A stretch of DNA of 64,000 nucleotides, taken from contig NZ_CP139971.1 of NCBI RefSeq assembly GCF_034424545.1, positions 1,488,001-1,552,000 of the forward strand, read 5' to 3'. The translations under genes were made by a program, and so were the position numbers. Below, one piece after another: positions 1 through 64,000 of this stretch; the stretch's first letter is position 1, and each line of letters starts with the position of its first letter. The notes below the pieces were generated by a model that saw nothing but the letters and a program-made list of their open reading frames with translations, did no database searches and was not told the DNA's origin. This DNA is from Trinickia caryophylli. Lineage in GTDB: Bacteria > Pseudomonadota > Gammaproteobacteria > Burkholderiales > Burkholderiaceae.

Positions 1-80
1 GTCATTCTCGATTGGAGCGGGGCCTGAGCGGAGGATCGGCCGTCTGGCGGCATAGGCCCTGACGCGCGCGGTACGCGGCG

Positions 81-743
81 TCAGGGCACCGCGTGCCGCG
101 CGAACTCCGCTTCGATTCGCACGCGCAGTTCGTCGCCGACAGCGGGGTACCACGTTGCCAGGCCGAACTGGGCACGGCTGAAATGGCCCTGCGCCGAAAA
201 TCCCAGCGTGTCTTCCTTCGTGAGCGGATTGACGCCGTACCCGTTGAACTTCACGTCGAGCACGACGGGCCGGGTGACCCCGTGAATCGTGAGGTCGCCT
301 CTCAATTCGCCTTCGCCCGCCCCCTTTCGCGCGAAACCGCGGCTCACGAAACGAATACTCGGGTATTCGCCGACATCGAGCATGTCGTGTCCCTTCACGA
401 GCTTGTCGAGCAGCGGGACGTTCGTGTCCACGCTCGATGCGTCAATGGAGACGTCCACGCTGCTCGCATCGAGCCCGCCCGCTTTCCAATCGAGCGTGGC
501 GCTCGCCTTGTCGAACCGCATCGCGAATCGCGAGTACTTCAGGTGGTCGACATCGAACACGATGCTCCAATGGTGCTCGTCGAGACTGTAGCGGCCCGCC
601 GGAACGCTCGCCTCGTTCGCGTCGACGGAATGCGTCACCACGCGCAAAGGCGTGCACGCCGGCAGCGACAGCGCTCCCATTGCAACCACCGCCAGCAACG
701 ACACCCGCACGCTCGCCCAGCCCACCCTACGCGTTCCTTTCAT
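81..743 (-). CDS. YceI-family periplasmic lipoprotein
   Basis: The 220-residue product starts with a basic, hydrophobic leader ending in LSLPAC, a plausible lipobox with Cys at about residue 30, so it is probably a lipoprotein. The rest matches the YceI pattern: GRYSLDEHHWSIVFDVDHL at the start of the domain, FDKASATLDW, and SVDVSIDASSVDTNVPLLD, followed by the TIHGVTRPVVLDVKF stretch typical of the family. YceI proteins are lipocalin-like barrels that bind isoprenoid or other lipids in the periplasm; the ligand here is unknown. The gene diverges from a TetR regulator, with 183 bp between start codons, so that regulator may control it. A 10-bp inverted repeat (56-65 / 78-87) overlaps the stop codon but has no T-run. 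Confidence 0.88.
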   Translation of the reverse strand: MKGTRRVGWASVRVSLLAVVAMGALSLPACTPLRVVTHSVDANEASVPAGRYSLDEHHWSIVFDVDHLKYSRFAMRFDKASATLDWKAGGLDASSVDVSIDASSVDTNVPLLDKLVKGHDMLDVGEYPSIRFVSRGFARKGAGEGELRGDLTIHGVTRPVVLDVKFNGYGVNPLTKEDTLGFSAQGHFSRAQFGLATWYPAVGDELRVRIEAEFARHAVP

Positions 744-801
744 CGGCTATTGGCCTCATCGTCGATTTGCTCGTTGCGCCAAGCATATCCCCAATGGGCC
801 G

Positions 802-830
802 TTGACAGAGGAGAACGATCGTTCTACCTT
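802..830 (+). promoter_or_regulatory. Promoter with palindromic operator for the TetR gene
   Basis: TTGACA at 802-807 is followed after 17 bp by TACCTT at 825-830, a good -35 and a weaker -10. The spacer holds a perfect 14-bp palindrome, AGAACGATCGTTCT (812-825), placed where a bound repressor would block RNA polymerase. Transcription would start near 837, which argues that translation starts further down, at 903 or 927. Confidence 0.55.
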
Positions 831-926
831 AGCGGCATGACTGATTCGGACCGCAACATTCAGCGACAGCGGCGACCGCAGCGACCGCAAGGCGCTGCCC
901 CTATGCAACACGCACAAGGCGCGGCC

Positions 927-1577
927 ATGGACGAACGAACCCCACGCGAGCGATTGCTCGACGCGGCCGAGGCGCTCGTCTATGCCGGAGGGATTCATGC
1001 CACGGGCGTGGACGCCATCGTTCGACAGGCGGCGGCAACGCGCAAGAGCTTCTACACGTACTTCGAATCGAAGGATGCACTCGTGACTGCGGCGCTCGAG
1101 CGTCGCCACGAGCGCTGGATGAAATGGTTCGTCGACGGCACGCGGCGCGGTGCGCCGACGCCCAGGGCGCAACTGCTTGTCATATTCGATCTCTTGCGCG
1201 TGTGGTTCGCGTCGCCGGAGTTTCACGGGTGCGCGTTCCTGAACGCCGCGGGCGAGATCGGGCCGCTCGACGATCCCGTGCGTATCGTCGCCCGCGAGCA
1301 CAAGGCGCAATTGCTCGCGTTCGTGCAGGACATGTGGGCCGCCTGCCTGGCAGCACAAGGGCGCGACGAAGGCGAGGCGCCCGTGCTTGCACGCCAATGG
1401 CTGATCCTCATCGACGGTGCGATCGGCGTGGCGCTCGTGAGCGGATCGCCCGACGCCGCGCGCGATGCGCAGGCTGCGGCCGAAAGACTGATCGATGCCG
1501 TCGTACCCGAGGCGAAGGCCCGGCAGACGCGACAGTCGCGTTCGAGGATAAGGATGCAGGACCGTTCGCAATCTTGA
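927..1577 (+). CDS. TetR/AcrR family transcriptional regulator
   Basis: The 216-residue repressor begins [19 protein letters not shown], the usual TetR opening, followed by the helix-turn-helix ([19 protein letters not shown], residues about 28-46). The C-terminal ligand domain includes [12 protein letters not shown], as in many TetR proteins that respond to small organic ligands. In-frame ATGs also exist at 837 and 903. I prefer 927 because the promoter at 802-830 would make 837 leaderless, and CAAGG sits at good spacing before 927. It precedes the SnoaL-like gene by 17 bp, so the two are probably co-transcribed. It likely represses itself, that gene and perhaps the divergent YceI gene. Confidence 0.85.
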
Positions 1578-1594
1578 CCATTGAAGGAGCACAG

Positions 1595-2083
1595 ATGTCC
1601 GACACGAATCAGCCGACGGAATCCCGGCCGCCGCTGCCGCCGTTTACACGCGAGACGGCCATTCAGAAAGTCCGCGCCGCCGAGGACGGATGGAATACGC
1701 GCGACCCCCAACGTGTGGCACTTGCCTATACGCCGCAAAGCGTCTGGCGCAACCGTGCCGAATTCGTCACCGGGCGCGAGCAGATCGTCGCGTTCCTGAG
1801 CCGCAAATGGAGCAAGGAACTCGACTACCGGCTCATCAAGGAGCTCTGGGCGCATGACGGCAATCGCATCGCCGTGCGTTTTGCCTATGAATGGCACGAC
1901 GATTCCGGCAACTGGTTCCGCTCCTACGGCAACGAGAACTGGGAGTTCGACGAGAACGGCTTGATGGCGCGCCGCTTCGCCTGCATCAACGATTTGCCGA
2001 TTCGCGAAAGCGAACGCCGCTATCACTGGCCGCTCGGCCGCCGGCCCGACGATCATCCGGGCCTATCCGATCTCGGTCTCTGA
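1595..2083 (+). CDS. DUF1348 / SnoaL-like (NTF2-fold) protein
   Basis: The 162-residue protein contains [54 protein letters not shown] and a conserved [15 protein letters not shown] tail. These are features of the DUF1348 branch of the NTF2/SnoaL fold. The family is a small cone-shaped fold found in cyclases, hydratases and uncharacterised stress proteins; no catalytic role is established for this branch. The ATG at 1595 follows GAAGGAG at good spacing. It is the second gene behind the TetR regulator and is closed by a strong terminator just after its stop. Confidence 0.85.
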
Positions 2084-2104
2084 ATCGACTTTTTCTCTTG
2101 CTAT

Positions 2105-2148
2105 GATCGAGCCCACATGGTGGGCTCGATCGGGTTTTTTCTTTTTAG
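2105..2148 (+). terminator. Rho-independent terminator
   Basis: A 12-bp perfect stem (2105-2116 pairing with 2120-2131, arms starting GATCGAGCCC) with a 3-nt ATG loop is followed by GGG and a T-rich run to 2146. It lies 22 bp after the SnoaL-like stop codon and ends the TetR transcript. Confidence 0.92.
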
Positions 2149-2299
2149 ATTCCCGTTTTCGAGCCTTTCCTCGACGTGCGCTGCATGCGGCTTGCTGCAT
2201 CGCTCGCCGCAACGTGTGCGGCAAGCCACAGCGAGCCGGCTGACAACAACGACATCGGCATTGGCCCGATAGCCCGATAGCCCGATAAACGGAGAACAA

Positions 2300-2839
2300 A
2301 TGCGTTGGTACAGGGAGGCAGCGGTAAAGGCGCGCGCCGGCGTTGCGCGCGCAGGGCGGCTTGCAGCGCTTGCGGCGATCGGCGTTGCGATGTCGATCGG
2401 CAAGGCCAGTGCCGCCGATTGGTGTAAAGGCGGCTTTTGGGTCGACGCGATGCTGGCCTCGTATCACGTGAACCCGAAGGAATCGTTCGAGGATTTCAAC
2501 CCGGGGCTCGGCGCCGAATGCTGGCTCAACGGCCAATGGGCGGTGACAGCGGGCGGATTCCGAAATTCGCTGGCCCACCCGTCGTGGTATGGCGGCGGCG
2601 TTTGGGCACCCGAGTTCGCGCATTGGGGTTTCGTGCGGCTCGCCGTCATGGCCGGGATCATCAGTGGCTACAACTACGGAAGCCGCGGCTTCGGCCACGA
2701 TCATTCGATCGGGCCGGTGGCCGTGCCGATCCTGATGACGTCCTACAAGCGCGTGGGCGTCAACTTCATTCTCGTGCCGCCCATTCCCTCCAATAACCTG
2801 CCGTTCACGATCGGGTTTCAGGTGAAGATGCGATTTTGA
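2300..2839 (+). CDS. Small exported outer-membrane barrel protein, PagP-like
   Basis: The 179-residue product has a signal peptide (hydrophobic core at residues about 20-32, then GKASAA) and a mature part of about 140 residues rich in alternating hydrophobic strands. The end, FTIGFQVKMRF, has the terminal aromatic residue of outer-membrane barrels. The order WYGGGVW, GYNYGSRGF, GPVAVPILMTSYKRVGVNF and VPPIPSNN resembles the layout of PagP-type lipid A palmitoyltransferases, but I cannot place the catalytic His and Ser with confidence. The role is therefore only suggested. GGAGAAC precedes the ATG. It follows a terminator and is probably its own unit. Confidence 0.6.
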   Translation: MRWYREAAVKARAGVARAGRLAALAAIGVAMSIGKASAADWCKGGFWVDAMLASYHVNPKESFEDFNPGLGAECWLNGQWAVTAGGFRNSLAHPSWYGGGVWAPEFAHWGFVRLAVMAGIISGYNYGSRGFGHDHSIGPVAVPILMTSYKRVGVNFILVPPIPSNNLPFTIGFQVKMRF

Positions 2840-2875
2840 CGGGATATCCGGCGCACGACAGGATACCTGTCGAAA

Positions 2876-2893
2876 CTCCCGTAAAAGCTCACC
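2876..2893 (-). repeat. Copy 1 of the dispersed 18-bp motif
   Basis: The minus strand reads GGTGAGCTTTTACGGGAG. It lies 37 bp after the stop of the barrel gene, in the gap before the CDF transporter, and is identical to the copy at 9775. Confidence 0.8.
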
Positions 2894-3031
2894 CTCGCCG
2901 GGGGGAAGCGCACAAATGCCCCAGGTCGACGCGCCCCCATCAGCGGTACGGCCCGGCATAATGGACGCCGGGGAATGTTTGCCGGTCCGGCGTTGGGCCG
3001 CGGCGCGATGGACGGGTGGGGGCCAAGCCAC

Positions 3032-4009
3032 ATGAAGAACGAAGACTTCTTCGAAGACAACGAAAACGCGCCGCATTCCGCCGCCGAGCGCGCTACCGCG
3101 GCGTCCCGCTGCACATGGGTGAGCGTGGCCGTCAATCTTGCACTGACGCTCGGCCAAGTGCTTGCCGGCGTGTTCTCGGGCTCCCAGGGCCTCATTGCGG
3201 ACGGCATCCACTCGCTATCGGATCTCGTCGCGGATTTCGTGGTGCTGTTTGCGAGTCATCACAGCAAAAAGGGCGCCGACGAAGCGCACCCGTATGGTCA
3301 TCAACGCTTCGAAACCGCCGCATCGCTCGTGCTCGGGGCTCTTCTTGCCGCCGTGGGTGCCGGCATGCTTTGGGCCGCGTTGCGCAAGCTCGAAGAGCCG
3401 GCGTCGATTCAGCGCGTTCACATGGTGGCGCTGTGGGTGGCGATTGGGGCGCTCATCGCGAAGGAACTGCTGTTCCGGTACATGCTCGCTGTTGCTCGGC
3501 GGATGAAATCGAGCATGCTCGTTGCCAACGCATGGCACGCGCGCTCGGATGCCGCGTCGTCGCTCGTGGTCGGCGTGGGGATCGTCGGCAATCTGGCGGG
3601 CTACCCCATACTCGACCCGATCGCGGCAATGGTGGTCGGCCTGCTCGTGCTGAAGATGGGCTGGGCGTTCGGCTCCGATGCATTGCACGATCTCATGGAC
3701 CGCTCGGCCGACGAACAGGAGGTCGACGCGATTCGCCAGACGCTACTCGACACGCCGGGCGTAATGGGTATTCATGATCTGCGTACCCGCAAGATGGGTG
3801 ACATGATCGTGGCGGACGTCCACATCGAGGTGGATGCCGGCATTTCGGTCGAGGCGGGGCACGATATCGCAGTGGCCGCGCGGCAACGCGTGCTCGCGCG
3901 CCACCGTGTGCTCAATGTCATGACGCATGTGGATCCGCGCGTCAACGCGGCGGTTCCGGATGGCTCGCGCGCGCGTGCCGGCTATCCGCCCGGTGACCGG
4001 CTGGCTTAG
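3032..4009 (+). CDS. Cation diffusion facilitator (CDF) family metal exporter
   Basis: The 325-residue inner-membrane protein has about six hydrophobic segments and a cytoplasmic C-terminal domain (DLRTRKMGDMIVADVHIEVD). Metal-site motifs are visible: HSLSDLVAD in the second segment and HARSDAASS in the fifth, the paired DxxxD and HxxxD of Fe/Zn/Mn transporters of the FieF type. It would exchange divalent metal for protons and lower cytoplasmic metal. The ATG at 3032 (MKNEDFFED) gives a typical N-terminus; in-frame starts at 2975 and 3008 are longer and less convincing. It stands alone, convergent with the alcohol dehydrogenase. Confidence 0.9.
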   Translation: MKNEDFFEDNENAPHSAAERATAASRCTWVSVAVNLALTLGQVLAGVFSGSQGLIADGIHSLSDLVADFVVLFASHHSKKGADEAHPYGHQRFETAASLVLGALLAAVGAGMLWAALRKLEEPASIQRVHMVALWVAIGALIAKELLFRYMLAVARRMKSSMLVANAWHARSDAASSLVVGVGIVGNLAGYPILDPIAAMVVGLLVLKMGWAFGSDALHDLMDRSADEQEVDAIRQTLLDTPGVMGIHDLRTRKMGDMIVADVHIEVDAGISVEAGHDIAVAARQRVLARHRVLNVMTHVDPRVNAAVPDGSRARAGYPPGDRLA

Positions 4010-4093
4010 GGCTGTCGCGTCGGCGGGCTCCCGCAGAGTCTCACCATTCGGCGGTGCCGGAATCTCCGAGCGGCGTCGAAGCGGCAATGCGCC

Positions 4094-5134
4094 TCAGAAT
4101 TCGGTTACCACAGTCACACCGGTGGTTTCGAATTTATCCATGTTCATCAACGCATCGATGGATTGCTCGAGGCTGATCGTTCGGCCGACGAGCTTTTCGG
4201 GCGCGAGCTTTCCCGATTGAATCATTGCGAGCATGGCGTCGTAGCGATGCGCCTGCATGCCGTGACTGCCGAGGATCTCCAGTTCGTGCGCGATGACCTT
4301 GCTCATCGGAATGGCGGGCGTGCTCTGATCGGCCAGCATCAGGCCGACTTGGATATGCTTGCCGCGCTTCCTGAGATTGCTGATCGAATTGAAGCAGGTG
4401 GCGGGATGCCCCAGCGCATCCAATGAGACGTGGGCGCCGCCTTGCGTAATATCGATCACCGCTTCGACGACGTTCGCGACCCGCGCTGCGTTCACTGTGG
4501 CAACTGCGCCCAGCGCCCGGGCGAGATCGAGCTTCTCTTCCGAGATGTCGATCGCGACCACGTTCGCCCCGATCGCGTTCGCGATCATGATCGCCGACAG
4601 GCCCACCCCGCCGCAGCCATGAACGGCTACCCATTGGCCGGCAGACGTCTTGCCCTGGTCGACGACGGCACGAAACGACGTCACGAACCGGCAGCCGAGG
4701 CTCGCGGCTGTCGCAAAGTCGAGCGTTTCGGGTAGCGCTACGAGGTTGATGTCGGCTTGATGAATGGATACGTATTCGGCGAACGATCCCCAATGCGTGA
4801 AGCCGGGTTGAAATTGACGGTCGCATACCTGATGGTTCCCGGAATGGCACTCCGGGCAGGCGCCGCATCCGCCGACGAAGGGTACCGTCACGCGGTCGCC
4901 GATCTTCCATCGTTTCACGTCCTTGCCTACCGCCTCGACCACGCCGGCCAGCTCATGGCCGGGCACATGGGGGAGTTCGATATCGGCGTCGTGTCCGACC
5001 CAGCCGTGCCAGTCGCTTCGGCATACCCCCGTGGCGCTGACTTTGACGACCACGCCATGCGGCTCCGGTGCCGGGTCCGGTACGTTTCTGAGCTGCGGCG
5101 GTGCGGAGAATGTGTCGTAGATCACGGCTTTCAT
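4094..5134 (-). CDS. Zinc-dependent alcohol dehydrogenase (MDR family)
   Basis: The 346-residue enzyme shows the catalytic zinc motif [11 protein letters not shown] with GHELAGVVE, and the structural zinc cysteines in [16 protein letters not shown]. The NAD(P) Rossmann motif follows at [15 protein letters not shown]. It would oxidise an alcohol to an aldehyde or ketone with NAD(P). The substrate cannot be read from sequence. The start is well set: GAGAGGAGGCCCC precedes the ATG at 5134. It is transcribed away from its upstream neighbour's end and appears monocistronic. Confidence 0.9.
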
Positions 5135-5205
5135 GGGGCCTCCTCTCGGGCAAATAGATGTTGATGTTAGCTGCTCGCCGTTGAAGGGCAACCGCTCGCG
5201 TCCCG

Positions 5206-7212
5206 TCATTGGGCCGTCCCCGCGCGGTAGCAATTGTGCTTGCCTCCGTTTTCGTAGGTCATCCGGTAGCCGCTCGTCGCGGTCGAGCCGGCATGCGTGG
5301 AACCGAGTGTGATCAGCGTACGTTTGGCATTCCTCGATATCGGCTTGATCACATAGGCGCTCAGTACCGGGTCGGCGCGTGCGTCGTCTGCGCCGATGAT
5401 GCGGCGCACGTGCGAGAGATGCGTCCGGTACCAGAGCAGGAACGGCCGGTAAGCCGGCCCGGCAAAATGGCTGTCGAGGATCATCCAGGGATCGGTGGTC
5501 GGCGTTGCGCCGAGCTGGCTGAAATCGAACCCGGGCGGAAAGTGTGCGCGGAAGTCGCCGCCGAGCCGGGAGTCGGGCTGGCCGATCCGGTTGATGTCGT
5601 AACGGCTGGCGTCCGCCCCGGCCTGGAGATCGCTCCAGTGTTTGCCTGTCCACGTCACCACGTGCGAAATCTTGTAGTCGCCCGTGAACTGGCCGGCGTC
5701 GGCCGTCGGGTTCTCTTGCGTGATATAGAGCAGATCCCCGGGACGCAGGTAGCTTTCCATCGTGCCGATGTTGGCTTGGTTGATGTCGAGCAGGACCCCC
5801 GGCGACGGGGCGGCATCGGTGCCGCCGTTATCCGCCGTCGAGCAGGCTTGCGTGCCGATACCCGTGGACAGGTCGTTCGCCGTGATGCCAGCGAAATTGT
5901 AGGCCCACGAGGTGAAGTCCGAGCAGTCGACGCCGTGCCAGTTGATGCTGGACGCTGGAAAGGCGGCTGGGGCATCGCCGGCCGCGAGCTGAATGCTCTG
6001 CGCGCCGTTAGCGCCGCGCTGCGCGGTGCAGGTGAGCAGCGTGCTGCCCGGCGTCGAGTCGCGGTAGGGCTTGCCGCTGGTGTTCGTACCTTCGGGCGGC
6101 AGCCAGCCCGGTATATGGTGGTGACAGTAATTGACGTTCTGGTCGACCCAATAGTTTTCGACCGCCATCACGAGTTCGCGCAGCGCATCGGCGCCGGTGC
6201 ATCCGGCGGGCATCTGGAGCGTGCCGTAGCGGGTCGCGAATGGGCCCCAGGTACTCGGCGTGGGATACGTCGACCAATTGGAGGCCGTCATGTCGCCCAC
6301 GAGCGTTGCCTGGACCGCCTGCCTGCGGCTATCGAACAACGCCAGATTGCTCGTGTTCGCAAGCAACGTGACACGGTCGCTGCACGAGCCGGAAGCAATC
6401 GTGCCTGCCAACGGTGCGCCTTGCGCCGGCGCGAGCTGATCGACGGAAGCAATGCCCGTGCGGTTCAACGCGTTGGCCGCGTAGGCGACGGCCCCCTCCG
6501 TGACGGTGCAGGCGTCGCCCGCGGTTGCATGCACCGTCCCATCGGCGCTCGTATTGCCGGCACCCGTGTGGCACATGCCGAGCGTATCGCCGTTGGCCGC
6601 TTGCGTCGCGATGTTCTGCGCGCTGTTCTCGAGCGCGAGCCCCGCGTCGGTCCGTGCCTGGGATTCGGCGCCGAGAGCAAACGCCATCCTGACACCGGCT
6701 GGAATGTCGGAACCGTTTGCCGTGCCGCTATAGACGGGTACGGTCTGTTGTGCATCGATGCCGCCGAGAAACGCGCTGACGCGCGACGCGGCCGCCGTCA
6801 CGTTCGCCGAATTCAGGCCGCCGCGGGCCAAGGCGTCGGTGACTACCGCGGTGGAATAAGGCGTGATGGACATGCGGCTCGGCGTCGACAGATAAACCGC
6901 GGACAACGGCGTGCTCAACGTGGCTTCCTCGCCGGTCGCTTCCTCGATGTAGGTGCCCCCTGACGCACGCACGAGCACAGGGTAACGCGGAGAGGCCGAT
7001 ACACTGAACGTGCCGTTGGCGTCGGTGCGGGTGACGGCTATCGGACTGAGTGCCACCGCTCCGTCCGCGGTGATCTGGTAGAGAGCCACCTGGGCGTTTG
7101 CCACCTTGCCCATATAAACGCCGCCGCTCAGCGTGGTGCCGCCGCCGTTGCACGCATCGAGCGAAAGCGCAACGACAGTGTAAGAAGCGGCTCTTAGCAG
7201 GAGTTTGTTCAC
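5206..7212 (-). CDS. Large lipoprotein with NlpC/P60-type catalytic domain
   Basis: The 668-residue product begins at a GTG (7212) after GGAAGGCGAG. Its leader [20 protein letters not shown] ends at Cys21, a lipobox with an unusual Asp at -2. Residues about 30-90 resemble a carboxypeptidase-regulatory-like beta domain ([23 protein letters not shown]). The C-terminal part carries the NlpC/P60 signature: Cys430 in [21 protein letters not shown] at 491-497 and His517 in [12 protein letters not shown]. NlpC/P60 enzymes are papain-fold amidases that usually cut peptidoglycan peptides. The 300-residue middle is not recognised. It lies 303 bp downstream of the ubiquitin-like-domain gene on the same strand. 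An ATG at 7257 is possible but gives a worse leader. Confidence 0.8.
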
Positions 7213-7515
7213 GATCGCTCGCCTTCCGTCAGGTTTCGCCGATGCGCGTTCCGGCATCCTCCGCGTGGGCGGCCGCACGAGTGGCGTTCGCGGCGCAGCG
7301 GATAAGGCGCTTTACCGGATTCGGCATGAGCCGGACCCGCGCATGCACGCGCGCCAGGAACGACCGGCCGTGCCGAATGCCGTACGACGATATCGGAACG
7401 ATCGCCCGCCTTGACCCGCTCGTTTTGCGCAGGAGCAAAGATCGGTCCCGGGCGGGTTCGCGCCTGATTCCATCCTACCCGTGGGCTATCCGGGCTGGCA
7501 AAGCATGTGGAGGGT
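7213..7515. other. Gap between the NlpC/P60 and ubiquitin-like genes
   Basis: This 303-bp spacer holds no ORF with a convincing start. I see no stem followed by a T-run, so I cannot say whether the two flanking genes share a transcript. Confidence 0.5.
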
Positions 7516-9645
7516 TCACTGAAGCGTGACGATGTTGCTCGAATCGCTGGCGCTCGTCGCGAGAAAATTGCGCTGTCCCAGATCGCGAACCGCGCCGCTG
7601 CCTATTTGCGCCGTCACGTTGCCGATGCCGGTTGCTCCGTTGACGGCGACGTTATAGGCCACTGCGACAGGCGATGATGCGCCCGCCGGAGGAGCTGTCA
7701 GCAACGCGATCGTTTTCACTGCCTGCGTCAGATCGACGGTCCCGGTGCCGGTCAGCGCGAGCGCGTCGGCCGTGAAGTCGTGAGGCGCCTTGCTGAAGAC
7801 CACCGTGAAGTTGAGCGCGTCACCCGAAGCCGCCGTGCTTGCCTGGGTTTGCGCGCGGCTGACGCTGACGGTCGACGGCGTCAGATCGTAAAGCCGTTCG
7901 AATGCGGCGGCCATCTGATGCCGCTCCGGCTTATGGATTTCCGTTTTCAAACCGCGAAAATAGCGGGTGACCGAGGAGTGGTCGTTTCTCGACGCGACCA
8001 TCAGCTTCGCGAGTTGCTCGATTTGCGCTTCGGACGCCGGGTCTCTTGCGGACAGGCAGTCGGCAATCTCCCTGAGCGTCTGGCTGATGGCGGGCTCGAT
8101 GCGAGCATCGACGATCGAGGCGTTGTTCGCCAGGGCAATGTACGGAATGCCTTGTTCGATTGCGAACGACGCGGTCCCGGCGCCTTCGAGTGCGATGGGC
8201 AGCGTGGCGGAGAGTGCCAATTGATTGAAGATCGCACCCGGTATTGCACCGGCTACGACGATCGCGACTTGGCCCGCCCGGAGATCCGCCAGCCGGCCGG
8301 GCGTCTGGGGATCATCCGCCTTCATGTATTGAAGACGCGGACGCTCGTCGTTCAGCAGGGTTGGCGATGGCTCCAACGTATGCCGCAGCGAAAGAAACAC
8401 CACCGGCCTGCGCGGCTCGAGTTCGGTCTGTGCCTTTCTCGCCGCCAGCGCGATCGTGTCGAGCGAATGTCTGCCCGAGTTGTGAAAACCATAGCCGGGC
8501 AGCAGATCGCACAGGCCCAGCGCCGAGGCCTCGAGGATCGCCGTCAGGGTGGCGATCGTGTTCGCGTCCAGCAACTTTCCCTGGGGCGCGCCGGTGACGA
8601 GGTCGGAGTCTTCATCTCCCGGGTCGAGCGGCAGCGTGCCGCCCCGCACGTTGCCTCGCACGATGTCGCCGTGCACGACGCCGGACTCGTAGAGCGTTTT
8701 CGCGTCGGCGAGCGGTTTGGCGTTGTGCGTGAGGAACTGTGCATTCGGCGGGATTGCCGTCTTGTTCCAGATGAGCCGTTTCAACTGGGCGACCGTCGTG
8801 CCGAGCCGGCAATCGATCGCGAGCGTGCGGGACGATAATCCGCACACGAGCACCTGCAGCGGCGCATTGACTTTTAGAACCGGATTCTTGCGCATCAGTG
8901 CCCGGATTGCTTCGCGGAGCCGCTCGCGGCCCTGATGCGCGGCGTCCCCGATCGGGTCGGGGCACGACGATCGCAGGTAGCCCACGATGCCGTCGGTTGG
9001 AACGTCGATGTCGTATCCGGCGCTGCTGTCGTTGTCGAACACGAACCGCCGCCCCATGTCGCCCCAGCCGAAAGCCTGGAGGTTGACGATGTACCGCGCA
9101 TTCGCCGGGTCGAGATCGAGCGAGGGAGCCTGCTCGCGAGTCGACTGCAGGATCTCGGCGATGGGGCTCGGATCGAACGCACCCTTGTCCCAGTTGTTGA
9201 TCAACTGCACCGCGCGCCGGGGGTACCGGTCTGTATTTTTCTCGTGGCGGTGAAAAGGGTCCTCTTCTTCGCGAACGCGCCTCATGCCGAGTACGTTGCT
9301 TGACGGGACGGAGTACATGGGGATGTACTCGATCCGCGCCCGTTCGCCGCTCGGGCCCGTGAACTCCCCGCCTTGCGCAAATGCGGGGAACATGTCGCGA
9401 AAAGCGTCTTCGTTGTAGCCGTTGTTGGTGTAGACAACTTCGATCGTGCCTCGAAAACCCAGCAGCAACAGATTGTCGATCGATTGGCGGCTCGCCGACA
9501 GGTGGCCCATGCCGCCCATATCGGTCGCGCTCGTTTTGACGAAGACAGGAAAGAGGCGGATGTGGGAAAGTGCACCGAGGTACGCTCTTGCCTTTGCGAT
9601 TCGATCGGGCAGAGCGACAACGAGCAGGTCCGGATTCGTGGACAT
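7516..9645 (-). CDS. Multidomain protein with an internal ubiquitin-like domain
   Basis: The 709-residue protein starts at ATG 9645 (MSTNPDLLVVALPDR). Residues 263-336 align to ubiquitin almost without gaps: LQVLVCGL for strand 1, a TVAQLKRLI helix, then KTAIPPNAQFL, KPLADAKTL and a closing RGG. About 20 of 74 positions are identical by eye. The flanking halves resemble the two domains of GT-B glycosyltransferases: MGGMGHLSASRQSIDNLL near residue 43 and ALEGAGTASFAIEQGIPYI near residue 485. Residues about 592-709 look like a bacterial Ig-like module (GDALNFTVVFSKAPHDFTAD). No signal peptide is evident. The function is unknown. The neighbours are a putative metallopeptidase upstream and an NlpC/P60 lipoprotein downstream. 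Confidence 0.78.
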   Translation of the reverse strand: MSTNPDLLVVALPDRIAKARAYLGALSHIRLFPVFVKTSATDMGGMGHLSASRQSIDNLLLLGFRGTIEVVYTNNGYNEDAFRDMFPAFAQGGEFTGPSGERARIEYIPMYSVPSSNVLGMRRVREEEDPFHRHEKNTDRYPRRAVQLINNWDKGAFDPSPIAEILQSTREQAPSLDLDPANARYIVNLQAFGWGDMGRRFVFDNDSSAGYDIDVPTDGIVGYLRSSCPDPIGDAAHQGRERLREAIRALMRKNPVLKVNAPLQVLVCGLSSRTLAIDCRLGTTVAQLKRLIWNKTAIPPNAQFLTHNAKPLADAKTLYESGVVHGDIVRGNVRGGTLPLDPGDEDSDLVTGAPQGKLLDANTIATLTAILEASALGLCDLLPGYGFHNSGRHSLDTIALAARKAQTELEPRRPVVFLSLRHTLEPSPTLLNDERPRLQYMKADDPQTPGRLADLRAGQVAIVVAGAIPGAIFNQLALSATLPIALEGAGTASFAIEQGIPYIALANNASIVDARIEPAISQTLREIADCLSARDPASEAQIEQLAKLMVASRNDHSSVTRYFRGLKTEIHKPERHQMAAAFERLYDLTPSTVSVSRAQTQASTAASGDALNFTVVFSKAPHDFTADALALTGTGTVDLTQAVKTIALLTAPPAGASSPVAVAYNVAVNGATGIGNVTAQIGSGAVRDLGQRNFLATSASDSSNIVTLQ

Positions 9646-9774
9646 GATTGGCCTTTTTGTCCGTAGTGGTTTCAGCAGAACGGAGGCCGGGCCATTTTGT
9701 GAAAATATCGAGTGACGCCGCCGCGTCGGCATGCCGGGACGGCGAGGCAGCTTGCGCGCGACGCGCCATGATTG

Positions 9775-9792
9775 CTCCCGTAAAAGCTCACC
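9775..9792 (-). repeat. Copy 2 of the dispersed 18-bp motif
   Basis: The minus strand reads GGTGAGCTTTTACGGGAG. It lies 130 bp upstream of the ubiquitin-like gene and faces copy 3 as an inverted pair 136 bp apart. Apart from these two copies, the 308-bp gap 9646-9953 shows nothing I can name. Confidence 0.8.
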
Positions 9793-9928
9793 TTCAGCAC
9801 GCTCGTCACGCAACCGCACGGGCACTCCGACATGCCGTGAAAAGGTGCATCGGAATGGCCGTTGCCTGCGCATCACGGTGTACTTTTCCGTACCGACGCG
9901 CGACATCTCGAATCGGGGCGACCGAAAA

Positions 9929-9946
9929 GGTGAGTATTTACGGGAT
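9929..9946 (+). repeat. Copy 3 of the dispersed 18-bp motif
   Basis: The plus strand reads GGTGAGTATTTACGGGAT, just past the stop codon of the HELQH gene. Confidence 0.75.
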
Positions 9947-9953
9947 GTCGCCG

Positions 9954-10442
9954 TCAGGTCTTCTTGATTTGACTATGCGAGGCCGCGCGCTGCTCGGGCG
10001 TTTGTCCCTTCAGTTCATCATCGATTCCTAGATGCTGCGCCGTTTTCTGCTGAGCGCTGAAGGCACGCCGTTCCAACACTTCCTGTGTGGGCAACGCGTC
10101 GAGTTTCGCAAAGTCGCGCGCATGCTGCAGCTCGTGTGAAGCCGTCACGGGATTATCGTGACCGGCCGGCAGAAAGACAGTGCGCTGTGTCGGATTGAAG
10201 TGGTTCATGAGTCCGTCCCGTACGACGAGTGTCTCCTGGCCGATCCGCTTGTCGACCGCATCGATCTCCGCGATGTTCTTTGCGATCGTCGGGTCCAGAA
10301 CGCCAGCCTTGTTTTTCACGTTGAGCAAACCCTCGGTGCCGGGGCCAAACGTAATCCATCTCTTTTGGGTCTGTGTGATAGTCGGACGCACTGTCGATTT
10401 CAGTAGTGCGGGGAAAAGGCGTCTGGCACCGGGTCCGAACAT
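9954..10442 (-). CDS. Small protein with HExxH motif, possible zinc peptidase
   Basis: The 162-residue protein is not a family I can name. It carries VTASHELQHARDF, with H103-E104-L105-Q106-H107 forming an HExxH zinc-peptidase motif in what should be a helix. Before it lies a short strand-like stretch (RTVFLPAGHDN), as in compact metallopeptidase effectors and toxins. A third zinc ligand is not obvious; the region after the motif (residues 110-162) is polar and helical. No signal peptide is seen. The ATG at 10442 is well supported by AGAGGAGGAGACC. It lies upstream of the ubiquitin-like gene on the same strand, 308 bp away. An effector-like role is only a guess. Confidence 0.6.
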   Translation of the reverse strand: MFGPGARRLFPALLKSTVRPTITQTQKRWITFGPGTEGLLNVKNKAGVLDPTIAKNIAEIDAVDKRIGQETLVVRDGLMNHFNPTQRTVFLPAGHDNPVTASHELQHARDFAKLDALPTQEVLERRAFSAQQKTAQHLGIDDELKGQTPEQRAASHSQIKKT

Positions 10443-10654
10443 GGTCTCCTCCTCTGAAGGATGAACGTGGTTCGACCGACGTACCCAACTTCCATGCCAG
10501 TCTTCATGGCATTGTCACGCAGGCTCGAGAGCGGACTGCTGAGCGCCAGGCAACACTCGGGCGGCGTTATTCGGGGCGAGCGTTGGGTCGTCGGCCACCC
10601 AGACGGGGTGGTAGAAGGCCCGTGAATGGATGCGGCGCATTCGAGCGTCGGCAC

Positions 10655-10672
10655 GGTGAGCCTTTACAGGAG
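10655..10672 (+). repeat. Copy 4 of the dispersed 18-bp motif
   Basis: The plus strand reads GGTGAGCCTTTACAGGAG. The preceding TCGGCAC is shared with the copy at 39360, so these two agree over about 25 bp. Confidence 0.75.
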
Positions 10673-10709
10673 TTCTCATGACGCGTCGAAGCCAAGCTTC
10701 GGCAAGGTC

Positions 10710-12053
10710 TCAGACTTCGGCCTTCGTATGTCCAAGGCTTCGGACCACTGGATCGATCGGGGACGGCTCCCGGATCCAGACGAGCGCGGCAAGGGAAATG
10801 AGGCTGCATGCGGCCATGTAATGCGCGGGTGCCATCGGGTCGCCGGTCTCGCCGATCAACCACGTGACTACGAATGGCGCGAAGCCGCCGAAGATCGACA
10901 CGCCGACGCTGTAGATCGTGGAAAAACCGGTGCATCGAAAGTGCCTCGGGAAGCTCTCCACGAGGAGTTGAAAGCAAGCGCCGGAGCCCAGCGCGAGGCA
11001 GCCCGCAAGCGCTGAGATCGCGGCGAGCGCGACCGCTTCGTGAGTGGTGTGATTCAGCAGCCAGAACACTGGATAGATCAACGCTGCCCCCAGCAGTCTT
11101 GCCGCTGCTACGAACGGCTTGCGGCGTGTAAGGCGGTCCGATAGCCGTCCCGCCAAAGGCGAGCCTATGATGAGAACCGCGCCTGCTGCGCAACTGGCGA
11201 GAAAGGAAGTGGACGCGGGCATGTGCAGGGCAACGACCAGGTATGTCGGCATGTAAAACACGACGATGTACATGGAGGCGGTGCCGCCCACCATCAGCAG
11301 GATTCCGCAAAGAAGCGATTGGCGGAACGTCGTGAAAATCGGCAGGACCGTCCCGCCGGGCGCAGGCTCCAGCGGTCGCGTTTCGTGCAGCGTCCTGCGG
11401 ATCGCGTAGCCGACCGGCCCGAGCAAAAGGCCAAGCAGGAAAGGCAGCCGCCACCCCCAGGCTTCGAGGTCTTCGGAAGACAGAAATGTCGAGAGCATGA
11501 AGCCGGTCAGCGCACCCATCAGCGCGGCACCGCCCTGGCTCGCCATCTGCCAACTGATCATGAACCCCCGTACCCGCCGCGGAGCGGCTTCCGCCAGCAA
11601 CGCCGTGGATGCGCCGATCTCTCCGCCCGTGGAGAACCCCTGGAGCAACCGTCCGAGCACGACGAGCACAGGCGCGAGCATGCCGATTTGCGCGTAGGTG
11701 GGCGCGAGCCCGATGAACGCCGTGCCGGCTCCCATGAGCGCAATGGTCACCAGCATTGCCGGCTTGCGTCCCGCGCGGTCTGCATACGCACCCATCACGA
11801 TTGCACCGAGCGGCCGCATCAAGTAACCGGCGCCGAACGTGGCCGTGGCCATCAGCAGCGATGCGAGCGGTGTTGCCGAGGGAAAAAATTGCTTGCCGAT
11901 GATGACTTGAAAGAAGCTGAACAACATGAAGTCGAACATCTCCAAGCCATTACCCAGCGTAACGGATGCGATCAATGCGAAGTTCGACCTCGGCCCGCTC
12001 GCGGCCGTGCTGGCTGCGTCTCCAAAATAAGGGCTACGAGATTGCGACATCAT
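10710..12053 (-). CDS. MFS transporter, metabolite:H+ symporter type
   Basis: The 447-residue protein has about 12 hydrophobic segments. The signature GAYADRAGRKPAMLVTIALM sits between segments 2 and 3, followed by GRLLQGFSTGGEIGASTALL, which places it in the MHS branch (citrate, alpha-ketoglutarate, proline/betaine and related symporters). It would import or export a small organic acid with protons. Two adjacent ATGs (12053, 12050) both follow GGGAG; the second is better spaced. It lies downstream of the amino-acid-oxidase-like gene, across a 341-bp gap. Whether it belongs to the biosynthetic cluster is open. Confidence 0.87.
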   Translation of the reverse strand: MMSQSRSPYFGDAASTAASGPRSNFALIASVTLGNGLEMFDFMLFSFFQVIIGKQFFPSATPLASLLMATATFGAGYLMRPLGAIVMGAYADRAGRKPAMLVTIALMGAGTAFIGLAPTYAQIGMLAPVLVVLGRLLQGFSTGGEIGASTALLAEAAPRRVRGFMISWQMASQGGAALMGALTGFMLSTFLSSEDLEAWGWRLPFLLGLLLGPVGYAIRRTLHETRPLEPAPGGTVLPIFTTFRQSLLCGILLMVGGTASMYIVVFYMPTYLVVALHMPASTSFLASCAAGAVLIIGSPLAGRLSDRLTRRKPFVAAARLLGAALIYPVFWLLNHTTHEAVALAAISALAGCLALGSGACFQLLVESFPRHFRCTGFSTIYSVGVSIFGGFAPFVVTWLIGETGDPMAPAHYMAACSLISLAALVWIREPSPIDPVVRSLGHTKAEV

Positions 12054-12394
12054 GCTCCCGGTGGCAACACTTGCGATCGCGGCTTGGTCTTTTTCTTTAC
12101 AACGGCATGGCGGGCGGTGCAATCATAAATCACCTGTCGTGACGTGTGCGCGAACTTTGTGTCGATGGCGGGCGGATAGCGACGATGGGCGCGGCACGAG
12201 TCGCCACGAATCGGCACGAATCGCCACGAACGCCGGCGCGGACAGACCGTCCAATACATCGGCATCGCTTTGCGAGCGTTGCCGCCCGCAAATTCGCGAT
12301 GCCAAGGGCCGCATGCGGCGACGGGCGGCGTCCGTGGACCAACGGGACGCCGGACGCCACGAGCGGAGAGCGATCGGAAGCAGGGAGTCTCGCG
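12054..12394. other. Gene-free gap before the MFS gene
   Basis: The 341-bp stretch has no credible ORF. It holds a tandem repeat (12191-12230) and a more AT-rich block just upstream of the MFS start that could hold its promoter. I do not see a clear -35/-10 pair. Confidence 0.5.
12191..12230 (+). repeat. Four tandem 10-bp repeats
   Basis: Four 10-bp units of the form TCGCCACGAA (variants GCGGCACGAG and TCGGCACGAA) lie end to end. The 10-bp period equals one helical turn. The site is about 140 bp upstream of the MFS gene, so it could be a binding array or chance slippage. Confidence 0.6.
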
Positions 12395-13531
12395 CTAAGC
12401 GACGAGCGAGCAGTCCATGAAACGCGAGTTCCCGGATGCGAACAGATCCGCCACGCGGTCTGCCACCTCGACCGCACATCCCCAGGAGAAGGTCACGCCG
12501 GCGCCGCCATGACCGTAGTTGTGAATGACGGATGTGCCCGGGACCTGCTCGAGTCGCACATTGCCTTTTCTGAATGGGCGAAGCCCAACGCGCACCGGTT
12601 CGACAGGATCGATTTCGGCATCCTTGAGCATCGGCAGGAACTCGGTGCAGCGCTCGTAAATACGGCGCACGGGTTCGTAGTTGTGCAAGCCGATGTCCGT
12701 CTCCCATTGGTCCGCTTCCGCTATCGCACCCAGAACGATGCGGTCTTCGCCGCGGGGGACGATGAAGACGATGTCCTGGTCGCTCGTGACATTGTCGTGC
12801 GAGACGCAAAACGCCTGCGTCAGCTTGGGCATTCGCGTGCCGTCGTTGACGAGGCGAATGATCGCGCCGCGCAGCGGATACATCGATTCGCCGGCCAGCT
12901 CGCGCGCGCCCAGGCCCGAGCAGTTCACGATCACGTCCGCGTCGAAGGCACGTTTCAGTGCGGATTCGATAAGCCTCAGATCGCCCTCGATCTTTCGCTC
13001 GATTACTTCGATGCCGGCGGACCGCACTTGCAGCAGCAGCCATTTCATATAAACGTCGGTGTCGACCATGGGCGCCAGATGTCTATACGCATCAACAAGC
13101 CCGATATGAGGGTTCACACCGTTGTCTTCTATCAAGCTCGTGCCGCGCACGAAGCCGGGCACCTGTGCCTCGATCTCTTTCATCTTGGTCAGATGGAAGT
13201 CGTTTTCCTCGATGAGGTTCCTGAAGTAGAACGTCACCGGGCGGACATAGACGCCGGCATCGGGGAGCGCGGATAGCGCTTCGAATTTTCTGAACGACGT
13301 CATGCACCACTGTTTGGAACGCGCAAGCGAAATCTCGTCATGGTGATAGCCGCATACGGCAGGCGGCCATTCCCAAAGAGCCCCCGCGACATTGGACGTG
13401 ATCTGCGGCGAGAATTTCTCGGCGACCACGGTGGATGTAATGCCGCGATCGCGCAGGCACAGCGCGGTCGTCAGACCCGAAACGCCGGCCCCGATCACAA
13501 GCGCGTGCCGTTTTTCTGATGAAGGATTCAC
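12395..13531 (-). CDS. FAD-dependent D-amino-acid-oxidase-like enzyme
   Basis: The 378-residue flavoenzyme starts at GTG 13531 after CAGGAGACATC. It has the FAD Rossmann motif VIGAGVSGLTTALCLRDRG at residues about 11-29. NYGHGGAGVTFSWGCA near the C-terminus is the second FAD-contact motif of the DAO/GlyOx family. Mid-protein features include VNCSGLGARELAGE and LRGAIIRL, also typical of D-amino-acid oxidases. It would oxidise a C-N bond with O2, giving imine or keto product and H2O2. It has its own copy of the cluster regulatory element upstream (13656-13697), which argues that it takes part in the biosynthetic pathway rather than general amino-acid catabolism. Confidence 0.85.
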   Translation of the reverse strand: MNPSSEKRHALVIGAGVSGLTTALCLRDRGITSTVVAEKFSPQITSNVAGALWEWPPAVCGYHHDEISLARSKQWCMTSFRKFEALSALPDAGVYVRPVTFYFRNLIEENDFHLTKMKEIEAQVPGFVRGTSLIEDNGVNPHIGLVDAYRHLAPMVDTDVYMKWLLLQVRSAGIEVIERKIEGDLRLIESALKRAFDADVIVNCSGLGARELAGESMYPLRGAIIRLVNDGTRMPKLTQAFCVSHDNVTSDQDIVFIVPRGEDRIVLGAIAEADQWETDIGLHNYEPVRRIYERCTEFLPMLKDAEIDPVEPVRVGLRPFRKGNVRLEQVPGTSVIHNYGHGGAGVTFSWGCAVEVADRVADLFASGNSRFMDCSLVA

Positions 13532-13655
13532 GATGTCTCCTGGCTCGATTGGCAAGCCCGAATGGATGTAAACGAACGGGACGGCCGGGGGCCGAACGCC
13601 TGCTGCGCTCGGGCGATGTCCGTCGAGTTGATTCAATCACCGCCTGCGCGCAGGC

Positions 13656-13697
13656 GCTCCACCAAAGTTGCGAACCTGGACCTTTCTTGCCATTATT
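13656..13697 (-). promoter_or_regulatory. Cluster regulatory element, copy A
   Basis: This 42-bp stretch matches the two elements between the divergent operons (34 of 42 positions against copy C by eye). On the minus strand it ends GTTCGCAACTTTGGTGGAGC, 124 bp before the GTG of the oxidase gene. It keeps two of the three phased TTGC cores; the middle core is degenerate. A 16-bp palindrome (13641-13656) touches its edge. Confidence 0.7.
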
Positions 13698-13718
13698 TCC
13701 TCGGTCGCAGGCAGGCGT

Positions 13719-14288
13719 TCACGCCGCGGTTACGGGTATGAGCGAAGCGGGCAACGTGTTGTCGGTATCGCGCGCCGGCAGATCTCCATGGCACGACGGC
13801 ACACTCAAGTAATGCCCTGCACAAAATGCGAGCGATGCCCGGCCCGAGCGCAATGCCTGCGTCACACGGCCGATGTGGACGACGTGGTCGCCGCACGGAT
13901 ATTCGGCAACCTTGACGCACTCGAGCGAAGCGGCGGTCCCGCGCAAGAGAGGCGCGCCGCCGCTGCCCAAGGCGTAGTCGATATCTCTGAACTTGTCGTC
14001 GCTCGGCTTGGCGAAGTGGCGCGACATCCACATCTGGTCGTGCGCGAGAATGTTGATCGCGAAGCGCGAGTTTTCGCGAAACGCCGCATAGCTTTTCGAC
14101 GCCGTTGCCTGGCACCACAGGATCAGCGGCGGGTCGAGCGATACCGAACTGAATGAATTCGCGGTCAGGCCGTGCTTGGCACCCATCGCGTCGCAGGTGG
14201 TGACGACGGTCACGCCGGTGGCGAACGTTCCCACTACGTCGCGAAACGTCCGTTCGTCGAATGTTGGCTTGGTGATGCGATCAGACAT
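13719..14288 (-). CDS. Flavin reductase (HpaC-like, FMN-binding split barrel)
   Basis: The 189-residue protein shows FATGVTVVTTCD, GLTANSFSSVSLDPPLILWC, RFAINILA and GDHVVHIGRV, the standard sequence blocks of the HpaC-type flavin reductases. These use NAD(P)H to make free reduced FMN or FAD for a partner monooxygenase. The most likely partner here is the luciferase-like monooxygenase in the divergent operon (26866-27939), a class that needs reduced flavin from outside. It is the last gene of the transglutaminase arm, 43 bp after the ketopantoate-reductase-like gene. Confidence 0.88.
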   Translation of the reverse strand: MSDRITKPTFDERTFRDVVGTFATGVTVVTTCDAMGAKHGLTANSFSSVSLDPPLILWCQATASKSYAAFRENSRFAINILAHDQMWMSRHFAKPSDDKFRDIDYALGSGGAPLLRGTAASLECVKVAEYPCGDHVVHIGRVTQALRSGRASLAFCAGHYLSVPSCHGDLPARDTDNTLPASLIPVTAA

Positions 14289-14331
14289 GACTGCCCCCCC
14301 GTCTGTCCGTAGACTGTGCGTCGAACTCGCG

Positions 14332-15252
14332 CTATGCCGGGTGAACCGTGTCCCGGTACGATCGAAGTGCCGCGTGCGCATCCGCAAACAGCGGTGCTGC
14401 GGCCGCGCCGCGCTGCGCGTGGCGGAGCACATCTTCGAGAAAACGATCGGACTCGATCGCGCGGCTGCGCAAATCGTCAAAAATCAGATCGGCCAATGTG
14501 GGTTCCGGTGCGTCCAGAATCATGCGCGCGCGTGCCAGCGCCATTGGACGCAACGCAAACCCCGCCGATGACGCAATAGTGCGGAACTCGCTCAGTATCG
14601 GCGCGGCCAGTCTCCCGTGAGCCGCATCGCCGCGTCGGGCCGGCGCCACGCGCGTAAGTACCGTCATGCAAATGGCGGAGGCGACGAATGCGAATTTCTC
14701 CCACATCTCCAGGCGGATGTGCCGTGATGCAGCCGCCCCGAAACCCGCGTCGGCGAAGAGCGAAGCCAGGGCGTCCACACGCGGCGACGGCGTGCCGTCG
14801 AGTTCGCCGAGCGTCAGCGCGTGCGAATCGTTCAGGTGCCGCACGCCCCCCTCGGGTGCCAGGCTGGCCGCGAGCGTGCACTGGCCCCCGAGCACACGCT
14901 CCTGGCCGAACGCATGCGCGATGTCGTCGATATGCGCGATGCCGTTCAGCAAAGGCAGGACCGCCGTTGCGGTGCCGACGGCGGGAGAAAGCGCGGTCAG
15001 TGCGTCGCTCAGGTCGAACGCCTTGCATGCAATGATGACCAGCCCGTAGGTGCCGTCGATGGTGGTGGCAGTGACGCACCGCACCGAGGGAATCGCACAG
15101 CTCCCAAGCGGGCTTTCGAGGCGAAGGCCCGCTTGCGCCAGTTGCGCGGCTCGCCGCGGTCTCACCAGGAACGTCACGTCCTTGCGAGCGGCGAGCAACC
15201 GTGCGCCTACATAGCCGCCGATCGCGCCCGCACCGACAATCAGGATGCGCAT
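14332..15252 (-). CDS. Ketopantoate reductase-like (PanE/ApbA family) enzyme
   Basis: The 306-residue protein opens with MRILIVGAGAIGGYVGARLL, the NADPH-binding motif of 2-dehydropantoate 2-reductases. It keeps the family Asn in LLNGIAHID and the catalytic Lys in EMWEKFAFVASA. The C-terminal helical domain follows. In primary metabolism this enzyme makes pantoate. Its place inside a biosynthetic operon, 35 bp after the carbamoyltransferase, suggests instead reduction of a pathway 2-keto acid to a hydroxy acid, which would create the hydroxyl for carbamoylation. That link is inference. Confidence 0.85.
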   Translation of the reverse strand: MRILIVGAGAIGGYVGARLLAARKDVTFLVRPRRAAQLAQAGLRLESPLGSCAIPSVRCVTATTIDGTYGLVIIACKAFDLSDALTALSPAVGTATAVLPLLNGIAHIDDIAHAFGQERVLGGQCTLAASLAPEGGVRHLNDSHALTLGELDGTPSPRVDALASLFADAGFGAAASRHIRLEMWEKFAFVASAICMTVLTRVAPARRGDAAHGRLAAPILSEFRTIASSAGFALRPMALARARMILDAPEPTLADLIFDDLRSRAIESDRFLEDVLRHAQRGAAAAPLFADAHAALRSYRDTVHPA

Positions 15253-15287
15253 ATGATCAGGTTTCCGTTGCGAGTGTCGTCGTGGGT

Positions 15288-17039
15288 CTATTTCTCGATC
15301 AGCAGATCGTCGATAAAGAGCGCGTCGATTCCGCTCGTCAGGAATACGGCCAGCGCGTCCTCCACCGAATGCGCGATTGGTTTGCCCATCACGTTGAAAC
15401 TGGTGTTGAGCACGAGCGGGACGTCGGTGAGACGATGGAACGCCTCGACCAGCGCGTGAAAGCGCGGGTTCCATTGTCGTTTTACGGTTTGAAGGCGGCC
15501 GGTCCGATCCGCGTGCACCACGCCCGGAACCTGGGCCAGCACCCCATCCCTGAACCTGAGGGTGCGCTCCATATAGGGCGACTCGTCATAGTCGTGAAAA
15601 TAGTCCGGGCCGCATTCGTGAAGAATTGCCGGTGCGAAAGGCCGGAATTCTTCCCGGAATTTGACGGTTGCATTGATCTTGTCCTTGACCGAAGGCGAGC
15701 GCGGATCGGCGAGGATCGATCGATTGCCCAACGCGCGGGGACCGAACTCGGCCCGCCCCTGTATCCAGCCGACGATCTTGCCGTCCGCGAGCAGCGCCGC
15801 CGCGCGCTTCGGCGCATCGCCGTCACACTGGGTCAGCTTGCCCGCTCCGCTGAACGCAACGACGTTGCGCAGCGTGTCGGCGGACATCGTCGAACCGAGG
15901 TACGGCGACATCGGTTCGGTACGACGCGGCAAGCCCGGGTGATCTTCCCGGTAGGCGAGCAGCGCCGCGCCCACGGCGTTGCCGTCGTCGCCAGGCGCGG
16001 AAAACACGTGCAGCTTCTTAAAGGGCGTATGCGCCAGAATCCTTCCGTTCGCCGACGAGTTCAACGCACAGCCGCCGCCGAAGACGAGATTGTCGGAAAA
16101 GCCGGTTGCATGCAGGTTCCCGAGAAATTCGAAGAGCACTTCCGAGAAGACCTCTTGGCCTGCGTAAGCCAAATCCGCGAACGCCAGGGCGGGTTCGCCG
16201 TCACGGCGACGCATGGCATGAAGCTCCGCCTGCAGTTGCGCCATGCGAGCCGGTGCGGCGAAGCGGATATTGAGCCCGTCCACCGTAACCATCTCGCGCA
16301 GCATCGCATGGAGCGATTCGTCGTGACTGCCGTAGGCGGCCAAGCCCATGACCTTCCATTCTTCACCGCATAGATGATTGAAGCCGCATGCCTCGCATAT
16401 GAGGCTGTAGAAGATGCCGAGGCTCGCCCAGCCGGCGCCTTGCGGACCCTCGATGGGCGTCAGTTCGCCTGCGTCATAGCGAAAGCAGGCAAACGAACTG
16501 CGCTCGCCGAAGCCGTCGAGCACTGCGCAAAGCGCGCGGTCGAAAGGGCTGCTGAAGCAGGCGGCCGCGGCGTGGGTCAGGTGATGTTCGAAGCGCCGGC
16601 GCTCGATCGGCGTGCGCTCCCAGCCGTCGCGCTGACTCAGATCGTATTCGAGCAATTGGCCCGGATGATCGAGCAGAGAGCGTTGAGACCGGAAATAGAA
16701 TTTTTGCCGGCTCAACTGGCGCCTGAGTGGAACGGGCGCTTCACCGAGCATTGCCCGGTAGCGGTGTTCCATTTCCGCGGTATGTTCGAGATTGCGCTCC
16801 ATGATGCCAGCCGTCTCGTCACTCCAGCTCGTCGCAATCACAAGTTCGGCGTGCGGATCGCAGTGCGCCTCGATCAATTCGGCGGTACGCATGAACAGAT
16901 CGGGGGCGATGCCGATCGTGCGCTTGTACTGCAGATAACGTTCGGTGGCTTCTGCGAACACCACCTCGCCTTGCGCGTCGACAATTGCAATCGCCGAATC
17001 GTGAAAGGAGTTGGCGATGCCGATGTAGTTGCGTTTCAT
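15288..17039 (-). CDS. NodU/CmcH-family O-carbamoyltransferase
   Basis: The 583-residue protein has the two domains of the family. The N-terminal YrdC/Kae1-like part carries the metal ligands in HHLTHAAAACF and ends its fold with FGGGCALNSSANGRI. The C-terminal part has RAEFGPRALGNRSIL and FREEFRPFAPAIL. Family members (NodU, CmcH, TobZ) move a carbamoyl group from carbamoyl phosphate, through a carbamoyl-adenylate, to a hydroxyl of a natural product. The length is normal and nothing is missing. It lies between the transglutaminase-like gene (55 bp upstream) and the reductase gene, so a carbamate in the final product is likely. Confidence 0.92.
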   Translation of the reverse strand: MKRNYIGIANSFHDSAIAIVDAQGEVVFAEATERYLQYKRTIGIAPDLFMRTAELIEAHCDPHAELVIATSWSDETAGIMERNLEHTAEMEHRYRAMLGEAPVPLRRQLSRQKFYFRSQRSLLDHPGQLLEYDLSQRDGWERTPIERRRFEHHLTHAAAACFSSPFDRALCAVLDGFGERSSFACFRYDAGELTPIEGPQGAGWASLGIFYSLICEACGFNHLCGEEWKVMGLAAYGSHDESLHAMLREMVTVDGLNIRFAAPARMAQLQAELHAMRRRDGEPALAFADLAYAGQEVFSEVLFEFLGNLHATGFSDNLVFGGGCALNSSANGRILAHTPFKKLHVFSAPGDDGNAVGAALLAYREDHPGLPRRTEPMSPYLGSTMSADTLRNVVAFSGAGKLTQCDGDAPKRAAALLADGKIVGWIQGRAEFGPRALGNRSILADPRSPSVKDKINATVKFREEFRPFAPAILHECGPDYFHDYDESPYMERTLRFRDGVLAQVPGVVHADRTGRLQTVKRQWNPRFHALVEAFHRLTDVPLVLNTSFNVMGKPIAHSVEDALAVFLTSGIDALFIDDLLIEK

Positions 17040-17094
17040 GGAAGATTCCGCCTGTCAGAGGCTATGACTCACCGGACCCCGCGGACCGGTCCCT

Positions 17095-17994
17095 TCACAC
17101 GGTGATCGAATAGCGGCCGAGCACCGGGCTGAAGCTATGAATTTCGGTGCCGTTGGAAATATCGGTTACATCGCGAAATAGATCGATCAACTGCCGGCAT
17201 TCCAGATCGAGCCGGCAATCGGTGGCGGCCGCACGGTCCAGCAGGTCGAGAAACGCGCTTCCGTCGGCGGTGCATCGCGGATCGCTGAATTCGTAGTAGC
17301 GTCCCCACTGATCCCACATCAATGTCTCGTAGCCGGCGAGCGATGCGAGGTCGTACATCACGAAACTGAGCACGAGCCATCTGCTCGGGCGCTCGCCGAG
17401 CTGGTGGCCGCTGAAGGCCTGGGGGGTTTGTTCGCCGGCGCGAAGCTGACGCCATGCTTCGCCTGCCGGCATGAACAGCGAACGCGGCAGATCGTCGGGC
17501 GCGAACGGCGTATCGGAACCACGTACGTAAGGCATACGGCTTTCCGCCAGCAGCCATTCGCTGCCATTCCAGTACTCGACAACCGCGTGATTGTGCAGCG
17601 GGTTCTTCCGCTGATACAGCATGTGCGCAAACCCGAAACGCACGCGCGCCGGAATGCCTTGATGGCGCATGAACGAACAGAGCAGCACCGCTGTGTCGCG
17701 ACAGGTGCCGAGCAGCCGCTGGTCGGCTGGCCGCCGCTGGCTCAATGCCGCTTCGTTCAGGCTGAAGATGCGCTGGAGCATGGTCGACACCAGACGCGAG
17801 TCGACTTCGTGTCTGCGCTCGACCAGCGTCTGCTTGTCCAGTGCCGCTTCGTCCGTCTTGAAGTGGACGATGAGCCCGTCGACGATTTCGACGAGTTCGC
17901 GAATCGATTGCGGCAGTCCTTCGATCTCGACTTCGTAGGGATGTACGGAAGTCACGATGCTTTGCTCGCGATAACGCGCTACGTAATCGGACAC
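17095..17994 (-). CDS. Transglutaminase-like protein, possible amide synthase
   Basis: The 299-residue protein has a transglutaminase core: Cys98 in LLGTCRDTAVLLCSFMRHQG, His136 in LHNHAVVEYWNGSEWLLAES, and an acidic residue (Glu151) where the triad Asp is expected. It starts at GTG 17994 after AGAAGAGGC. Bacterial relatives are often proteases, but AdmF of the andrimid pathway is a transglutaminase-fold enzyme that joins an acyl carrier thioester to an amine. The gene heads the minus-strand arm, directly opposite the acyl carrier protein gene, so the AdmF-like role is attractive. The Glu in place of Asp should be noted. No signal peptide is seen, which fits a cytoplasmic role. Confidence 0.8.
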   Translation of the reverse strand: MSDYVARYREQSIVTSVHPYEVEIEGLPQSIRELVEIVDGLIVHFKTDEAALDKQTLVERRHEVDSRLVSTMLQRIFSLNEAALSQRRPADQRLLGTCRDTAVLLCSFMRHQGIPARVRFGFAHMLYQRKNPLHNHAVVEYWNGSEWLLAESRMPYVRGSDTPFAPDDLPRSLFMPAGEAWRQLRAGEQTPQAFSGHQLGERPSRWLVLSFVMYDLASLAGYETLMWDQWGRYYEFSDPRCTADGSAFLDLLDRAAATDCRLDLECRQLIDLFRDVTDISNGTEIHSFSPVLGRYSITV

Positions 17995-18070
17995 GCCTCT
18001 TCTCCCGTGAAATCGGAGCGATGTTGATCGGACAGATACATCGTCATTGAATCAGCGACGCCTGAGCTTT

Positions 18071-18112
18071 GCTCCACAAAAATTGCGAAAGTTTGCCTTT
18101 CTTGCGGTTTAG
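18071..18112 (-). promoter_or_regulatory. Cluster regulatory element, copy B
   Basis: The element begins 77 bp before the transglutaminase start codon and is read toward that gene. On the plus strand it opens GCTCCACAAAAATTGCGAAA and has TTGC cores at its positions 13, 23 and 33, exactly 10 bp apart. It matches copy C in 35 of 42 positions in inverted orientation. Confidence 0.75.
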
Positions 18113-18237
18113 TGGAGCGCGGTCCTATCGGCCCGGATGGCGAGTGGGTCGCACATCGACTGTTTCCGCTGTCATGACCGCAGCCGAGCCGATACCGGTA
18201 GGACATGAGGGTGCGGCGCCTGTCGAATGCCATCAAA

Positions 18238-18279
18238 AATAACGGCAAGAAAGGCAAAGTTTCGCAAGTTGTGTGGAGC
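18238..18279 (+). promoter_or_regulatory. Cluster regulatory element, copy C
   Basis: The plus strand reads AATAACGGCAAGAAAGGCAA and then TTCGCAAGTTGTGTGGAGC. It ends 112 bp before the acyl carrier protein ATG. All three GCAA/TTGC cores are intact at 10-bp spacing. The rest of the 397-bp divergent gap (17995-18391) shows no ORF and no clear sigma-70 pair. Confidence 0.75.
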
Positions 18280-18391
18280 CCGCGGGTCGAATTTCCAATT
18301 AACTAGGGCCGTTGGGAATCGAGCGCGCCGCGCGGGATGCCCGATCGGGTGATGGGCAAGCCGTTGATCAATCCGCCAAGTGGGATAAAAA

Positions 18392-18694
18392 ATGTCGAAC
18401 GCCGAAAACAGTATGAAAGAGACGATTCTGGCAGCGATCAGTGAAGTGACGGGACGTCCGATTCCGGACGGGGGCGTGAATGACGATGCCAGCGTGTATG
18501 AGCTGGGTATCGATTCGATGAGCCTCGTCGAACTCATTTTCAAGCTCGAGGCCGAACTCGAGATCGACATTCCGCTCGCGGAACTCAACGAGAGCATCTT
18601 CGAGAGCCTCGCCGCACTGGTTACCTACCTCGAAAGCCGCAAGCAGGCGATGGCCGGGGCGGATTCGCTTGCCCCCGCAGATGCGGCAAAGTAA
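18392..18694 (+). CDS. Acyl carrier protein
   Basis: The 100-residue acidic protein has the phosphopantetheine site ELGIDSMSLVELIFKLE with Ser42 as the modified residue, followed by LEIDIPLAELNE and a last helix. It would carry acyl or aminoacyl intermediates as thioesters. Being first in a long operon with its own AMP-ligase, and not next to fabD/fabG/fabF, it is a dedicated carrier and not the housekeeping ACP. GGGA lies just before the ATG. The next gene starts 22 bp after its stop. Confidence 0.93.
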   Translation: MSNAENSMKETILAAISEVTGRPIPDGGVNDDASVYELGIDSMSLVELIFKLEAELEIDIPLAELNESIFESLAALVTYLESRKQAMAGADSLAPADAAK

Positions 18695-18716
18695 TTCCGG
18701 CCGAGCCTCCACCATC

Positions 18717-19793
18717 ATGCAACCGTCGGTTCACAGGCACGTTTCGGGCTCCGTTTCCGGCCTTGCGCTGAACACGCTCGTGCCGGCATGCCGGCACGAT
18801 CTCGCCGACGAGCAATCGAATTTCGCGCATAGGCGGCACGGCACGCTCGAAGGGCTCGGGCCTGCGCATCACCTGGTCGCGCTCGCATTGCATCGAGGCA
18901 ACTACGCCGCGACCATGGAGGTGCAGCCCGATTGGCGTGCTCGACTCGTGCGCGAGCGGGATGACACCGGGACGATTTTCGTCGAGCACGACATGCCGCT
19001 CGGCGACATGATGTCGTACGTGGCCGAGCCATTGCTCGGCAGGCTCGCGCCCGCGGGCAATCTCGTCATCAACTGCCAGAGCACCCGCGAATCCGTATTC
19101 GGCTCGTCGAATGCGGGGCGGATTCTCAGCGAGGCATCGCGTAGCGGCCTGGGTTTCACGGTTGGGCAACGGGGGCTCGTAGGCGGCATTCAAGCCCTCG
19201 AAGCCGCGCTCGTGCTCGGGCGCAACAGCCGGTTTTCCGGTACCGCGCTGCTGTGCGCCGGCGACAGATGGATCGACATCTATCCGCGCATTCTGGGCAA
19301 GTGGGCAACGCTGAGCGATGGCGCCGCGGCGGCGGCCTTCACGATCCGGCCGGATGCCCCTGAAAACCTGTGGATCCTCAACGATCGTGTGTCGAGCTAC
19401 TCGATCGACGCGCTTGCCGACGCCTCGCACGAATCTTCCGTCGCGCGCATCCATGGAGAACTGGTCGAACGGCTGTCGACATTGATCGATGCATCGTCGA
19501 TGGGCCGCGGCGGGTTGCTCGCGATCGCATCGCCGAGCGTCTGCGGCACGCTTGGGGGCGACGTCGAACGGTCGCTGGCGTCGCGCTACCCGCTCATTGG
19601 CGCGGGCAGTCCGCCCGAGCGCACACATTTCGGCTCGGCGAATGCGTTGATCAATCTGCAGCGTGCTGTCGGCGGGCACGAAGGCACGGCGAACGCTTAT
19701 GCGCCGGACGCTTACTTGACCTGGGATTGCGATCCATCGGGGCTCTTCGGCGCGGTCATCGTTGCCCGTTCCGCATTCGACACCGCACACTGA
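18717..19793 (+). CDS. KAS III-like protein lacking the catalytic cysteine
   Basis: The 358-residue protein has a thiolase-like layout. LGFTVGQRGLVGGIQALEAA (145-163) falls where KAS III enzymes carry the nucleophilic Cys, but no Cys is present. LSDGAAAAAFTI (199-210) equals the GDGAAA motif. THFGSANALINLQRAV comes near the end. It is therefore probably non-catalytic for condensation, like a chain length factor, or uses a different chemistry. I rate the fold assignment as likely but not certain. Its stop at 19793 overlaps the ribosome site of the next gene, which encodes a second KAS III-like protein, so the two may form a heterodimer. Confidence 0.6.
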   Translation: MQPSVHRHVSGSVSGLALNTLVPACRHDLADEQSNFAHRRHGTLEGLGPAHHLVALALHRGNYAATMEVQPDWRARLVRERDDTGTIFVEHDMPLGDMMSYVAEPLLGRLAPAGNLVINCQSTRESVFGSSNAGRILSEASRSGLGFTVGQRGLVGGIQALEAALVLGRNSRFSGTALLCAGDRWIDIYPRILGKWATLSDGAAAAAFTIRPDAPENLWILNDRVSSYSIDALADASHESSVARIHGELVERLSTLIDASSMGRGGLLAIASPSVCGTLGGDVERSLASRYPLIGAGSPPERTHFGSANALINLQRAVGGHEGTANAYAPDAYLTWDCDPSGLFGAVIVARSAFDTAH

Positions 19794-19803
19794 GGAGGTT
19801 TCG

Positions 19804-20775
19804 TTGAACTTGTCCGTCGACCAGCCCGCCGAGGCCACGTTTAGTCCGTTCGGGATCGCCCGATTGGGATCGTGCTTCGGCGATGCGACTATGGAACTGG
19901 ACGATCTGACGCATCGGGAGATCTGTTCGGTCGAGGAAGTGGATGCGATCCGGGCCGCCGGCAGCCGCCAGTTCTTTCGCTCGATGACGTTGTCGATCGA
20001 GGAACTCGCCGTGGATGCCACCCGCAACGTCTTGCGCGAAGCCGGCATCGAGCCCGCGGACGTGGGCTTTCTCGTATTTTGCAGCACGGTATTCGAGAGC
20101 ACCGCGCTCTATCCGGACGTGATCGCATCGCGGATCGCCGACGGAGCCGGTTGCGTGCATGCAAAGACGTTCTCCGTGCAGCACGCGTACTGCGTGTCCC
20201 CGTTCGTTGCGTTGCAGATTCTGAAGGAGTATTTCGGCGAACGTGAACAGCCCGCGTACGGCGTGGTCGTCTGCGCGGACATGATCGGCAAGAGTGCCGA
20301 GTATCTGCGGCCCATCGGCGTGCTCGGCGTACACAGCGATGGCGCGGCCGCGATGCTCGTTACCAATCGGAGCCCGGAATTTCAGCTGCTGGATACAGAG
20401 ATCTTCATCGATCCGGCCCGTTTCCAGGGGCGAAGCGACGACGGCAGAATCCAGCACGACGTTCGCTATTTCATGCTGCTCGCGAAAGTGCTGAAGACGT
20501 TGCTCAATCGTTGCAATGTGGATTCGATGGACGATGTCGCGCTTTTTCCGAACAATCTCAGCGCGCCGTCGTGGCGCAAGATCGGCCAACTGCTGTCGAT
20601 CCGCGAGGAGAACATACTGCTTGGCGAGATGCCGCGGGTTGCGCACGTATTCGGTGCGGATCCGTTCCTGAACCTCGCGTCCCCGGCGTGCGCCACCGAT
20701 CGTCGCTATGCGTTGCTGGTGGCGAGCGGCATTGCCGGCGCGTTCGGCGCGGCTCTCATGCGCAGGTGCTTATGA
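19804..20775 (+). CDS. 3-oxoacyl-ACP synthase III-like protein
   Basis: The 323-residue protein starts at TTG 19804, chosen because GAGGAGGTTTCG precedes it. It shows the KAS III order: ELAVDATRNVLREAGIEPAD, VFCSTVFEST, Cys130 in FSVQHAYCVSPFVALQIL as nucleophile, and HSDGAAAMLVT. Where KAS III has the catalytic His (HQAN), this protein reads FPNNLSAPSW, so His is replaced by Asn. A normal decarboxylative condensation is therefore doubtful; acyl transfer or a heterodimeric active site with the preceding protein are alternatives. It overlaps the next gene by 4 bp. Confidence 0.78.
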   Translation: MNLSVDQPAEATFSPFGIARLGSCFGDATMELDDLTHREICSVEEVDAIRAAGSRQFFRSMTLSIEELAVDATRNVLREAGIEPADVGFLVFCSTVFESTALYPDVIASRIADGAGCVHAKTFSVQHAYCVSPFVALQILKEYFGEREQPAYGVVVCADMIGKSAEYLRPIGVLGVHSDGAAAMLVTNRSPEFQLLDTEIFIDPARFQGRSDDGRIQHDVRYFMLLAKVLKTLLNRCNVDSMDDVALFPNNLSAPSWRKIGQLLSIREENILLGEMPRVAHVFGADPFLNLASPACATDRRYALLVASGIAGAFGAALMRRCL

Positions 20776-22130
20776 GTTCGAACGCCGCCGCCTCGCGCCC
20801 GCCGTCGGTCGCTTCGGCACTGACCGAAAGCGCTGCCGCTCTCGTTGCGCAACTGTCGATCACGCTGCTCGGGTTCATGGATGCATATTTCATGGCGAAG
20901 CTCGGCGTCGAGACGCTGGCCACCATGTCGTACGTCACCGGCTTCGTGATTCTCGTCAACGCGTCGTTCGGCGGCGCCCTGCAGGCCTTCCTGATCGTTG
21001 GCGGCGGCCGGCTCGGCAGCGGCGACAAGCCGGGTTTTTCCCATACGGCGCGCGCGGCGATGCGCGCGGGCATGCTGCTTTGCGGCGTTGCCTACCTGAC
21101 GATTCTCGCGGCGATCAGCCTGTTGTCCAGCATCTCGTCGTCGGCGCCTCGCGGCGCCTTGGTGCTTGTCGTGCTGCTGGCACCCGGCATCCTGCTGAAT
21201 GCCGCATGCCTGGTGTTCCGGCTGAAAGCGATGCTGCTGAAGGCACCGGCGGTGCTGGTGGCGATGTCGCTCTCGCTGGTCGTGGCGAAGTTCATTGCGC
21301 TGACGCTGATATTCCATCTGCACCCGTTCTCCGATCACTACCCGCTCGCGGCGCTCGCCGGCAGCAGCTTCGCATCGGCACTCGTGTGCCTCGCGGCCTC
21401 GTGGGCGCTCGACCGGTGGCGCTTCGTGCAGATCAATCTGCATCGCTCCGATGCCCGGGCGGTTGCCGCGTTCGTGAAACGGATTATCGTCATCGGTCTG
21501 CCGATCGGCGCGGTGATCGTCCTCGAGATGTCGGTGCTCGGCATCGGACAGATGATCCAGACGCTGCTCGGTGTTCGCTTCGGCGCAGCCTTCGGGTTGG
21601 TTATCCAATTCGTGCTTCTCGCGCAGACGGTTGCCGTGGCGCTCGGTCAAGTGACGACGATCCATGTTTCGATCGCGTGCAACATGCGGGATCGCGGCGC
21701 ACTGGCTCAGGCCGTGAAGATCGGCGTGATGTCCACGGCATTGCTACACGGGGTGATTGCCGTCGCGACGATGGCCGCGCCCGGCGCGATCATAGAGCTG
21801 ATACTCCCACAACGGCTCACGGCGGACGCGGCGCTCGTCGATACGCTCGCCGGTTATCTGCGCTACGGCGCGGTGTGCCAGCTGATGCTCGCGATGGTGG
21901 TCTGCCTCGCCTCCATCCTGCGCGGCATGGACGATCTCGGGCATCCGATCGCGACCATCGCAATCAACTATCTCGGCCTCGGTGTGGTTTTGTCCGCGGC
22001 TGTCGCATACCTCACTCCACTGCGTGACCTCGGCGTATGGATCGGCATTGCCGCATCGCTCGCAAGCAGCGTCACGTTTCTCGGCCTTCGCGTGGTAGGC
22101 AACGTCAGACGACCGGAGCTGCTGCAATGA
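20772..22130 (+). CDS. MATE-family efflux transporter
   Basis: The 452-residue membrane protein has about 12 hydrophobic segments in two similar halves. Features are LGFMDAYFMAKLGVETLATMSY in the first helix pair and ILRGMDDLGHPIATIAINYLGLG late in the protein, both typical of MATE cation- or proton-driven exporters. It is tied to its neighbours by ATGA overlaps on both sides, so it is translated with the biosynthetic genes. It probably exports the product or an intermediate, or gives self-protection. Confidence 0.9.
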   Translation: MSSNAAASRPPSVASALTESAAALVAQLSITLLGFMDAYFMAKLGVETLATMSYVTGFVILVNASFGGALQAFLIVGGGRLGSGDKPGFSHTARAAMRAGMLLCGVAYLTILAAISLLSSISSSAPRGALVLVVLLAPGILLNAACLVFRLKAMLLKAPAVLVAMSLSLVVAKFIALTLIFHLHPFSDHYPLAALAGSSFASALVCLAASWALDRWRFVQINLHRSDARAVAAFVKRIIVIGLPIGAVIVLEMSVLGIGQMIQTLLGVRFGAAFGLVIQFVLLAQTVAVALGQVTTIHVSIACNMRDRGALAQAVKIGVMSTALLHGVIAVATMAAPGAIIELILPQRLTADAALVDTLAGYLRYGAVCQLMLAMVVCLASILRGMDDLGHPIATIAINYLGLGVVLSAAVAYLTPLRDLGVWIGIAASLASSVTFLGLRVVGNVRRPELLQ

Positions 22131-23707
22131 CACAGGAATTCTTGACACCGCTCTTCGAGATCGACGATGGATTTTGCATCGTCTACAAGGGCGAGGCGCA
22201 CGTGGGCACCCGCCTTCGCAGCCGGGTCGATGCAACGGCGGCCCGCCTGCGCGCGCTCGGATTGAAGCCGGGCGGGCGGGTCGCCATATGCGGCCCGAAA
22301 TCGGTCGATCTCTGCGTGCTCATGCTTGCGACGTGGGCGCTCGGCGGCGTGGCCGTGCCTCTCTTTTCGGGGCTGAAGGCAAAACAGATGCGCCACGCGC
22401 TGAACGACAGCGAGCCGACGCTCGTGTTCGCGGCCTCGCGCGACTTCGATGTGGTGGCCCAGGCGCACGATGGCACGACGAGGCCGCTCGAGCGCATCGA
22501 TGCCGGGGATGCGCCCGGCACGCAGGCGGGTAACGGCGGTGCGTGCGCCGATTGGCCGGCCGTTCGGGTCGCGGATGCCGACCCCGCGCTGATCGTGTAC
22601 ACCTCGGGTTCGACTGGCCAGCCAAAGGGTGTCGTGTTCTCGCGCAGCAACCTCGTGCTGGGAGCCAAGTCGGTCGCGCGCTTCATGCGTCTTGCGGCTG
22701 ACGATCGTGTTCTATGCCTTCTTCCGTTCAGCTTCGACGCGGGCCTCAATCAGTTCCTGAGTGCGCTGATCGCGGGCGCAACGGCGGTCTTGATCGATTT
22801 CGTTCACGCGAGTCAGGTCGAGGAGTGTTGTGCCGTTCAGCGCATTACCAGCATGACCGCTGTGCCGGGACTCTGGAGCCGAATCGGCATGGCGGCGTGG
22901 CGCGACGACGCGCGCTTGCACATCCGCCGGATCGGCAACACGGGCGGGCATCTGCAAGCGGATCTGCTGCGGCGGTTGCAGAACGTCTTCTCGAACGCGA
23001 ACGTGTTCCTGATGTACGGCTTCACCGAAGCATTCCGCGCGACCTGTCTCGATCCCGCTTATGTCGCGGCAAAGCCGCATTCGGTCGGGCGGCCGATTCC
23101 CTTCGCGAGCGTGGCCGTGGTGTCCGAAGACGGCCGGCTGTGCGGGCCGAACGAGGTGGGCGAACTCGTGCAGTTCGGGCCGCTCGTGACGCTCGGCTAT
23201 CGCAATTTGCCGGAGGAAAACGCGGTGAAGTTCCGTCCGATTCCCGACGGGCTTTTGAGCGCCCTGATGGGGCCGGCGGGCCGCCGCTATGGATTCGACC
23301 CGACGCATGCGGCGACGGCGGCGTGGTCCGGCGACCTCGTCAGTATCGACGAGGACGGCGACATCGTTTATCGCGGCCGCAAGGACGACCTGATCAAGGT
23401 CAACGGTTTTCGCGTCTGCGCGGGCGATGTCGAAGATGCGTGCATCGAAGCGGGACTGGCGATCGCGATTGCGATTGGCGTGACCGGGCAGGACGAGGAG
23501 GGCATCGTCGTTTTCGCCAAGGCCGGAGATGCCTCGCCCGGCGAGCGCGAAGTCCGGGACCGGCTGCGCGCGAGCCTGCCGGCGTACATGGTGCCCCGTC
23601 AGATAGTGTTCATCGACGATTTCCCGCTGACAGCCAACGGAAAGTTCGACCGGCAAGCGCTGCGGTTGCTGGCGCCGCAGGGAGCACAGAGCGGAGCAAC
23701 GGCGTGA
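22127..23707 (+). CDS. AMP-forming acyl/aminoacyl ligase
   Basis: The 526-residue enzyme carries the ANL-family motifs: YTSGSTGQPKGVVFSRSNL (phosphate loop), MYGFTEAFRA, GDLVSIDEDGDIVYRGRKDD, IKVNGFRV and the catalytic Lys in PLTANGKFDRQAL. It adenylates a carboxylic acid and passes it to a thiol, most likely Ser42-phosphopantetheine of the carrier protein at the head of this operon. Ligases of this type that work with a lone carrier protein and a PLP decarboxylase are known in macrolactam starter-unit pathways (VinN, FlvN) and in exosortase-linked gene sets. Its substrate is not readable from sequence. Confidence 0.9.
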   Translation: MTQEFLTPLFEIDDGFCIVYKGEAHVGTRLRSRVDATAARLRALGLKPGGRVAICGPKSVDLCVLMLATWALGGVAVPLFSGLKAKQMRHALNDSEPTLVFAASRDFDVVAQAHDGTTRPLERIDAGDAPGTQAGNGGACADWPAVRVADADPALIVYTSGSTGQPKGVVFSRSNLVLGAKSVARFMRLAADDRVLCLLPFSFDAGLNQFLSALIAGATAVLIDFVHASQVEECCAVQRITSMTAVPGLWSRIGMAAWRDDARLHIRRIGNTGGHLQADLLRRLQNVFSNANVFLMYGFTEAFRATCLDPAYVAAKPHSVGRPIPFASVAVVSEDGRLCGPNEVGELVQFGPLVTLGYRNLPEENAVKFRPIPDGLLSALMGPAGRRYGFDPTHAATAAWSGDLVSIDEDGDIVYRGRKDDLIKVNGFRVCAGDVEDACIEAGLAIAIAIGVTGQDEEGIVVFAKAGDASPGEREVRDRLRASLPAYMVPRQIVFIDDFPLTANGKFDRQALRLLAPQGAQSGATA

Positions 23708-24494
23708 ATGAGCATTGCAGATTTCAATTCCTCGAGGGTGCGAGCGCTATGAAACCCGGCTTCGAATACGACGGTTGGCTTTGCATCGACGATCTGCTCG
23801 GCACGGACCACCCCCGGCAGGCGTTCTCCGGAGCACAGGTGCGGCCCGCCAAACCGGGCTCGATGGCGTGCGACGGCGACGTTGCGCCGCTGGCGGAAAA
23901 TGCGATTCGGCAACGCTGGCGCGAGATCGTCGCCGCCGCGCATCACGATCTCGGACGCCTGGCGCTGCTGCTGGACATACACGGCGATACGCGGCCGGAG
24001 GCCGACCCCGAAGCGTTCGCACGCGCCGTCGAAAGCAGCTGCGACCGGTTGACGCCGCATGCCGGTTCGGGGGACGCGCAGCGGTTGCTGCCCCGCGCCT
24101 GCGTGCTGGCGGGTCTGGGCGGGCGCTTGATCCGCGATGCATACGATTACGCGAACACCCGCGTGGTGATGGGCAGCGCGTTGATCGGCTATCAGCTCGT
24201 CTGCGCGAAGTTGGCGGACATGGCCATTGCCGACGAGATCGTCGAAGAGCGGCTCAAGGCGGCGTTGGATGCGCCGACGCGCCCACGTGTGCAAACGGGT
24301 TGGCGCGGCGTGCCCGCATTGAGCGCAGCGCAACACCTCGCGGAGATAGGGCGGTGCATCGGCACGGTGATCGGTCTTTATATCGACATCCATGCAGGTC
24401 ATGCATTCGTTCAGCGTCGCGCATCGGTGCCCCGTCTGGCCCTTGCGCAGTCGCTGCTCGAGGGCATGGGGGCCGTTCAGCGGGAGGATGCGTG

Positions 24495-24495
<1 letters not shown>
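23704..24495 (+). CDS. Stand-alone acyl-CoA-dehydrogenase C-terminal-like protein
   Basis: The 263-residue protein matches only the helical C-terminal half of acyl-CoA dehydrogenases. VLAGLGGRLIRDAYDYANTR and GYQLVCAKLADMAIADEIVEE (about 134-182) equal the family blocks around the re-entrant helices. The N-terminal and beta domains are missing, and no catalytic Glu motif is seen. A full-length dehydrogenase lies 1.1 kb downstream, so it may be a non-catalytic partner subunit. GTG 23704 overlaps the ligase stop (GTGA) and follows GGAG; ATG 23749 is an alternative. Confidence 0.65.
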
Positions 24496-25565
<1,070 letters not shown>

Positions 25566-25575
25566 GGGGACCGCT

Positions 25576-26790
25576 ATGATGATGTGTTCGATCGTGCAGC
25601 GAGCGCTGGAGGAGCGGCCGGCGCTGCAGCGTCTCTATACGAACCTTCGTGAATGCGGCCGGCTCGCGGACGAGCTTGCCGACGTCCCTGCGCAATTCTT
25701 TCGCGGGCTCGACGTGGCGGGTCTCAACCGCAACGGCATGGCGGACATCGATACCGGACCCAACGCGCGCAAGGCTGGCGATCTGTGTGTCGTCAACGAG
25801 GTCAATGGGCACGCGGACCCCGCGCTGGCTATTGCATTGCCGGGCGGAAGCCTCACGCTCGCGGTGATCGATTTCGCCAGCCGCGAGCAGAAGGACCGGA
25901 TCCTGGCGCTGTTGGACTCCGATCGCCCGGTATGGGGCGCGTTCGCCATGACGGAGCCGTCGTCGGGCACCGACGCCACGCGGATGAGCACGATAGCGAC
26001 GAAGGTCCCGGGCGGGTACCGGCTGAACGGGGAGAAATGTTTCATAGGCAACGCGGGGCGCGCTGCTTATGTGATCGTGTTCGCAACGGTTGCCCCGGAA
26101 AAAGGCCAGTTTGGCATCCGGCCATTTTTCATTCCCATTCCGTCCGCGGGGCTGGAGATCGACGATAAGGAACGGATGCTTGGATTGCGTGCGGTCCGCG
26201 CGAGCCGTATTACGTTGCGAGACTGTTTCGTGGCCGACGCCGATGTGGTCGGCGCCGGTACGAAGCTGGATCCGGCGCGCTCGTTCAGCTATGCGCAAGC
26301 CAGCTGGAACGCGATGCGGCCATGCCTGGGATCGTTGATAGTCGGCGCCACGCAGCGGGTGCTGGACGACCTGAGCGAAGGGGCGGGGGGCCACACGCCG
26401 ACGCTGCGCGCCGGTGTGGCGGCGACGCTCGACGAATACGAGGGCAGGCTGTATTCCGCACGGCTGCTGTGCCGTCGCGCGGCTGCCTTGATCGATGCGG
26501 GGCAGCCGTCGCTGATCGCATCGTCGATCGCAAAGGCCTATGCGGCCGATTGCGCAAGAGCCTGCATCGAGCACGTGATGAACCTGCGTGGCATTGCAGG
26601 GCATCCGTTGGTGGCCGATTTCGCCCGCTGGCGCCGCGATTTCCACGCATTCAACATCATGGAGGGGACCGGCGATATCCACCGCATGATGATCGCGCGC
26701 GACAGAAACCGGCAGCGCACCGGGCTCGTTGCGCTTTCCGACGGCGCGGCGCGGGCCGCGCGCGATGCCGACGCGGTGCAGCTTGCGTAA
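25576..26790 (+). CDS. Acyl-CoA (or acyl-ACP) dehydrogenase
   Basis: The 404-residue flavoprotein has all three domains. FAMTEPSSGTDATRMST (123-139) and KVPGGYRLNGEKCFIGNAG bind FAD and substrate. NIMEGTGDIHRMMIAR holds Glu363 in the position of the usual catalytic base. It would desaturate a thioester at C2-C3, or an amino-acyl thioester. Its neighbours, a partial dehydrogenase and a carrier protein, suggest a carrier-bound substrate rather than CoA. The length is normal for the family. A 75-bp gap separates it from the monooxygenase gene. Confidence 0.9.
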   Translation: MMMCSIVQRALEERPALQRLYTNLRECGRLADELADVPAQFFRGLDVAGLNRNGMADIDTGPNARKAGDLCVVNEVNGHADPALAIALPGGSLTLAVIDFASREQKDRILALLDSDRPVWGAFAMTEPSSGTDATRMSTIATKVPGGYRLNGEKCFIGNAGRAAYVIVFATVAPEKGQFGIRPFFIPIPSAGLEIDDKERMLGLRAVRASRITLRDCFVADADVVGAGTKLDPARSFSYAQASWNAMRPCLGSLIVGATQRVLDDLSEGAGGHTPTLRAGVAATLDEYEGRLYSARLLCRRAAALIDAGQPSLIASSIAKAYAADCARACIEHVMNLRGIAGHPLVADFARWRRDFHAFNIMEGTGDIHRMMIARDRNRQRTGLVALSDGAARAARDADAVQLA

Positions 26791-26865
26791 GCCGATCGCG
26801 CCATCGCGACCACCCAGACACCGCGACGATTCCGGTGGTGCTCAACCTACCCACGCACAGGTGCC

Positions 26866-27939
26866 ATGAAGTTCTCCCTCTTTTACGAACTGCAGATGGC
26901 GAAGCCGACGCCCGACGAGGAAGCCAGGCTGATCGCTCAATGCGCACGGCAGGCGGTGATGGCCGACGAACTGGGTTATCACTGCCTATGGGCGGTCGAG
27001 CATCATGGGCTGTACGGCTACTCGCATTCTTCTGCGCCCGAGGTTTTTCTGTCGTACGTCGCGGGCAAAACGCGCAAGATTCGGCTCGGGCACGGGATTT
27101 CGCTCACGCCGCACCGGTACAACCACCCGATCCGCGTTGCCGAACGCGTCGCGATGCTCGATGTCCTGTCGGGCGGCCGCGTGAATTGGGGGTCCGGCCG
27201 GAGTTCGAGCAACATCGAACCCGAACTCTTCGGCGCATCGCGCGACACGCTCGAATCCGAATGGAGGGAAGCGCTCGAACTGGTTCCGGCCATATGGCAG
27301 AACGACGTGTTCGAATGGAACGGTCAACACTACAAGGTGCCGCCCACGCGCATCCGGCCGCATCCCGTGCAAAAGCCGCATCCGCCCATGTTCGCGCCGG
27401 CATTCTCCGACCACTCGCTGCTGTCGGTGGCCGAGCTGGGTCTTGGCGCGCTGAATTTCAGCCTTGGAAGCTTCGACGAGATGGTCGCGAAGATCGGGCG
27501 CTACCGGGCCGCACTTGCGAATTCGCCGGCGAGACCTTACGCGCGCAACGATTGCTTCGCGGTCACGGTGAATACCTGTGTTTTGCCGAACGACCATGAA
27601 GCATGCCGGCACGGGTTCCGGGGTGCCCGCTATTTCAAGGACGCGTTCAACCTTTACTACTACCGAACGCCATTGCCGCTTTCCGCGCCGATGAGCGTGA
27701 ACACCGACGATCTCGACGATCAGACGCTGGCCTTCACGAAAAAGATGCGCATGAACCCCGAGACGCAGCTTCTGTCGATGATCGGCGATCCCGCCATCGC
27801 GCGTGAAAAGGTGCGGCTGTTTCAGGAAGCAGGCGTAGACGAATTGCTGCTGTGCATGCAACTGGGCACCGTACCGCCGGAAATCGTGGAACGGTCGCTG
27901 ATCTGCTTCGCGGAGCAGGTCATGTCGCATTTTCTCTGA
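26866..27939 (+). CDS. Luciferase-like flavin-dependent monooxygenase
   Basis: The 357-residue protein has the LLM TIM-barrel blocks: GYHCLWAVEHHGLYGYSH, KIRLGHGISLTPHRYNHPIRVAE, MLDVLSGGRVNWGSGRSSS and GDPAIAREKVRLFQEAGVDEL. Such enzymes use reduced FMN made by a separate reductase; the HpaC-like protein encoded at 13719-14288 is the likely source. Group A monooxygenases of this type in biosynthetic clusters hydroxylate carbon or nitrogen next to a carrier-bound acyl group, or insert oxygen. The reaction here is not known. It belongs to the main operon by orientation and spacing. Confidence 0.9.
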   Translation: MKFSLFYELQMAKPTPDEEARLIAQCARQAVMADELGYHCLWAVEHHGLYGYSHSSAPEVFLSYVAGKTRKIRLGHGISLTPHRYNHPIRVAERVAMLDVLSGGRVNWGSGRSSSNIEPELFGASRDTLESEWREALELVPAIWQNDVFEWNGQHYKVPPTRIRPHPVQKPHPPMFAPAFSDHSLLSVAELGLGALNFSLGSFDEMVAKIGRYRAALANSPARPYARNDCFAVTVNTCVLPNDHEACRHGFRGARYFKDAFNLYYYRTPLPLSAPMSVNTDDLDDQTLAFTKKMRMNPETQLLSMIGDPAIAREKVRLFQEAGVDELLLCMQLGTVPPEIVERSLICFAEQVMSHFL

Positions 27940-27998
27940 AGAGTGCGCATCGCATACGCCGCACGGAAAGTTCCAATCGCTTGGGAGCCGATACCGAC

Positions 27999-29117
27999 AT
28001 GAGTACCCTCGACAATCTCCGCACGCAACTGCAGGCGCTCTACTATCCGCCATCGAGGCACGGGACGTTGAAGTTGTCGGTGGCGGCACACCCTGAGCTC
28101 GATCTGTATTTCTCGATGACCGACGCGCTCGACGTGCTCGACGTGGGAAGGGGGCCGACGGTTGCATGCGAGGCCGAGTTGCGGCTCAGCCTGGGCATGA
28201 TCGACTACATCCTCGCAAACGCGCAGACATTCGACCCGCGCGATCCGCCCTACGTCAAGGCGATTCGCGCGCAAGGCGATATGGGCCTCGTGCATCACTT
28301 CATGCAGTTGCTGAAGCGGCCGACGCCCGAGATAAGTGCGATTCACGCCGGCCTTCGGCAGCGTGTCTACGACACGAGCCAGGGCATCGAGGAAAGCGAC
28401 TACATCGATCCGGATGCGGTGCTCGATGCGATGGCCGAGAGCCGCCCGCTGTGTTTGCGCGGGGTGTTGAATTCTCCGCTCGTCGAACTGGGCGAAAGCG
28501 GGTTCGTCGAGCAATTCGGCAACGTCATGTTGCGCCAGAACGGTGTGAGCGGCCGGCAGGAATCGGTGGCCGATATCGCCGCAAAGATACGAGACGAATC
28601 GGTGGACCGCGTCTATCTCAACGGCGTGGAAGTGCCGCAAGTCCTCGCGCCGCACGTCCGGTTCCCGATGTTCGACGAGCGGGCATTCTCGATCGGCTTG
28701 TTGTGGTGGGGAAAGAAGACGTCGAACGGCGTGATCACCAAATTGCACAGAGATTTTCAGGTTTCTTTTCTCGCTCAGATTTTGGGGGAGAAGAAGCTGC
28801 ACCTCTTTTCCCCGGATCAGGCGGAGGCATTGTACGCGGCGCCCGCGTTCAACCTCTATCAGCTGTGTCAGGTCGACCCCGGTTCGCCGGACCTTGCCCT
28901 CTATCCGCGGTTCGCGGGTGCGCGTGCGCTGGAGGTGTGCATTGGCCCGGGCGACATGCTCGTCATTCCGACCGGCTGGTTTCATTGCGTATGGGCGTTG
29001 ACGAACGTGCTGTCGGTCAATCGGTTCATGGAGGAGGCCACGCTTGCCGAGCTGCGAACCGGCGAATCGGCGAAGCGGCTGCGGCGCGATCGCGCTCAAC
29101 TTTCGATGAACGGATAA
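27999..29117 (+). CDS. SCP2-like and cupin_8/JmjC hydroxylase fusion
   Basis: The 372-residue protein seems to join two domains. Residues about 25-108 (LSLGMIDYILANAQ, IRAQGDMGLVHHFMQLL) resemble an SCP2 sterol-carrier domain, which binds lipid tails. Residues about 140-345 form a cupin_8/JmjC core with a metal triad: His250 and Asp252 in ITKLHRDFQVSFLAQI and His329 in IPTGWFHCVWAL. Fe(II)/2-oxoglutarate hydroxylation is the family reaction. A fusion of lipid binding with hydroxylation fits a long-chain acyl substrate. ATG 27999 follows GGGAG at slightly long spacing. The SCP2 call is by eye and less sure than the hydroxylase call. Confidence 0.75.
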   Translation: MSTLDNLRTQLQALYYPPSRHGTLKLSVAAHPELDLYFSMTDALDVLDVGRGPTVACEAELRLSLGMIDYILANAQTFDPRDPPYVKAIRAQGDMGLVHHFMQLLKRPTPEISAIHAGLRQRVYDTSQGIEESDYIDPDAVLDAMAESRPLCLRGVLNSPLVELGESGFVEQFGNVMLRQNGVSGRQESVADIAAKIRDESVDRVYLNGVEVPQVLAPHVRFPMFDERAFSIGLLWWGKKTSNGVITKLHRDFQVSFLAQILGEKKLHLFSPDQAEALYAAPAFNLYQLCQVDPGSPDLALYPRFAGARALEVCIGPGDMLVIPTGWFHCVWALTNVLSVNRFMEEATLAELRTGESAKRLRRDRAQLSMNG

Positions 29118-29180
29118 ACGAGTGGAAGTGGTGGTGCCGCGCAAATCTCCGGGCACGCCGCTTCGCCTAGCGGAATCGAG

Positions 29181-30455
29181 ATGATGATCAATGCCGAAGT
29201 AGAGAGTGGTGTGTCGATGAACGACGACGAAGCGTCCTACCGTTCGCCGATTGCGGCTGCATGGCCTTGCACGCAGGATGGCGAGTTCACGCTGGCGGGC
29301 ATGCGCCTCTCGGAGGTCGTCGAGGCAGTGGGCGGCACACCCTGTTATTTATACGATCGCGCCCGTATCACGGAGCGCATACACCGGTTGAGACGGGCGC
29401 TGGATCCGGCGGTCGAGCTCTACTACGCGATCAAGGCGAATCCGATGCCGGCGGTGGTGGGACACATCGCGCACCTGGTGAACGGGTTCGATGTCGCTTC
29501 CGCCGGCGAGATGAGGGTCGCACTTGATGCGGGTGCTCGCGCGGCGGATATCAGCTTCGCCGGGCCGGCGAAATCCGACAGCGAACTGGAACAAGCCTAT
29601 GCGGCAAACGTGCTCGTGAACGTGGAATCCCGGCGCGAGCTGGATCTGCTGGCGAAAAAAAGCGAGCAGAACGGACGCGCCGCCCGCGTTGCGCTGCGTG
29701 TGAACCTGCCTTTCGAACTGAAGGCGTCCGGCATGCAGATGTCCGGGGGTGCGAGGCAGTTCGGGCTCGACGCGGAAACGATGCCCGAGGTCATTGCGCA
29801 GACGGTCGCGCTCGGGCTCGAATTCGAAGGTTTCCATCTCTTTACCGGTTCTCAGAATCTGCGCGCGGAAGCGGTCATCGAAGCGCAGCGCAAGAGTTAC
29901 GAGTGGGCGCGCGAACACGCGGCGCTCGCCCGCGAGCCGATCAAGTCGATCAACCTGGGCGGCGGGATGGGCATCCCCTACGGCGACAACGATGCCCGCA
30001 TCGACGAGAAAGCGGTCGTCGATCATCTGAATGCACTCGCTGAAAAAGCGCGCCGCGACTTCGGCAAGATCAGCCTCGTGCTCGAACTGGGGCGCTACCT
30101 CGTCGGCGAGGCCGGGCTCTATGTGAGCCGGGTCGTGGATCGAAAGCGCTCGCGGGGCAAGACGTTCGTTGTTGTCGACGGTGGGATGCATCAGCACTTG
30201 GCTGCGTCGGGAAACTTCGGCCAGGTGTTGCGAAAGAACTACCCGATCGCCATCAACCGGAAGCCGTTCGGCGACGAGACGATCAGTGTCGTAGGCCCGC
30301 TTTGCACGCCGCTCGATTTGCTTGCGAACAACGCAAAGCTCGCTCATGCGGAGCGGGGAGATCTGGTCGTCATTTTTCAATCGGGTGCTTACGGACGCAG
30401 TGCCAGCCCCTCGGCGTTTCTTGGCCACCCTCCGGCACGAGAGGCCCTGATCTGA
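29181..30455 (+). CDS. PLP-dependent decarboxylase (LysA/ODC fold III)
   Basis: The 424-residue enzyme has Lys85 in LYYAIKANPMPAVVGHIA as the PLP Schiff-base residue, SAGEMRVALDAGA, HLFTGSQ, INLGGGMGIPYG for phosphate binding, and GPLCTPLDLLANN near the C-terminus, the active-site Cys block. This last form is common in the exosortase-associated and carrier-linked decarboxylases rather than in DAP decarboxylase. In vicenistatin and fluvirucin pathways a homologous enzyme decarboxylates an aspartyl group bound to a carrier protein. A similar role is plausible here because ligase, carrier and decarboxylase share the operon. ATG 29217 is an alternative start. Confidence 0.88.
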   Translation: MMINAEVESGVSMNDDEASYRSPIAAAWPCTQDGEFTLAGMRLSEVVEAVGGTPCYLYDRARITERIHRLRRALDPAVELYYAIKANPMPAVVGHIAHLVNGFDVASAGEMRVALDAGARAADISFAGPAKSDSELEQAYAANVLVNVESRRELDLLAKKSEQNGRAARVALRVNLPFELKASGMQMSGGARQFGLDAETMPEVIAQTVALGLEFEGFHLFTGSQNLRAEAVIEAQRKSYEWAREHAALAREPIKSINLGGGMGIPYGDNDARIDEKAVVDHLNALAEKARRDFGKISLVLELGRYLVGEAGLYVSRVVDRKRSRGKTFVVVDGGMHQHLAASGNFGQVLRKNYPIAINRKPFGDETISVVGPLCTPLDLLANNAKLAHAERGDLVVIFQSGAYGRSASPSAFLGHPPAREALI

Positions 30456-30456
30456 A

Positions 30457-31215
30457 ATGAGAGAAGCCGTGGATCGTCGTGAAACATCGGGAGACGAAGC
30501 GATGCAGGTCGCCAGCTTGAAGCATGCGTCGAGGTCGTACGGGAAAGGCGCGGCGAGGGTCGACGCGGTGCGGGACGTGAGCGTCGACATTCTCGGTAAC
30601 CGGTTCACGGTACTGTCGGGGCCGTCGGGAAGCGGCAAGACGACGCTGTTGAATTTGATTGGATGTATCGACCGCGTGAACGCGGGAAGCGTGACGGTTG
30701 CCGGTGTAGAGGTGACTCGAATGCGCGACAACGCGCTATCCGATTTCCGTGCTTCGCAGATCGGGTTCATCTTCCAGAACTTCAATCTGTTGCCCGTGCT
30801 GAGCGCGGCCGAAAACGTCGAATATCCGCTGACGTTGCTCGGCACGCCCGCGGCTGCGAGGCGTCGTACCGCCATGGAACTGCTCGAGGCGGTGGGGCTT
30901 GCAAAGGAGGCCCGGCGACGGCCCGGAGAACTGTCGGGCGGGCAGAGGCAACGCGTCGCCATCGCGCGCGCGCTGGCGACGAACCCCAAACTCGTTCTCG
31001 CCGACGAGCCTACCGCGAACCTCGATAGTCGCACGGGAGCGGAAATCATCGAATTGATGCGCACCATGCAGCGCGAGCGTTCGACGTCGTTTTTATTCTC
31101 TTCCCACGATCCCAACGTGCTGTCGAGCGCGGACGACGTCATTCTGATCAAGGACGGCACGATAGTCGACACACGCCGCAACGTCCAGGATGCCCCCACC
31201 GGAACACGGCCATGA
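30457..31215 (+). CDS. ABC transporter ATP-binding protein (LolD/MacB type)
   Basis: The 252-residue ATPase has Walker A GPSGSGKTTLLNLIG, Q-loop FIFQNFNLLPVL, signature LSGGQRQRVAIARAL, Walker B LVLADEPTANLD and the switch His in FSSHDPNVL. The closest families are LolD and MacB partners, which drive extraction or mechanotransmission at the inner membrane without forming a classical channel. It starts 1 bp after the decarboxylase stop and overlaps the permease by 4 bp, so it is fully coupled to both. Confidence 0.92.
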   Translation: MREAVDRRETSGDEAMQVASLKHASRSYGKGAARVDAVRDVSVDILGNRFTVLSGPSGSGKTTLLNLIGCIDRVNAGSVTVAGVEVTRMRDNALSDFRASQIGFIFQNFNLLPVLSAAENVEYPLTLLGTPAAARRRTAMELLEAVGLAKEARRRPGELSGGQRQRVAIARALATNPKLVLADEPTANLDSRTGAEIIELMRTMQRERSTSFLFSSHDPNVLSSADDVILIKDGTIVDTRRNVQDAPTGTRP

Positions 31216-32600
31216 AGACGCTATCGATCGCTTTCAGAAACCTGCTTCGTAACCGGCGTCGCTCGACCCGTACGCTGCTCGCGATGGTCATCGGCCTGAC
31301 GGCGGTATTGCTGTTCGGCGGGTACGCGCGCAACGTCACCTATGGCTTGCAGACGAACTTCGTTCGCGGCGAGGGCCATCTGCAGATCCAGCGCAAGAAC
31401 TACTTTCTTTATGGCGCGGGCGATCCGATGGCCTACGGAATCGACCATTACCAGCATGTAATCGACGTTGTGCGCAACGATCCCGTGCTGTCGCCGCTGG
31501 TCACGGTCGCGACACCGATCCTGTCGGTGAGTGGCATTGCGGGAAATTACGGCGCGGGGGTTTCCAGCACGGTGATTGGCCTTGGAGTCGTCGTAGCGGA
31601 CCAGAATCGTATGCGGCAGTGGAACGATTACGGCTTTCCGATGCACTTCCGGCCGCTGTCGCTGACCGCCACCGCGGCCAACGCAGCGGTGATCGGCATG
31701 GGCCTCGGGCGTATCCTGCGGCTTTGCGGGCCGCTCGCCATTCCGAACTGCGCGTTGAACGACGTGCACAAGGTCGGCGCCGGAGCGACCCCGCCTGACG
31801 ACATCGCTCAGCTTTCGGCCATGGCGGCGGCAGACATGCCGAAAACGAAGCGCGCGGGCATCCAACTGCTTACAGCCAATGCGTACGGCGCCCCCAACGT
31901 GGCGCAACTGGCGGTCGTGAAAGCGGAAAGCCAGGGCGTTCGTGCGGTCGACGACCGTTATCTGCAGTTGCATCTGGAACAGGCCCAGAAGCTGATCTAT
32001 GGCAACGACCCCGGCAAGGTGACCGCGATCGCGGTGCAGTTGCGGCATACCGCCGATCTGCCGGCGGCGATGCAGCGCATTCGGCAACTGGAAGCCACCA
32101 CCCTGAAGCAGGACGATCTCGACGTGCTCGATTTTCGGGTGCTCAGCCCGCAATATCTGCAGATTACGGGCATGTTCCGGGCCATCTTCGGATTCGTCAC
32201 GTTGCTGATCGGTGTCATCGTGATGTTCATGGTCGGCAACACGATGAGCATGGCGGTCATGGAGCGCACAGTCGAGATCGGCACGCTGCGCGCCATGGGC
32301 TTGAGGCGCCTCGGCGTATTGCGGATCTTTCTCATGGAAGGCGCGTTGCTCGGCCTCTTGGGCGCCGCTGTTGGCGTGAGCTGCGCGCTCCTCGCCGCAT
32401 GGGCAATCAATCATGGTGGTTTTCGATGGACACCCCCCGGTGAAATCGACGCCGTGCCCTTGACCGTCCGAGTATTTGGCGAGACTCGGATGATCGTTGG
32501 CTATGCGGTGGGAATCGTGGCGATTTCGGCGATTTCCGCGTTTTGGCCGGCGCGGCGCGCCGCCCGGATGCCCATCGTCGATGCACTGTCGTACGCCTGA
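31212..32600 (+). CDS. ABC transporter permease (FtsX/MacB/LolC family)
   Basis: The 462-residue protein has one N-terminal membrane segment (ALRNLLRNRRRSTRT region, then LLAMVIGLTAVLLFGGYA), a periplasmic domain of about 280 residues, and three C-terminal segments with the FtsX block MFMVGNTMSMAVMERTVEIG and TLRAMGLRRL. This is the type VII ABC layout of LolC/E and MacB. With the LolA-like and barrel proteins downstream, it probably moves a lipid-like molecule from the inner membrane into the periplasm. Confidence 0.9.
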   Translation: MKTLSIAFRNLLRNRRRSTRTLLAMVIGLTAVLLFGGYARNVTYGLQTNFVRGEGHLQIQRKNYFLYGAGDPMAYGIDHYQHVIDVVRNDPVLSPLVTVATPILSVSGIAGNYGAGVSSTVIGLGVVVADQNRMRQWNDYGFPMHFRPLSLTATAANAAVIGMGLGRILRLCGPLAIPNCALNDVHKVGAGATPPDDIAQLSAMAAADMPKTKRAGIQLLTANAYGAPNVAQLAVVKAESQGVRAVDDRYLQLHLEQAQKLIYGNDPGKVTAIAVQLRHTADLPAAMQRIRQLEATTLKQDDLDVLDFRVLSPQYLQITGMFRAIFGFVTLLIGVIVMFMVGNTMSMAVMERTVEIGTLRAMGLRRLGVLRIFLMEGALLGLLGAAVGVSCALLAAWAINHGGFRWTPPGEIDAVPLTVRVFGETRMIVGYAVGIVAISAISAFWPARRAARMPIVDALSYA

Positions 32601-32626
32601 GAAACGTGAGGAAGCGGAGACGCATT

Positions 32627-33427
32627 ATGAAAAGCGGCGGTTATGGGCCCATTGTGCGGCTGTGGCTTCTCTTCTTGTTTTGCTCGGTCTATGGGCACGC
32701 CGTTGCGCAGACGGATGCCGCGAGGGCGCAGCAGCTGCTGGAGGCGAGCGACGCGATCCGCAACCCCGGGCGGCCGTTCAGTCTGACCACGACGCTGACC
32801 GAGTTCAGAGGGGGGCAACAGACGGGCACGAACACGCTCACGGTGTATTCGAAGGAAGACCCTGCAACGGGGCAGTTCAATAGCCTCGTGCGATTCGATG
32901 CGCCGTTGCGCGATGCGAACAAGCTGGTTTTGAAGAATGGCAGCGATCTGTGGTTCTACGATCCGAACAGTCAGGCGAGCGTGCGGATTTCGCCTCAGCA
33001 GCGGCTTTTGGGGCAGGCGGCGAACGGTGACGTGGTGACGGTCAATTTCGCAAAGGACTACGCTGCCACGGTGGCCGCCGAGGAGGACGTGCTCGACGGC
33101 GACCATCGCAACCGCCACGCGTACAAGCTCAAGCTGACCGCGCGTTCGCCGAGCGTGACCTACAACGCGATCGAAATGTGGATCGACGCCAGCACGCGGC
33201 AGCCCGTCAAGGCGCGCTTTTACGCGGAAAGCGGGACGCTGCTCAAAACCACGTATTACCGCAAATTCACGCAGGTGCTGGGCGCGGATCGGCCCACCGA
33301 AACAGTCATCATCGACGGATTGGATCCTGGCTGGGTGACCGTCATGCGCTATTCGAATTACGCATGGCGTGACATTCCGGACGAATGGCTTCAGCGAGCA
33401 TATCTGCCGCACTTTCAGAGCAATTGA
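32627..33427 (+). CDS. Periplasmic LolA-like lipoprotein-sorting family protein
   Basis: The 266-residue protein has a signal peptide (LWLLFLFCSVYGHAVAQT) and the LolA-like (outer membrane lipoprotein-sorting) pattern: RFDAPLRDANKLVLKNGSDLWFYDPNS, ISPQQRLLGQAANGDVV, and YNAIEMWIDASTRQPVKARFY. Members of this group are found beside MMPL or FtsX-type exporters, not with LolB, and are thought to carry a hydrophobic cargo across the periplasm. It sits 26 bp after the permease gene and is followed at once by a barrel protein gene. Confidence 0.85.
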   Translation: MKSGGYGPIVRLWLLFLFCSVYGHAVAQTDAARAQQLLEASDAIRNPGRPFSLTTTLTEFRGGQQTGTNTLTVYSKEDPATGQFNSLVRFDAPLRDANKLVLKNGSDLWFYDPNSQASVRISPQQRLLGQAANGDVVTVNFAKDYAATVAAEEDVLDGDHRNRHAYKLKLTARSPSVTYNAIEMWIDASTRQPVKARFYAESGTLLKTTYYRKFTQVLGADRPTETVIIDGLDPGWVTVMRYSNYAWRDIPDEWLQRAYLPHFQSN

Positions 33428-34704
33428 AGGTGACGGTGGGTCCGTTGCGCGCCGCCGTCGCGCTCGTTGCCTGGGCCGCGTTCGGGTGCCTGGCGCCTGA
33501 GGTCGCTCGCGCGGACAGCGACGCCGATGCACTTTCCTTGGCCGATACCGTCACGGCCAATACGTCGGCGCATCGCGATTGGCAATGGGCGTTCGAGGCG
33601 GGGGTTGGCAACTATAACGCCGCCAGTCAGACGACGAATGCCGTGCTTGCCGACAATGCGAGGCTGTCGTCGTCGGTCAGCTATGACGGTTCGCTCGCAC
33701 CGAACTGGCGAGCGGTTTTTTCGAACCGGCTCGACGCGGGCTGGCGCGCGGGCGTCGGCCGGTACAACGCGGTCGATACGCTGAAGCAGGCGTACCTGAG
33801 CTGGCAGCCGAATCCAACGACGATCGTCGACGCGGGCCGCGTGAATTTGCGTGAAGGCGTTGCGCAAGGATTCAACCCGACGGACTTTTTCAAGACGAAT
33901 GCCGTCCGGTCGATCGTTTCGATCGATCCCGCCAGCCTGCGCGAAAATCGCATGGGAAGCGTGATGTTGCGCGGCCAGGTGCTGTGGGCCAGCGGGTCGT
34001 TGAGCGGGTTGGTCTCGCCGAAGCTCGCTTCGCAACCGAGCAGCGCGACGTTCAATCCGGACCTCGGCGCCACCAACAATCAAAGCCGCTACATGTTGAC
34101 GCTGACGCAGCGGCTCTTCGGGACCGTTGCGCCGCAGTGGCTGCTCTATGGCGGGGACGGCATCTCACCCCAGCTCGGTTTGAACGTCTCGCTGCTGACC
34201 GGGAGTGCCACCACCGCGTATTTCGAGTATTCGGGTGGACGAAGCGAACACCTTGCGGCAGGCGCGGGCGAATCGAAAGGATTCCATTCGAAGTTCGCCA
34301 CGGGCTTTACCCACACCTTCCCGAACAATCTCTCCGTGACGATCGAATACGACTACGACGGCGCGAGCCCGGACCGGTCGGCATGGAACCGGCTCGCGTC
34401 CGACCCCGCGCGGTACTGGCGGTATCGGCGGGCAGCCAACGCCGCGCAGGAATTGATGACGCGGCAGGCGCTGTTCAACTACGTGACGTGGCAGGATGCG
34501 CTGATGCGGCATCTGGACCTCACGGCGATGCTTCATTACGACCTGGTGGACCACAGTTACTCGACGTGGCTCGAAGCGCGTTACCACTGGCCGCGAACAG
34601 ACGTTGCGGTGCAATGGCAGACCAACCACGGCGCGTCGCAGAGCACTTATGGTGCCGACGCGCAAAAGCAGGTGGTGCAGGCGGTGGCAACGTTCTTCTT
34701 CTAG
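33424..34704 (+). CDS. Exported outer-membrane barrel protein of the exporter set
   Basis: The product of about 426 residues has a signal sequence (VAWAAFGCLAPEVARADS) and many alternating strands, with turns rich in Asn, Asp and Gly. It ends QAVATFFF, the terminal Phe of outer-membrane barrels. I do not recognise a named family. The start is uncertain: TTG 33424 overlaps the previous stop, GTG 33436 has a better ribosome site, and ATG 33385 would overlap the LolA-like gene by 43 bp. It is last in the operon and would form the outer-membrane end of the export path, or a lipid receptor. Confidence 0.7.
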   Translation: MKVTVGPLRAAVALVAWAAFGCLAPEVARADSDADALSLADTVTANTSAHRDWQWAFEAGVGNYNAASQTTNAVLADNARLSSSVSYDGSLAPNWRAVFSNRLDAGWRAGVGRYNAVDTLKQAYLSWQPNPTTIVDAGRVNLREGVAQGFNPTDFFKTNAVRSIVSIDPASLRENRMGSVMLRGQVLWASGSLSGLVSPKLASQPSSATFNPDLGATNNQSRYMLTLTQRLFGTVAPQWLLYGGDGISPQLGLNVSLLTGSATTAYFEYSGGRSEHLAAGAGESKGFHSKFATGFTHTFPNNLSVTIEYDYDGASPDRSAWNRLASDPARYWRYRRAANAAQELMTRQALFNYVTWQDALMRHLDLTAMLHYDLVDHSYSTWLEARYHWPRTDVAVQWQTNHGASQSTYGADAQKQVVQAVATFFF

Positions 34705-34729
34705 CGCCGCCCGGGCGGATGCCAGGGGG

Positions 34730-35746
34730 CTATGGACGAAGCACGACCTTGCCGAAATTGCGGCGTGAGTGAATGTGCCGATGCGCTTGAGCTGCATCCT
34801 CGAGTGCGAATACCGAATCGATGATCGGCATCACATGCCCGGACTCATACAATGCAAGCACTTCGGCAATGCCCGTGACGCAAATCTCATAACGTGACCA
34901 CAACGCGGGCAGATGCAGGCCGGAGATCGATTTATTGGCCGTCATCAGCGTGATGGGTTCGATGCGTACCGTCGGATGCCAGAAACGAGCGAGCTGTAGC
35001 GGCGAAGCACCGGATTCGGTGATTGCACCGGCACCCCCCAGCAGAACGAGCCGGCCCAGCAGCGACAGGCTGTCGTAGCTTTCCCGGTACGACTTGCCGC
35101 CGGTCGAATCCAGTATCACGTCGACGCCCTTGCCGTTCGTCAATTGCCGCAGACGTGCGGGCACATTGTCCTTCGACGGATCCACGCAGACATCGGCACC
35201 GAAGAACTGCAGACGGGCATGCTTGCTTTCGCTGGAAAGGGCGATCACGCGGGCTCCGCGCGCCAGGCAGATCTGCAGCGCCGCCAGCCCCACGCCGCCG
35301 CCAGCCGAGTGGATGGCGACCGTCTCGCCGCCGCGAACGCCGGCGAGGCGATCCACGGCCACCCATGCGGTGAGGTAGCTGTTCGCGATGACCGCCGCCT
35401 CTTCGTCCGACATAAGGGGCGGTACTCGGAAGAGCCGGTCGGTGGGGCAGACCACATGCGTTGCATAGCCGCCGCTCGGGAGAGTCGCGAAGACGCGATC
35501 GCCCACTTTGAATTCCGTGACGTCCTGGCCGGATTCGACAATTCGACCGGCCACTTCGTAGCCGGGCACGAAGGGGAGTTCCGGGCCGTCCGGATAGATG
35601 CCGAGGCGAATGACGAGATCGGAGAAATTGATGCCGCTTGCCGAAACTTCGATCATGACTTCCTGTGCGCCGACCGCAGGCGCGGCGAAGGACTCGACGC
35701 ACATCGTCTCGGGCCGTCCGAAGCTGCGAATAATCACGCGTTTCAT
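34730..35746 (-). CDS. Quinone oxidoreductase-like MDR enzyme
   Basis: The 338-residue protein lacks the zinc cysteines of alcohol dehydrogenases. It shows the quinone-reductase pattern SASGINFSDLVIRLGIYP, VPGYEVAGRIVESG, AIHSAGGGVGLAALQICLA (NADPH site) and HIHSRRNFGKVVLRP at the end. It would reduce an enone, quinone or enoyl thioester with NADPH. It lies 25 bp from the end of the main operon but faces it, and no copy of the cluster element lies upstream, so its membership in the cluster is uncertain. Confidence 0.88.
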   Translation of the reverse strand: MKRVIIRSFGRPETMCVESFAAPAVGAQEVMIEVSASGINFSDLVIRLGIYPDGPELPFVPGYEVAGRIVESGQDVTEFKVGDRVFATLPSGGYATHVVCPTDRLFRVPPLMSDEEAAVIANSYLTAWVAVDRLAGVRGGETVAIHSAGGGVGLAALQICLARGARVIALSSESKHARLQFFGADVCVDPSKDNVPARLRQLTNGKGVDVILDSTGGKSYRESYDSLSLLGRLVLLGGAGAITESGASPLQLARFWHPTVRIEPITLMTANKSISGLHLPALWSRYEICVTGIAEVLALYESGHVMPIIDSVFALEDAAQAHRHIHSRRNFGKVVLRP

Positions 35747-36316
35747 GCGGATGCTCGTCCCTGTCGGTCTCGATGCAGCGCAATGCGCGAGTCAGGCGTG
35801 GCATGGGGGCGCTGAATAAACGGCAAGAGTGCGCTGCCATACACTGGGCGAATACGATGCAACCGGGATTGCCTCATACGTGTGCGAGCGGCTGGGGATT
35901 TGACGCTCAGTGCGTTCTTTTCGATGAGTGAAGCGAGAAAATCGGGAGCTTCCATGGTTATGCCCTCGCGAGGAACGTGGCGCGCTAATGCTGCTTAATT
36001 GCTATATCCGGTGTTTCGTCGGAATCAGCCGGTAATCGGATTCTATTGCCGTGCGCGACAAAAAAGGGAATGGCGGAGAACATTTGGGCAAGATGCGTTT
36101 AAATTGGCAAGATCGGTGAAACCAAAAGCGCATGAGGAACTGCCTGGCCGAGCTGGCATCGTCCGCAGGACATGTTCACCGCATAAAGTCGCAATGGGAT
36201 GTGATTACATGCGGGCACGAGCACAGGCGCTCCCGCATGCGAATGGACGGTGACTACGGTTTGTCGGAAAAAGCGCTGCTGAAATGGACAAACCGTGGTT
36301 GTGTACAGCGTTTCTT
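35747..36316. other. Gene-free gap, AT-richer than its flanks
   Basis: The 570-bp stretch between the oxidoreductase start and the hydrolase stop contains no convincing ORF. Arms ACGGTTTGTC / GACAAACCGT (36256-36265 and 36287-36296) form a 10-bp inverted repeat with a 21-nt loop just after the hydrolase stop. There is no T-run, so it is at most a weak or factor-assisted terminator. Confidence 0.45.
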
Positions 36317-37459
36317 TTACGGTGATTCGGAGGAGCGCGCGGCGAGCGGCGCCGTCGTACCTTTGCGGTCGATTAACGACGATTGAAAGAAATCGACTGC
36401 CGCGTCGATCGCGAGGGTGTGGGCTGCATCGCGGTCCACGCCGGGGGCTTCCTTGCAGAGGGCCGCATGGGTGCTTACCGCCGTGGCCACGCAGGTGTCG
36501 AGGAATGTTTCGTGTCTCGCACCCTCGATCATGCTGACGCGCGCGTGAGGCAGGAACTGCGCAATGTGAAGGATGTTGGCGGGAGGGGGCGCGGTGGTGT
36601 CGGCTGTACCCGCAACGAGCCTGATCGGGATCGCGATGCGCGCGAGGGACTGTTCGTCCAGTGCTTTGCCGAGTGCGGGAGCGAGGGCAAAGACCGCTTT
36701 CACACGCGGGTCCCGATAAGACGCGCCCGAGCGTTTCAAGGAGGCCACCGCACCGGCCGACAAGGGCTCGGCGCGAACGGGCTCGTTCTTCGCCGCTGGG
36801 GGGTGACAGGTCGAATCGGCGGCGGGGCCACGGCAATAGGACTCGAATGCCTGGAGATCGGTCCGGGCGCCGGCGAGTTCAAGGATCGTATAACCGCCGA
36901 GCGAGAAGCCGACGGCGCCGATTCTCTCCGGGTCGATGCGTTTGCCGAACGTCGGATCGGCGAGCATGCCATCCAGGGCCTCGCTCAGATCCGTCGCGCG
37001 TTCCCACCAGAGCACGAAGCCTTCGCGCGTCAGCGGCTCGAGTGCGTTGTTGCCAGGATGATTCACGCCGGCGACGATGTAGCCGCGCGAGGCGAGTGCG
37101 GCCGCGAGCCAGTCCAGTTCGTCGGCGCTGCCGGCCGTGCCATGCGAGAGCAGCAAGAGCGGATACCGCGCTCGATTCGTGGCAACCGCCGCATTGTCCG
37201 CCGCGGGATGGCCCCGGAAAATGGGATGCCCGGGCGGGCCGATATCGTGCGCAACCACCGGGGTGGTGCTGTCGGCGGGATACCAGATACGGGTCACAAG
37301 CGCGTTTGTCTGCGCGCCTCTCCATTCGCGCGGCGCGTCGGGCTTGAAGGTCCGGACGGTCTGGCCGACCCGGTATGCATCGTCCGCGTGGCGACCGGTA
37401 TCGGCGTGAGCCCAGGATGCGGCGGTCAGCGCAATGGCGATGAGGCAACGGCGAAGCAT
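36317..37459 (-). CDS. Exported alpha/beta hydrolase (dienelactone/PAF-AH-like)
   Basis: The 380-residue protein has a clear signal peptide (LIAIALTAASWAHAD). The hydrolase core includes LLLLSHGTAGSADELDWLAA (oxyanion region), the nucleophile Ser in IGAVGFSLGGYTILEL, and a likely catalytic His in IEGARHETFLDTC. Four further Cys residues could form periplasmic disulfides. It resembles the family of secreted lipase/esterase proteins related to platelet-activating-factor acetylhydrolase. Its natural ester is unknown. It stands alone, 218 bp after the AraC gene on the same strand. Confidence 0.83.
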   Translation of the reverse strand: MLRRCLIAIALTAASWAHADTGRHADDAYRVGQTVRTFKPDAPREWRGAQTNALVTRIWYPADSTTPVVAHDIGPPGHPIFRGHPAADNAAVATNRARYPLLLLSHGTAGSADELDWLAAALASRGYIVAGVNHPGNNALEPLTREGFVLWWERATDLSEALDGMLADPTFGKRIDPERIGAVGFSLGGYTILELAGARTDLQAFESYCRGPAADSTCHPPAAKNEPVRAEPLSAGAVASLKRSGASYRDPRVKAVFALAPALGKALDEQSLARIAIPIRLVAGTADTTAPPPANILHIAQFLPHARVSMIEGARHETFLDTCVATAVSTHAALCKEAPGVDRDAAHTLAIDAAVDFFQSSLIDRKGTTAPLAARSSESP

Positions 37460-37677
37460 AGCGGTCCTTACGAGTTTGTACGCGAAGCGTGAAGCGGACG
37501 TCCCGCAAGTATCCCAGATGCGTTGTTCGTTTGCGTAGCTTGTTGACGATCTCGTCTTTCCACGAGTGGTATCGCGCGGGAGGGCGGCCGAGGGCGGCCA
37601 AGTGGACGAGTGTGTTTTGTCATCCGCGCGCGATGGCGGTCAGGCGGGCGTGCCGGTCGTGGGCGCGGCAGGGGGCG

Positions 37678-38601
37678 TTACTGCGCCTCGTTCAGCAGAG
37701 TGCAGGCTTCGACTGCCTTGCAGCGCCAATGGCTTGGCGTGGTGCCGGTAATTTTTCGGAAGGCTCGGCTGAACTGGCTCGATCCGGCGAAGCCGACCGA
37801 GATCGCAATCGCCAGCAGATTCGCGTCTTGCCTCAGCATCATTTCTTTCGCACGTTCGATACGACGCGTGAGAATGTAGCGATAGGGCGATACACCGAAA
37901 GCCACCGTGAAGGAGCGAGAAAAGTAATACGGGCTCAATCTTACGAGATTGGCCAGATCTGTGAGGTGGATATCGGTTTCGAGGTGCTCGTCGATATAGC
38001 GAATCAACTGTTTCGCCTGGAACGAAGAGAGGCCGGATCGGGGAGAAACGGATGGCTGTCCAACGGAATATTGCAGGCCGAGATTGCGTACCTCGTGCAG
38101 ACACGTCAGCGCAAGCGCTTCGATGTGCAGGCTGTTCAGCTCCTGGCTTTGCGCAACCTGAGCGATATGACGGAGCAGCGAAACGAGAAATGCATTACGT
38201 TCGGTCATTATCGGTACCAGACCGGAAAAAGGTTGGTGTACGGGTGACGATTTCGCTAATTCCGTTTCATCGATGGTGAGCACGGTTCTTTGCGTCGAAC
38301 CGCTTTGATGAACGTTTGCGATGAACTCCACGCCGGCCGGCCGGAAGTCCACGCTGCCAAGCGCTTTGCCCGGGCGCACGACGCGGCGCCCGTTTACGAC
38401 GAAATCGGCGACGCCGGGCTGGGCCTCGGTTTCCCACAAAACGAACACGTGCCGGCTATGCACCAGCTCCTGGCGGTAGGGCCCTTCGGGCTCGACCATC
38501 TTGCCGATTGTTCCCCAGGTGCCCAGCTTACGTAAGTGCAGTGCCTCGCCTGAAAAGGCGCTCAAGTCGCTATGATCCACAATGATCCCCGATGCGGGCA
38601 A
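37678..38601 (-). CDS. AraC-family transcriptional regulator
   Basis: The 307-residue protein has an N-terminal sensor part (AraC-binding-like, residues about 20-170) and the C-terminal double helix-turn-helix: IHLTDLANLVRLSPYYFSRS and then LLAIAISVGFAGSSQFSRAF with TGTTPSHWR. It starts at TTG 38601 or GTG 38580; neither has a strong ribosome site. The position next to the hydrolase gene and 3 kb from the end of the biosynthetic cluster makes it a possible regulator of either, but no binding site can be linked to it here. Confidence 0.85.
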   Translation of the reverse strand: MPASGIIVDHSDLSAFSGEALHLRKLGTWGTIGKMVEPEGPYRQELVHSRHVFVLWETEAQPGVADFVVNGRRVVRPGKALGSVDFRPAGVEFIANVHQSGSTQRTVLTIDETELAKSSPVHQPFSGLVPIMTERNAFLVSLLRHIAQVAQSQELNSLHIEALALTCLHEVRNLGLQYSVGQPSVSPRSGLSSFQAKQLIRYIDEHLETDIHLTDLANLVRLSPYYFSRSFTVAFGVSPYRYILTRRIERAKEMMLRQDANLLAIAISVGFAGSSQFSRAFRKITGTTPSHWRCKAVEACTLLNEAQ

Positions 38602-39199
38602 TGTACAGCGGTCTTTATGGCTTTCTTATGAAATGCTGCGGCGTGTCGACTGTCTCCTCGGTTTTATATTTAAACTGCTTTCATTCCGCCGGAGCCGCAA
38701 TTGTCGCAGTGATGCTGCGGCAACAGTGTCGCGGCGGAGTACACCACAATGTTATTGCCTGATGTTATGTCTCCGGCTTCTTGGGCGAACCCTTCGGCGA
38801 ACCTGGAAAGAATCTTTCTCGTGAATCTTCGCCTGCGCTTTCCGCCCGACCAAGCGGGCTTCGCCACAAAGCGCAGACGTTACGTCGCAAGCATTCGTGG
38901 CGCCCGGCGCGGATATGAATGACCGTTACCCGGCCGAAGCGTAGCAACTCGGACATCGGACAACTCGGCAATTACCCGAAAGGAAACTTGCGGAGTCGAT
39001 ATTTGAGCGGGATGTCGCGGCAATATTAAAACACAACTTTTGTGTCTGCGGTCAAAGCGGATTGCAATTATCGTCGTCGACTGCGGTTGAAATAGGGTGA
39101 CCTGTCTGACCATTGCATGCTGATATCACATGTATCACCCACATAGCGGCGTGTTTGCGGAAGCGCTATTTCTATCCTACGAGGTCCGTGCGCGTTGAG

Positions 39200-39217
39200 G
39201 GTGAGCGTTTCCGGGAT
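39200..39217 (+). repeat. Copy 5 of the dispersed 18-bp motif
   Basis: The plus strand reads GGTGAGCGTTTCCGGGAT, 243 bp beyond the katG stop. Confidence 0.75.
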
Positions 39218-39359
39218 AGATGGCGTCGTGGAAACGCCGGGCCATGCAGGGCAGATGCGCGAGGCTCAGGTATGGAAGGAATCGTCTTCTCGTCGATGAA
39301 AACGGCCTGAGCGACGCATGCGAAGGCGACCGTGGGGCGCACGCGCGAGCCATCGGCAC

Positions 39360-39377
39360 GGTGAGCCTTTACGGGAG
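39360..39377 (+). repeat. Copy 6 of the dispersed 18-bp motif
   Basis: The plus strand reads GGTGAGCCTTTACGGGAG, 83 bp beyond the katG stop and in the same direction as copy 5. It is the copy closest to the consensus. Confidence 0.85.
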
Positions 39378-39459
39378 GCGCACCTGCGCCGAGGACGAAG
39401 GCGTCGAAATCGCGTCTGCGCACAGGTGCTTTCGACGCCTTCCAGAAGCGTTGCACGGA

Positions 39460-41811
<2,352 letters not shown>

Positions 41812-41906
41812 CTATCAGCAGTGCGTGGCAACTTGTTTTTTTAAATTGCTTCGATAGTTGAGGATTCGCACGGCGATCGCGTGCAATGCCCCGCGATCGG
41901 TGCGAA

Positions 41907-41924
41907 GGTGAGCCTTTGCGGGAG
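41907..41924 (+). repeat. Copy 7 of the dispersed 18-bp motif
   Basis: The plus strand reads GGTGAGCCTTTGCGGGAG. It pairs as an inverted repeat with copy 8, 82 bp away. Confidence 0.8.
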
Positions 41925-42006
41925 TAGGGTGCGGCTGTAAGCGGGCCCCCGGACTTTCGGCATTCCGCGTTGAAGTCATGCCATGTCTTGTACGGCAACA
42001 ATTGTG

Positions 42007-42024
42007 CTCCCGCAAAGCCTCACC
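42007..42024 (-). repeat. Copy 8 of the dispersed 18-bp motif
   Basis: The minus strand reads GGTGAGGCTTTGCGGGAG, one base different from copy 7 and facing it. Confidence 0.8.
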
Positions 42025-42036
42025 TAACGAGCGCGG

Positions 42037-42054
42037 CTCCCGTAAATGCTCACT
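42037..42054 (-). repeat. Copy 9 of the dispersed 18-bp motif
   Basis: The minus strand reads AGTGAGCATTTACGGGAG, 12 bp from copy 8 in the same direction. Confidence 0.78.
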
Positions 42055-42395
42055 TTGGCGGAGCCCCGCGCACGCAAGCGCATACGCCCCGTGCGGACTC
42101 TCGTCTATCCGGGGCGAGGCGCTCAGGTGCAGCCGGTATCGAGGCCAGTGTGCGATCTGCCAATGCGAACTGGCGGCCCTGCGGGGCACTGCTGAATCCG
42201 CGCGGCCTGCCATTGCCGATCCAAATACGTCAGCCCAAGAAAAGTCCACCTCCCTACTTTGGAATTGACAGATCTAACAGCGACCGGTAGTTTCCTGCCT
42301 CATTCCGAGGGCTGTTGTACATGCTTGGCGTGAGCTATTGGCTGCCGACGTGCGCATAGTCCGTATACAAAATGCATCGAAAATGAGAATAAGCC

Positions 42396-45167
42396 GTGAA
42401 CTATCAAGACCTGCCACGCGTGTCGTTCGGGCCATTGCTGTCTCAAAATAACCGTGCGTTCCGCCTGAAATGGCCTAAATCGCGCCAGGAGTTGAATCAG
42501 CTTCTGCTGCCGCAGTATCTCGATATTGAGGAAACGCTCTGCGGGGGTATCGAGGGCAGCGTTTTATGCGTATCGCCTACCGCAGGCATTCCGCTGACCA
42601 CGTTCATGGCTGTGCCGCTGGCGGTGCAGCTCGTGACGGACAGCGGCGGGCTGCGATCGATCTGCGGCATAGTCGCGGATGTACAGGAAGGCGAATCGGA
42701 CGGCGGCCTTGCCGCCTACCGGTTGCGTATACGCGACGCCTTGTCGCTATTGGAGTTGCGCACCAAGACCCGCGTTTTTCGCGCGATGAGCGTGCTCGAA
42801 GTGGTGCGTACACTGGTCTGGGAATGGCGGAATAAGAGTTCCACCATTGCCGGCGCATTCGACATCGATATCTCGAACCTCCAGATCGACAAATACCCCT
42901 CTCGCGAACAGACAAATCAGTTCGACGAATCGGATGCGGCGTTTATACGGCGACTACTGCGGCGTGAGGGCATTGGCTGGTATATACAGGCGGGAAAGCC
43001 CGGTGAACAAGACCCGAGTAAAGTGACCGCCCCGATGCATACGCTCGTGCTGTATGACGATGCGAGCCAGCTTCGGCAATGCGCTGTCGGGACGGTACCT
43101 TACGGCCCGAACCCGACGGTCAGCCAGCGCGATGTGGTGAAGACGCTGTCGGAAGGGCGACAACTGGTGCCCGGCGCAATCCGGCGCTTTAGTCCCGACT
43201 ACAAGTTCGACCATATGGAGCGCATACAGGGCCCGACGCGCTCCGACCAGGGCGAGGCCGGCAACGATCTGGCGCGCTTGCTGATGGACTCCCGCCTCGA
43301 TTCCCCCCATCTCGCGAATTCGCCGGCCGACTATGAGCGCATGGGATTGGCAAGGATCAAGTCGCATGACGCACGCGCGGTACAGATCACGGGAGCCAGC
43401 GATATCCGCGACCTCACGGTGGGTACCTGGGTGACGGTGTCGGCACGCGACAGGCGCAATTCGCTCTCGACGAACGAGCGCGCCATCACGATCACGAGCC
43501 TCCATCATCGCGGCGAGAACAATCTGCCGAAGGATCTGAGCGAGCGCGCGCAGGCGCTCTTCGCAGCTGGCCGCTGGCCTTTCGAGCCGCCGCCGGTGTC
43601 CACGTCGACGCCGGCACGGCCCACCGTATTGGACCAATCGGCGGAGAGCCGGTACGAGAACACGTTCACCGGCGTACCCCGCGGCACTCCGCTCACGCCC
43701 GCCTACGATCCACGCGTCGATCTGCCCCGGGTCTATCCGATTACGGGCAAGGTGACGGCGCCCGACGGCGAAGAGGTGCATTGCGACGAGCAAGGGCGCG
43801 TGTACGTTCAGATCGTTGCTCTGGCTTCGGAAGACCACGAGCATGCGAAAGGGATGGGCACGAGCGGCACCGAAGTCGACAGTGCCCCGGTGCGCGTGTT
43901 GACCGGCTTGGCGGGCGACAACTTCGGCGAGAACTGGGCGCCGCGCAAGGGGATGGAGGTTCTGCTGGATTTCCAAGGCGGCGATCCCGACAAGATGTAC
44001 GTGGCGGGAATCCTCCACAACGGCGCGAACATGCCGGCCACCTTCAACAACACCGGAGCCCTGCCGGGCAACCGATATGTGTCCGGCACCAAGACGAAGG
44101 AAATCAAGGGGCAGCGCTACAACCAGCTGCGTTTTGACGATACGCCTTCCGAAATCAGCGTCCAGCTGTCGAGCGAGCATGCGGCGAGTGAAGTCAATCT
44201 GGGCTACCTGACGCACCCACGCACGAACGGCGACGGCGAATACCGCGGCGAGGGCGCGGAGCTGCGCACCGATGCGGCGGCGGCACTGCGCGCGGCCAAG
44301 GGGATCTTGCTGACTACTTACGCGCGCAGCAAGGCGGCGGGGCATCAACTCGACCGGGACGAACTGACTCAACTGTTGAACGAATGCACGGAGCTTTTCA
44401 AGTCGCTTGGCGATTACGTCGGGCAGCACGGCGGCAAGGCGGCGAACACGACGGGGCAGAGCGCCGTTGCGGCCGCGCTGAAGACCTGGCAGGCATCGGG
44501 CTCAGGCGACACGCCAGGGTTGATGGCATTCGGTGCCCAGGCGGGCTGGGTGAGCGTGACGCCGAAAACGCACGTGACCTACGCCGGGGAAAACATCGAT
44601 CAGGTTGCGCAGCAGGATTTGCAGCTCACGAGCGGCCAGCGGCTGAGCGCGACGGCCGGTCAAGGCATGCAATTGTTCGCGCGCGGCACCGGCGTACAGG
44701 CAATCGCGGGCGAAGGACCGGTGCTCGTGCAGGCGCAGGCGGACACGATCACGGCCAATGCGCAGAAAGGCATCAAGATCGCCACCAACGAAAACGAAGT
44801 GGTCATCACGGCGCCCACGATTCGACTGGTTGCGCAAGACGGCAGCTACATCAAGATCGGCGGCGGCGTCACGCTCGGCACGAACGGCGATATCAGCCTG
44901 CTGTCGGCATCGCACAAGTGGGGAGGACCGTCGACCCAGCAGGCGGCAAAGACGGCGTTCGACAATGCGCCCACCGATCAGCGGTTCAGGTTGCATTACC
45001 CGGGGGAAGACGGCGATAAGGCTACGGCGGCCAATCAGGCTTATCGGATCACGCTCGACGACGGCCGGGTAATCGAAGGCAAAACCGATGCGGGCGGCTT
45101 GACCGATATGGTGAAAGACGACGCGATGCGCATTTTGAAAGTCGACATTTTGAAGCCTTCACTGTGA
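42396..45167 (+). CDS. vgrG: Type VI secretion tip protein VgrG
   Basis: The 923-residue protein starts at GTG 42396. It has the gp27-like N-terminal part (FDESDAAFIRRLLRREGIGWY), the gp5-like OB region (VYPITGKVTAPDGEEVHCDEQG, RVLTGLAGDNFGENWAPRKG) and a long C-terminal DUF2345 beta region ending in LRILKVDILKPSL-like strands. VgrG trimers cap the Hcp tube and carry effectors into target cells. No added catalytic domain is seen. The next genes encode its probable cargo (Tle3), adaptor (Tla3) and spike tip (PAAR). No core type VI genes lie in the window, so this is an orphan vgrG island. Confidence 0.95.
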   Translation: MNYQDLPRVSFGPLLSQNNRAFRLKWPKSRQELNQLLLPQYLDIEETLCGGIEGSVLCVSPTAGIPLTTFMAVPLAVQLVTDSGGLRSICGIVADVQEGESDGGLAAYRLRIRDALSLLELRTKTRVFRAMSVLEVVRTLVWEWRNKSSTIAGAFDIDISNLQIDKYPSREQTNQFDESDAAFIRRLLRREGIGWYIQAGKPGEQDPSKVTAPMHTLVLYDDASQLRQCAVGTVPYGPNPTVSQRDVVKTLSEGRQLVPGAIRRFSPDYKFDHMERIQGPTRSDQGEAGNDLARLLMDSRLDSPHLANSPADYERMGLARIKSHDARAVQITGASDIRDLTVGTWVTVSARDRRNSLSTNERAITITSLHHRGENNLPKDLSERAQALFAAGRWPFEPPPVSTSTPARPTVLDQSAESRYENTFTGVPRGTPLTPAYDPRVDLPRVYPITGKVTAPDGEEVHCDEQGRVYVQIVALASEDHEHAKGMGTSGTEVDSAPVRVLTGLAGDNFGENWAPRKGMEVLLDFQGGDPDKMYVAGILHNGANMPATFNNTGALPGNRYVSGTKTKEIKGQRYNQLRFDDTPSEISVQLSSEHAASEVNLGYLTHPRTNGDGEYRGEGAELRTDAAAALRAAKGILLTTYARSKAAGHQLDRDELTQLLNECTELFKSLGDYVGQHGGKAANTTGQSAVAAALKTWQASGSGDTPGLMAFGAQAGWVSVTPKTHVTYAGENIDQVAQQDLQLTSGQRLSATAGQGMQLFARGTGVQAIAGEGPVLVQAQADTITANAQKGIKIATNENEVVITAPTIRLVAQDGSYIKIGGGVTLGTNGDISLLSASHKWGGPSTQQAAKTAFDNAPTDQRFRLHYPGEDGDKATAANQAYRITLDDGRVIEGKTDAGGLTDMVKDDAMRILKVDILKPSL

Positions 45168-45183
45168 GTGCGACGGGGCAACC

Positions 45184-47505
45184 ATGAGCAACGCCAACGA
45201 TGATTACCGTGTAGTGACGCAAGCTGCCGCGGTGACGCATGCGAACCGCGCAGGGGACCGACAGGTGGCGCTTCCGCGCGATCTGCCGGGAATCGTGATT
45301 TTTATTCACGGGGTGAACGATCCCGGGGCGACCTATTCGTTCGTCGAAGAGGGGCTGTGTCAGGGGTTGAACGAGCGGCTGTCCAGGGATGATCTGAGGC
45401 CGGGGAGTTTTGGTGCGAAATACCACGCAGCGGCGAAACGGCGAGCGACAAAGCAAAAGATAGGCGTTGTTGAGGCCGACATATTGGACGATCCGGACTT
45501 GAATCTCTACCAGCGCACGGAAATCGAGGGATCAACCCACAGCGGCTTCATCCCGTTCTACTGGGGCTACCGCGCCAGCAGTGAAAACATCGCTCGCTTG
45601 AACAACCCGGGCGATGTCTCCAGCCGCACAGCGGACGCCGACGGCAATCTGATGACACGCGGCCAGTATCAGGACATTCACGGCAACCGGCTCGACCGGC
45701 ACTTCGGAAAGTGCGGCGGCTTCTTCGCGAATGCGACCAACAATATTCCGGACATGTACGGGCCGGGCTTCAAGGCCGATTTTGTAACCCGGCAGTTCAC
45801 CAGAAATGCGTTGGGCGGGAACTCGATCTATGCGGCAGATGCGCCGGACCGCCGGTACTTTGTGCTCGCGGCGACACGGCTTGCGAATCTGATCAGCACG
45901 ATCCGCTCGATCAAGCCTAAAGCGGTGGCGGAATCGCACGGCCTCGATCCTCGGCATGAAACCATCACGATCATGGGGCATAGTCAAGGCACGCTTCTGA
46001 CGTTACTGGCTCAGGCAATCCTTAAACAGAAAGGGCAACGATGCGTGGACTGCATCATCATGGTCGACTCCCCTTACGGCCTCTACGAGACGGAGGAATG
46101 CACCCAGACGGGCCACGCCAAGCTCAAAACGCTGATCGATATCGTCAATGCGGTCACGAGCGAGCCGTATAGCGTTCCAGCGCTTGCCGACATGCTGATT
46201 GGACAGGAAAAACATGGTGGGCGTGCTGGCGCCGGATGGTCGCCTACGCAAGGCAAGCGCCGCGACCGCAATGGCAAAGACTGGATTACATTCGACGAGC
46301 GCGACAATCGCGGCAAGGTGTATCTGTACTTCTGTCCGGAGGACACGGTCGTCGGGCTGAAGAAAGTGCACGGCATCGGCACGTTCGGCGTGCCGGACGA
46401 GGTACCGGCCGACGGCGCGGCGCTCGCGTCGAATCCGAAAGCCAAAACGATGAAGGCCATGGCGGAACTCGAGCATAAGCGCTTCTTCCAGCGCATGTGG
46501 ACCCGCATGGAGCGGGACCGCCAGGGCAATGGGAAGCGCGCCAAGGTGCTGGTAGGGATGAAGCCCGCTCGGGTGCCGGTGCGTGAGAACCTCGAGCCCC
46601 TGGCACCGGGACCGGATGCGGGCGCCTCGATGCTGGGCACCGCCGTCAACATGACAATGAATGTGGCGTTGCAGGCGAGCTTCAAGCGCAATGACATCCG
46701 GTACATCAATGGAGAAGAACTGAAGCCGCCTTGCGAGCCGCAGCTATACGGTGGCGAGATTGTGGTGGGCGGCCCGCGACCGGGCCGCGCGGACGTAGCC
46801 GCGCAGATGGTGCCCGACGACGTATCGAAAAACGTGATCCTCGGAAACCAATACGCCAAGCTGAAATGGATCACGGATTCTTACTCGACGAACCCCGCTG
46901 CTGACCTTCTGCGACGAAAAGCGGAATTCAACGCGGACCAACCTATCGATGGCCAGTCGCACAACTGGACCTTCGGTGGCAGCGACGGACTCTCTATCCT
47001 GCGCGAGGAAACGCCGAATGAGGCACGCAAGCGACTGGCGACCGATCCAAACGATTACGAGGACAACAGTTACCATTCCGCCGTATTGCACAGCGCTGAG
47101 AATCACCGATGGGTCACGGCGATGGATGTGGCGATCGGCCAGGCGGTGACGCTCGACGATCCGGTATGGCGGGAGTTGCTGATCTTGATGGCGGACTGGA
47201 AGTTAACCGATGACGCTATGACCAAAATCCGCAAGAATGGCAATTTTTCCCGCCTGAGCGACGAGAGCAAGCAACTTATTAACGCTTGTTGGGGTTACTA
47301 CAGCAGCGGTGCGTTTCCTGATGCAGTCGTGTCAGACACCCCGCCCAATCTGGTGACGCGCGAGCTGACACCTAAGGCCCAAGCTGCTCGATGGGAAGCC
47401 GAAGCCGCTCAACGACAGGCGGAAGCGGCGCACATGGAAAGCGAGCAGCGTTTCTATCAAGACCAGATGGCACGTAACTGGGGCAACTGGGGAAGCGTTC
47501 GATGA
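45184..47505 (+). CDS. tle3: Type VI phospholipase effector, Tle3 family
   Basis: The 773-residue protein has an alpha/beta-hydrolase core. PGIVIFIHGVNDPG (35-48) is the oxyanion strand, and Ser267 in ITIMGHSQGTLLTLLAQ is the nucleophile of the GHSQG form seen in Tle3. FIPFYWGYR and YLYFCPEDTVVGLKKVHGIG are also Tle3/DUF3274-like; the Asp of the second block is the likely acid. Tle3 proteins are antibacterial lipases that act in the periplasm of target cells. The gene follows vgrG by 16 bp and overlaps the Tla3 gene by 4 bp. A long Ala/Gln/Glu-rich helix (residues about 735-765) closes the protein. Confidence 0.88.
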   Translation: MSNANDDYRVVTQAAAVTHANRAGDRQVALPRDLPGIVIFIHGVNDPGATYSFVEEGLCQGLNERLSRDDLRPGSFGAKYHAAAKRRATKQKIGVVEADILDDPDLNLYQRTEIEGSTHSGFIPFYWGYRASSENIARLNNPGDVSSRTADADGNLMTRGQYQDIHGNRLDRHFGKCGGFFANATNNIPDMYGPGFKADFVTRQFTRNALGGNSIYAADAPDRRYFVLAATRLANLISTIRSIKPKAVAESHGLDPRHETITIMGHSQGTLLTLLAQAILKQKGQRCVDCIIMVDSPYGLYETEECTQTGHAKLKTLIDIVNAVTSEPYSVPALADMLIGQEKHGGRAGAGWSPTQGKRRDRNGKDWITFDERDNRGKVYLYFCPEDTVVGLKKVHGIGTFGVPDEVPADGAALASNPKAKTMKAMAELEHKRFFQRMWTRMERDRQGNGKRAKVLVGMKPARVPVRENLEPLAPGPDAGASMLGTAVNMTMNVALQASFKRNDIRYINGEELKPPCEPQLYGGEIVVGGPRPGRADVAAQMVPDDVSKNVILGNQYAKLKWITDSYSTNPAADLLRRKAEFNADQPIDGQSHNWTFGGSDGLSILREETPNEARKRLATDPNDYEDNSYHSAVLHSAENHRWVTAMDVAIGQAVTLDDPVWRELLILMADWKLTDDAMTKIRKNGNFSRLSDESKQLINACWGYYSSGAFPDAVVSDTPPNLVTRELTPKAQAARWEAEAAQRQAEAAHMESEQRFYQDQMARNWGNWGSVR

Positions 47506-49190
47506 AGCCACGCATCTGGCCTTACGCGGCAACATTCGCATCAGCGTCTATCATCTGGACCGCTCATGTGATGACGGGGCACTACACTTACTGGCGGGAC
47601 ACTGGAATGGATATGCCGGGAATGGGAAGCAGTATTCGGAATGGTGTACTCGCAATGCTCGCTTTGGCTGTCGTAGCCTGGGGTGCGAGATTCGCGTGGT
47701 TGCAGCGGTCATCGGCCGCACCGGGTGCTGCCGGGTCGTCGGCGCGAGCAGAGCGCAGTGTGCCCGCTATTGCTGCGGGCTTCAACGGTTCGCCAGTGAT
47801 GCTGTCGCAGACCGGTCAGAACTTCGTGCTTGAAGTGCGGGGCGTCGGCATCGTGACGAGTCAGCAAGTCAATACGGAAATCTGGGAGGCCATCGAATCG
47901 AAGGCGGACAATCATGCCACCTATCTATCGTCAAATCCGGAAGACTACCCGGGGGGCGATGACGATAGGCTAGACTATTTGCGGATCGTTACGGGAATTG
48001 GTTTTCGGTATGGTGCGGGTCATGCCATCGATTACTGGCCGGTGCCCGTGATCATATGGGGGCCGCCAAAAGACAAGGCAAACGCGTTTCGGGCCGCCAT
48101 GCACATCGCTGGCAACCGCCAGGAAGCCAGTTTGGGGGTGACCCTTTTCCTGTGGCAGGACGACGCCAACACCGATGACGGTGCGGCCATGATCGGCAAG
48201 CTGTTTCAGTTTTTCGACGCGCATCCCGATGTGCCCGCCGCATTGGTCTTTTGCCGAGACGGCTCTCTGGTGCGCGATTTACTGGGCGCGCCCGGAAGTG
48301 GAGGTCCATCAGGCGTCGGCCACGCCATTCCTGCGATGCCCGATAGCGTTGGTGCACTGCTCGTGACACGGTCCGACCGCGTCGACAGGCTAATCAGGCC
48401 GTTTGCCGTCGAGCAAACCGCGGCTATCAACAAGACGAATACGGACTACGACATCATCAAACTCTGGAATTTCTACTGGTCAATGACCAACGACCGGAGC
48501 CCGGAAAGCTTCAGCGGACAGTTCCAGAAAACCGAAAAAGAGGCGGGTGTCGAAGATCCGTTGCCGATTGGCATCCTGTCGTCGTCCTGGTGGCAAGCGC
48601 ATCTCCCCGAGTTCTGGAAGACGATCAACAACCAAGGACCGGGCGACTTCAAGCCGACGCCGTATATCCCTGTGCGCTGGACAACGTGGCAATTGAAGCA
48701 GTTCGATAACGCACCGTTGTTCGGTTATCTGCACCGGCCCGTCGACGTGAAACTGACCGACGACCACGGCAAGCTGCTAAGGACCGCTGATCAGGCGGAG
48801 GCATTGAAGGCGGGATGGGAAAAAGCCGTGGCCGCGTTGCCCGGAGAGCAAGAGCCCAAACGCGTGTTCTATGACACGACGGGCGACCGGCAGTGGGCAA
48901 TCCCGCTGAATCAAGCCCTGGCGCAGGTCGGCAAATCAGCGCCGAGCCTCGACGACGTCAAAGAGGGTTACGACATCGGTGCGCGCATCGGCAACACCGG
49001 CGTCAGTTCACCGCTGATACAAATCGGCCTTGGCCTGATCGCGAGCTACCGCGAGGGTGGCGCGAGCGCGACGGTGAATCGCCGCCCGAACGGCATGGCG
49101 AGCATCGTCATGGTCAGCCCACCTGAGGCATCGATCAAGAGCGCGTGGGAGGGGCCGCGCAAGGCCGATCCGTTCGAGTTGAAGCCCTGA
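47502..49190 (+). CDS. tla3: Tla3-type (DUF2875) lipase adaptor, membrane-anchored
   Basis: The 562-residue protein has two hydrophobic segments near the N-terminus (residues about 5-25 and 48-65) and a large extracytoplasmic part. The stretch GAGHAIDYWPVPVIIWGPPKD, LGVTLFLWQDD and VPAALVFCRDGSLVRDLL matches the DUF2875/Tla3 family as I know it. In Pseudomonas and enteroaggregative E. coli, Tla3 binds Tle3 and delivers it to VgrG. Immunity against Tle3 is a separate lipoprotein (Tli3) there. None is present here, so this protein could also have a protective role. It overlaps both neighbours. Confidence 0.8.
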   Translation: MKPRIWPYAATFASASIIWTAHVMTGHYTYWRDTGMDMPGMGSSIRNGVLAMLALAVVAWGARFAWLQRSSAAPGAAGSSARAERSVPAIAAGFNGSPVMLSQTGQNFVLEVRGVGIVTSQQVNTEIWEAIESKADNHATYLSSNPEDYPGGDDDRLDYLRIVTGIGFRYGAGHAIDYWPVPVIIWGPPKDKANAFRAAMHIAGNRQEASLGVTLFLWQDDANTDDGAAMIGKLFQFFDAHPDVPAALVFCRDGSLVRDLLGAPGSGGPSGVGHAIPAMPDSVGALLVTRSDRVDRLIRPFAVEQTAAINKTNTDYDIIKLWNFYWSMTNDRSPESFSGQFQKTEKEAGVEDPLPIGILSSSWWQAHLPEFWKTINNQGPGDFKPTPYIPVRWTTWQLKQFDNAPLFGYLHRPVDVKLTDDHGKLLRTADQAEALKAGWEKAVAALPGEQEPKRVFYDTTGDRQWAIPLNQALAQVGKSAPSLDDVKEGYDIGARIGNTGVSSPLIQIGLGLIASYREGGASATVNRRPNGMASIVMVSPPEASIKSAWEGPRKADPFELKP

Positions 49191-49453
49191 TGCGCGGCGT
49201 AATCCGAGTCGGCGACTCCACGAGCCACGGCGGCAAGGTGCAGACCGGCCGCGAGAAGTCCACTGTCATGGGGTGTGCTGGGGCGTGCGTGGGAGACGAA
49301 TGCACATGCCCGAGATCGGGACATGATCGTTGCGTGATCGCGGAAGGCGACCCCAACGTGCTGATCGACGGCCGCGCCGTGGCATTCGACGGCCACAAAA
49401 CCTCCTGCGGCGCAACGCTGATTTCAAGCGTGCCGTCGTCCGGACGAGTCTGA
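49190..49453 (+). CDS. PAAR-domain spike protein
   Basis: The 87-residue protein contains IRVGDSTSHGGKV, GDPNVLIDGRAVAFDGHKTSCGATL and several Cys and His residues, the PAAR zinc-tip pattern. PAAR proteins sharpen the VgrG tip. This is the minimal form with no effector extension. The ATG overlaps the Tla3 stop, so vgrG, tle3, tla3 and PAAR form one unit that ends here. Confidence 0.92.
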   Translation: MRGVIRVGDSTSHGGKVQTGREKSTVMGCAGACVGDECTCPRSGHDRCVIAEGDPNVLIDGRAVAFDGHKTSCGATLISSVPSSGRV

Positions 49454-49562
49454 CGTTGAAAGCGGAACGGGGACTTGGGATACACGCCGTGCCGATCCTG
49501 ATCGTCCTGGCTGGTGTGACCTCCACGAGTTCTCAGCGGCCGCGACCAAGCCCATCTGCATA

Positions 49563-49580
49563 GGTGAGAGCCTCCGGGAG
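49563..49580 (+). repeat. Copy 10 of the dispersed 18-bp motif (diverged)
   Basis: The plus strand reads GGTGAGAGCCTCCGGGAG; both ends fit but the TTT core is lost. It lies between two convergent genes. Confidence 0.5.
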
Positions 49581-49627
49581 CGCTTACGCGCGGCCGCGCG
49601 AAGGTGGCTGGCCAGCCGGCCCGGCGC

Positions 49628-50428
49628 TCAGTGCGCGTTATGCGCGGCCTGAACGATGAGATCGGCGATTTCGTCCGCATGCGAGATCAGCGACAGATGG
49701 CTTGCGGGCACCTCGATCGTCGTCGCCTTCATACGTTTGGCCATGAAACGTTCCAACTCGGGCGAGATCGTACGGTCCTCCGTCGAAACCGCATACCAGC
49801 TCGGCTTGGTGCGCCACGCCGCCTCGGTTGTTCGCGCCGAGAACAGCGTATCGGCGATCGGAGCCTGCTCCGCGTAGAGTACTTCGGCACGCGCCCGGTC
49901 CAGGTCGCCTGCGAAGTCGTGAATGAACGCATGCTCGTTGAACTGCGCATAGCCTCCCGATTTCACGAGTCCCGCGCTCGCCGGCGGGGTCGGGAATTTC
50001 GCCGCGAGCGCGGTATAGTCTTCGCCCGCGTCGGGCGCGCGCGCGGCCACGTAGACGAGCCCCGCGACTTTCGGGTCGACGCCGGCCTGACTGACTACCA
50101 TGCCTCCCCATGAATGTCCGACGAGAATCGTCGGGCCATCCTGCTGAGCCAGCGCGCGCTCCGTTGCGGCGACGCTGTCGGCAAGCGACGTGAGCGGATT
50201 TTGCACGGCGGTGACATGCATGCCCGCTTTCTGCAGGCGCGCGATGACTTCCTGCCAGCTCGATGCGTCGGCGTAGGCGCCATGCACGAGCACGACATTG
50301 TGGATCGGGGCCGCGCTCGTGGGAGGCGGGCTGCTTTCGGCGGCAACTGCGCCGTGCGAGAGAACGACGGCGGCGAGGCCGGCAGCGATGGCCGCAAATG
50401 GCCTGCGTTTGCTCGAATGATTCGACAT
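49628..50428 (-). CDS. Exported alpha/beta hydrolase
   Basis: The 266-residue protein has a signal peptide (AAIAAGLAAVVLSHGAVAAE). The hydrolase signatures are HNVVLVHGAYADASSWQEV, the nucleophile Ser in TILVGHSWGGMVVSQAG, and the catalytic His in VPASHLSLISHADEIADLI. The layout is that of the EstC-like or chloroperoxidase-like small hydrolases widespread in Burkholderiaceae. The substrate is unknown. It lies 140 bp downstream of the anti-sigma gene on the same strand and may be read with it. Confidence 0.85.
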   Translation of the reverse strand: MSNHSSKRRPFAAIAAGLAAVVLSHGAVAAESSPPPTSAAPIHNVVLVHGAYADASSWQEVIARLQKAGMHVTAVQNPLTSLADSVAATERALAQQDGPTILVGHSWGGMVVSQAGVDPKVAGLVYVAARAPDAGEDYTALAAKFPTPPASAGLVKSGGYAQFNEHAFIHDFAGDLDRARAEVLYAEQAPIADTLFSARTTEAAWRTKPSWYAVSTEDRTISPELERFMAKRMKATTIEVPASHLSLISHADEIADLIVQAAHNAH

Positions 50429-50531
50429 GGACGTGTCCTCGATGAAATAAAAAGGGATAGCGGAGCCTCGTTTGCGATACGCCGGGTTCATTCGGCGTCT
50501 CTCGCATGTGAGACGCTTGGGCCGCGGACTT

Positions 50532-50558
50532 ATTCCATCGATTCCATCGATTCCATCG
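50532..50558 (+). repeat. Three tandem 9-bp repeats
   Basis: ATTCCATCG occurs three times end to end in the spacer between the anti-sigma factor and the hydrolase genes, 10 bp before the end of the anti-sigma gene. It looks like slippage; no function is suggested. Confidence 0.85.
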
Positions 50559-50568
50559 AGGGCGCGCC

Positions 50569-51333
50569 TTATCCACGCAGCGGATTCATCGCACGCTGTA
50601 TCGGTGCGAGCGCGGCCTGGCCGGCCGGGCTGACCACGGCATAGAAGTACTTGCCGCGGCGCCAATACTGCGTGAGCAGTTCGCCATCCTTGCGCTCGCC
50701 CTTGTCGAAATGAAAGAGATTGCCGGGCGGCCGCATGTAATAGACGATCGCTTGTCCGCTCGCGTTGCGGTAGAGCACCATTGCTGCCGTTCCCTGTTCG
50801 CTCGCCATCAGCCTCGCGCCCACGGGCCGGAATCCGAACATCTCGAAGTTGGGCACCGGCTCCGATTGTACGAAGCGCCGGTCGAGCCAAGTCTGCAACT
50901 GCGTGACGTCGGCCGTCTTGAGATCGACCATCTGCATTGCCGTGTCACCGGTCGCGAAGATGCGGTAGGCTTCGGCCGCGTCGGCCATCGGCAGATACCG
51001 GGCACGCATCGACATATCACGCAACTGCCATCCGCCGACGACGCTCAGGCTCATGCACAGCACGAACGAGGCAGCCATCGCGAGCCTGCGGTTCGCACGT
51101 GCCCGCAACGATCGGCGAATGTAGGCCGGATCGAGTTGTGCGGGTGTGGCGCCGGCGGGAATGCCGTCGAGCGCCGCGCGCAGACTCTGCTTTTCTCGCG
51201 TGAGCTGGGCTACGAGCGCGGCGGCTTCAGGGTGGGCCGACAGATATAGCTCGACTTGCCGTCGGCGTTCATTGCCGAGCTGATTGTCGACATATGCGTG
51301 CAGGTCATCTTCGGATGGGGAAAACGCGTTCAT
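50569..51333 (-). CDS. Membrane anti-sigma factor
   Basis: The 254-residue protein opens with a zinc-less anti-sigma domain (SEDDLHAYVDNQLGNERRRQ). One membrane segment follows at residues about 85-103 (LAMAASFVLCMSLSVVGGWQL), then a periplasmic domain. The opening HAYVDNQL is the pattern of anti-sigma factors of the RsiW/ChrR-like transmembrane regulators. It would hold the ECF sigma factor encoded just upstream until a cell-envelope signal arrives. Its ATG overlaps the sigma stop codon. Confidence 0.87.
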   Translation of the reverse strand: MNAFSPSEDDLHAYVDNQLGNERRRQVELYLSAHPEAAALVAQLTREKQSLRAALDGIPAGATPAQLDPAYIRRSLRARANRRLAMAASFVLCMSLSVVGGWQLRDMSMRARYLPMADAAEAYRIFATGDTAMQMVDLKTADVTQLQTWLDRRFVQSEPVPNFEMFGFRPVGARLMASEQGTAAMVLYRNASGQAIVYYMRPPGNLFHFDKGERKDGELLTQYWRRGKYFYAVVSPAGQAALAPIQRAMNPLRG

Positions 51334-51845
51334 TTCAAGACTCGCAGTGAAGGAGGCGCGACCCGGCCCTCGGCCAGCTCGCGCAGCGCTTTGCGCGCAC
51401 GGGACAGACGCGACATGATCGTCCCGATAGGTACATCGAGTGCCTCGGCCGCTTCCTGGTAACTGAGCCCTTCCACCGTCACGAGCAACATCAGCGCGCG
51501 CTGCTCGGGCTTCAACCGGTGGAAGCCGCGCAGCGCGGCACGTGCAGCCACGATTTCTTCCGTCGATTGCGCGAGCGGCTCTTCTTCGCGGCCGAGAAAA
51601 CCGAGCATCCATGCATAGCGCTTGGCGCGCCGCCGATCGTTGAGGAAGAGCCGGTAAAGGATCGAAAAGAGCCACGCACGCAAGTCGCCATCGGTCCGGC
51701 GTGTCCCGATGCGCGAGAGCGCGCGCTCGAGGCAGGCCTGTACGAGGTCGTCGGCGCTCGGCTGGTTGCGCGTGAGAAAAAGCGCGAAGCGCCGCAGGCG
51801 CGGCAACAGCTCGCGCAGCGCTTCGTCGGTAAGATCGCTGCTCAT
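51330..51845 (-). CDS. ECF-family RNA polymerase sigma factor
   Basis: The 171-residue protein has region 2 (LRRFALFLTRNQPSADDLVQ, DLRAWLFSILYRLFLNDRRR) and region 4 (LKPEQRALMLLVTVEGLSYQ, IGTIMSRLSRARKAL). It directs RNA polymerase to stress promoters and is paired with the membrane anti-sigma factor encoded downstream. ATG 51845 follows CAGGAACGACC. A GTG at 51863 would add six residues. The upstream gap to the CorC gene is 208 bp and divergent. Confidence 0.93.
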   Translation of the reverse strand: MSSDLTDEALRELLPRLRRFALFLTRNQPSADDLVQACLERALSRIGTRRTDGDLRAWLFSILYRLFLNDRRRAKRYAWMLGFLGREEEPLAQSTEEIVAARAALRGFHRLKPEQRALMLLVTVEGLSYQEAAEALDVPIGTIMSRLSRARKALRELAEGRVAPPSLRVLK

Positions 51846-51939
51846 GGTCGTTCCTGACGGCACGTGGTATCGAGCGTAAGAAACCCGGATCGGCAGTTTA
51901 TTCCCTGCGCGCGCAATTTATTCCCCGGAGCGCGCCAAA

Positions 51940-51957
51940 GGTGAGGCTTTTCGGGAC
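51940..51957 (+). repeat. Copy 11 of the dispersed 18-bp motif
   Basis: The plus strand reads GGTGAGGCTTTTCGGGAC, in the divergent gap between the sigma factor and CorC-like genes. It is one of the few copies that lie upstream of genes on both sides. Confidence 0.72.
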
Positions 51958-52053
51958 CCGAGGCCGGCCGAACGCCGACGCCGCGCGGTACGGCAAGCGA
52001 ATTGCTCGTCGTCTGGCAGAATGGGAAGTCTTTCAATTACCTTAAAAGGCGAA

Positions 52054-53376
52054 ATGGGCCCCGAAATGGCAGGAAGCTTTCTCTTGACCGTCGTCGCACT
52101 GCTGCTGGTGCTGCTCAACGGGTTCTTTGTCGCCGCCGAATTCGGGCTCGTCAAACTGCGGGCAACACGTGTAAAAGCCATCGCCAAAGTACACGGATGG
52201 CGCGGGCGCACCCTGCTCGAGGTGCATCGAAATCTCGACGCCTATCTTTCCGCCTGCCAGCTCGGCATTACGCTCGCCTCGCTCGGGCTGGGATGGGTAG
52301 GCGAGCCCGCGTTTGCGGATCTGCTTGCACCGTTGCTCGGCTACGTTGGAATCGCGAGCAGCGATGCCGTGCACTTCATCGCATTCGTGGCAGCCTTCGT
52401 CGTCGTCTCGTATCTGCACATCGTCGTGGGCGAACTTGCGCCGAAATCGATCGCCATCCGCCTGACAGAGAAAATCGGCCTGTGGACGGCGGCGCCGCTC
52501 TACATCTTCTATTGGGTCATGTATCCGGCCATCTGGGTCCTCAATCACAGTTCGAACTGGGTGCTGCGGCGTGTCGGGCTGGAGACGGCGAACGGACATG
52601 ACAGTCAGTACTCCGCCGACGAATTGAAACTGATCCTGCGCAGCTCGAGAGCCGATGCCGATTTCACGAAGGACGAGTGGCACGCACTCGCACAAGCGCT
52701 CGATTTTCGCGATCTCGAAGTGGCGGACTTGATGCGCCCGTTCAACGAGGCCGTTGCGCTGTTGGCCACCGACTCGGTCGAACGCAACCTCGAGCGCATG
52801 GCTCAGCATCGCTATAGTCGTTATCCGTATCTCGACGAAAAAGGATGCGTACGCGGCGTGATTCATTTGAAGGACGTGTTTCTTGCCGTGCGCAAGGGCG
52901 AAATGCCGGCGAGCCTCGATTCGCTTGCCCGGCAGGCGGTGACGGTGCCGCCCGAGTTGTCCGTCATTGCGCTGTTCAGGCGCCTGCGCCAGGGCGCGCC
53001 TCACTTCGCCGTCGTGACGTCGCGCGAAGGGCGGCCGCTCGGCTTCGTCACACTCGACAATCTGCTCGGTGCGCTGGTGGGCGAAATACGCGACGAATTC
53101 CGGCAAGCGGAAAACGATTGGATGAAGCTCGACGACGGCTCGCTGCTCGGCAAAGGCAGCTTGCCCATATTCACGCTTGAGCGCGCACTCGGAATCGACA
53201 TCGAGGAAAGCGGTGTCGATTCGGTTGGCGGGCTCATTCTGCAACGTCTCGGCGATTTGCCGAAAGAGGGGCAGCGCATTGCGTTCGCGAACTTCGATGC
53301 GGTCGTCAAGAAGATGACCGGGCCTCGGATTTCGCTGATTCGCGTTTATCCGAAGCAAGACGTGCCCGCGCACTGA
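52054..53376 (+). CDS. CNNM/CorC-type membrane protein with CBS pair
   Basis: The 440-residue protein has a CNNM membrane domain (LNGFFVAAEFGLVKLRATRV, then ITLASLGLGWVGEPAF and VVGELAPKSIAIR). A CBS pair (VADLMRPFNEAVAL to VTLDNLLGALVGEI) and a C-terminal CorC/HlyC domain follow. These proteins export or regulate Mg2+ or Co2+; older names call them hemolysins without good cause. ATG 52054 follows AAAAGGCGAA; in-frame ATGs at 52021 and 52066 are possible. Confidence 0.9.
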   Translation: MGPEMAGSFLLTVVALLLVLLNGFFVAAEFGLVKLRATRVKAIAKVHGWRGRTLLEVHRNLDAYLSACQLGITLASLGLGWVGEPAFADLLAPLLGYVGIASSDAVHFIAFVAAFVVVSYLHIVVGELAPKSIAIRLTEKIGLWTAAPLYIFYWVMYPAIWVLNHSSNWVLRRVGLETANGHDSQYSADELKLILRSSRADADFTKDEWHALAQALDFRDLEVADLMRPFNEAVALLATDSVERNLERMAQHRYSRYPYLDEKGCVRGVIHLKDVFLAVRKGEMPASLDSLARQAVTVPPELSVIALFRRLRQGAPHFAVVTSREGRPLGFVTLDNLLGALVGEIRDEFRQAENDWMKLDDGSLLGKGSLPIFTLERALGIDIEESGVDSVGGLILQRLGDLPKEGQRIAFANFDAVVKKMTGPRISLIRVYPKQDVPAH

Positions 53377-53389
53377 TGCGCGAGTGTGA

Positions 53390-53407
53390 GGTGAGCTTTT
53401 TCAGGAG
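53390..53407 (+). repeat. Copy 12 of the dispersed 18-bp motif
   Basis: The plus strand reads GGTGAGCTTTTTCAGGAG, only 13 bp after the CorC-like stop codon. Confidence 0.75.
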
Positions 53408-53529
53408 GTGGGGTGTGTGGCGGCACGCTCGCTGGGCGAGCGGCGCGGAACTCGCGCCCTAAACGGCGATGCGCCGCTGCATCGCAAGAACGCAGCGGCG
53501 CATCGCTTGATCGACGCGATGGGGCGGTA

Positions 53530-53925
53530 TTACGGACCGACGCGCAGTACGATGCCGGTACCGATCTGGACCATCAGGTAGTCGCCGCCGATGCCAACCC
53601 ACTGATAGCCGCGCGGCGGCGGGGCGAGATGGTAGCCGCGCCAGTCGTCCACCACGTACTGACGATCGCGATACTCGGGCGGCAGCCGATCGCCCTTGCG
53701 CCAGTGGCCGGGTGCGTAAGCGGATGCGCCAGGGCCAGGGCCAGGGCCGGCGTCGGGGCCTGGGCCGCCGTGCGGGCCGCCTTGCTTGTGCGGGTTGCCA
53801 TGACCTTGGCCCTTGCCGTGCGGACCTTGGCCGGGCATATCGCCGGGAGGCTGGGCGCTGGCGAGCGATGCGCCGAGCATGCCGGTGGCGACGAGCGCCG
53901 CGAGAATCCAGCGTGACGTTTTCAT
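53530..53925 (-). CDS. RcnB-family periplasmic protein
   Basis: The 131-residue protein has a signal peptide (ILAALVATGMLGASLASAQ), a low-complexity His/Gly/Pro segment (residues about 27-68) that could bind metal, and the RcnB domain: GHWRKGDRLPPEYRDRQYVV, WRGYHLAPPPRGYQWVGIGG, DYLMVQIGTGIV. RcnB of E. coli lowers nickel and cobalt uptake from the periplasm. The metal here is not known. It stands alone on the minus strand. Confidence 0.88.
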   Translation of the reverse strand: MKTSRWILAALVATGMLGASLASAQPPGDMPGQGPHGKGQGHGNPHKQGGPHGGPGPDAGPGPGPGASAYAPGHWRKGDRLPPEYRDRQYVVDDWRGYHLAPPPRGYQWVGIGGDYLMVQIGTGIVLRVGP

Positions 53926-54126
53926 TCTTTGCTCCTGTCAGCGAATGGTATGGCAAACGTTAGCATCGAGCGCCGAAGCAAACAAGCAGCGGTGCGACCA
54001 TGAATCGTTGCAATAGATTCGCGTGCAGCGGGCGGATGAACCGCGCCGTTGGCTTGCGCCACCTGCGGTTCGTCAATGCGACGGACGGCATCGCTATGCC
54101 GTTCGGCTTACTTCTCGTTACACAAC

Positions 54127-54144
54127 GGTGAGTGTTTACGGGGG
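54127..54144 (+). repeat. Copy 13 of the dispersed 18-bp motif
   Basis: The plus strand reads GGTGAGTGTTTACGGGGG, 30 bp beyond the stop of the minus-strand TetR gene. Confidence 0.72.
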
Positions 54145-54174
54145 CGGCCGTCCGCTCGGCGACACTTTCGCGCA

Positions 54175-54837
54175 TCAACGTCTGCCGATACTCGTCGCTG
54201 CTTTCGATCGCGCTCTTGCGACGGTGGCCTTACCGTTCGTTTTGCCGTTTGCCTTGCCGTTCGCACGGTCCTTGGCGGCGGTGGGCGTCCATTGGCCATC
54301 GTCGAGCAGGCGATCGAACAGGCGGTTGCGCTCTTTTGCCGAAAACGGGCTCAGGCCGAACAGTTCCGACAGCATCAGCCCGGTTGCCGCCGCCCAGCGC
54401 AGCATGGCGAGTTCGGGGTCCTCCGCCTGGGCCTTGAGCTGCTTGAGCTTGCCCGCGTTGTTGTCGCGCCGCGCCGCAAGCAGCGTCGGATCCTCGACGA
54501 AGGCTGCCACCAGCGCGAGCGCAACCGACTGCGGCTGATCGGTTGCCTCGCGCGCGGTCGCGATTTGCGCCATCAGCATCGGCTCCGCCACGGATGTGTC
54601 GAGCGTCGCTTCGTAATCGCGCGAAAAACGTTCGAAATGCTCGGTCTGGTGTTCGAGCAAGGCTTTCAGCACTTCCTGCTTCGTGCGGAATTGATGCATG
54701 AGGCCGCCTTTGCTCATGCCGCTCTCGCGAGCGATTGCATCGAACGTGAGTTTGCCGGGGCCGTCCCGGGCGATGATCTTCAGCGCAGCCTGAATGGCGG
54801 CCGTGCGGGAGCGTTCCGAACGCGTGGCATTGTCCAT
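54175..54837 (-). CDS. TetR-family regulator with Lys/Gly-rich tail
   Basis: The 220-residue protein has the TetR helix-turn-helix (LTFDAIARESGMSKGGLMHQF, residues about 30-50) and a ligand domain like the TetR_C_37 type (HQTEHFERF, FGLSPFSAKERNRLFDRLL). The last 30 residues are a basic NGKANGKTNGKA repeat tail, unusual for the family and perhaps DNA- or nucleic-acid-contacting. It is divergent from the DUF3313 lipoprotein gene, with an operator-like palindrome between them. Confidence 0.88.
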   Translation of the reverse strand: MDNATRSERSRTAAIQAALKIIARDGPGKLTFDAIARESGMSKGGLMHQFRTKQEVLKALLEHQTEHFERFSRDYEATLDTSVAEPMLMAQIATAREATDQPQSVALALVAAFVEDPTLLAARRDNNAGKLKQLKAQAEDPELAMLRWAAATGLMLSELFGLSPFSAKERNRLFDRLLDDGQWTPTAAKDRANGKANGKTNGKATVARARSKAATSIGRR

Positions 54838-55006
54838 GGTGGTCTTTCTCTGCGCGGCCGGCGCCCGGTATTGGAACGCGAGCGATGGCCGAACGAAATC
54901 GTCAAGTGGCCAATTATGTCTTGTTTCGGCCCCGCGCCGAAGCGGGTAACCGCGGTGGCGGGTGCGTCCCCGCGCCGCACCCGCCACCGCATCCGGCCCA
55001 AGAAAC

Positions 55007-55024
55007 AAACCGTATGGTCGGTTT
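55007..55024. promoter_or_regulatory. Operator-like inverted repeat
   Basis: AAACCG and CGGTTT arms around TATGGT form a perfect 18-bp site in the 289-bp divergent gap between the TetR gene and the DUF3313 lipoprotein gene. It is a fit for autoregulation by that TetR protein and control of the lipoprotein. Confidence 0.5.
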
Positions 55025-55126
55025 ACATCGTGGCATGGCGGTGATACGCTCGCGTCTCACATGAGGTGACGCATCAGCCGATGCTGGCGTGGCGGGGCCG
55101 ATCCACCAAAAAAACGGAGAACGGAA

Positions 55127-55798
55127 ATGAAGGGAATCGTCGATGTACGCCCATATGCAGCCATGGTCGCGGCCGCCGTCGCCGCGGGATTGACGGCGTG
55201 CGCGAGCGTGCAGCCGGTCGCCTACTCGGGCATTGCTTCCTCGTCTTATCTGAAGGCGGACCCGCGGGACAAGTCGGGGCGCAGCCCCTACAGCTATTCG
55301 ACGCAAGCAGATTGGCGCCAATACCGGCAGATGATGATCGAACCGGTGGTCGTGTACCGAGGCAGCGACAATCAATTCGGCAACACGAGCGCGGAGGACC
55401 GGGAGGCGCTCGCGCAATACATGCAGGCCACGTTTGCGAAGAAGCTGCAAACGCGGTTCCAGATCGTCGATCGTCCGGGGCCCGGCACGCTGCGGCTCAA
55501 GCTGACTCTCACGGGCGCGGCGAAAACGACGCCGGTCGTGGGTACGCTGCTGCATTTGGACATTGCGGGCAACGTCTATAACGGCGTGCAAGCGATGCGC
55601 GGGCGCGAAGGCGCGATGACGGGCGCCGTGTTCTATTCCGTCGAAATCTACGATGCGTCGACGAACAAGCTGCTCAACGCTTATGTCGCGAAGCAGTATC
55701 CGAACGCGATGAATATCGGTGCGAGTTTTGGCGGTCTGAGCGCCTCGAAGACGGGCATCGACAAGGGGGCCGACGCGTTGCTGGCACAGCTCCAGTAG
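55127..55798 (+). CDS. DUF3313 lipoprotein
   Basis: The 223-residue product has a leader ending AGLTACAS, a good lipobox with Cys at about residue 25. The mature part shows YSGIASSSYLKAD, RQMMIEPVVVYRG, LQTRFQIVDRPGPGTLRLKL and LLNAYVAKQYPNAM, the DUF3313 pattern. The family has no proven function. A clear GGAGAACGGAA lies before the ATG. The MCE gene follows after 51 bp on the same strand and may be co-transcribed. Confidence 0.82.
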   Translation: MKGIVDVRPYAAMVAAAVAAGLTACASVQPVAYSGIASSSYLKADPRDKSGRSPYSYSTQADWRQYRQMMIEPVVVYRGSDNQFGNTSAEDREALAQYMQATFAKKLQTRFQIVDRPGPGTLRLKLTLTGAAKTTPVVGTLLHLDIAGNVYNGVQAMRGREGAMTGAVFYSVEIYDASTNKLLNAYVAKQYPNAMNIGASFGGLSASKTGIDKGADALLAQLQ

Positions 55799-55849
55799 CC
55801 GTTGCGCCAAGCGCGCGAGCCATGCAGGCGTGCGGGCGGAGCGTTCAGC

Positions 55850-57394
55850 GTGAAGCGGCCATCGTTCGTCTGGCTCGTGCCGCTCGGTGCGGCCGCCGTA
55901 TGTACCGTGCTCGGCATTGTCGCGCTCGCCGGCCGCGGCCCGTCCGTGACGGTCAGCTTCGCGACTGCCGAAGGCATCGAGCCCGGCAAGACGAAGATCC
56001 GGTACAAGGATGTCGATATCGGCACGGTCGATGCGGTACGGCTGGCGCCGGGTCGGGCGCGCGTGCTCGTCGATATCGATTTTGCACGCAGTGCCCGCGA
56101 TTTCGCCGTCGACGGCTCGCGGTTTTGGGTTGTGCGCCCGCGCGTAGGCGCGAGCGGCATCACGGGGCTCGATACGGTCCTCTCCGGCGCATATATCGGC
56201 GTCGATCGCGGGCGCTCGACTGAGCGGCGTACGTCGTTCACCGGACTCGAAACACCGCCTGCCGTGATGAACGACGAAAATGGCCGACGCTTCGAGCTGT
56301 ACGGCGAGTCGCTCGGCTCCGTTGCAATCGGTTCGCCGATCTATTACCGGCGCGCGGCGGTCGGCCGCGTGGTCGGCTACCGACTTGCGAAGAACGGGGC
56401 CGGTGTGGCCATCGATGTATTCGTCGAGGCGCCCTACGATGGCTACGTGCGCGCCGGTACGCGCTGGTGGCACGCGAGCGGCATAGGTGTGCGCCTCGAT
56501 TCGAGCGGGATGACGCTCGACACGCAGTCGGTCGCCGCCGTGCTGACGGGTGGGCTCGCTTTTGGCTCACCTGCCGGGCAGGCGGCGACGGGGCCGGTCG
56601 AAAACGGCGCGCGGTTTCCCCTGGCTGAAGACGTGGCCGCCGCCATGCGTGCGCCGGACGGGCCCGAGGCATCCGTCGTCATGCGCTTCGATCAATCGGT
56701 GCGCGGGTTGCAGGTGGGGGCGGCCGTCGACTTCCGCGGAGTCGAGCTCGGCCATGTGACGGCCATCGGCATCGAGTACGACCCGAGACGCGGCCAATTT
56801 ACGATGCCGGTCACGATGGCGCTTTTCCCCGACCGTCTGGGCGCGCGCTACCGTCAGGCGATTCCCCGCGGCGACACCGCAGCAGGCAAGGCATTGCTGC
56901 GCCGGCTCGTGGCACGTGGGCTGCGCGGCCAACTGCGTACCGGTAACGTGTTGACGAATCAGCGTTATATCGCGCTCGATGTCTTTCCAGACGCGCCACG
57001 CGCCGAAGTCGACATGCGTCGGACGCCGCTCGAGCTGCCGACAGTGCCGAACACGCTCGAAGAGTTGCAGATGCAACTGGCGAGCATCGCGCGAAAGCTC
57101 GATCGTGTGCCGTTCGACGAGATCGGGTCTCGGTTGAGCGAGACGTTGAGCACGGCCAATCATCTGTTCGCACAACTCGACACAGAACTCGCGCCGCAGG
57201 CGCGCGATACGCTTGCGGCGGCACGGGAGGCGTTCGGCTCGGCCCAGGCGACGCTGCAACAGGACTCCCCGTTGCAGTCCGATATGCATCGCGCCCTCGT
57301 GCAGCTTACGCGCACGCTGCAGACGCTCGACGAACTTGCCGATTATCTGCAGCGTCACCCCGAAGCGCTCGTGCGCGGCAAGGCGGAAGACTGA
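55850..57394 (+). CDS. MCE-domain protein, PqiB-like
   Basis: The 514-residue protein has one N-terminal membrane helix (VWLVPLGAAAVCTVLGIVALA) and three MCE domains, each opening with a form of GIEPGKTKIRYKDVDIGTVD. A coiled helix toward the end (LEELQMQLASIARKLD, LQTLDELADYLQRHP) follows. PqiB-type MCE rings bridge the envelope and move lipids. The usual partners PqiA and PqiC are not found beside it; the neighbour upstream is DUF3313. GTG 55850 is chosen over the TTG at 55802 because GGAG precedes it. Confidence 0.87.
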   Translation: MKRPSFVWLVPLGAAAVCTVLGIVALAGRGPSVTVSFATAEGIEPGKTKIRYKDVDIGTVDAVRLAPGRARVLVDIDFARSARDFAVDGSRFWVVRPRVGASGITGLDTVLSGAYIGVDRGRSTERRTSFTGLETPPAVMNDENGRRFELYGESLGSVAIGSPIYYRRAAVGRVVGYRLAKNGAGVAIDVFVEAPYDGYVRAGTRWWHASGIGVRLDSSGMTLDTQSVAAVLTGGLAFGSPAGQAATGPVENGARFPLAEDVAAAMRAPDGPEASVVMRFDQSVRGLQVGAAVDFRGVELGHVTAIGIEYDPRRGQFTMPVTMALFPDRLGARYRQAIPRGDTAAGKALLRRLVARGLRGQLRTGNVLTNQRYIALDVFPDAPRAEVDMRRTPLELPTVPNTLEELQMQLASIARKLDRVPFDEIGSRLSETLSTANHLFAQLDTELAPQARDTLAAAREAFGSAQATLQQDSPLQSDMHRALVQLTRTLQTLDELADYLQRHPEALVRGKAED

Positions 57395-57552
57395 CGGCCC
57401 GTGAGTCGGCCGCGACCGTGGCGGGCATAGGCTATGGCATCGCCTATCGCTTCGGAGGGCTCGGCGCCTCGGTTCTGGCGCATTTCGGCCTCAATGCCGC
57501 GCATTTCTTCTTCTTCACCTACCCCATGCTGATGCCGGCCGTCCGCGGCTGA
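57394..57552 (+). pseudogene. 3' remnant of a CPBP-family intramembrane protease gene
   Basis: In a frame different from the MCE gene, this stretch reads ARESAATVAGIGYGIAYRF, then GGLGASVLAHFGLNAAHFFF and a tail to a stop at 57552. HFGLN is the HxxxN of the last CPBP (CAAX-protease) motif. About 50 residues remain of a family of 200 or more, with no start codon, so the gene has lost its 5' part. Its end overlaps the end of the NuoF-like gene on the other strand. Confidence 0.65.
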
Positions 57553-58865
57553 CGAGCGGCCGCTTCATGGGTGAGCGTTTTCGGGATCACGCGCTCGCTG
57601 GCTATAGTGAGTGTTTTCGGGAGATGTTCGGCGCTCAGGCCATACTCGTGCGGAAACGTTCGGATCGAGCTTTCGACCACCGTGACGGCGCCGTCGATCA
57701 GTGCGCATCGGCCCGACCCGGGTAGCAACTCACAAAGGCTTTCGAGTGCGGCGACGGCTTCTCGTCCAGCCGCGCCGGTATCGATCCGCTGCAGCAGACG
57801 CGCCATCTGGAAGGTGCCGCACTTGCACGGCGGGCATTGCCCACAAGAGCCGGCCGCAAAAAATTCGACGTAGCGCGCCACTTCCCTAACGATGCTCGTT
57901 CCCTCGCCGACAACGATCATCGCCCCCGTGCCGAGACGCGAGCCACGCTCGCGCAGCGAGGCGAAATCGAGCGCGACATCGAGGTCGGCCGCGGTCAGCA
58001 GCGTATTCGACGGCCCGCCCGTGAACACCGCCTTGAATGCCTTGCCGCCGAGCATGCCGTGACCATGGGAGAACACGAGATCGCGCAGGCTGGTGCCCAT
58101 CGGCAGTTCGTAAAGTCCCGGCTCGAGCACGTCGCCCGACAGCGAGTACAGCTTGGTGCCGCAGGCGTCGCCCAGGCCGAGCGCGCGATAGGCCGCGGCC
58201 CCTGCGCGAAGAATATGGGCAACGTTGGCGATCGTCTCGGTGTTGTTGATCAGCGTTGGTGCATCGCGCACGCCGCATTGCGCCGGAAACGGCGGCTTGC
58301 GGCGCGGGAACGGAAAGCCGCCGTCAAGCCAGGAGACGATGGCCGTTTCCTCGCCGCCGATGTAACGGCCCGTGCTTTGCGCGACGTGCAGTTCCACCGG
58401 GTGGCCGAGCGCGGATGCGATGCGCGCCGTATACGGGCTGGCAAGCCATTCGTCGATGGCCTCGCGCATCGAGGCAATGGCGCTTTCGAGGCGGCGATTG
58501 ATGTAAAAGACGACCTTCGCCGCATCGATGGCGAGCGCGGCGATCAATGCCCCTTCGATGACCTGATGCGGCGTGCGCGACAACAAGTGGCGGTCCTTGA
58601 ACGTGCCCGGCTCGTCTTCATTGCCGTTGATCACGACATAACGCATCGGCGCTTTCTGCCTGGCGGCCTCGCGCCATTTCCGGTGTGTCGGAAAGCCCGC
58701 GCCGCCCATGCCCACGAGCCCCGCTGCCTCCAGCGTGTCCACGATCGCTTCGCGATCGGCCAGGGCGGCATCGAGGCCCTCGCCGCCGCCGGCGGCCAGC
58801 CACCGTTCGAAGCATGGGCCGACGTCGAAATCGGGGTGCAGCAGTCTCTGATTCAGTTCGGACAT
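57519..58865 (-). CDS. NuoF-like (51 kDa complex I type) NADH-binding subunit
   Basis: The 448-residue protein has the NADH/FMN site (GLVGMGGAGFPTHRKWREA, INGNEDEPGTFKDRHLL) and the 4Fe-4S cysteines in SCGQCPPCKCGTFQ with a fourth Cys in GRCALID. Such subunits take electrons from NADH and pass them to partner iron-sulfur proteins. It is third in an operon with iron-sulfur and fumarate-reductase-like subunits, 10 bp after the latter. Its last 25 residues or so (from about 57600 on) are encoded by two copies of the dispersed 18-bp motif and by sequence overlapping the CPBP remnant, so the natural end may have been lost. Confidence 0.9.
   Translation of the reverse strand: MSELNQRLLHPDFDVGPCFERWLAAGGGEGLDAALADREAIVDTLEAAGLVGMGGAGFPTHRKWREAARQKAPMRYVVINGNEDEPGTFKDRHLLSRTPHQVIEGALIAALAIDAAKVVFYINRRLESAIASMREAIDEWLASPYTARIASALGHPVELHVAQSTGRYIGGEETAIVSWLDGGFPFPRRKPPFPAQCGVRDAPTLINNTETIANVAHILRAGAAAYRALGLGDACGTKLYSLSGDVLEPGLYELPMGTSLRDLVFSHGHGMLGGKAFKAVFTGGPSNTLLTAADLDVALDFASLRERGSRLGTGAMIVVGEGTSIVREVARYVEFFAAGSCGQCPPCKCGTFQMARLLQRIDTGAAGREAVAALESLCELLPGSGRCALIDGAVTVVESSIRTFPHEYGLSAEHLPKTLTIASERVIPKTLTHEAAARQPRTAGISMG
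57570..57587 (+). repeat. Copy 14 of the dispersed 18-bp motif
   Basis: The plus strand reads GGTGAGCGTTTTCGGGAT. On the other strand it encodes IPKTLT in the NuoF-like tail. Confidence 0.78.
57606..57623 (+). repeat. Copy 15 of the dispersed 18-bp motif
   Basis: The plus strand reads AGTGAGTGTTTTCGGGAG, 18 bp from copy 14. On the other strand it encodes LPKTLT, so the same peptide occurs twice in the NuoF-like tail. Confidence 0.75.
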
Positions 58866-58875
58866 GATGACGTTC

Positions 58876-60489
58876 CTAGTTGGCTGCCGTCATATGGCGG
58901 CGCAGATCGAAGTGGCCGTACTCGGGATAGAGCGCGGGCGAGCAGGCCGTGGGGGTCTTGCCGGCGCGTGCGAGCGCACGGCGAAACGCACGCAGATGGC
59001 CGAGGCCCGGGCGGTGCGCCGGCTCGTGCCGATGCGCGGCATAGGCCGCCGCGTTTGCACCCGCGCGTCTGCCGAAGGCGACGATGTCGAGCAACGCATT
59101 GCCCATGAGCCGGTTGCGGCCATGAATGCCGCCCGCTACCTCGCCGGCCGCATAGAGCCCGGGCACGTCGGTGCGCGCAGCTGGCGAGATCACCACGCCG
59201 CCGTTTTGGTAGTGCAGCGTCGGGTAGACGAGGAGCGGCTCTTCGTCCGGGGCGATGCCGCAGCGGGCCGCGAGGTGCGCGAGCGAGACGAGCTGCTTGC
59301 GCAGCAATTCGGGCTGCCGAGCGAGTAGGTCGGGCGTATCGAGAAACACGCCCACCGATCCGTCCTGCTCGATACCGCGTCCTTCGGCGCATTCGCGCAT
59401 GATGGCGGCCGCGACGACATCGCGCGGCGCCAGTTCGTCGACGAAGCGCTCCCCGAGCCCGTTGACGAGCCGCGCGCCTGCCGAGCGCGCCGCCTCGGAT
59501 ACGAGCCCACCGGCAAGATGCCGCGGCCACGCGAGACCGGTCGGGTGATATTGGAAGCTGTCGATGTCGGTGAGCCGCGCGCCGGCCCGGTACGCCAGCA
59601 CGAGCCCGTCGCCCGTGGCGCCGTAGTGGTTCGACGTGGCGAACCCTTCGAGATGCAGGCGCCCACACCCTCCCGTGGCCAGCACGACCGACCGCGCGAG
59701 CATGGGGCGCAGCGTGCCTTGCTCGAGGTCGTAGAGCACCGCGCCCGCACATTCGCCGTTCTCGTCGGTCAGCAACTCCACGGCGGGCGAACGGTTCAGT
59801 ACGGCGATGCGGCGATCGAGTTCGACCGCTTCGCGCAGCACGCGCATGATTTCGAGCCCCGTGAAATCACGGTGGCACAGCACGCGCGGCACGGTTGTGC
59901 CTCCCGCTCGTTTGCGCATGAGGCGCACGCCGTCCTTGTCGAGGTCGAATGCGACACCAAGCGCGATCAGCCAGCGGATCGCCTCGGGGCCATCGGCTGC
60001 GAGTTGCGAGACGAGCGCCGGATCGGCTGCGTCGTGGCCCGCATGCAAGGTGTCGTCGGCATGCTGCCGCAGGCTGTCTTCTTCGCCGATGGCCGCCTGA
60101 ATGCCGCCTTCGGCCATTACCGTATTGCTGTCGCCGATGCGCAGCTTGGCGGCCAGCGTAACGTCCGCGCCAGCGGCGGCGGCTTCGATGGCGGCGGCTG
60201 CCCCCGCGCCGCCGCCGCCGATTACGAGCACGTCGGTGTACGCCATCGGCAGGCCGGCCAGATCGACTTCGTCGATCAGCGCGTCCGCTTCGAGCAGCTT
60301 TGCGAGGAGCGGGTGGCAGGGCGCGCCCGCGTTCGCGCCGACACTGAGCGCCATACGTGCGCCGGGACGGTAGTCGGGATGGTAGGCGGCGAGTAGTGAC
60401 GTGCCGTCGCCCGGCTGGCGCCGATACGGCACGGCTGTGCCGGGCCGCAGACGCGAGCGGGCTGTGCCGTAAGGAATGGCGTGTTTCAT
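58876..60489 (-). CDS. Fumarate-reductase/aspartate-oxidase-like flavoprotein
   Basis: The 537-residue protein has the FAD motif VLVIGGGGAGAAAAIEAA, then the substrate and FAD blocks NTVMAEGGIQAAIG, HRDFTGLEIM, TGGCGRLHLEGFATSNHYGAT (here ATGGCGR) and GLYAAGEVAGGIHGRNRLMG. This is the succinate dehydrogenase/fumarate reductase flavoprotein family. With a membrane anchor missing and a NuoF partner next to it, it may form a soluble NADH-linked reductase. ATG 60489 overlaps the iron-sulfur gene's stop. About 90 residues precede the FAD motif, longer than usual. Confidence 0.88.
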   Translation of the reverse strand: MKHAIPYGTARSRLRPGTAVPYRRQPGDGTSLLAAYHPDYRPGARMALSVGANAGAPCHPLLAKLLEADALIDEVDLAGLPMAYTDVLVIGGGGAGAAAAIEAAAAGADVTLAAKLRIGDSNTVMAEGGIQAAIGEEDSLRQHADDTLHAGHDAADPALVSQLAADGPEAIRWLIALGVAFDLDKDGVRLMRKRAGGTTVPRVLCHRDFTGLEIMRVLREAVELDRRIAVLNRSPAVELLTDENGECAGAVLYDLEQGTLRPMLARSVVLATGGCGRLHLEGFATSNHYGATGDGLVLAYRAGARLTDIDSFQYHPTGLAWPRHLAGGLVSEAARSAGARLVNGLGERFVDELAPRDVVAAAIMRECAEGRGIEQDGSVGVFLDTPDLLARQPELLRKQLVSLAHLAARCGIAPDEEPLLVYPTLHYQNGGVVISPAARTDVPGLYAAGEVAGGIHGRNRLMGNALLDIVAFGRRAGANAAAYAAHRHEPAHRPGLGHLRAFRRALARAGKTPTACSPALYPEYGHFDLRRHMTAAN

Positions 60490-61127
60490 GAGCGTATTAC
60501 TCCTTGGCCGGCGGCCTCGCCGCCTTCGGATGCGATTTCCGCAAGGCGGGCGATGAGATCGACGGGGCGAAGCGACGCCGCCGCATGGGCGCGGCGTGCG
60601 GCCAGCCCGAGATGGTTGGGCCAGATTCGTTCGGGGCAGGCAAGCGTGCAGAGATTGCACATGACGCATGCGTCGAAGACGGCCGCCGCGCCGGGCAGAT
60701 CGCCGGCAACCGCGAGCCCGACGCCGCGCTGCACCTCGATCCCCTTGGGGCATGCGCGGTCGCAGCCGCCGCAATGGCGGCAGTGCGCGGCTTCGGGAAA
60801 GACGTCCATGAGTTCGCGGTGCGCGAGCCAGCCGTTCGAAAACCGGCCGATGTCATAGCGGTGCGGCTTGTCGGGCGTGAAGTAATCGATGAAGCTCACT
60901 TGCATACCGGGCTCGACGCGCGTTTCGCACGCAAGCAGCGTCTTGACTTCGGTTGTGCCTGCGCGCCGCACGAGGCATCGGCACGCACCGCATATGCCCT
61001 GGCCCATGCAACCGACGTTCGCGGTCAGCGCATCGCCGCGGGCAGCGGCTTCGATGACGGAGAGCGTCGGCTCAACGTCGAGAGTACGACCGTCGATCGT
61101 GACGGTTACGCGTTGCTGCTGTGACAT
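60486..61127 (-). CDS. Succinate dehydrogenase/fumarate reductase-type iron-sulfur subunit
   Basis: The 213-residue protein has a 2Fe-2S domain (CMGQGICGACRCL with a later Cys in LLACET) and a C-terminal dicluster domain with HCRHCGGCDRACPKG and CVMCNLCTLACPERIWP. These match the B subunit of fumarate reductases and heterodisulfide-reductase-like chains. It would move electrons between the NuoF-like and flavoprotein subunits. It is the first gene of the operon; GGGGTGACC lies before the ATG. Confidence 0.9.
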   Translation of the reverse strand: MSQQQRVTVTIDGRTLDVEPTLSVIEAAARGDALTANVGCMGQGICGACRCLVRRAGTTEVKTLLACETRVEPGMQVSFIDYFTPDKPHRYDIGRFSNGWLAHRELMDVFPEAAHCRHCGGCDRACPKGIEVQRGVGLAVAGDLPGAAAVFDACVMCNLCTLACPERIWPNHLGLAARRAHAAASLRPVDLIARLAEIASEGGEAAGQGVIRS

Positions 61128-61501
61128 GGTCACCCCTTGCTTGGATCGTAACGAGCCCACCGGGCGCATGTATCGACAAAAGCAAAGAGCAAGCCATCGA
61201 TGAGCGCGCCGTGCTCGAAGGCGTGTCTTTGCATCGAAGGGCGGGGCGTACGAAGGCTTCGAGGCCGAGGGCGTGCACGGTGGGCGAGGCGGCCCGCAAA
61301 GCCGGTTCGTTCGGATTCCTGAACGTTGCGCCGGCGGTGCGTTCGGCGCGCGGAACGCGAGTGCGCGGGCACGTTCGGCGCGGCATGCCGCAAGACTTGC
61401 GATCCTTTGATCTGCGACATACCGCCCGCGTCTTCGCTGTGGCACTTTTCTCTTTCGACTCGCCAACGCATTGGACGAGCAACGGGCGCAAGGCGACGAC
61501 G
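61128..61501. other. Divergent gap between reductase operon and sensor kinase
   Basis: The 374-bp stretch contains no convincing gene. I searched it for a sigma-54 -24/-12 promoter, expected for a DctD-controlled operon. I saw only TGGCACTTTTCTC near 61440, which lacks the downstream GC. Confidence 0.45.
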
Positions 61502-63487
61502 ATGGACGATGTGGCGAGCAAAGTGGAGCGGCAAGACGGTACGGCGCATGAGTGCCGGTATCGCGATCGCTGTACGGTGCCTTGCCCCCGTCTCGAGATG
61601 GATCTCGCCGACCCTTCCGGTTTGTCCGATCTCGATTGCATTCGCTCGTTTCGCCGCCGAGATGCGGTTGTTTACCTGGCGTTGACCGCCGTGGTGGCGA
61701 TACTCGCATTCGTCGGTGCGTTCCGCTATTTTTTTACGCGCGCGCTCGACGAGCTCGACGCCTCCGCGGCGCGGGCGATGTCGCTCTATGCGCAGCGGCT
61801 CGAGCGCGAGATCGACCGGTTCGGCATGTTGCCGCTCGCCACGTCGATGAATCGCGACGTCGTCGACTATCTGCGGGGCGATCGTTCCATCGAGCGCAGC
61901 GACAAACTCACCTCGATGCTGCGCTCGCTGACCGACAGCGCGGGTGTGCTGCAGACCTATGTGATCGACGCGACGAACCATGTCGTCGCCTCGTCGAATC
62001 GCGGCCAGCCAGGCAGCTTCATCGGTCGCGACCTGTCGTATAGGCCGTACGTACAGCACGCGAAGGCGGGCCACGTGGAGGGCTACTATGCCGTGGGAAC
62101 GACCGGAAACACGGCGGGCTACTATCTCGCCACGGCCGTGGAGCAGGATGGACGGCGGCTCGGCACCGTTGCGACGAAGATTGGTCTCGACGGCCTCGAG
62201 CAGCGTTGGCTGGGCGGGCTCGAACGGCGCGTCGTGGTCGTCGACGAGAATGATGTGATCGTGCTGTCTTCCCGCGCCGACTGGAAGTATCACGTCGCGG
62301 GTACGCTCAGCGAGGCGCAGCGGCGGCATTTGTACGACACGCAGCAATACAACCGGGCCGAACTGAGGCCCCTTGTCTGGCAGGACGCTTCGTCGCCGAT
62401 CGCGGCGAAGCCTTTCGTGCGGGCGGGGCTGCCCGGCGGCGAGCACGACTATCTCGTTGTCTCTGCCATGCTGCCTTCGCTTTCGATGCGGCTCATGGTG
62501 CTCGCCGACCCGTCCGACGCGCGCCGCCTCGCCGCGGCCGAAGCAGGCTTCGTGGCCGTTCTGATTGCGCTTATCGCATTGGCGATGCACATCGTCTACG
62601 AAAAGCGGTTGACCGCGCAAGAGCAGCAGCTCGCGCGCGAAGCGCTGCGCCGCGCGTACGAGCAGTTGAAGGCACAGTTCGAACGCCGCAGCGCTCAGTT
62701 GCATGTGGCCAACGAGGGGCTGCGGCGCGAGGTCGCCGAGCGCATCGAGTCGGAACGGCGTTTGCGCAGTTATCAGGAAGAACTCATCCGCACGGAGAAC
62801 CTGGCCGTCATCGGACAGCTCTCGGCCGGTCTGGCACATGAGATCAATCAGCCGCTCGCCGCGATGGCGACGCTCTCGGAGAACGCCGTTCGCTTCCTGC
62901 AGCGCGGCGATACCGAAACGGCGCGGTTCAACCTCGGGCGTATCGTCGAACTCGTGACGCGCATGAGTACGCTGACGGGTCGCCTGCGCTCGTTCGCGCG
63001 CCGCGCCGATGGCGACGTTGCGTTGCTGCCCGTCTCCACGTCGATCGACAATGCGGTGGCGTTGCTGAGCCACCGGATCAAGCAGCAGCACGTGTGCGTG
63101 GACATCGTGCCGCCCCTCGAACCGTTGTACGCGCGCGGCGAGGCCGTGCGGCTCGAGCAGGTACTCGTCAATCTGCTATCGAACGCGATCGAAGCGATGG
63201 ACTCGAACCCATCGCCGCACATCGAGATTCGTTCATATCGCGACGTTGAGCATGCCGTCGTCGAGGTGTCGGACAACGGCATCGGGTTGTCCGACGAAGT
63301 GCTCGCCAAACTGTTCGAGCCGTTCTTCACGACAAAAAAGGCAAGCGGGCTGGGGCTCGGACTCGCCATTTCCGCCGACATCGTGAGCGGCTTCGGCGGC
63401 AGTCTTGCGGCGACGAACCGAGCGGAAGGCGGAGCGTGTTTCCGGCTCGTGCTCGATGCACGACCGAGGGAGGAGGAATGCCGGTGA
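61502..63487 (+). CDS. DctB-like sensor histidine kinase
   Basis: The 661-residue protein has two membrane segments (about 59-77 and 345-365) around a periplasmic dCache domain (SYRPYVQHAKAGHVEGYYAVG, GYYLATAVEQDGRRLGTVATK). This layout belongs to the DctB dicarboxylate sensors. His446 in AGLAHEINQPLAAMATLSENA is the phosphorylated residue. N box VNLLSNAIEAM, G boxes VSDNGIGLS and GLGLGLAISADIV complete the ATPase. ATG 61502 follows AAGGCGACGACG; ATG 61598 would drop 32 residues with a Cys/His-rich start. It is divergent from the reductase operon and overlaps the regulator gene. Confidence 0.9.
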   Translation: MDDVASKVERQDGTAHECRYRDRCTVPCPRLEMDLADPSGLSDLDCIRSFRRRDAVVYLALTAVVAILAFVGAFRYFFTRALDELDASAARAMSLYAQRLEREIDRFGMLPLATSMNRDVVDYLRGDRSIERSDKLTSMLRSLTDSAGVLQTYVIDATNHVVASSNRGQPGSFIGRDLSYRPYVQHAKAGHVEGYYAVGTTGNTAGYYLATAVEQDGRRLGTVATKIGLDGLEQRWLGGLERRVVVVDENDVIVLSSRADWKYHVAGTLSEAQRRHLYDTQQYNRAELRPLVWQDASSPIAAKPFVRAGLPGGEHDYLVVSAMLPSLSMRLMVLADPSDARRLAAAEAGFVAVLIALIALAMHIVYEKRLTAQEQQLAREALRRAYEQLKAQFERRSAQLHVANEGLRREVAERIESERRLRSYQEELIRTENLAVIGQLSAGLAHEINQPLAAMATLSENAVRFLQRGDTETARFNLGRIVELVTRMSTLTGRLRSFARRADGDVALLPVSTSIDNAVALLSHRIKQQHVCVDIVPPLEPLYARGEAVRLEQVLVNLLSNAIEAMDSNPSPHIEIRSYRDVEHAVVEVSDNGIGLSDEVLAKLFEPFFTTKKASGLGLGLAISADIVSGFGGSLAATNRAEGGACFRLVLDARPREEECR

Positions 63488-64000
63488 ACGACGACTTCGA
63501 TGTGATCGTGATCGAAGACGAGGACGATGTGCGGCTCGGCTGCCTGCAGGCACTGGCACTCGAGGGGCTGCGCGCGAAGGGCTTCGACAGCGTCGAAAGC
63601 GTGCCGCAACCGTTGCCGCGCGACGGCCGCTTCGTCGTGGTCTCCGATATCCGGCTACCCGGCCTGGACGGTATGGCGTATCTGCGCCAGCTCGCCGAAT
63701 GGGACGCGGACGTGCCCGTCATTTTGATCACAGGCCATGGCGACGTGCAAATGGCCGTGCAGTCGATGCGCGATGGCGCCTACGATTTCATTCAGAAGCC
63801 GTTTCAGTCGCACGAGCTCGTGGCGGTAGTCAAACGCGCGCTCGACAAGCGCGCGCTCGCGCTCGAAGTGCGGCGCCTGCGGCGGCAGGTGGCCGTGATC
63901 GGGGGGCTCGAGAATCGCATCATCGGCCGCTCGCCGGCGATCGTCGAATTGCGCGAACTCGTGCAGGCACTCGCGCCGCTGCCGACCGACGTCATGATCC
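63478..64000 (+). CDS. DctD-like sigma-54 response regulator (partial)
   Basis: The first 174 residues are present and the window ends inside the gene. The receiver domain shows IEDEDDVRLGCLQALAL, Asp57 in VVVSDIRLPGLDG as the phosphorylated residue, ILITGHGDV and QKPFQSHELV. It continues with the start of an AAA+ sigma-54 activation domain (IIGRSPAIVELRELVQAL). It would activate sigma-54 promoters when DctB senses a C4-dicarboxylate. The start follows AGGAGGA and overlaps the kinase by 10 bp. Confidence 0.92.
   Translation, partial: MPVNDDFDVIVIEDEDDVRLGCLQALALEGLRAKGFDSVESVPQPLPRDGRFVVVSDIRLPGLDGMAYLRQLAEWDADVPVILITGHGDVQMAVQSMRDGAYDFIQKPFQSHELVAVVKRALDKRALALEVRRLRRQVAVIGGLENRIIGRSPAIVELRELVQALAPLPTDVMI

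Follow-up and report, generated by a model that had tools for sequence, protein, structure and literature searches.

Introduction

The assembly of an amide on one free carrier protein without condensation domains was biochemically demonstrated in 2025 for AFC-BC11 (PMC12186527). In that account, the afc cluster encodes a stand-alone A domain (AfcQ), which loads L-Asp in vitro, a sole carrier (AfcK), a PLP decarboxylase (AfcP), the KAS III-like proteins AfcL, AfcO and AfcR and an acyl-carrier dehydrogenase, and the gene set described there includes no condensation domain (PMC12186527). For bolagladin from Burkholderia gladioli, BolO, BolC and BolN are proposed to load Asp on a free carrier and to decarboxylate it, BolQ is given as the dehydrogenase for dehydro-β-alanine, and the KAS III homologues are described as carrying Ser or Thr in place of the active-site Cys (PMC7756342). 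Deletion of bolN resulted in the loss of bolagladin production and deletion of bolQ in new metabolites, which the authors interpreted as supporting decarboxylation and desaturation on the carrier (PMC7756342). The same paper presents VinN/VinO and BtrK as systems in which the carrier is loaded via the side-chain carboxyl and α-decarboxylation comes next (PMC7756342).

Results

Gene content of the cluster

The region between positions 12,395 and 34,704 of the window (the whole stretch of 64,000 nucleotides that was analysed) contains 20 genes in two divergent arms, as determined from the list of open reading frames and from Pfam and NCBIfam scans (Table 1). A sequence-only reading of this DNA had proposed a dedicated biosynthetic cluster in two arms, devoid of NRPS and modular PKS; the family scans agree with it, since no modular NRPS or PKS was found among the 20 genes. 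Families of a second AMP ligase, citrate synthase, methyltransferase and fatty-acid desaturase were also not found among these genes, four of which have no clear family. Pfam scans of 29 window genes gave no exosortase, glycosyltransferase or polysaccharide family, and searches for Rfam families and tRNA genes across the window were without a match. The region looks like a coherent natural-product cluster of about 20 genes, seemingly not described before. Gene content, enzyme classes, Asp-recognition residues and kinship to the sister clusters presented below are observations at the level of the sequence.

Table 1. Genes of the cluster, in order of position in the window, with the evidence for each assignment.
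Product	Positions	Strand	Evidence
DAO-family FAD oxidase	12395..13498	-	Pfam DAO 5.3e-36
Flavin reductase	13719..14288	-	Pfam 4.5e-38
Ketopantoate-reductase (PanE/ApbA)-like reductase	14332..15252	-	Pfam, NCBIfam
O-carbamoyltransferase, novobiocin/GdmN/TobZ type	15288..17039	-	Pfam 1.9e-67 and 4.9e-30
Transglutaminase-like protein	17095..17994	-	Pfam Transglut_core 2.7e-9, residues 96-149 only
Free-standing acyl/peptidyl carrier protein	18392..18694	+	Pfam PP-binding 4e-13
KAS III-like protein A (KAS-A)	18717..19793	+	Structure model, fold search, alignment
KAS III-like protein B (KAS-B), probable acyltransferase	19804..20775	+	NCBIfam, alignment
MATE-family exporter	20772..22130	+	Pfam MatE 3.5e-9
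Stand-alone adenylating ligase, VinN/AfcQ-like	22127..23707	+	Homologue identities, conserved residues, PDB match
Short acyl-CoA-dehydrogenase C-terminal-domain protein	23749..24495	+	Pfam 2.2e-5
Protein with Gly/Glu-rich linker	24495..25565	+	No family match (Pfam, NCBIfam); low-confidence model
Acyl-CoA-dehydrogenase-type enzyme (prolyl-carrier dehydrogenase/BolQ kind)	25576..26790	+	Pfam 2.7e-18 and 2.8e-18
Luciferase-like flavin monooxygenase	26866..27939	+	Pfam 5.6e-45; PDB
Cupin_8/JmjC-type protein, probable Fe(II)/2-oxoglutarate hydroxylase	27999..29117	+	Pfam 1.9e-21
PLP decarboxylase for carrier-bound amino acid (BtrK kind)	29181..30455	+	TIGR03099, PDB search
ABC exporter ATPase	30502..31215	+	Family scans; longer ORF 30457-31215 scanned
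FtsX/MacB-type permease	31284..32600	+	Pfam FtsX 1e-15; longer ORF 31212-32600 scanned
LolA-like periplasmic protein	32627..33427	+	Pfam LolA_like 3e-37
Probable outer-membrane channel	33430..34704	+	By position; no family match

The ligase, the carrier and the decarboxylase

The carrier contains the phosphopantetheine site GIDSM, with the motif at residue 39. The ligase is the only match to the AMP-ligase family among the 20 genes; a fatty acyl-AMP ligase of the AfcA type, which could account for an acyl cap, was not found among them. VinN was the top PDB match for residues 190-350 of the ligase. In the alignment, VinN Asp230, Ser299 and Arg331 correspond to D204, T272 and R304 (offset counted by hand), and K506 is conserved as well. 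The D, T and R recognition residues are present in 10/10 afc-like and in 15/15 sister-family ligase rows. As a control, D, S/T and R together were found in none of 16 further AMP-ligase regions from this genome, which represent 16 of 31 other places in it and in some cases align only partly.

Identity of the ligase is 39-43% to those of 18 afc-like loci, 37-40% to the 16 sister-family ligases, and 42-44% to those of L004 and L005, two loci assigned to afc by gene content and organism and not via a sequence given in PMC12186527. In the tree, the ligase groups with the afc-like enzymes (support 0.87) and with these plus the sister family (0.99), the nearest two rows being the MAG loci L048 (Planctomycetota, 0.70) and L045 (Acetobacteraceae, 0.81). 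The trees took in 10 of the 18 afc-like loci and, for the ligase, 15 of the 16 sister rows (L036, with a short frame, was left out). The ligase frame of L004 is broken in its record, and L005 was used instead in grouped counts and trees. L090 was dropped too, and the 48 other ligases are therefore L006 and those of 47 of 48 loci. The ligase resembles TIGR03098, with a score below the cut-off.

Based on its recognition residues, the ligase is predicted to use the β-carboxyl of aspartate, and the acid loaded, via its side-chain carboxyl, is most likely aspartate. Position 208 in the pocket is Asn, where 10/10 afc-like and 15/15 sister ligases have Ser and 21 of the 48 others have Asn; because of this difference, another amino diacid is possible as the substrate.

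The decarboxylase matched TIGR03099 (exosortase-A-associated) with 528.9 bits, above the cut-off of 478.45. In the PDB search BtrK ranked first (E 3.5e-68 and 3.7e-68), followed by 6knh and 6knk ('probable diaminopimelate decarboxylase'; 6.4e-50 and 4.4e-49) and by other diaminopimelate decarboxylases at 1.1e-45 or weaker, so that the enzyme is nearer to BtrK than to free diaminopimelate or ornithine decarboxylases. It shares 46-51% identity with the sister loci, 46% with L045 and 26-27% with L004 and L005; in the decarboxylase tree it is found with three exosortase-type rows, apart from the afc-like enzymes.

The KAS III-like pair and the dehydrogenases

The predicted model of KAS-A has a KAS III fold, with ChlB3 as the best match in the fold search. 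Its nucleophile column is occupied by Leu154, where the afc-type row has Thr; in KAS-B this column holds Cys130, and a KAS III heterodimer of the PqsBC kind, with one partner inactive, may be considered. In the latter, Cys130, His281 and Asp286 are invariant in 11/11 aligned rows, and Asn-Asn is found where 7 of the 11 rows carry His at the first position. KAS-A is probably a non-catalytic partner, as the Leu suggests. Its full-length identity to the sister family is only 17-22%. As a single query it gave two weak matches besides its own in 300 genomes of the order and none among plasmids; its profile does not discriminate, since it matches 303 of 369 genomes, presumably through ordinary KAS III genes.

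The acyl-CoA-dehydrogenase-type enzyme contains the motif MEGTGD and was found, at 36-42% identity, at 16/16 sister-family loci. The NCBIfam prolyl-PCP dehydrogenase model matched it at 4.7e-33, below the cut-off and ranked after acryloyl-CoA reductase. It is predicted to desaturate a carrier-bound unit. The short dehydrogenase-domain protein, whose profile aligned with the second dehydrogenase of the sister family over 54 columns (probability 78%), is a possible partner.

A five-gene core recurs in Burkholderiaceae

The ligase, the decarboxylase, both KAS III-like proteins and the dehydrogenase occur together in 16 of 299 Burkholderiaceae genomes (loci L025 and L030-L044, here called the sister family), all five co-occurring in 16/16, while at an equal threshold KAS III-like or dehydrogenase genes were found at 0 of 48 ligase-only loci. 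The sequence-only reading had placed an acid on a dedicated carrier, to be decarboxylated or desaturated and joined to an amine; loading on a free carrier, decarboxylation, possible desaturation and amide formation are in line with the ligase residues, the kinship to BtrK and the co-occurrence in the sister family. It had matched the gene set to no known pathway, which does not hold for the core: judging from its sequences, this is a β-aminoacyl carrier module of the VinN/VinO, BtrK, BolO/BolN/BolC and AfcQ/AfcP/AfcK kind. Searches that included plasmid sequences found no close orthologue.

The sister loci differ in having a second KAS III pair, a second dehydrogenase, GNAT and GntR (16/16 each), an amidase (15/16), LuxR (15/16) and LuxI (14/16); carbamoyltransferase, oxygenases, DAO and MATE were not matched within their 15-20 kb. 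The sister family is mostly tied to LuxR/LuxI.

Tailoring and export genes

The carbamoyltransferase has both domains of its family, and its nearest solved relatives, the novobiocin enzyme, GdmN and TobZ (PDB E 5.1e-73), are O-carbamoyltransferases; its five closest plasmid homologues share 43-51% identity. The carbamoylation put forward earlier is upheld as to the enzyme class, that of natural-product O-carbamoyltransferases, and a carbamoylated product is a prediction from the gene. The nearest solved relatives of the DAO oxidase are D-amino-acid oxidase and D-aspartate oxidase (PDB E 4.2e-28 and 2.4e-24). For the ketopantoate-reductase-like enzyme, the start giving 306 aa was preferred to the ORF of 380 aa, in which the family match does not set in until residue 75-77. 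The flavin reductase would probably feed FMNH2 to the luciferase-like monooxygenase; the NCBIfam models that match it, among them FerA and p-hydroxyphenylacetate 3-hydroxylase reductase, do so with scores under their cut-offs. The cupin shows an HxD...H-like pattern (HRD at 250, GWFHC at 326); plasmid searches with it and with the monooxygenase found only relatives below 60% identity. The transglutaminase-like protein, for which the PDB search gave no useful match, might form an amide or release the product. The protein with the Gly/Glu-rich linker may be GNAT-like, considering its position and a low-confidence secondary structure; homology to the sister-family GNAT was rejected (profile probability 14%).

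The 'full export set' of the sequence-only reading is a fair description of the MATE, ABC, FtsX, LolA and probable outer-membrane proteins, the ABC part being of a common type. The ATPase is 48% identical to that of L004/L005 and also matches in 15 of 48 control loci, at up to 48%, for which reason the ABC/FtsX/LolA cassette was rejected as proof of afc descent. The outer-membrane candidate weakly resembles its L004 counterpart (35-residue match, E 5e-5).

Discussion

A proposed pathway and its alternatives

We rather favour the view that the cluster has a free-standing β-aminoacyl carrier module at its centre, to which genes for tailoring and export are added. The substrate, the order of the steps, the acyl donor, the number of repeats, the release and the site of carbamoylation are what we infer from the gene set. 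The ligase would activate the side-chain carboxyl of L-aspartate and transfer it to the carrier, on which the decarboxylase would strip the α-carboxyl to give β-alanyl-carrier; loading and decarboxylation might be repeated to an oligomer, as in AFC-BC11. The KAS III-like pair would move a chain, either acyl or aminoacyl, onto or off the carrier and form the amide, and the dehydrogenase, perhaps with the short protein, would convert the N-acyl-β-alanyl unit into a dehydro-β-alanyl one. Oxygen would be introduced by the cupin hydroxylase and by the monooxygenase, the latter working with the flavin reductase. In the minus arm, oxidase, ketopantoate-reductase-like enzyme and carbamoyltransferase might take an amine to a ketone, an alcohol and a carbamate; this series and the site of carbamoylation are guesses from the enzyme classes. 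Export would involve the MATE protein and the ABC/FtsX/LolA/outer-membrane proteins. The product is most likely an N-acyl β-alanine amide, possibly dehydro- or oligomeric, hydroxylated and O-carbamoylated. Several observations weigh against this view: the low identities of KAS-A and the ligase to their relatives, the two MAG loci nearest in the ligase tree (one of them, L045, beside a sugar transferase), the grouping of the decarboxylase with exosortase-type rows, the pocket residue N208, the lack of an AfcA-type ligase and the Asn-Asn of KAS-B.

A more specific version is tentative, and we regard it as possible rather than probable: a line free of C domains and fatty-acyl ligases, in which one A domain, a carrier, a decarboxylase and a KAS III pair with one inactive member yield a dehydro-β-alanine-type amide, and the D-amino-acid-oxidase-like, PanE-like and carbamoyltransferase series turns an amine into a carbamate. 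If true, the chemotype would be new, and free-standing β-aminoacyl assembly would have a third lineage in Burkholderiaceae.

In butirosin biosynthesis, BtrO/BtrV hydroxylate the GABA-carrier unit. A comparable γ-amino unit, made here from side-chain-loaded Glu by the BtrK-like decarboxylase and hydroxylated as GABA-carrier by the monooxygenase and flavin reductase, is unlikely. It would suit a decarboxylase whose nearest relative, BtrK, is an L-glutamyl-carrier enzyme, the presence of both hydroxylation genes in the cluster, and an N208 that differs from the Asp-loading AfcQ type; however, the ligase recognition residues match VinN and AfcQ, both aspartate-type, and the dehydrogenase and KAS III-like genes suit the bolagladin/AFC kind.

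Still less probable is a strictly afc-like lipopeptide, in which a dehydro-β-alanine trimer bears a fatty acyl head and ends in an amino acid, with carbamoylation in addition. The ABC ATPase, FtsX, LolA-like and putative outer-membrane genes are ordered as in L004, and identities to L004/L005 reach 42-44% (ligase) and 48% (ATPase), but the families that such a product calls for, listed above as missing, were not found among the 20 genes (four of them without clear family), and the export cassette is unspecific, as its ATPase matches in control loci indicate.

An exosortase locus was rejected on gene content. That the ligase, carrier, decarboxylase and carbamoyltransferase decorate a polysaccharide or serve an exosortase-type modification, next to an unrelated cluster, is very improbable: TIGR03099 above and TIGR03098 below cut-off, the S. 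meliloti pSymB trio lying among glycosyltransferase genes, and L045, which keeps the polysaccharide reading alive, point that way, but the relevant families are missing from the 29 genes scanned, and the trio does not stand apart: KAS III-like, dehydrogenase and tailoring genes alternate with its members in a single plus-strand run, as they do in the sister family.

Comparison with known systems

In L045, a sugar transferase adjoins a row of ligase (39%, with D/N/T/R as here), decarboxylase, a carrier-sized ORF without family, carbamoyltransferase (33%) and GNAT; KAS III-like, dehydrogenase and oxygenase genes, unlike here, were unmatched on its 10-kb contig. Judging from this locus, our cluster is probably not alone in having carrier-borne units of this type carbamoylated.

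The vicenistatin VinN/VinO module primes a PKS, and the butirosin BtrJ/BtrK module primes an aminoglycoside side chain; to our knowledge, both are without a comparable KAS III pair or acyl-carrier dehydrogenase. Together with the 16 sister loci, the cluster shows the ligase/decarboxylase/KAS III/dehydrogenase set to be a module that is reused alongside varied tailoring genes. For exosortase-A loci, whose ligase and decarboxylase are unnamed, it offers a role of these two enzymes that can be tested.

The published account of bolagladin describes a similar loading module (BolO/BolC/BolN), KAS III homologues and the dehydrogenase BolQ; there, in contrast to the 20 genes here with no NRPS, the dehydro-β-alanyl starter passes to an NRPS. 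With afc of the Burkholderia cepacia complex the cluster shares the carrier, the A domain, the PLP decarboxylase, the KAS III-like proteins and the absence of a C domain, and with the afc-like L004 the ABC/FtsX/LolA/outer-membrane-type genes in the same order. AfcA and the citrate synthase, O-methyltransferase and desaturase families of afc are missing here; unlike in afc, the module stands with a carbamoyltransferase, two oxygenases (luciferase-like and cupin), and DAO and ketopantoate-reductase-like genes.

Organization of the gene cluster

The cluster lies in a 6.59-Mb host genome of two contigs. Codon-based gene calling gave 20 genes for it, of which fifteen are plus-strand and five minus-strand genes. 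The features that bear on the analysis, together with neighboring genes of the window, are collected in the following table.

Features of the cluster, its surroundings and the compared locus L045 (window coordinates except in the last line)
Feature	Position	Strand	Remark
Gene cluster	12395-34704	both	
FAD oxidase (DAO)	12395-13498		
KAS III-like protein KAS-A	18717-19793		
Ligase	22127-23707		Stand-alone adenylating enzyme
Shortened C-terminal-domain protein	23749-24495		Weakly related to the sister family's second dehydrogenase
Protein without family assignment	24495-25565	+	Long Gly/Glu-repeat linker mid-protein
Dehydrogenase	25576-26790		Full acyl-CoA-dehydrogenase-type protein
Decarboxylase	29181-30455		
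Peroxidase-family gene, KatG type	39460-41634	-	~80% DNA identity to rhizobial and Burkholderia plasmid genes
VgrG-like type VI secretion gene, then Tle3-like phospholipase effector gene	42396-47505	+	
Sugar transferase, ligase, decarboxylase, carrier-sized ORF, carbamoyltransferase, GNAT	L045:1563-9243		One row

The ligase and its predicted aspartate-recognition residues

The window ligase is 39-43% identical to the ligases of 18 loci resembling the AFC-BC11 cluster (afc-like loci, in which afc and the bolagladin cluster, bol, were pooled and not distinguished) and 37-40% identical to their counterparts in a second, sister family, which comprises 16 loci. When it was aligned with the ligase of the afc-like locus L005, whose numbering is that of AfcQ minus two at both positions, Arg311 and Lys503 of AfcQ fell on the R of TEAFR and the K of NGKFDR, respectively. 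The top PDB match for residues 190-350 was the vicenistatin ligase VinN; its Asp230, Ser299 and Arg331, named in PMC7756342, correspond to D204, T272 and R304 of the window ligase (offset of 16, hand-counted on the printed alignment). D, T and R were present together in all the afc-like (10/10) and sister-family (15/15) ligases aligned. As a control, 16 of the 31 other ligase-matching places in the host genome were inspected, and none of these paralogue regions had all three residues: D was found in 12, S at the second site in two and R in two, never combined.

PMC7756342 also likens BolO to VinN. In vitro, AfcQ loads L-Asp on AfcK, repeatedly, and AfcP carries out the decarboxylation, as described in PMC12186527. 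Since one pocket site is N208 in the window ligase and S in the afc-like type, aspartate is a predicted substrate.

Decarboxylase and dehydrogenase

The decarboxylase scored above the NCBIfam cut-off of TIGR03099, and its nearest PDB entry was the butirosin decarboxylase BtrK (E 3.5e-68), with diaminopimelate decarboxylases behind. According to PMC7756342, BolN is BtrK-like and bolagladin production is abolished without it. The dehydrogenase keeps the MEGTGD motif and is 36-42% identical to the sister-family dehydrogenase in all 16 loci. Its family matches, to acryloyl-CoA reductase and prolyl-carrier dehydrogenases, fell short of the cut-off.

Related loci and rarity

A ligase search of 299 Burkholderiaceae genomes at E 1e-80, a threshold that looser relatives would escape, gave matches in 33, the host counted. 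Apart from the window itself, the search listed 36 places, and every one of them was compared. Seventeen were afc-like (eighteen with L005), sixteen (L025 and L030-L044) had the ligase, the decarboxylase, both KAS III-like proteins and the dehydrogenase in common with the window, and three had the ligase alone, one of them adding an ABC match. Each of the 16 sister loci had homologues of the L044 genes for GntR, GNAT, another dehydrogenase and the two proteins of an additional KAS III pair; amidase and LuxR homologues occurred in 15 each and LuxI homologues in 14, L039 being truncated by a contig end; gene families were scanned in L031 and L044 only, and gene order was taken from eight loci. 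This family, which occurs in 16 of the 299 Burkholderiaceae genomes and has both its KAS III pair and its dehydrogenase in duplicate, was not found described in the literature searched, which covers few subscription papers. The window carbamoyltransferase, monooxygenase, cupin and DAO had no match in the sister or afc-like loci, over 15-20 kb each (41 kb for L005).

In the afc-like locus L004 the ligase gene is out of frame (~19900-21440 of the B. cenocepacia record), through either a sequencing error or a real loss; the L005 frame is open.

KAS-A matched in 20 of 398 family genomes, namely the host itself and 19 others at 29-34% identity. For the carbamoyltransferase, neither the rest of the host genome nor 10 further genomes of its genus gave a counterpart above 41%. 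Against 84,980 species genomes the ligase gave 48 relatives, the best at 39%, in a scan by six exact peptide patterns that missed many relatives, the sister family included, and possibly hid the host's own record. The best plasmid matches of the ligase were B. cenocepacia and B. arboris replicons; on this ground, and because afc-like loci occur among the genomes grouped in its family, the host is assigned to the Burkholderiaceae.

Loci outside the two families

Among 48 other aligned ligases (L006 and 47 of the ligase-matched loci L045-L092), a group presumed to be mostly exosortase-associated, 46 keep the VinN/AfcQ aspartate residues as D, S/T and R; only L091 and L092 deviate. Of the 48 loci L045-L092, 43 also carry a decarboxylase that shares 35-53% identity with the window's BtrK-like one. 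Judged from sequence, the exosortase-A-associated trio, so far unexplained, may yield a β-alanyl-carrier.

The closest neighbors of the window protein in the ligase tree were L048 (a Planctomycetota MAG) and L045 (an Acetobacteraceae MAG), followed by the afc-like group (supports 0.70, 0.81 and 0.87). L045 shares with the window the ligase (39%), the decarboxylase (46%) and the carbamoyltransferase (33%), and its ligase has the same D, N, T and R; its carrier-sized ORF gave no family match. The pairing of a carbamoyltransferase with the ligase/carrier/decarboxylase trio is therefore not unique to the window. The L045 setting looks like a polysaccharide locus.

Tailoring enzymes

The window carbamoyltransferase is closest to NovN-, GdmN- and TobZ-type enzymes. 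Among its top plasmid relatives, those of Eleftheria terrae and Nostoc belong to PKS clusters and that of Planktothrix to a cluster rich in P450 and Rieske genes; in two Rhodobacterales the neighbors are an AMP ligase, an annotated carrier and a P450-type protein. The DAO protein resembles D-amino-acid/D-aspartate oxidase. From their classes, the minus-arm enzymes would convert an amine to a ketone, then to an alcohol and finally to a carbamate, and the product is probably carbamoylated.

Comparison with the AFC-BC11 and bolagladin systems

Neither the acyl-AMP ligase, citrate synthase and methyltransferase of afc nor the NRPS of bol was found among the cluster's genes, and for this reason the window cluster is neither an afc nor a bol cluster. 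It is predicted to operate in the manner of the β-aminoacyl carrier modules known from bolagladin and AFC-BC11.
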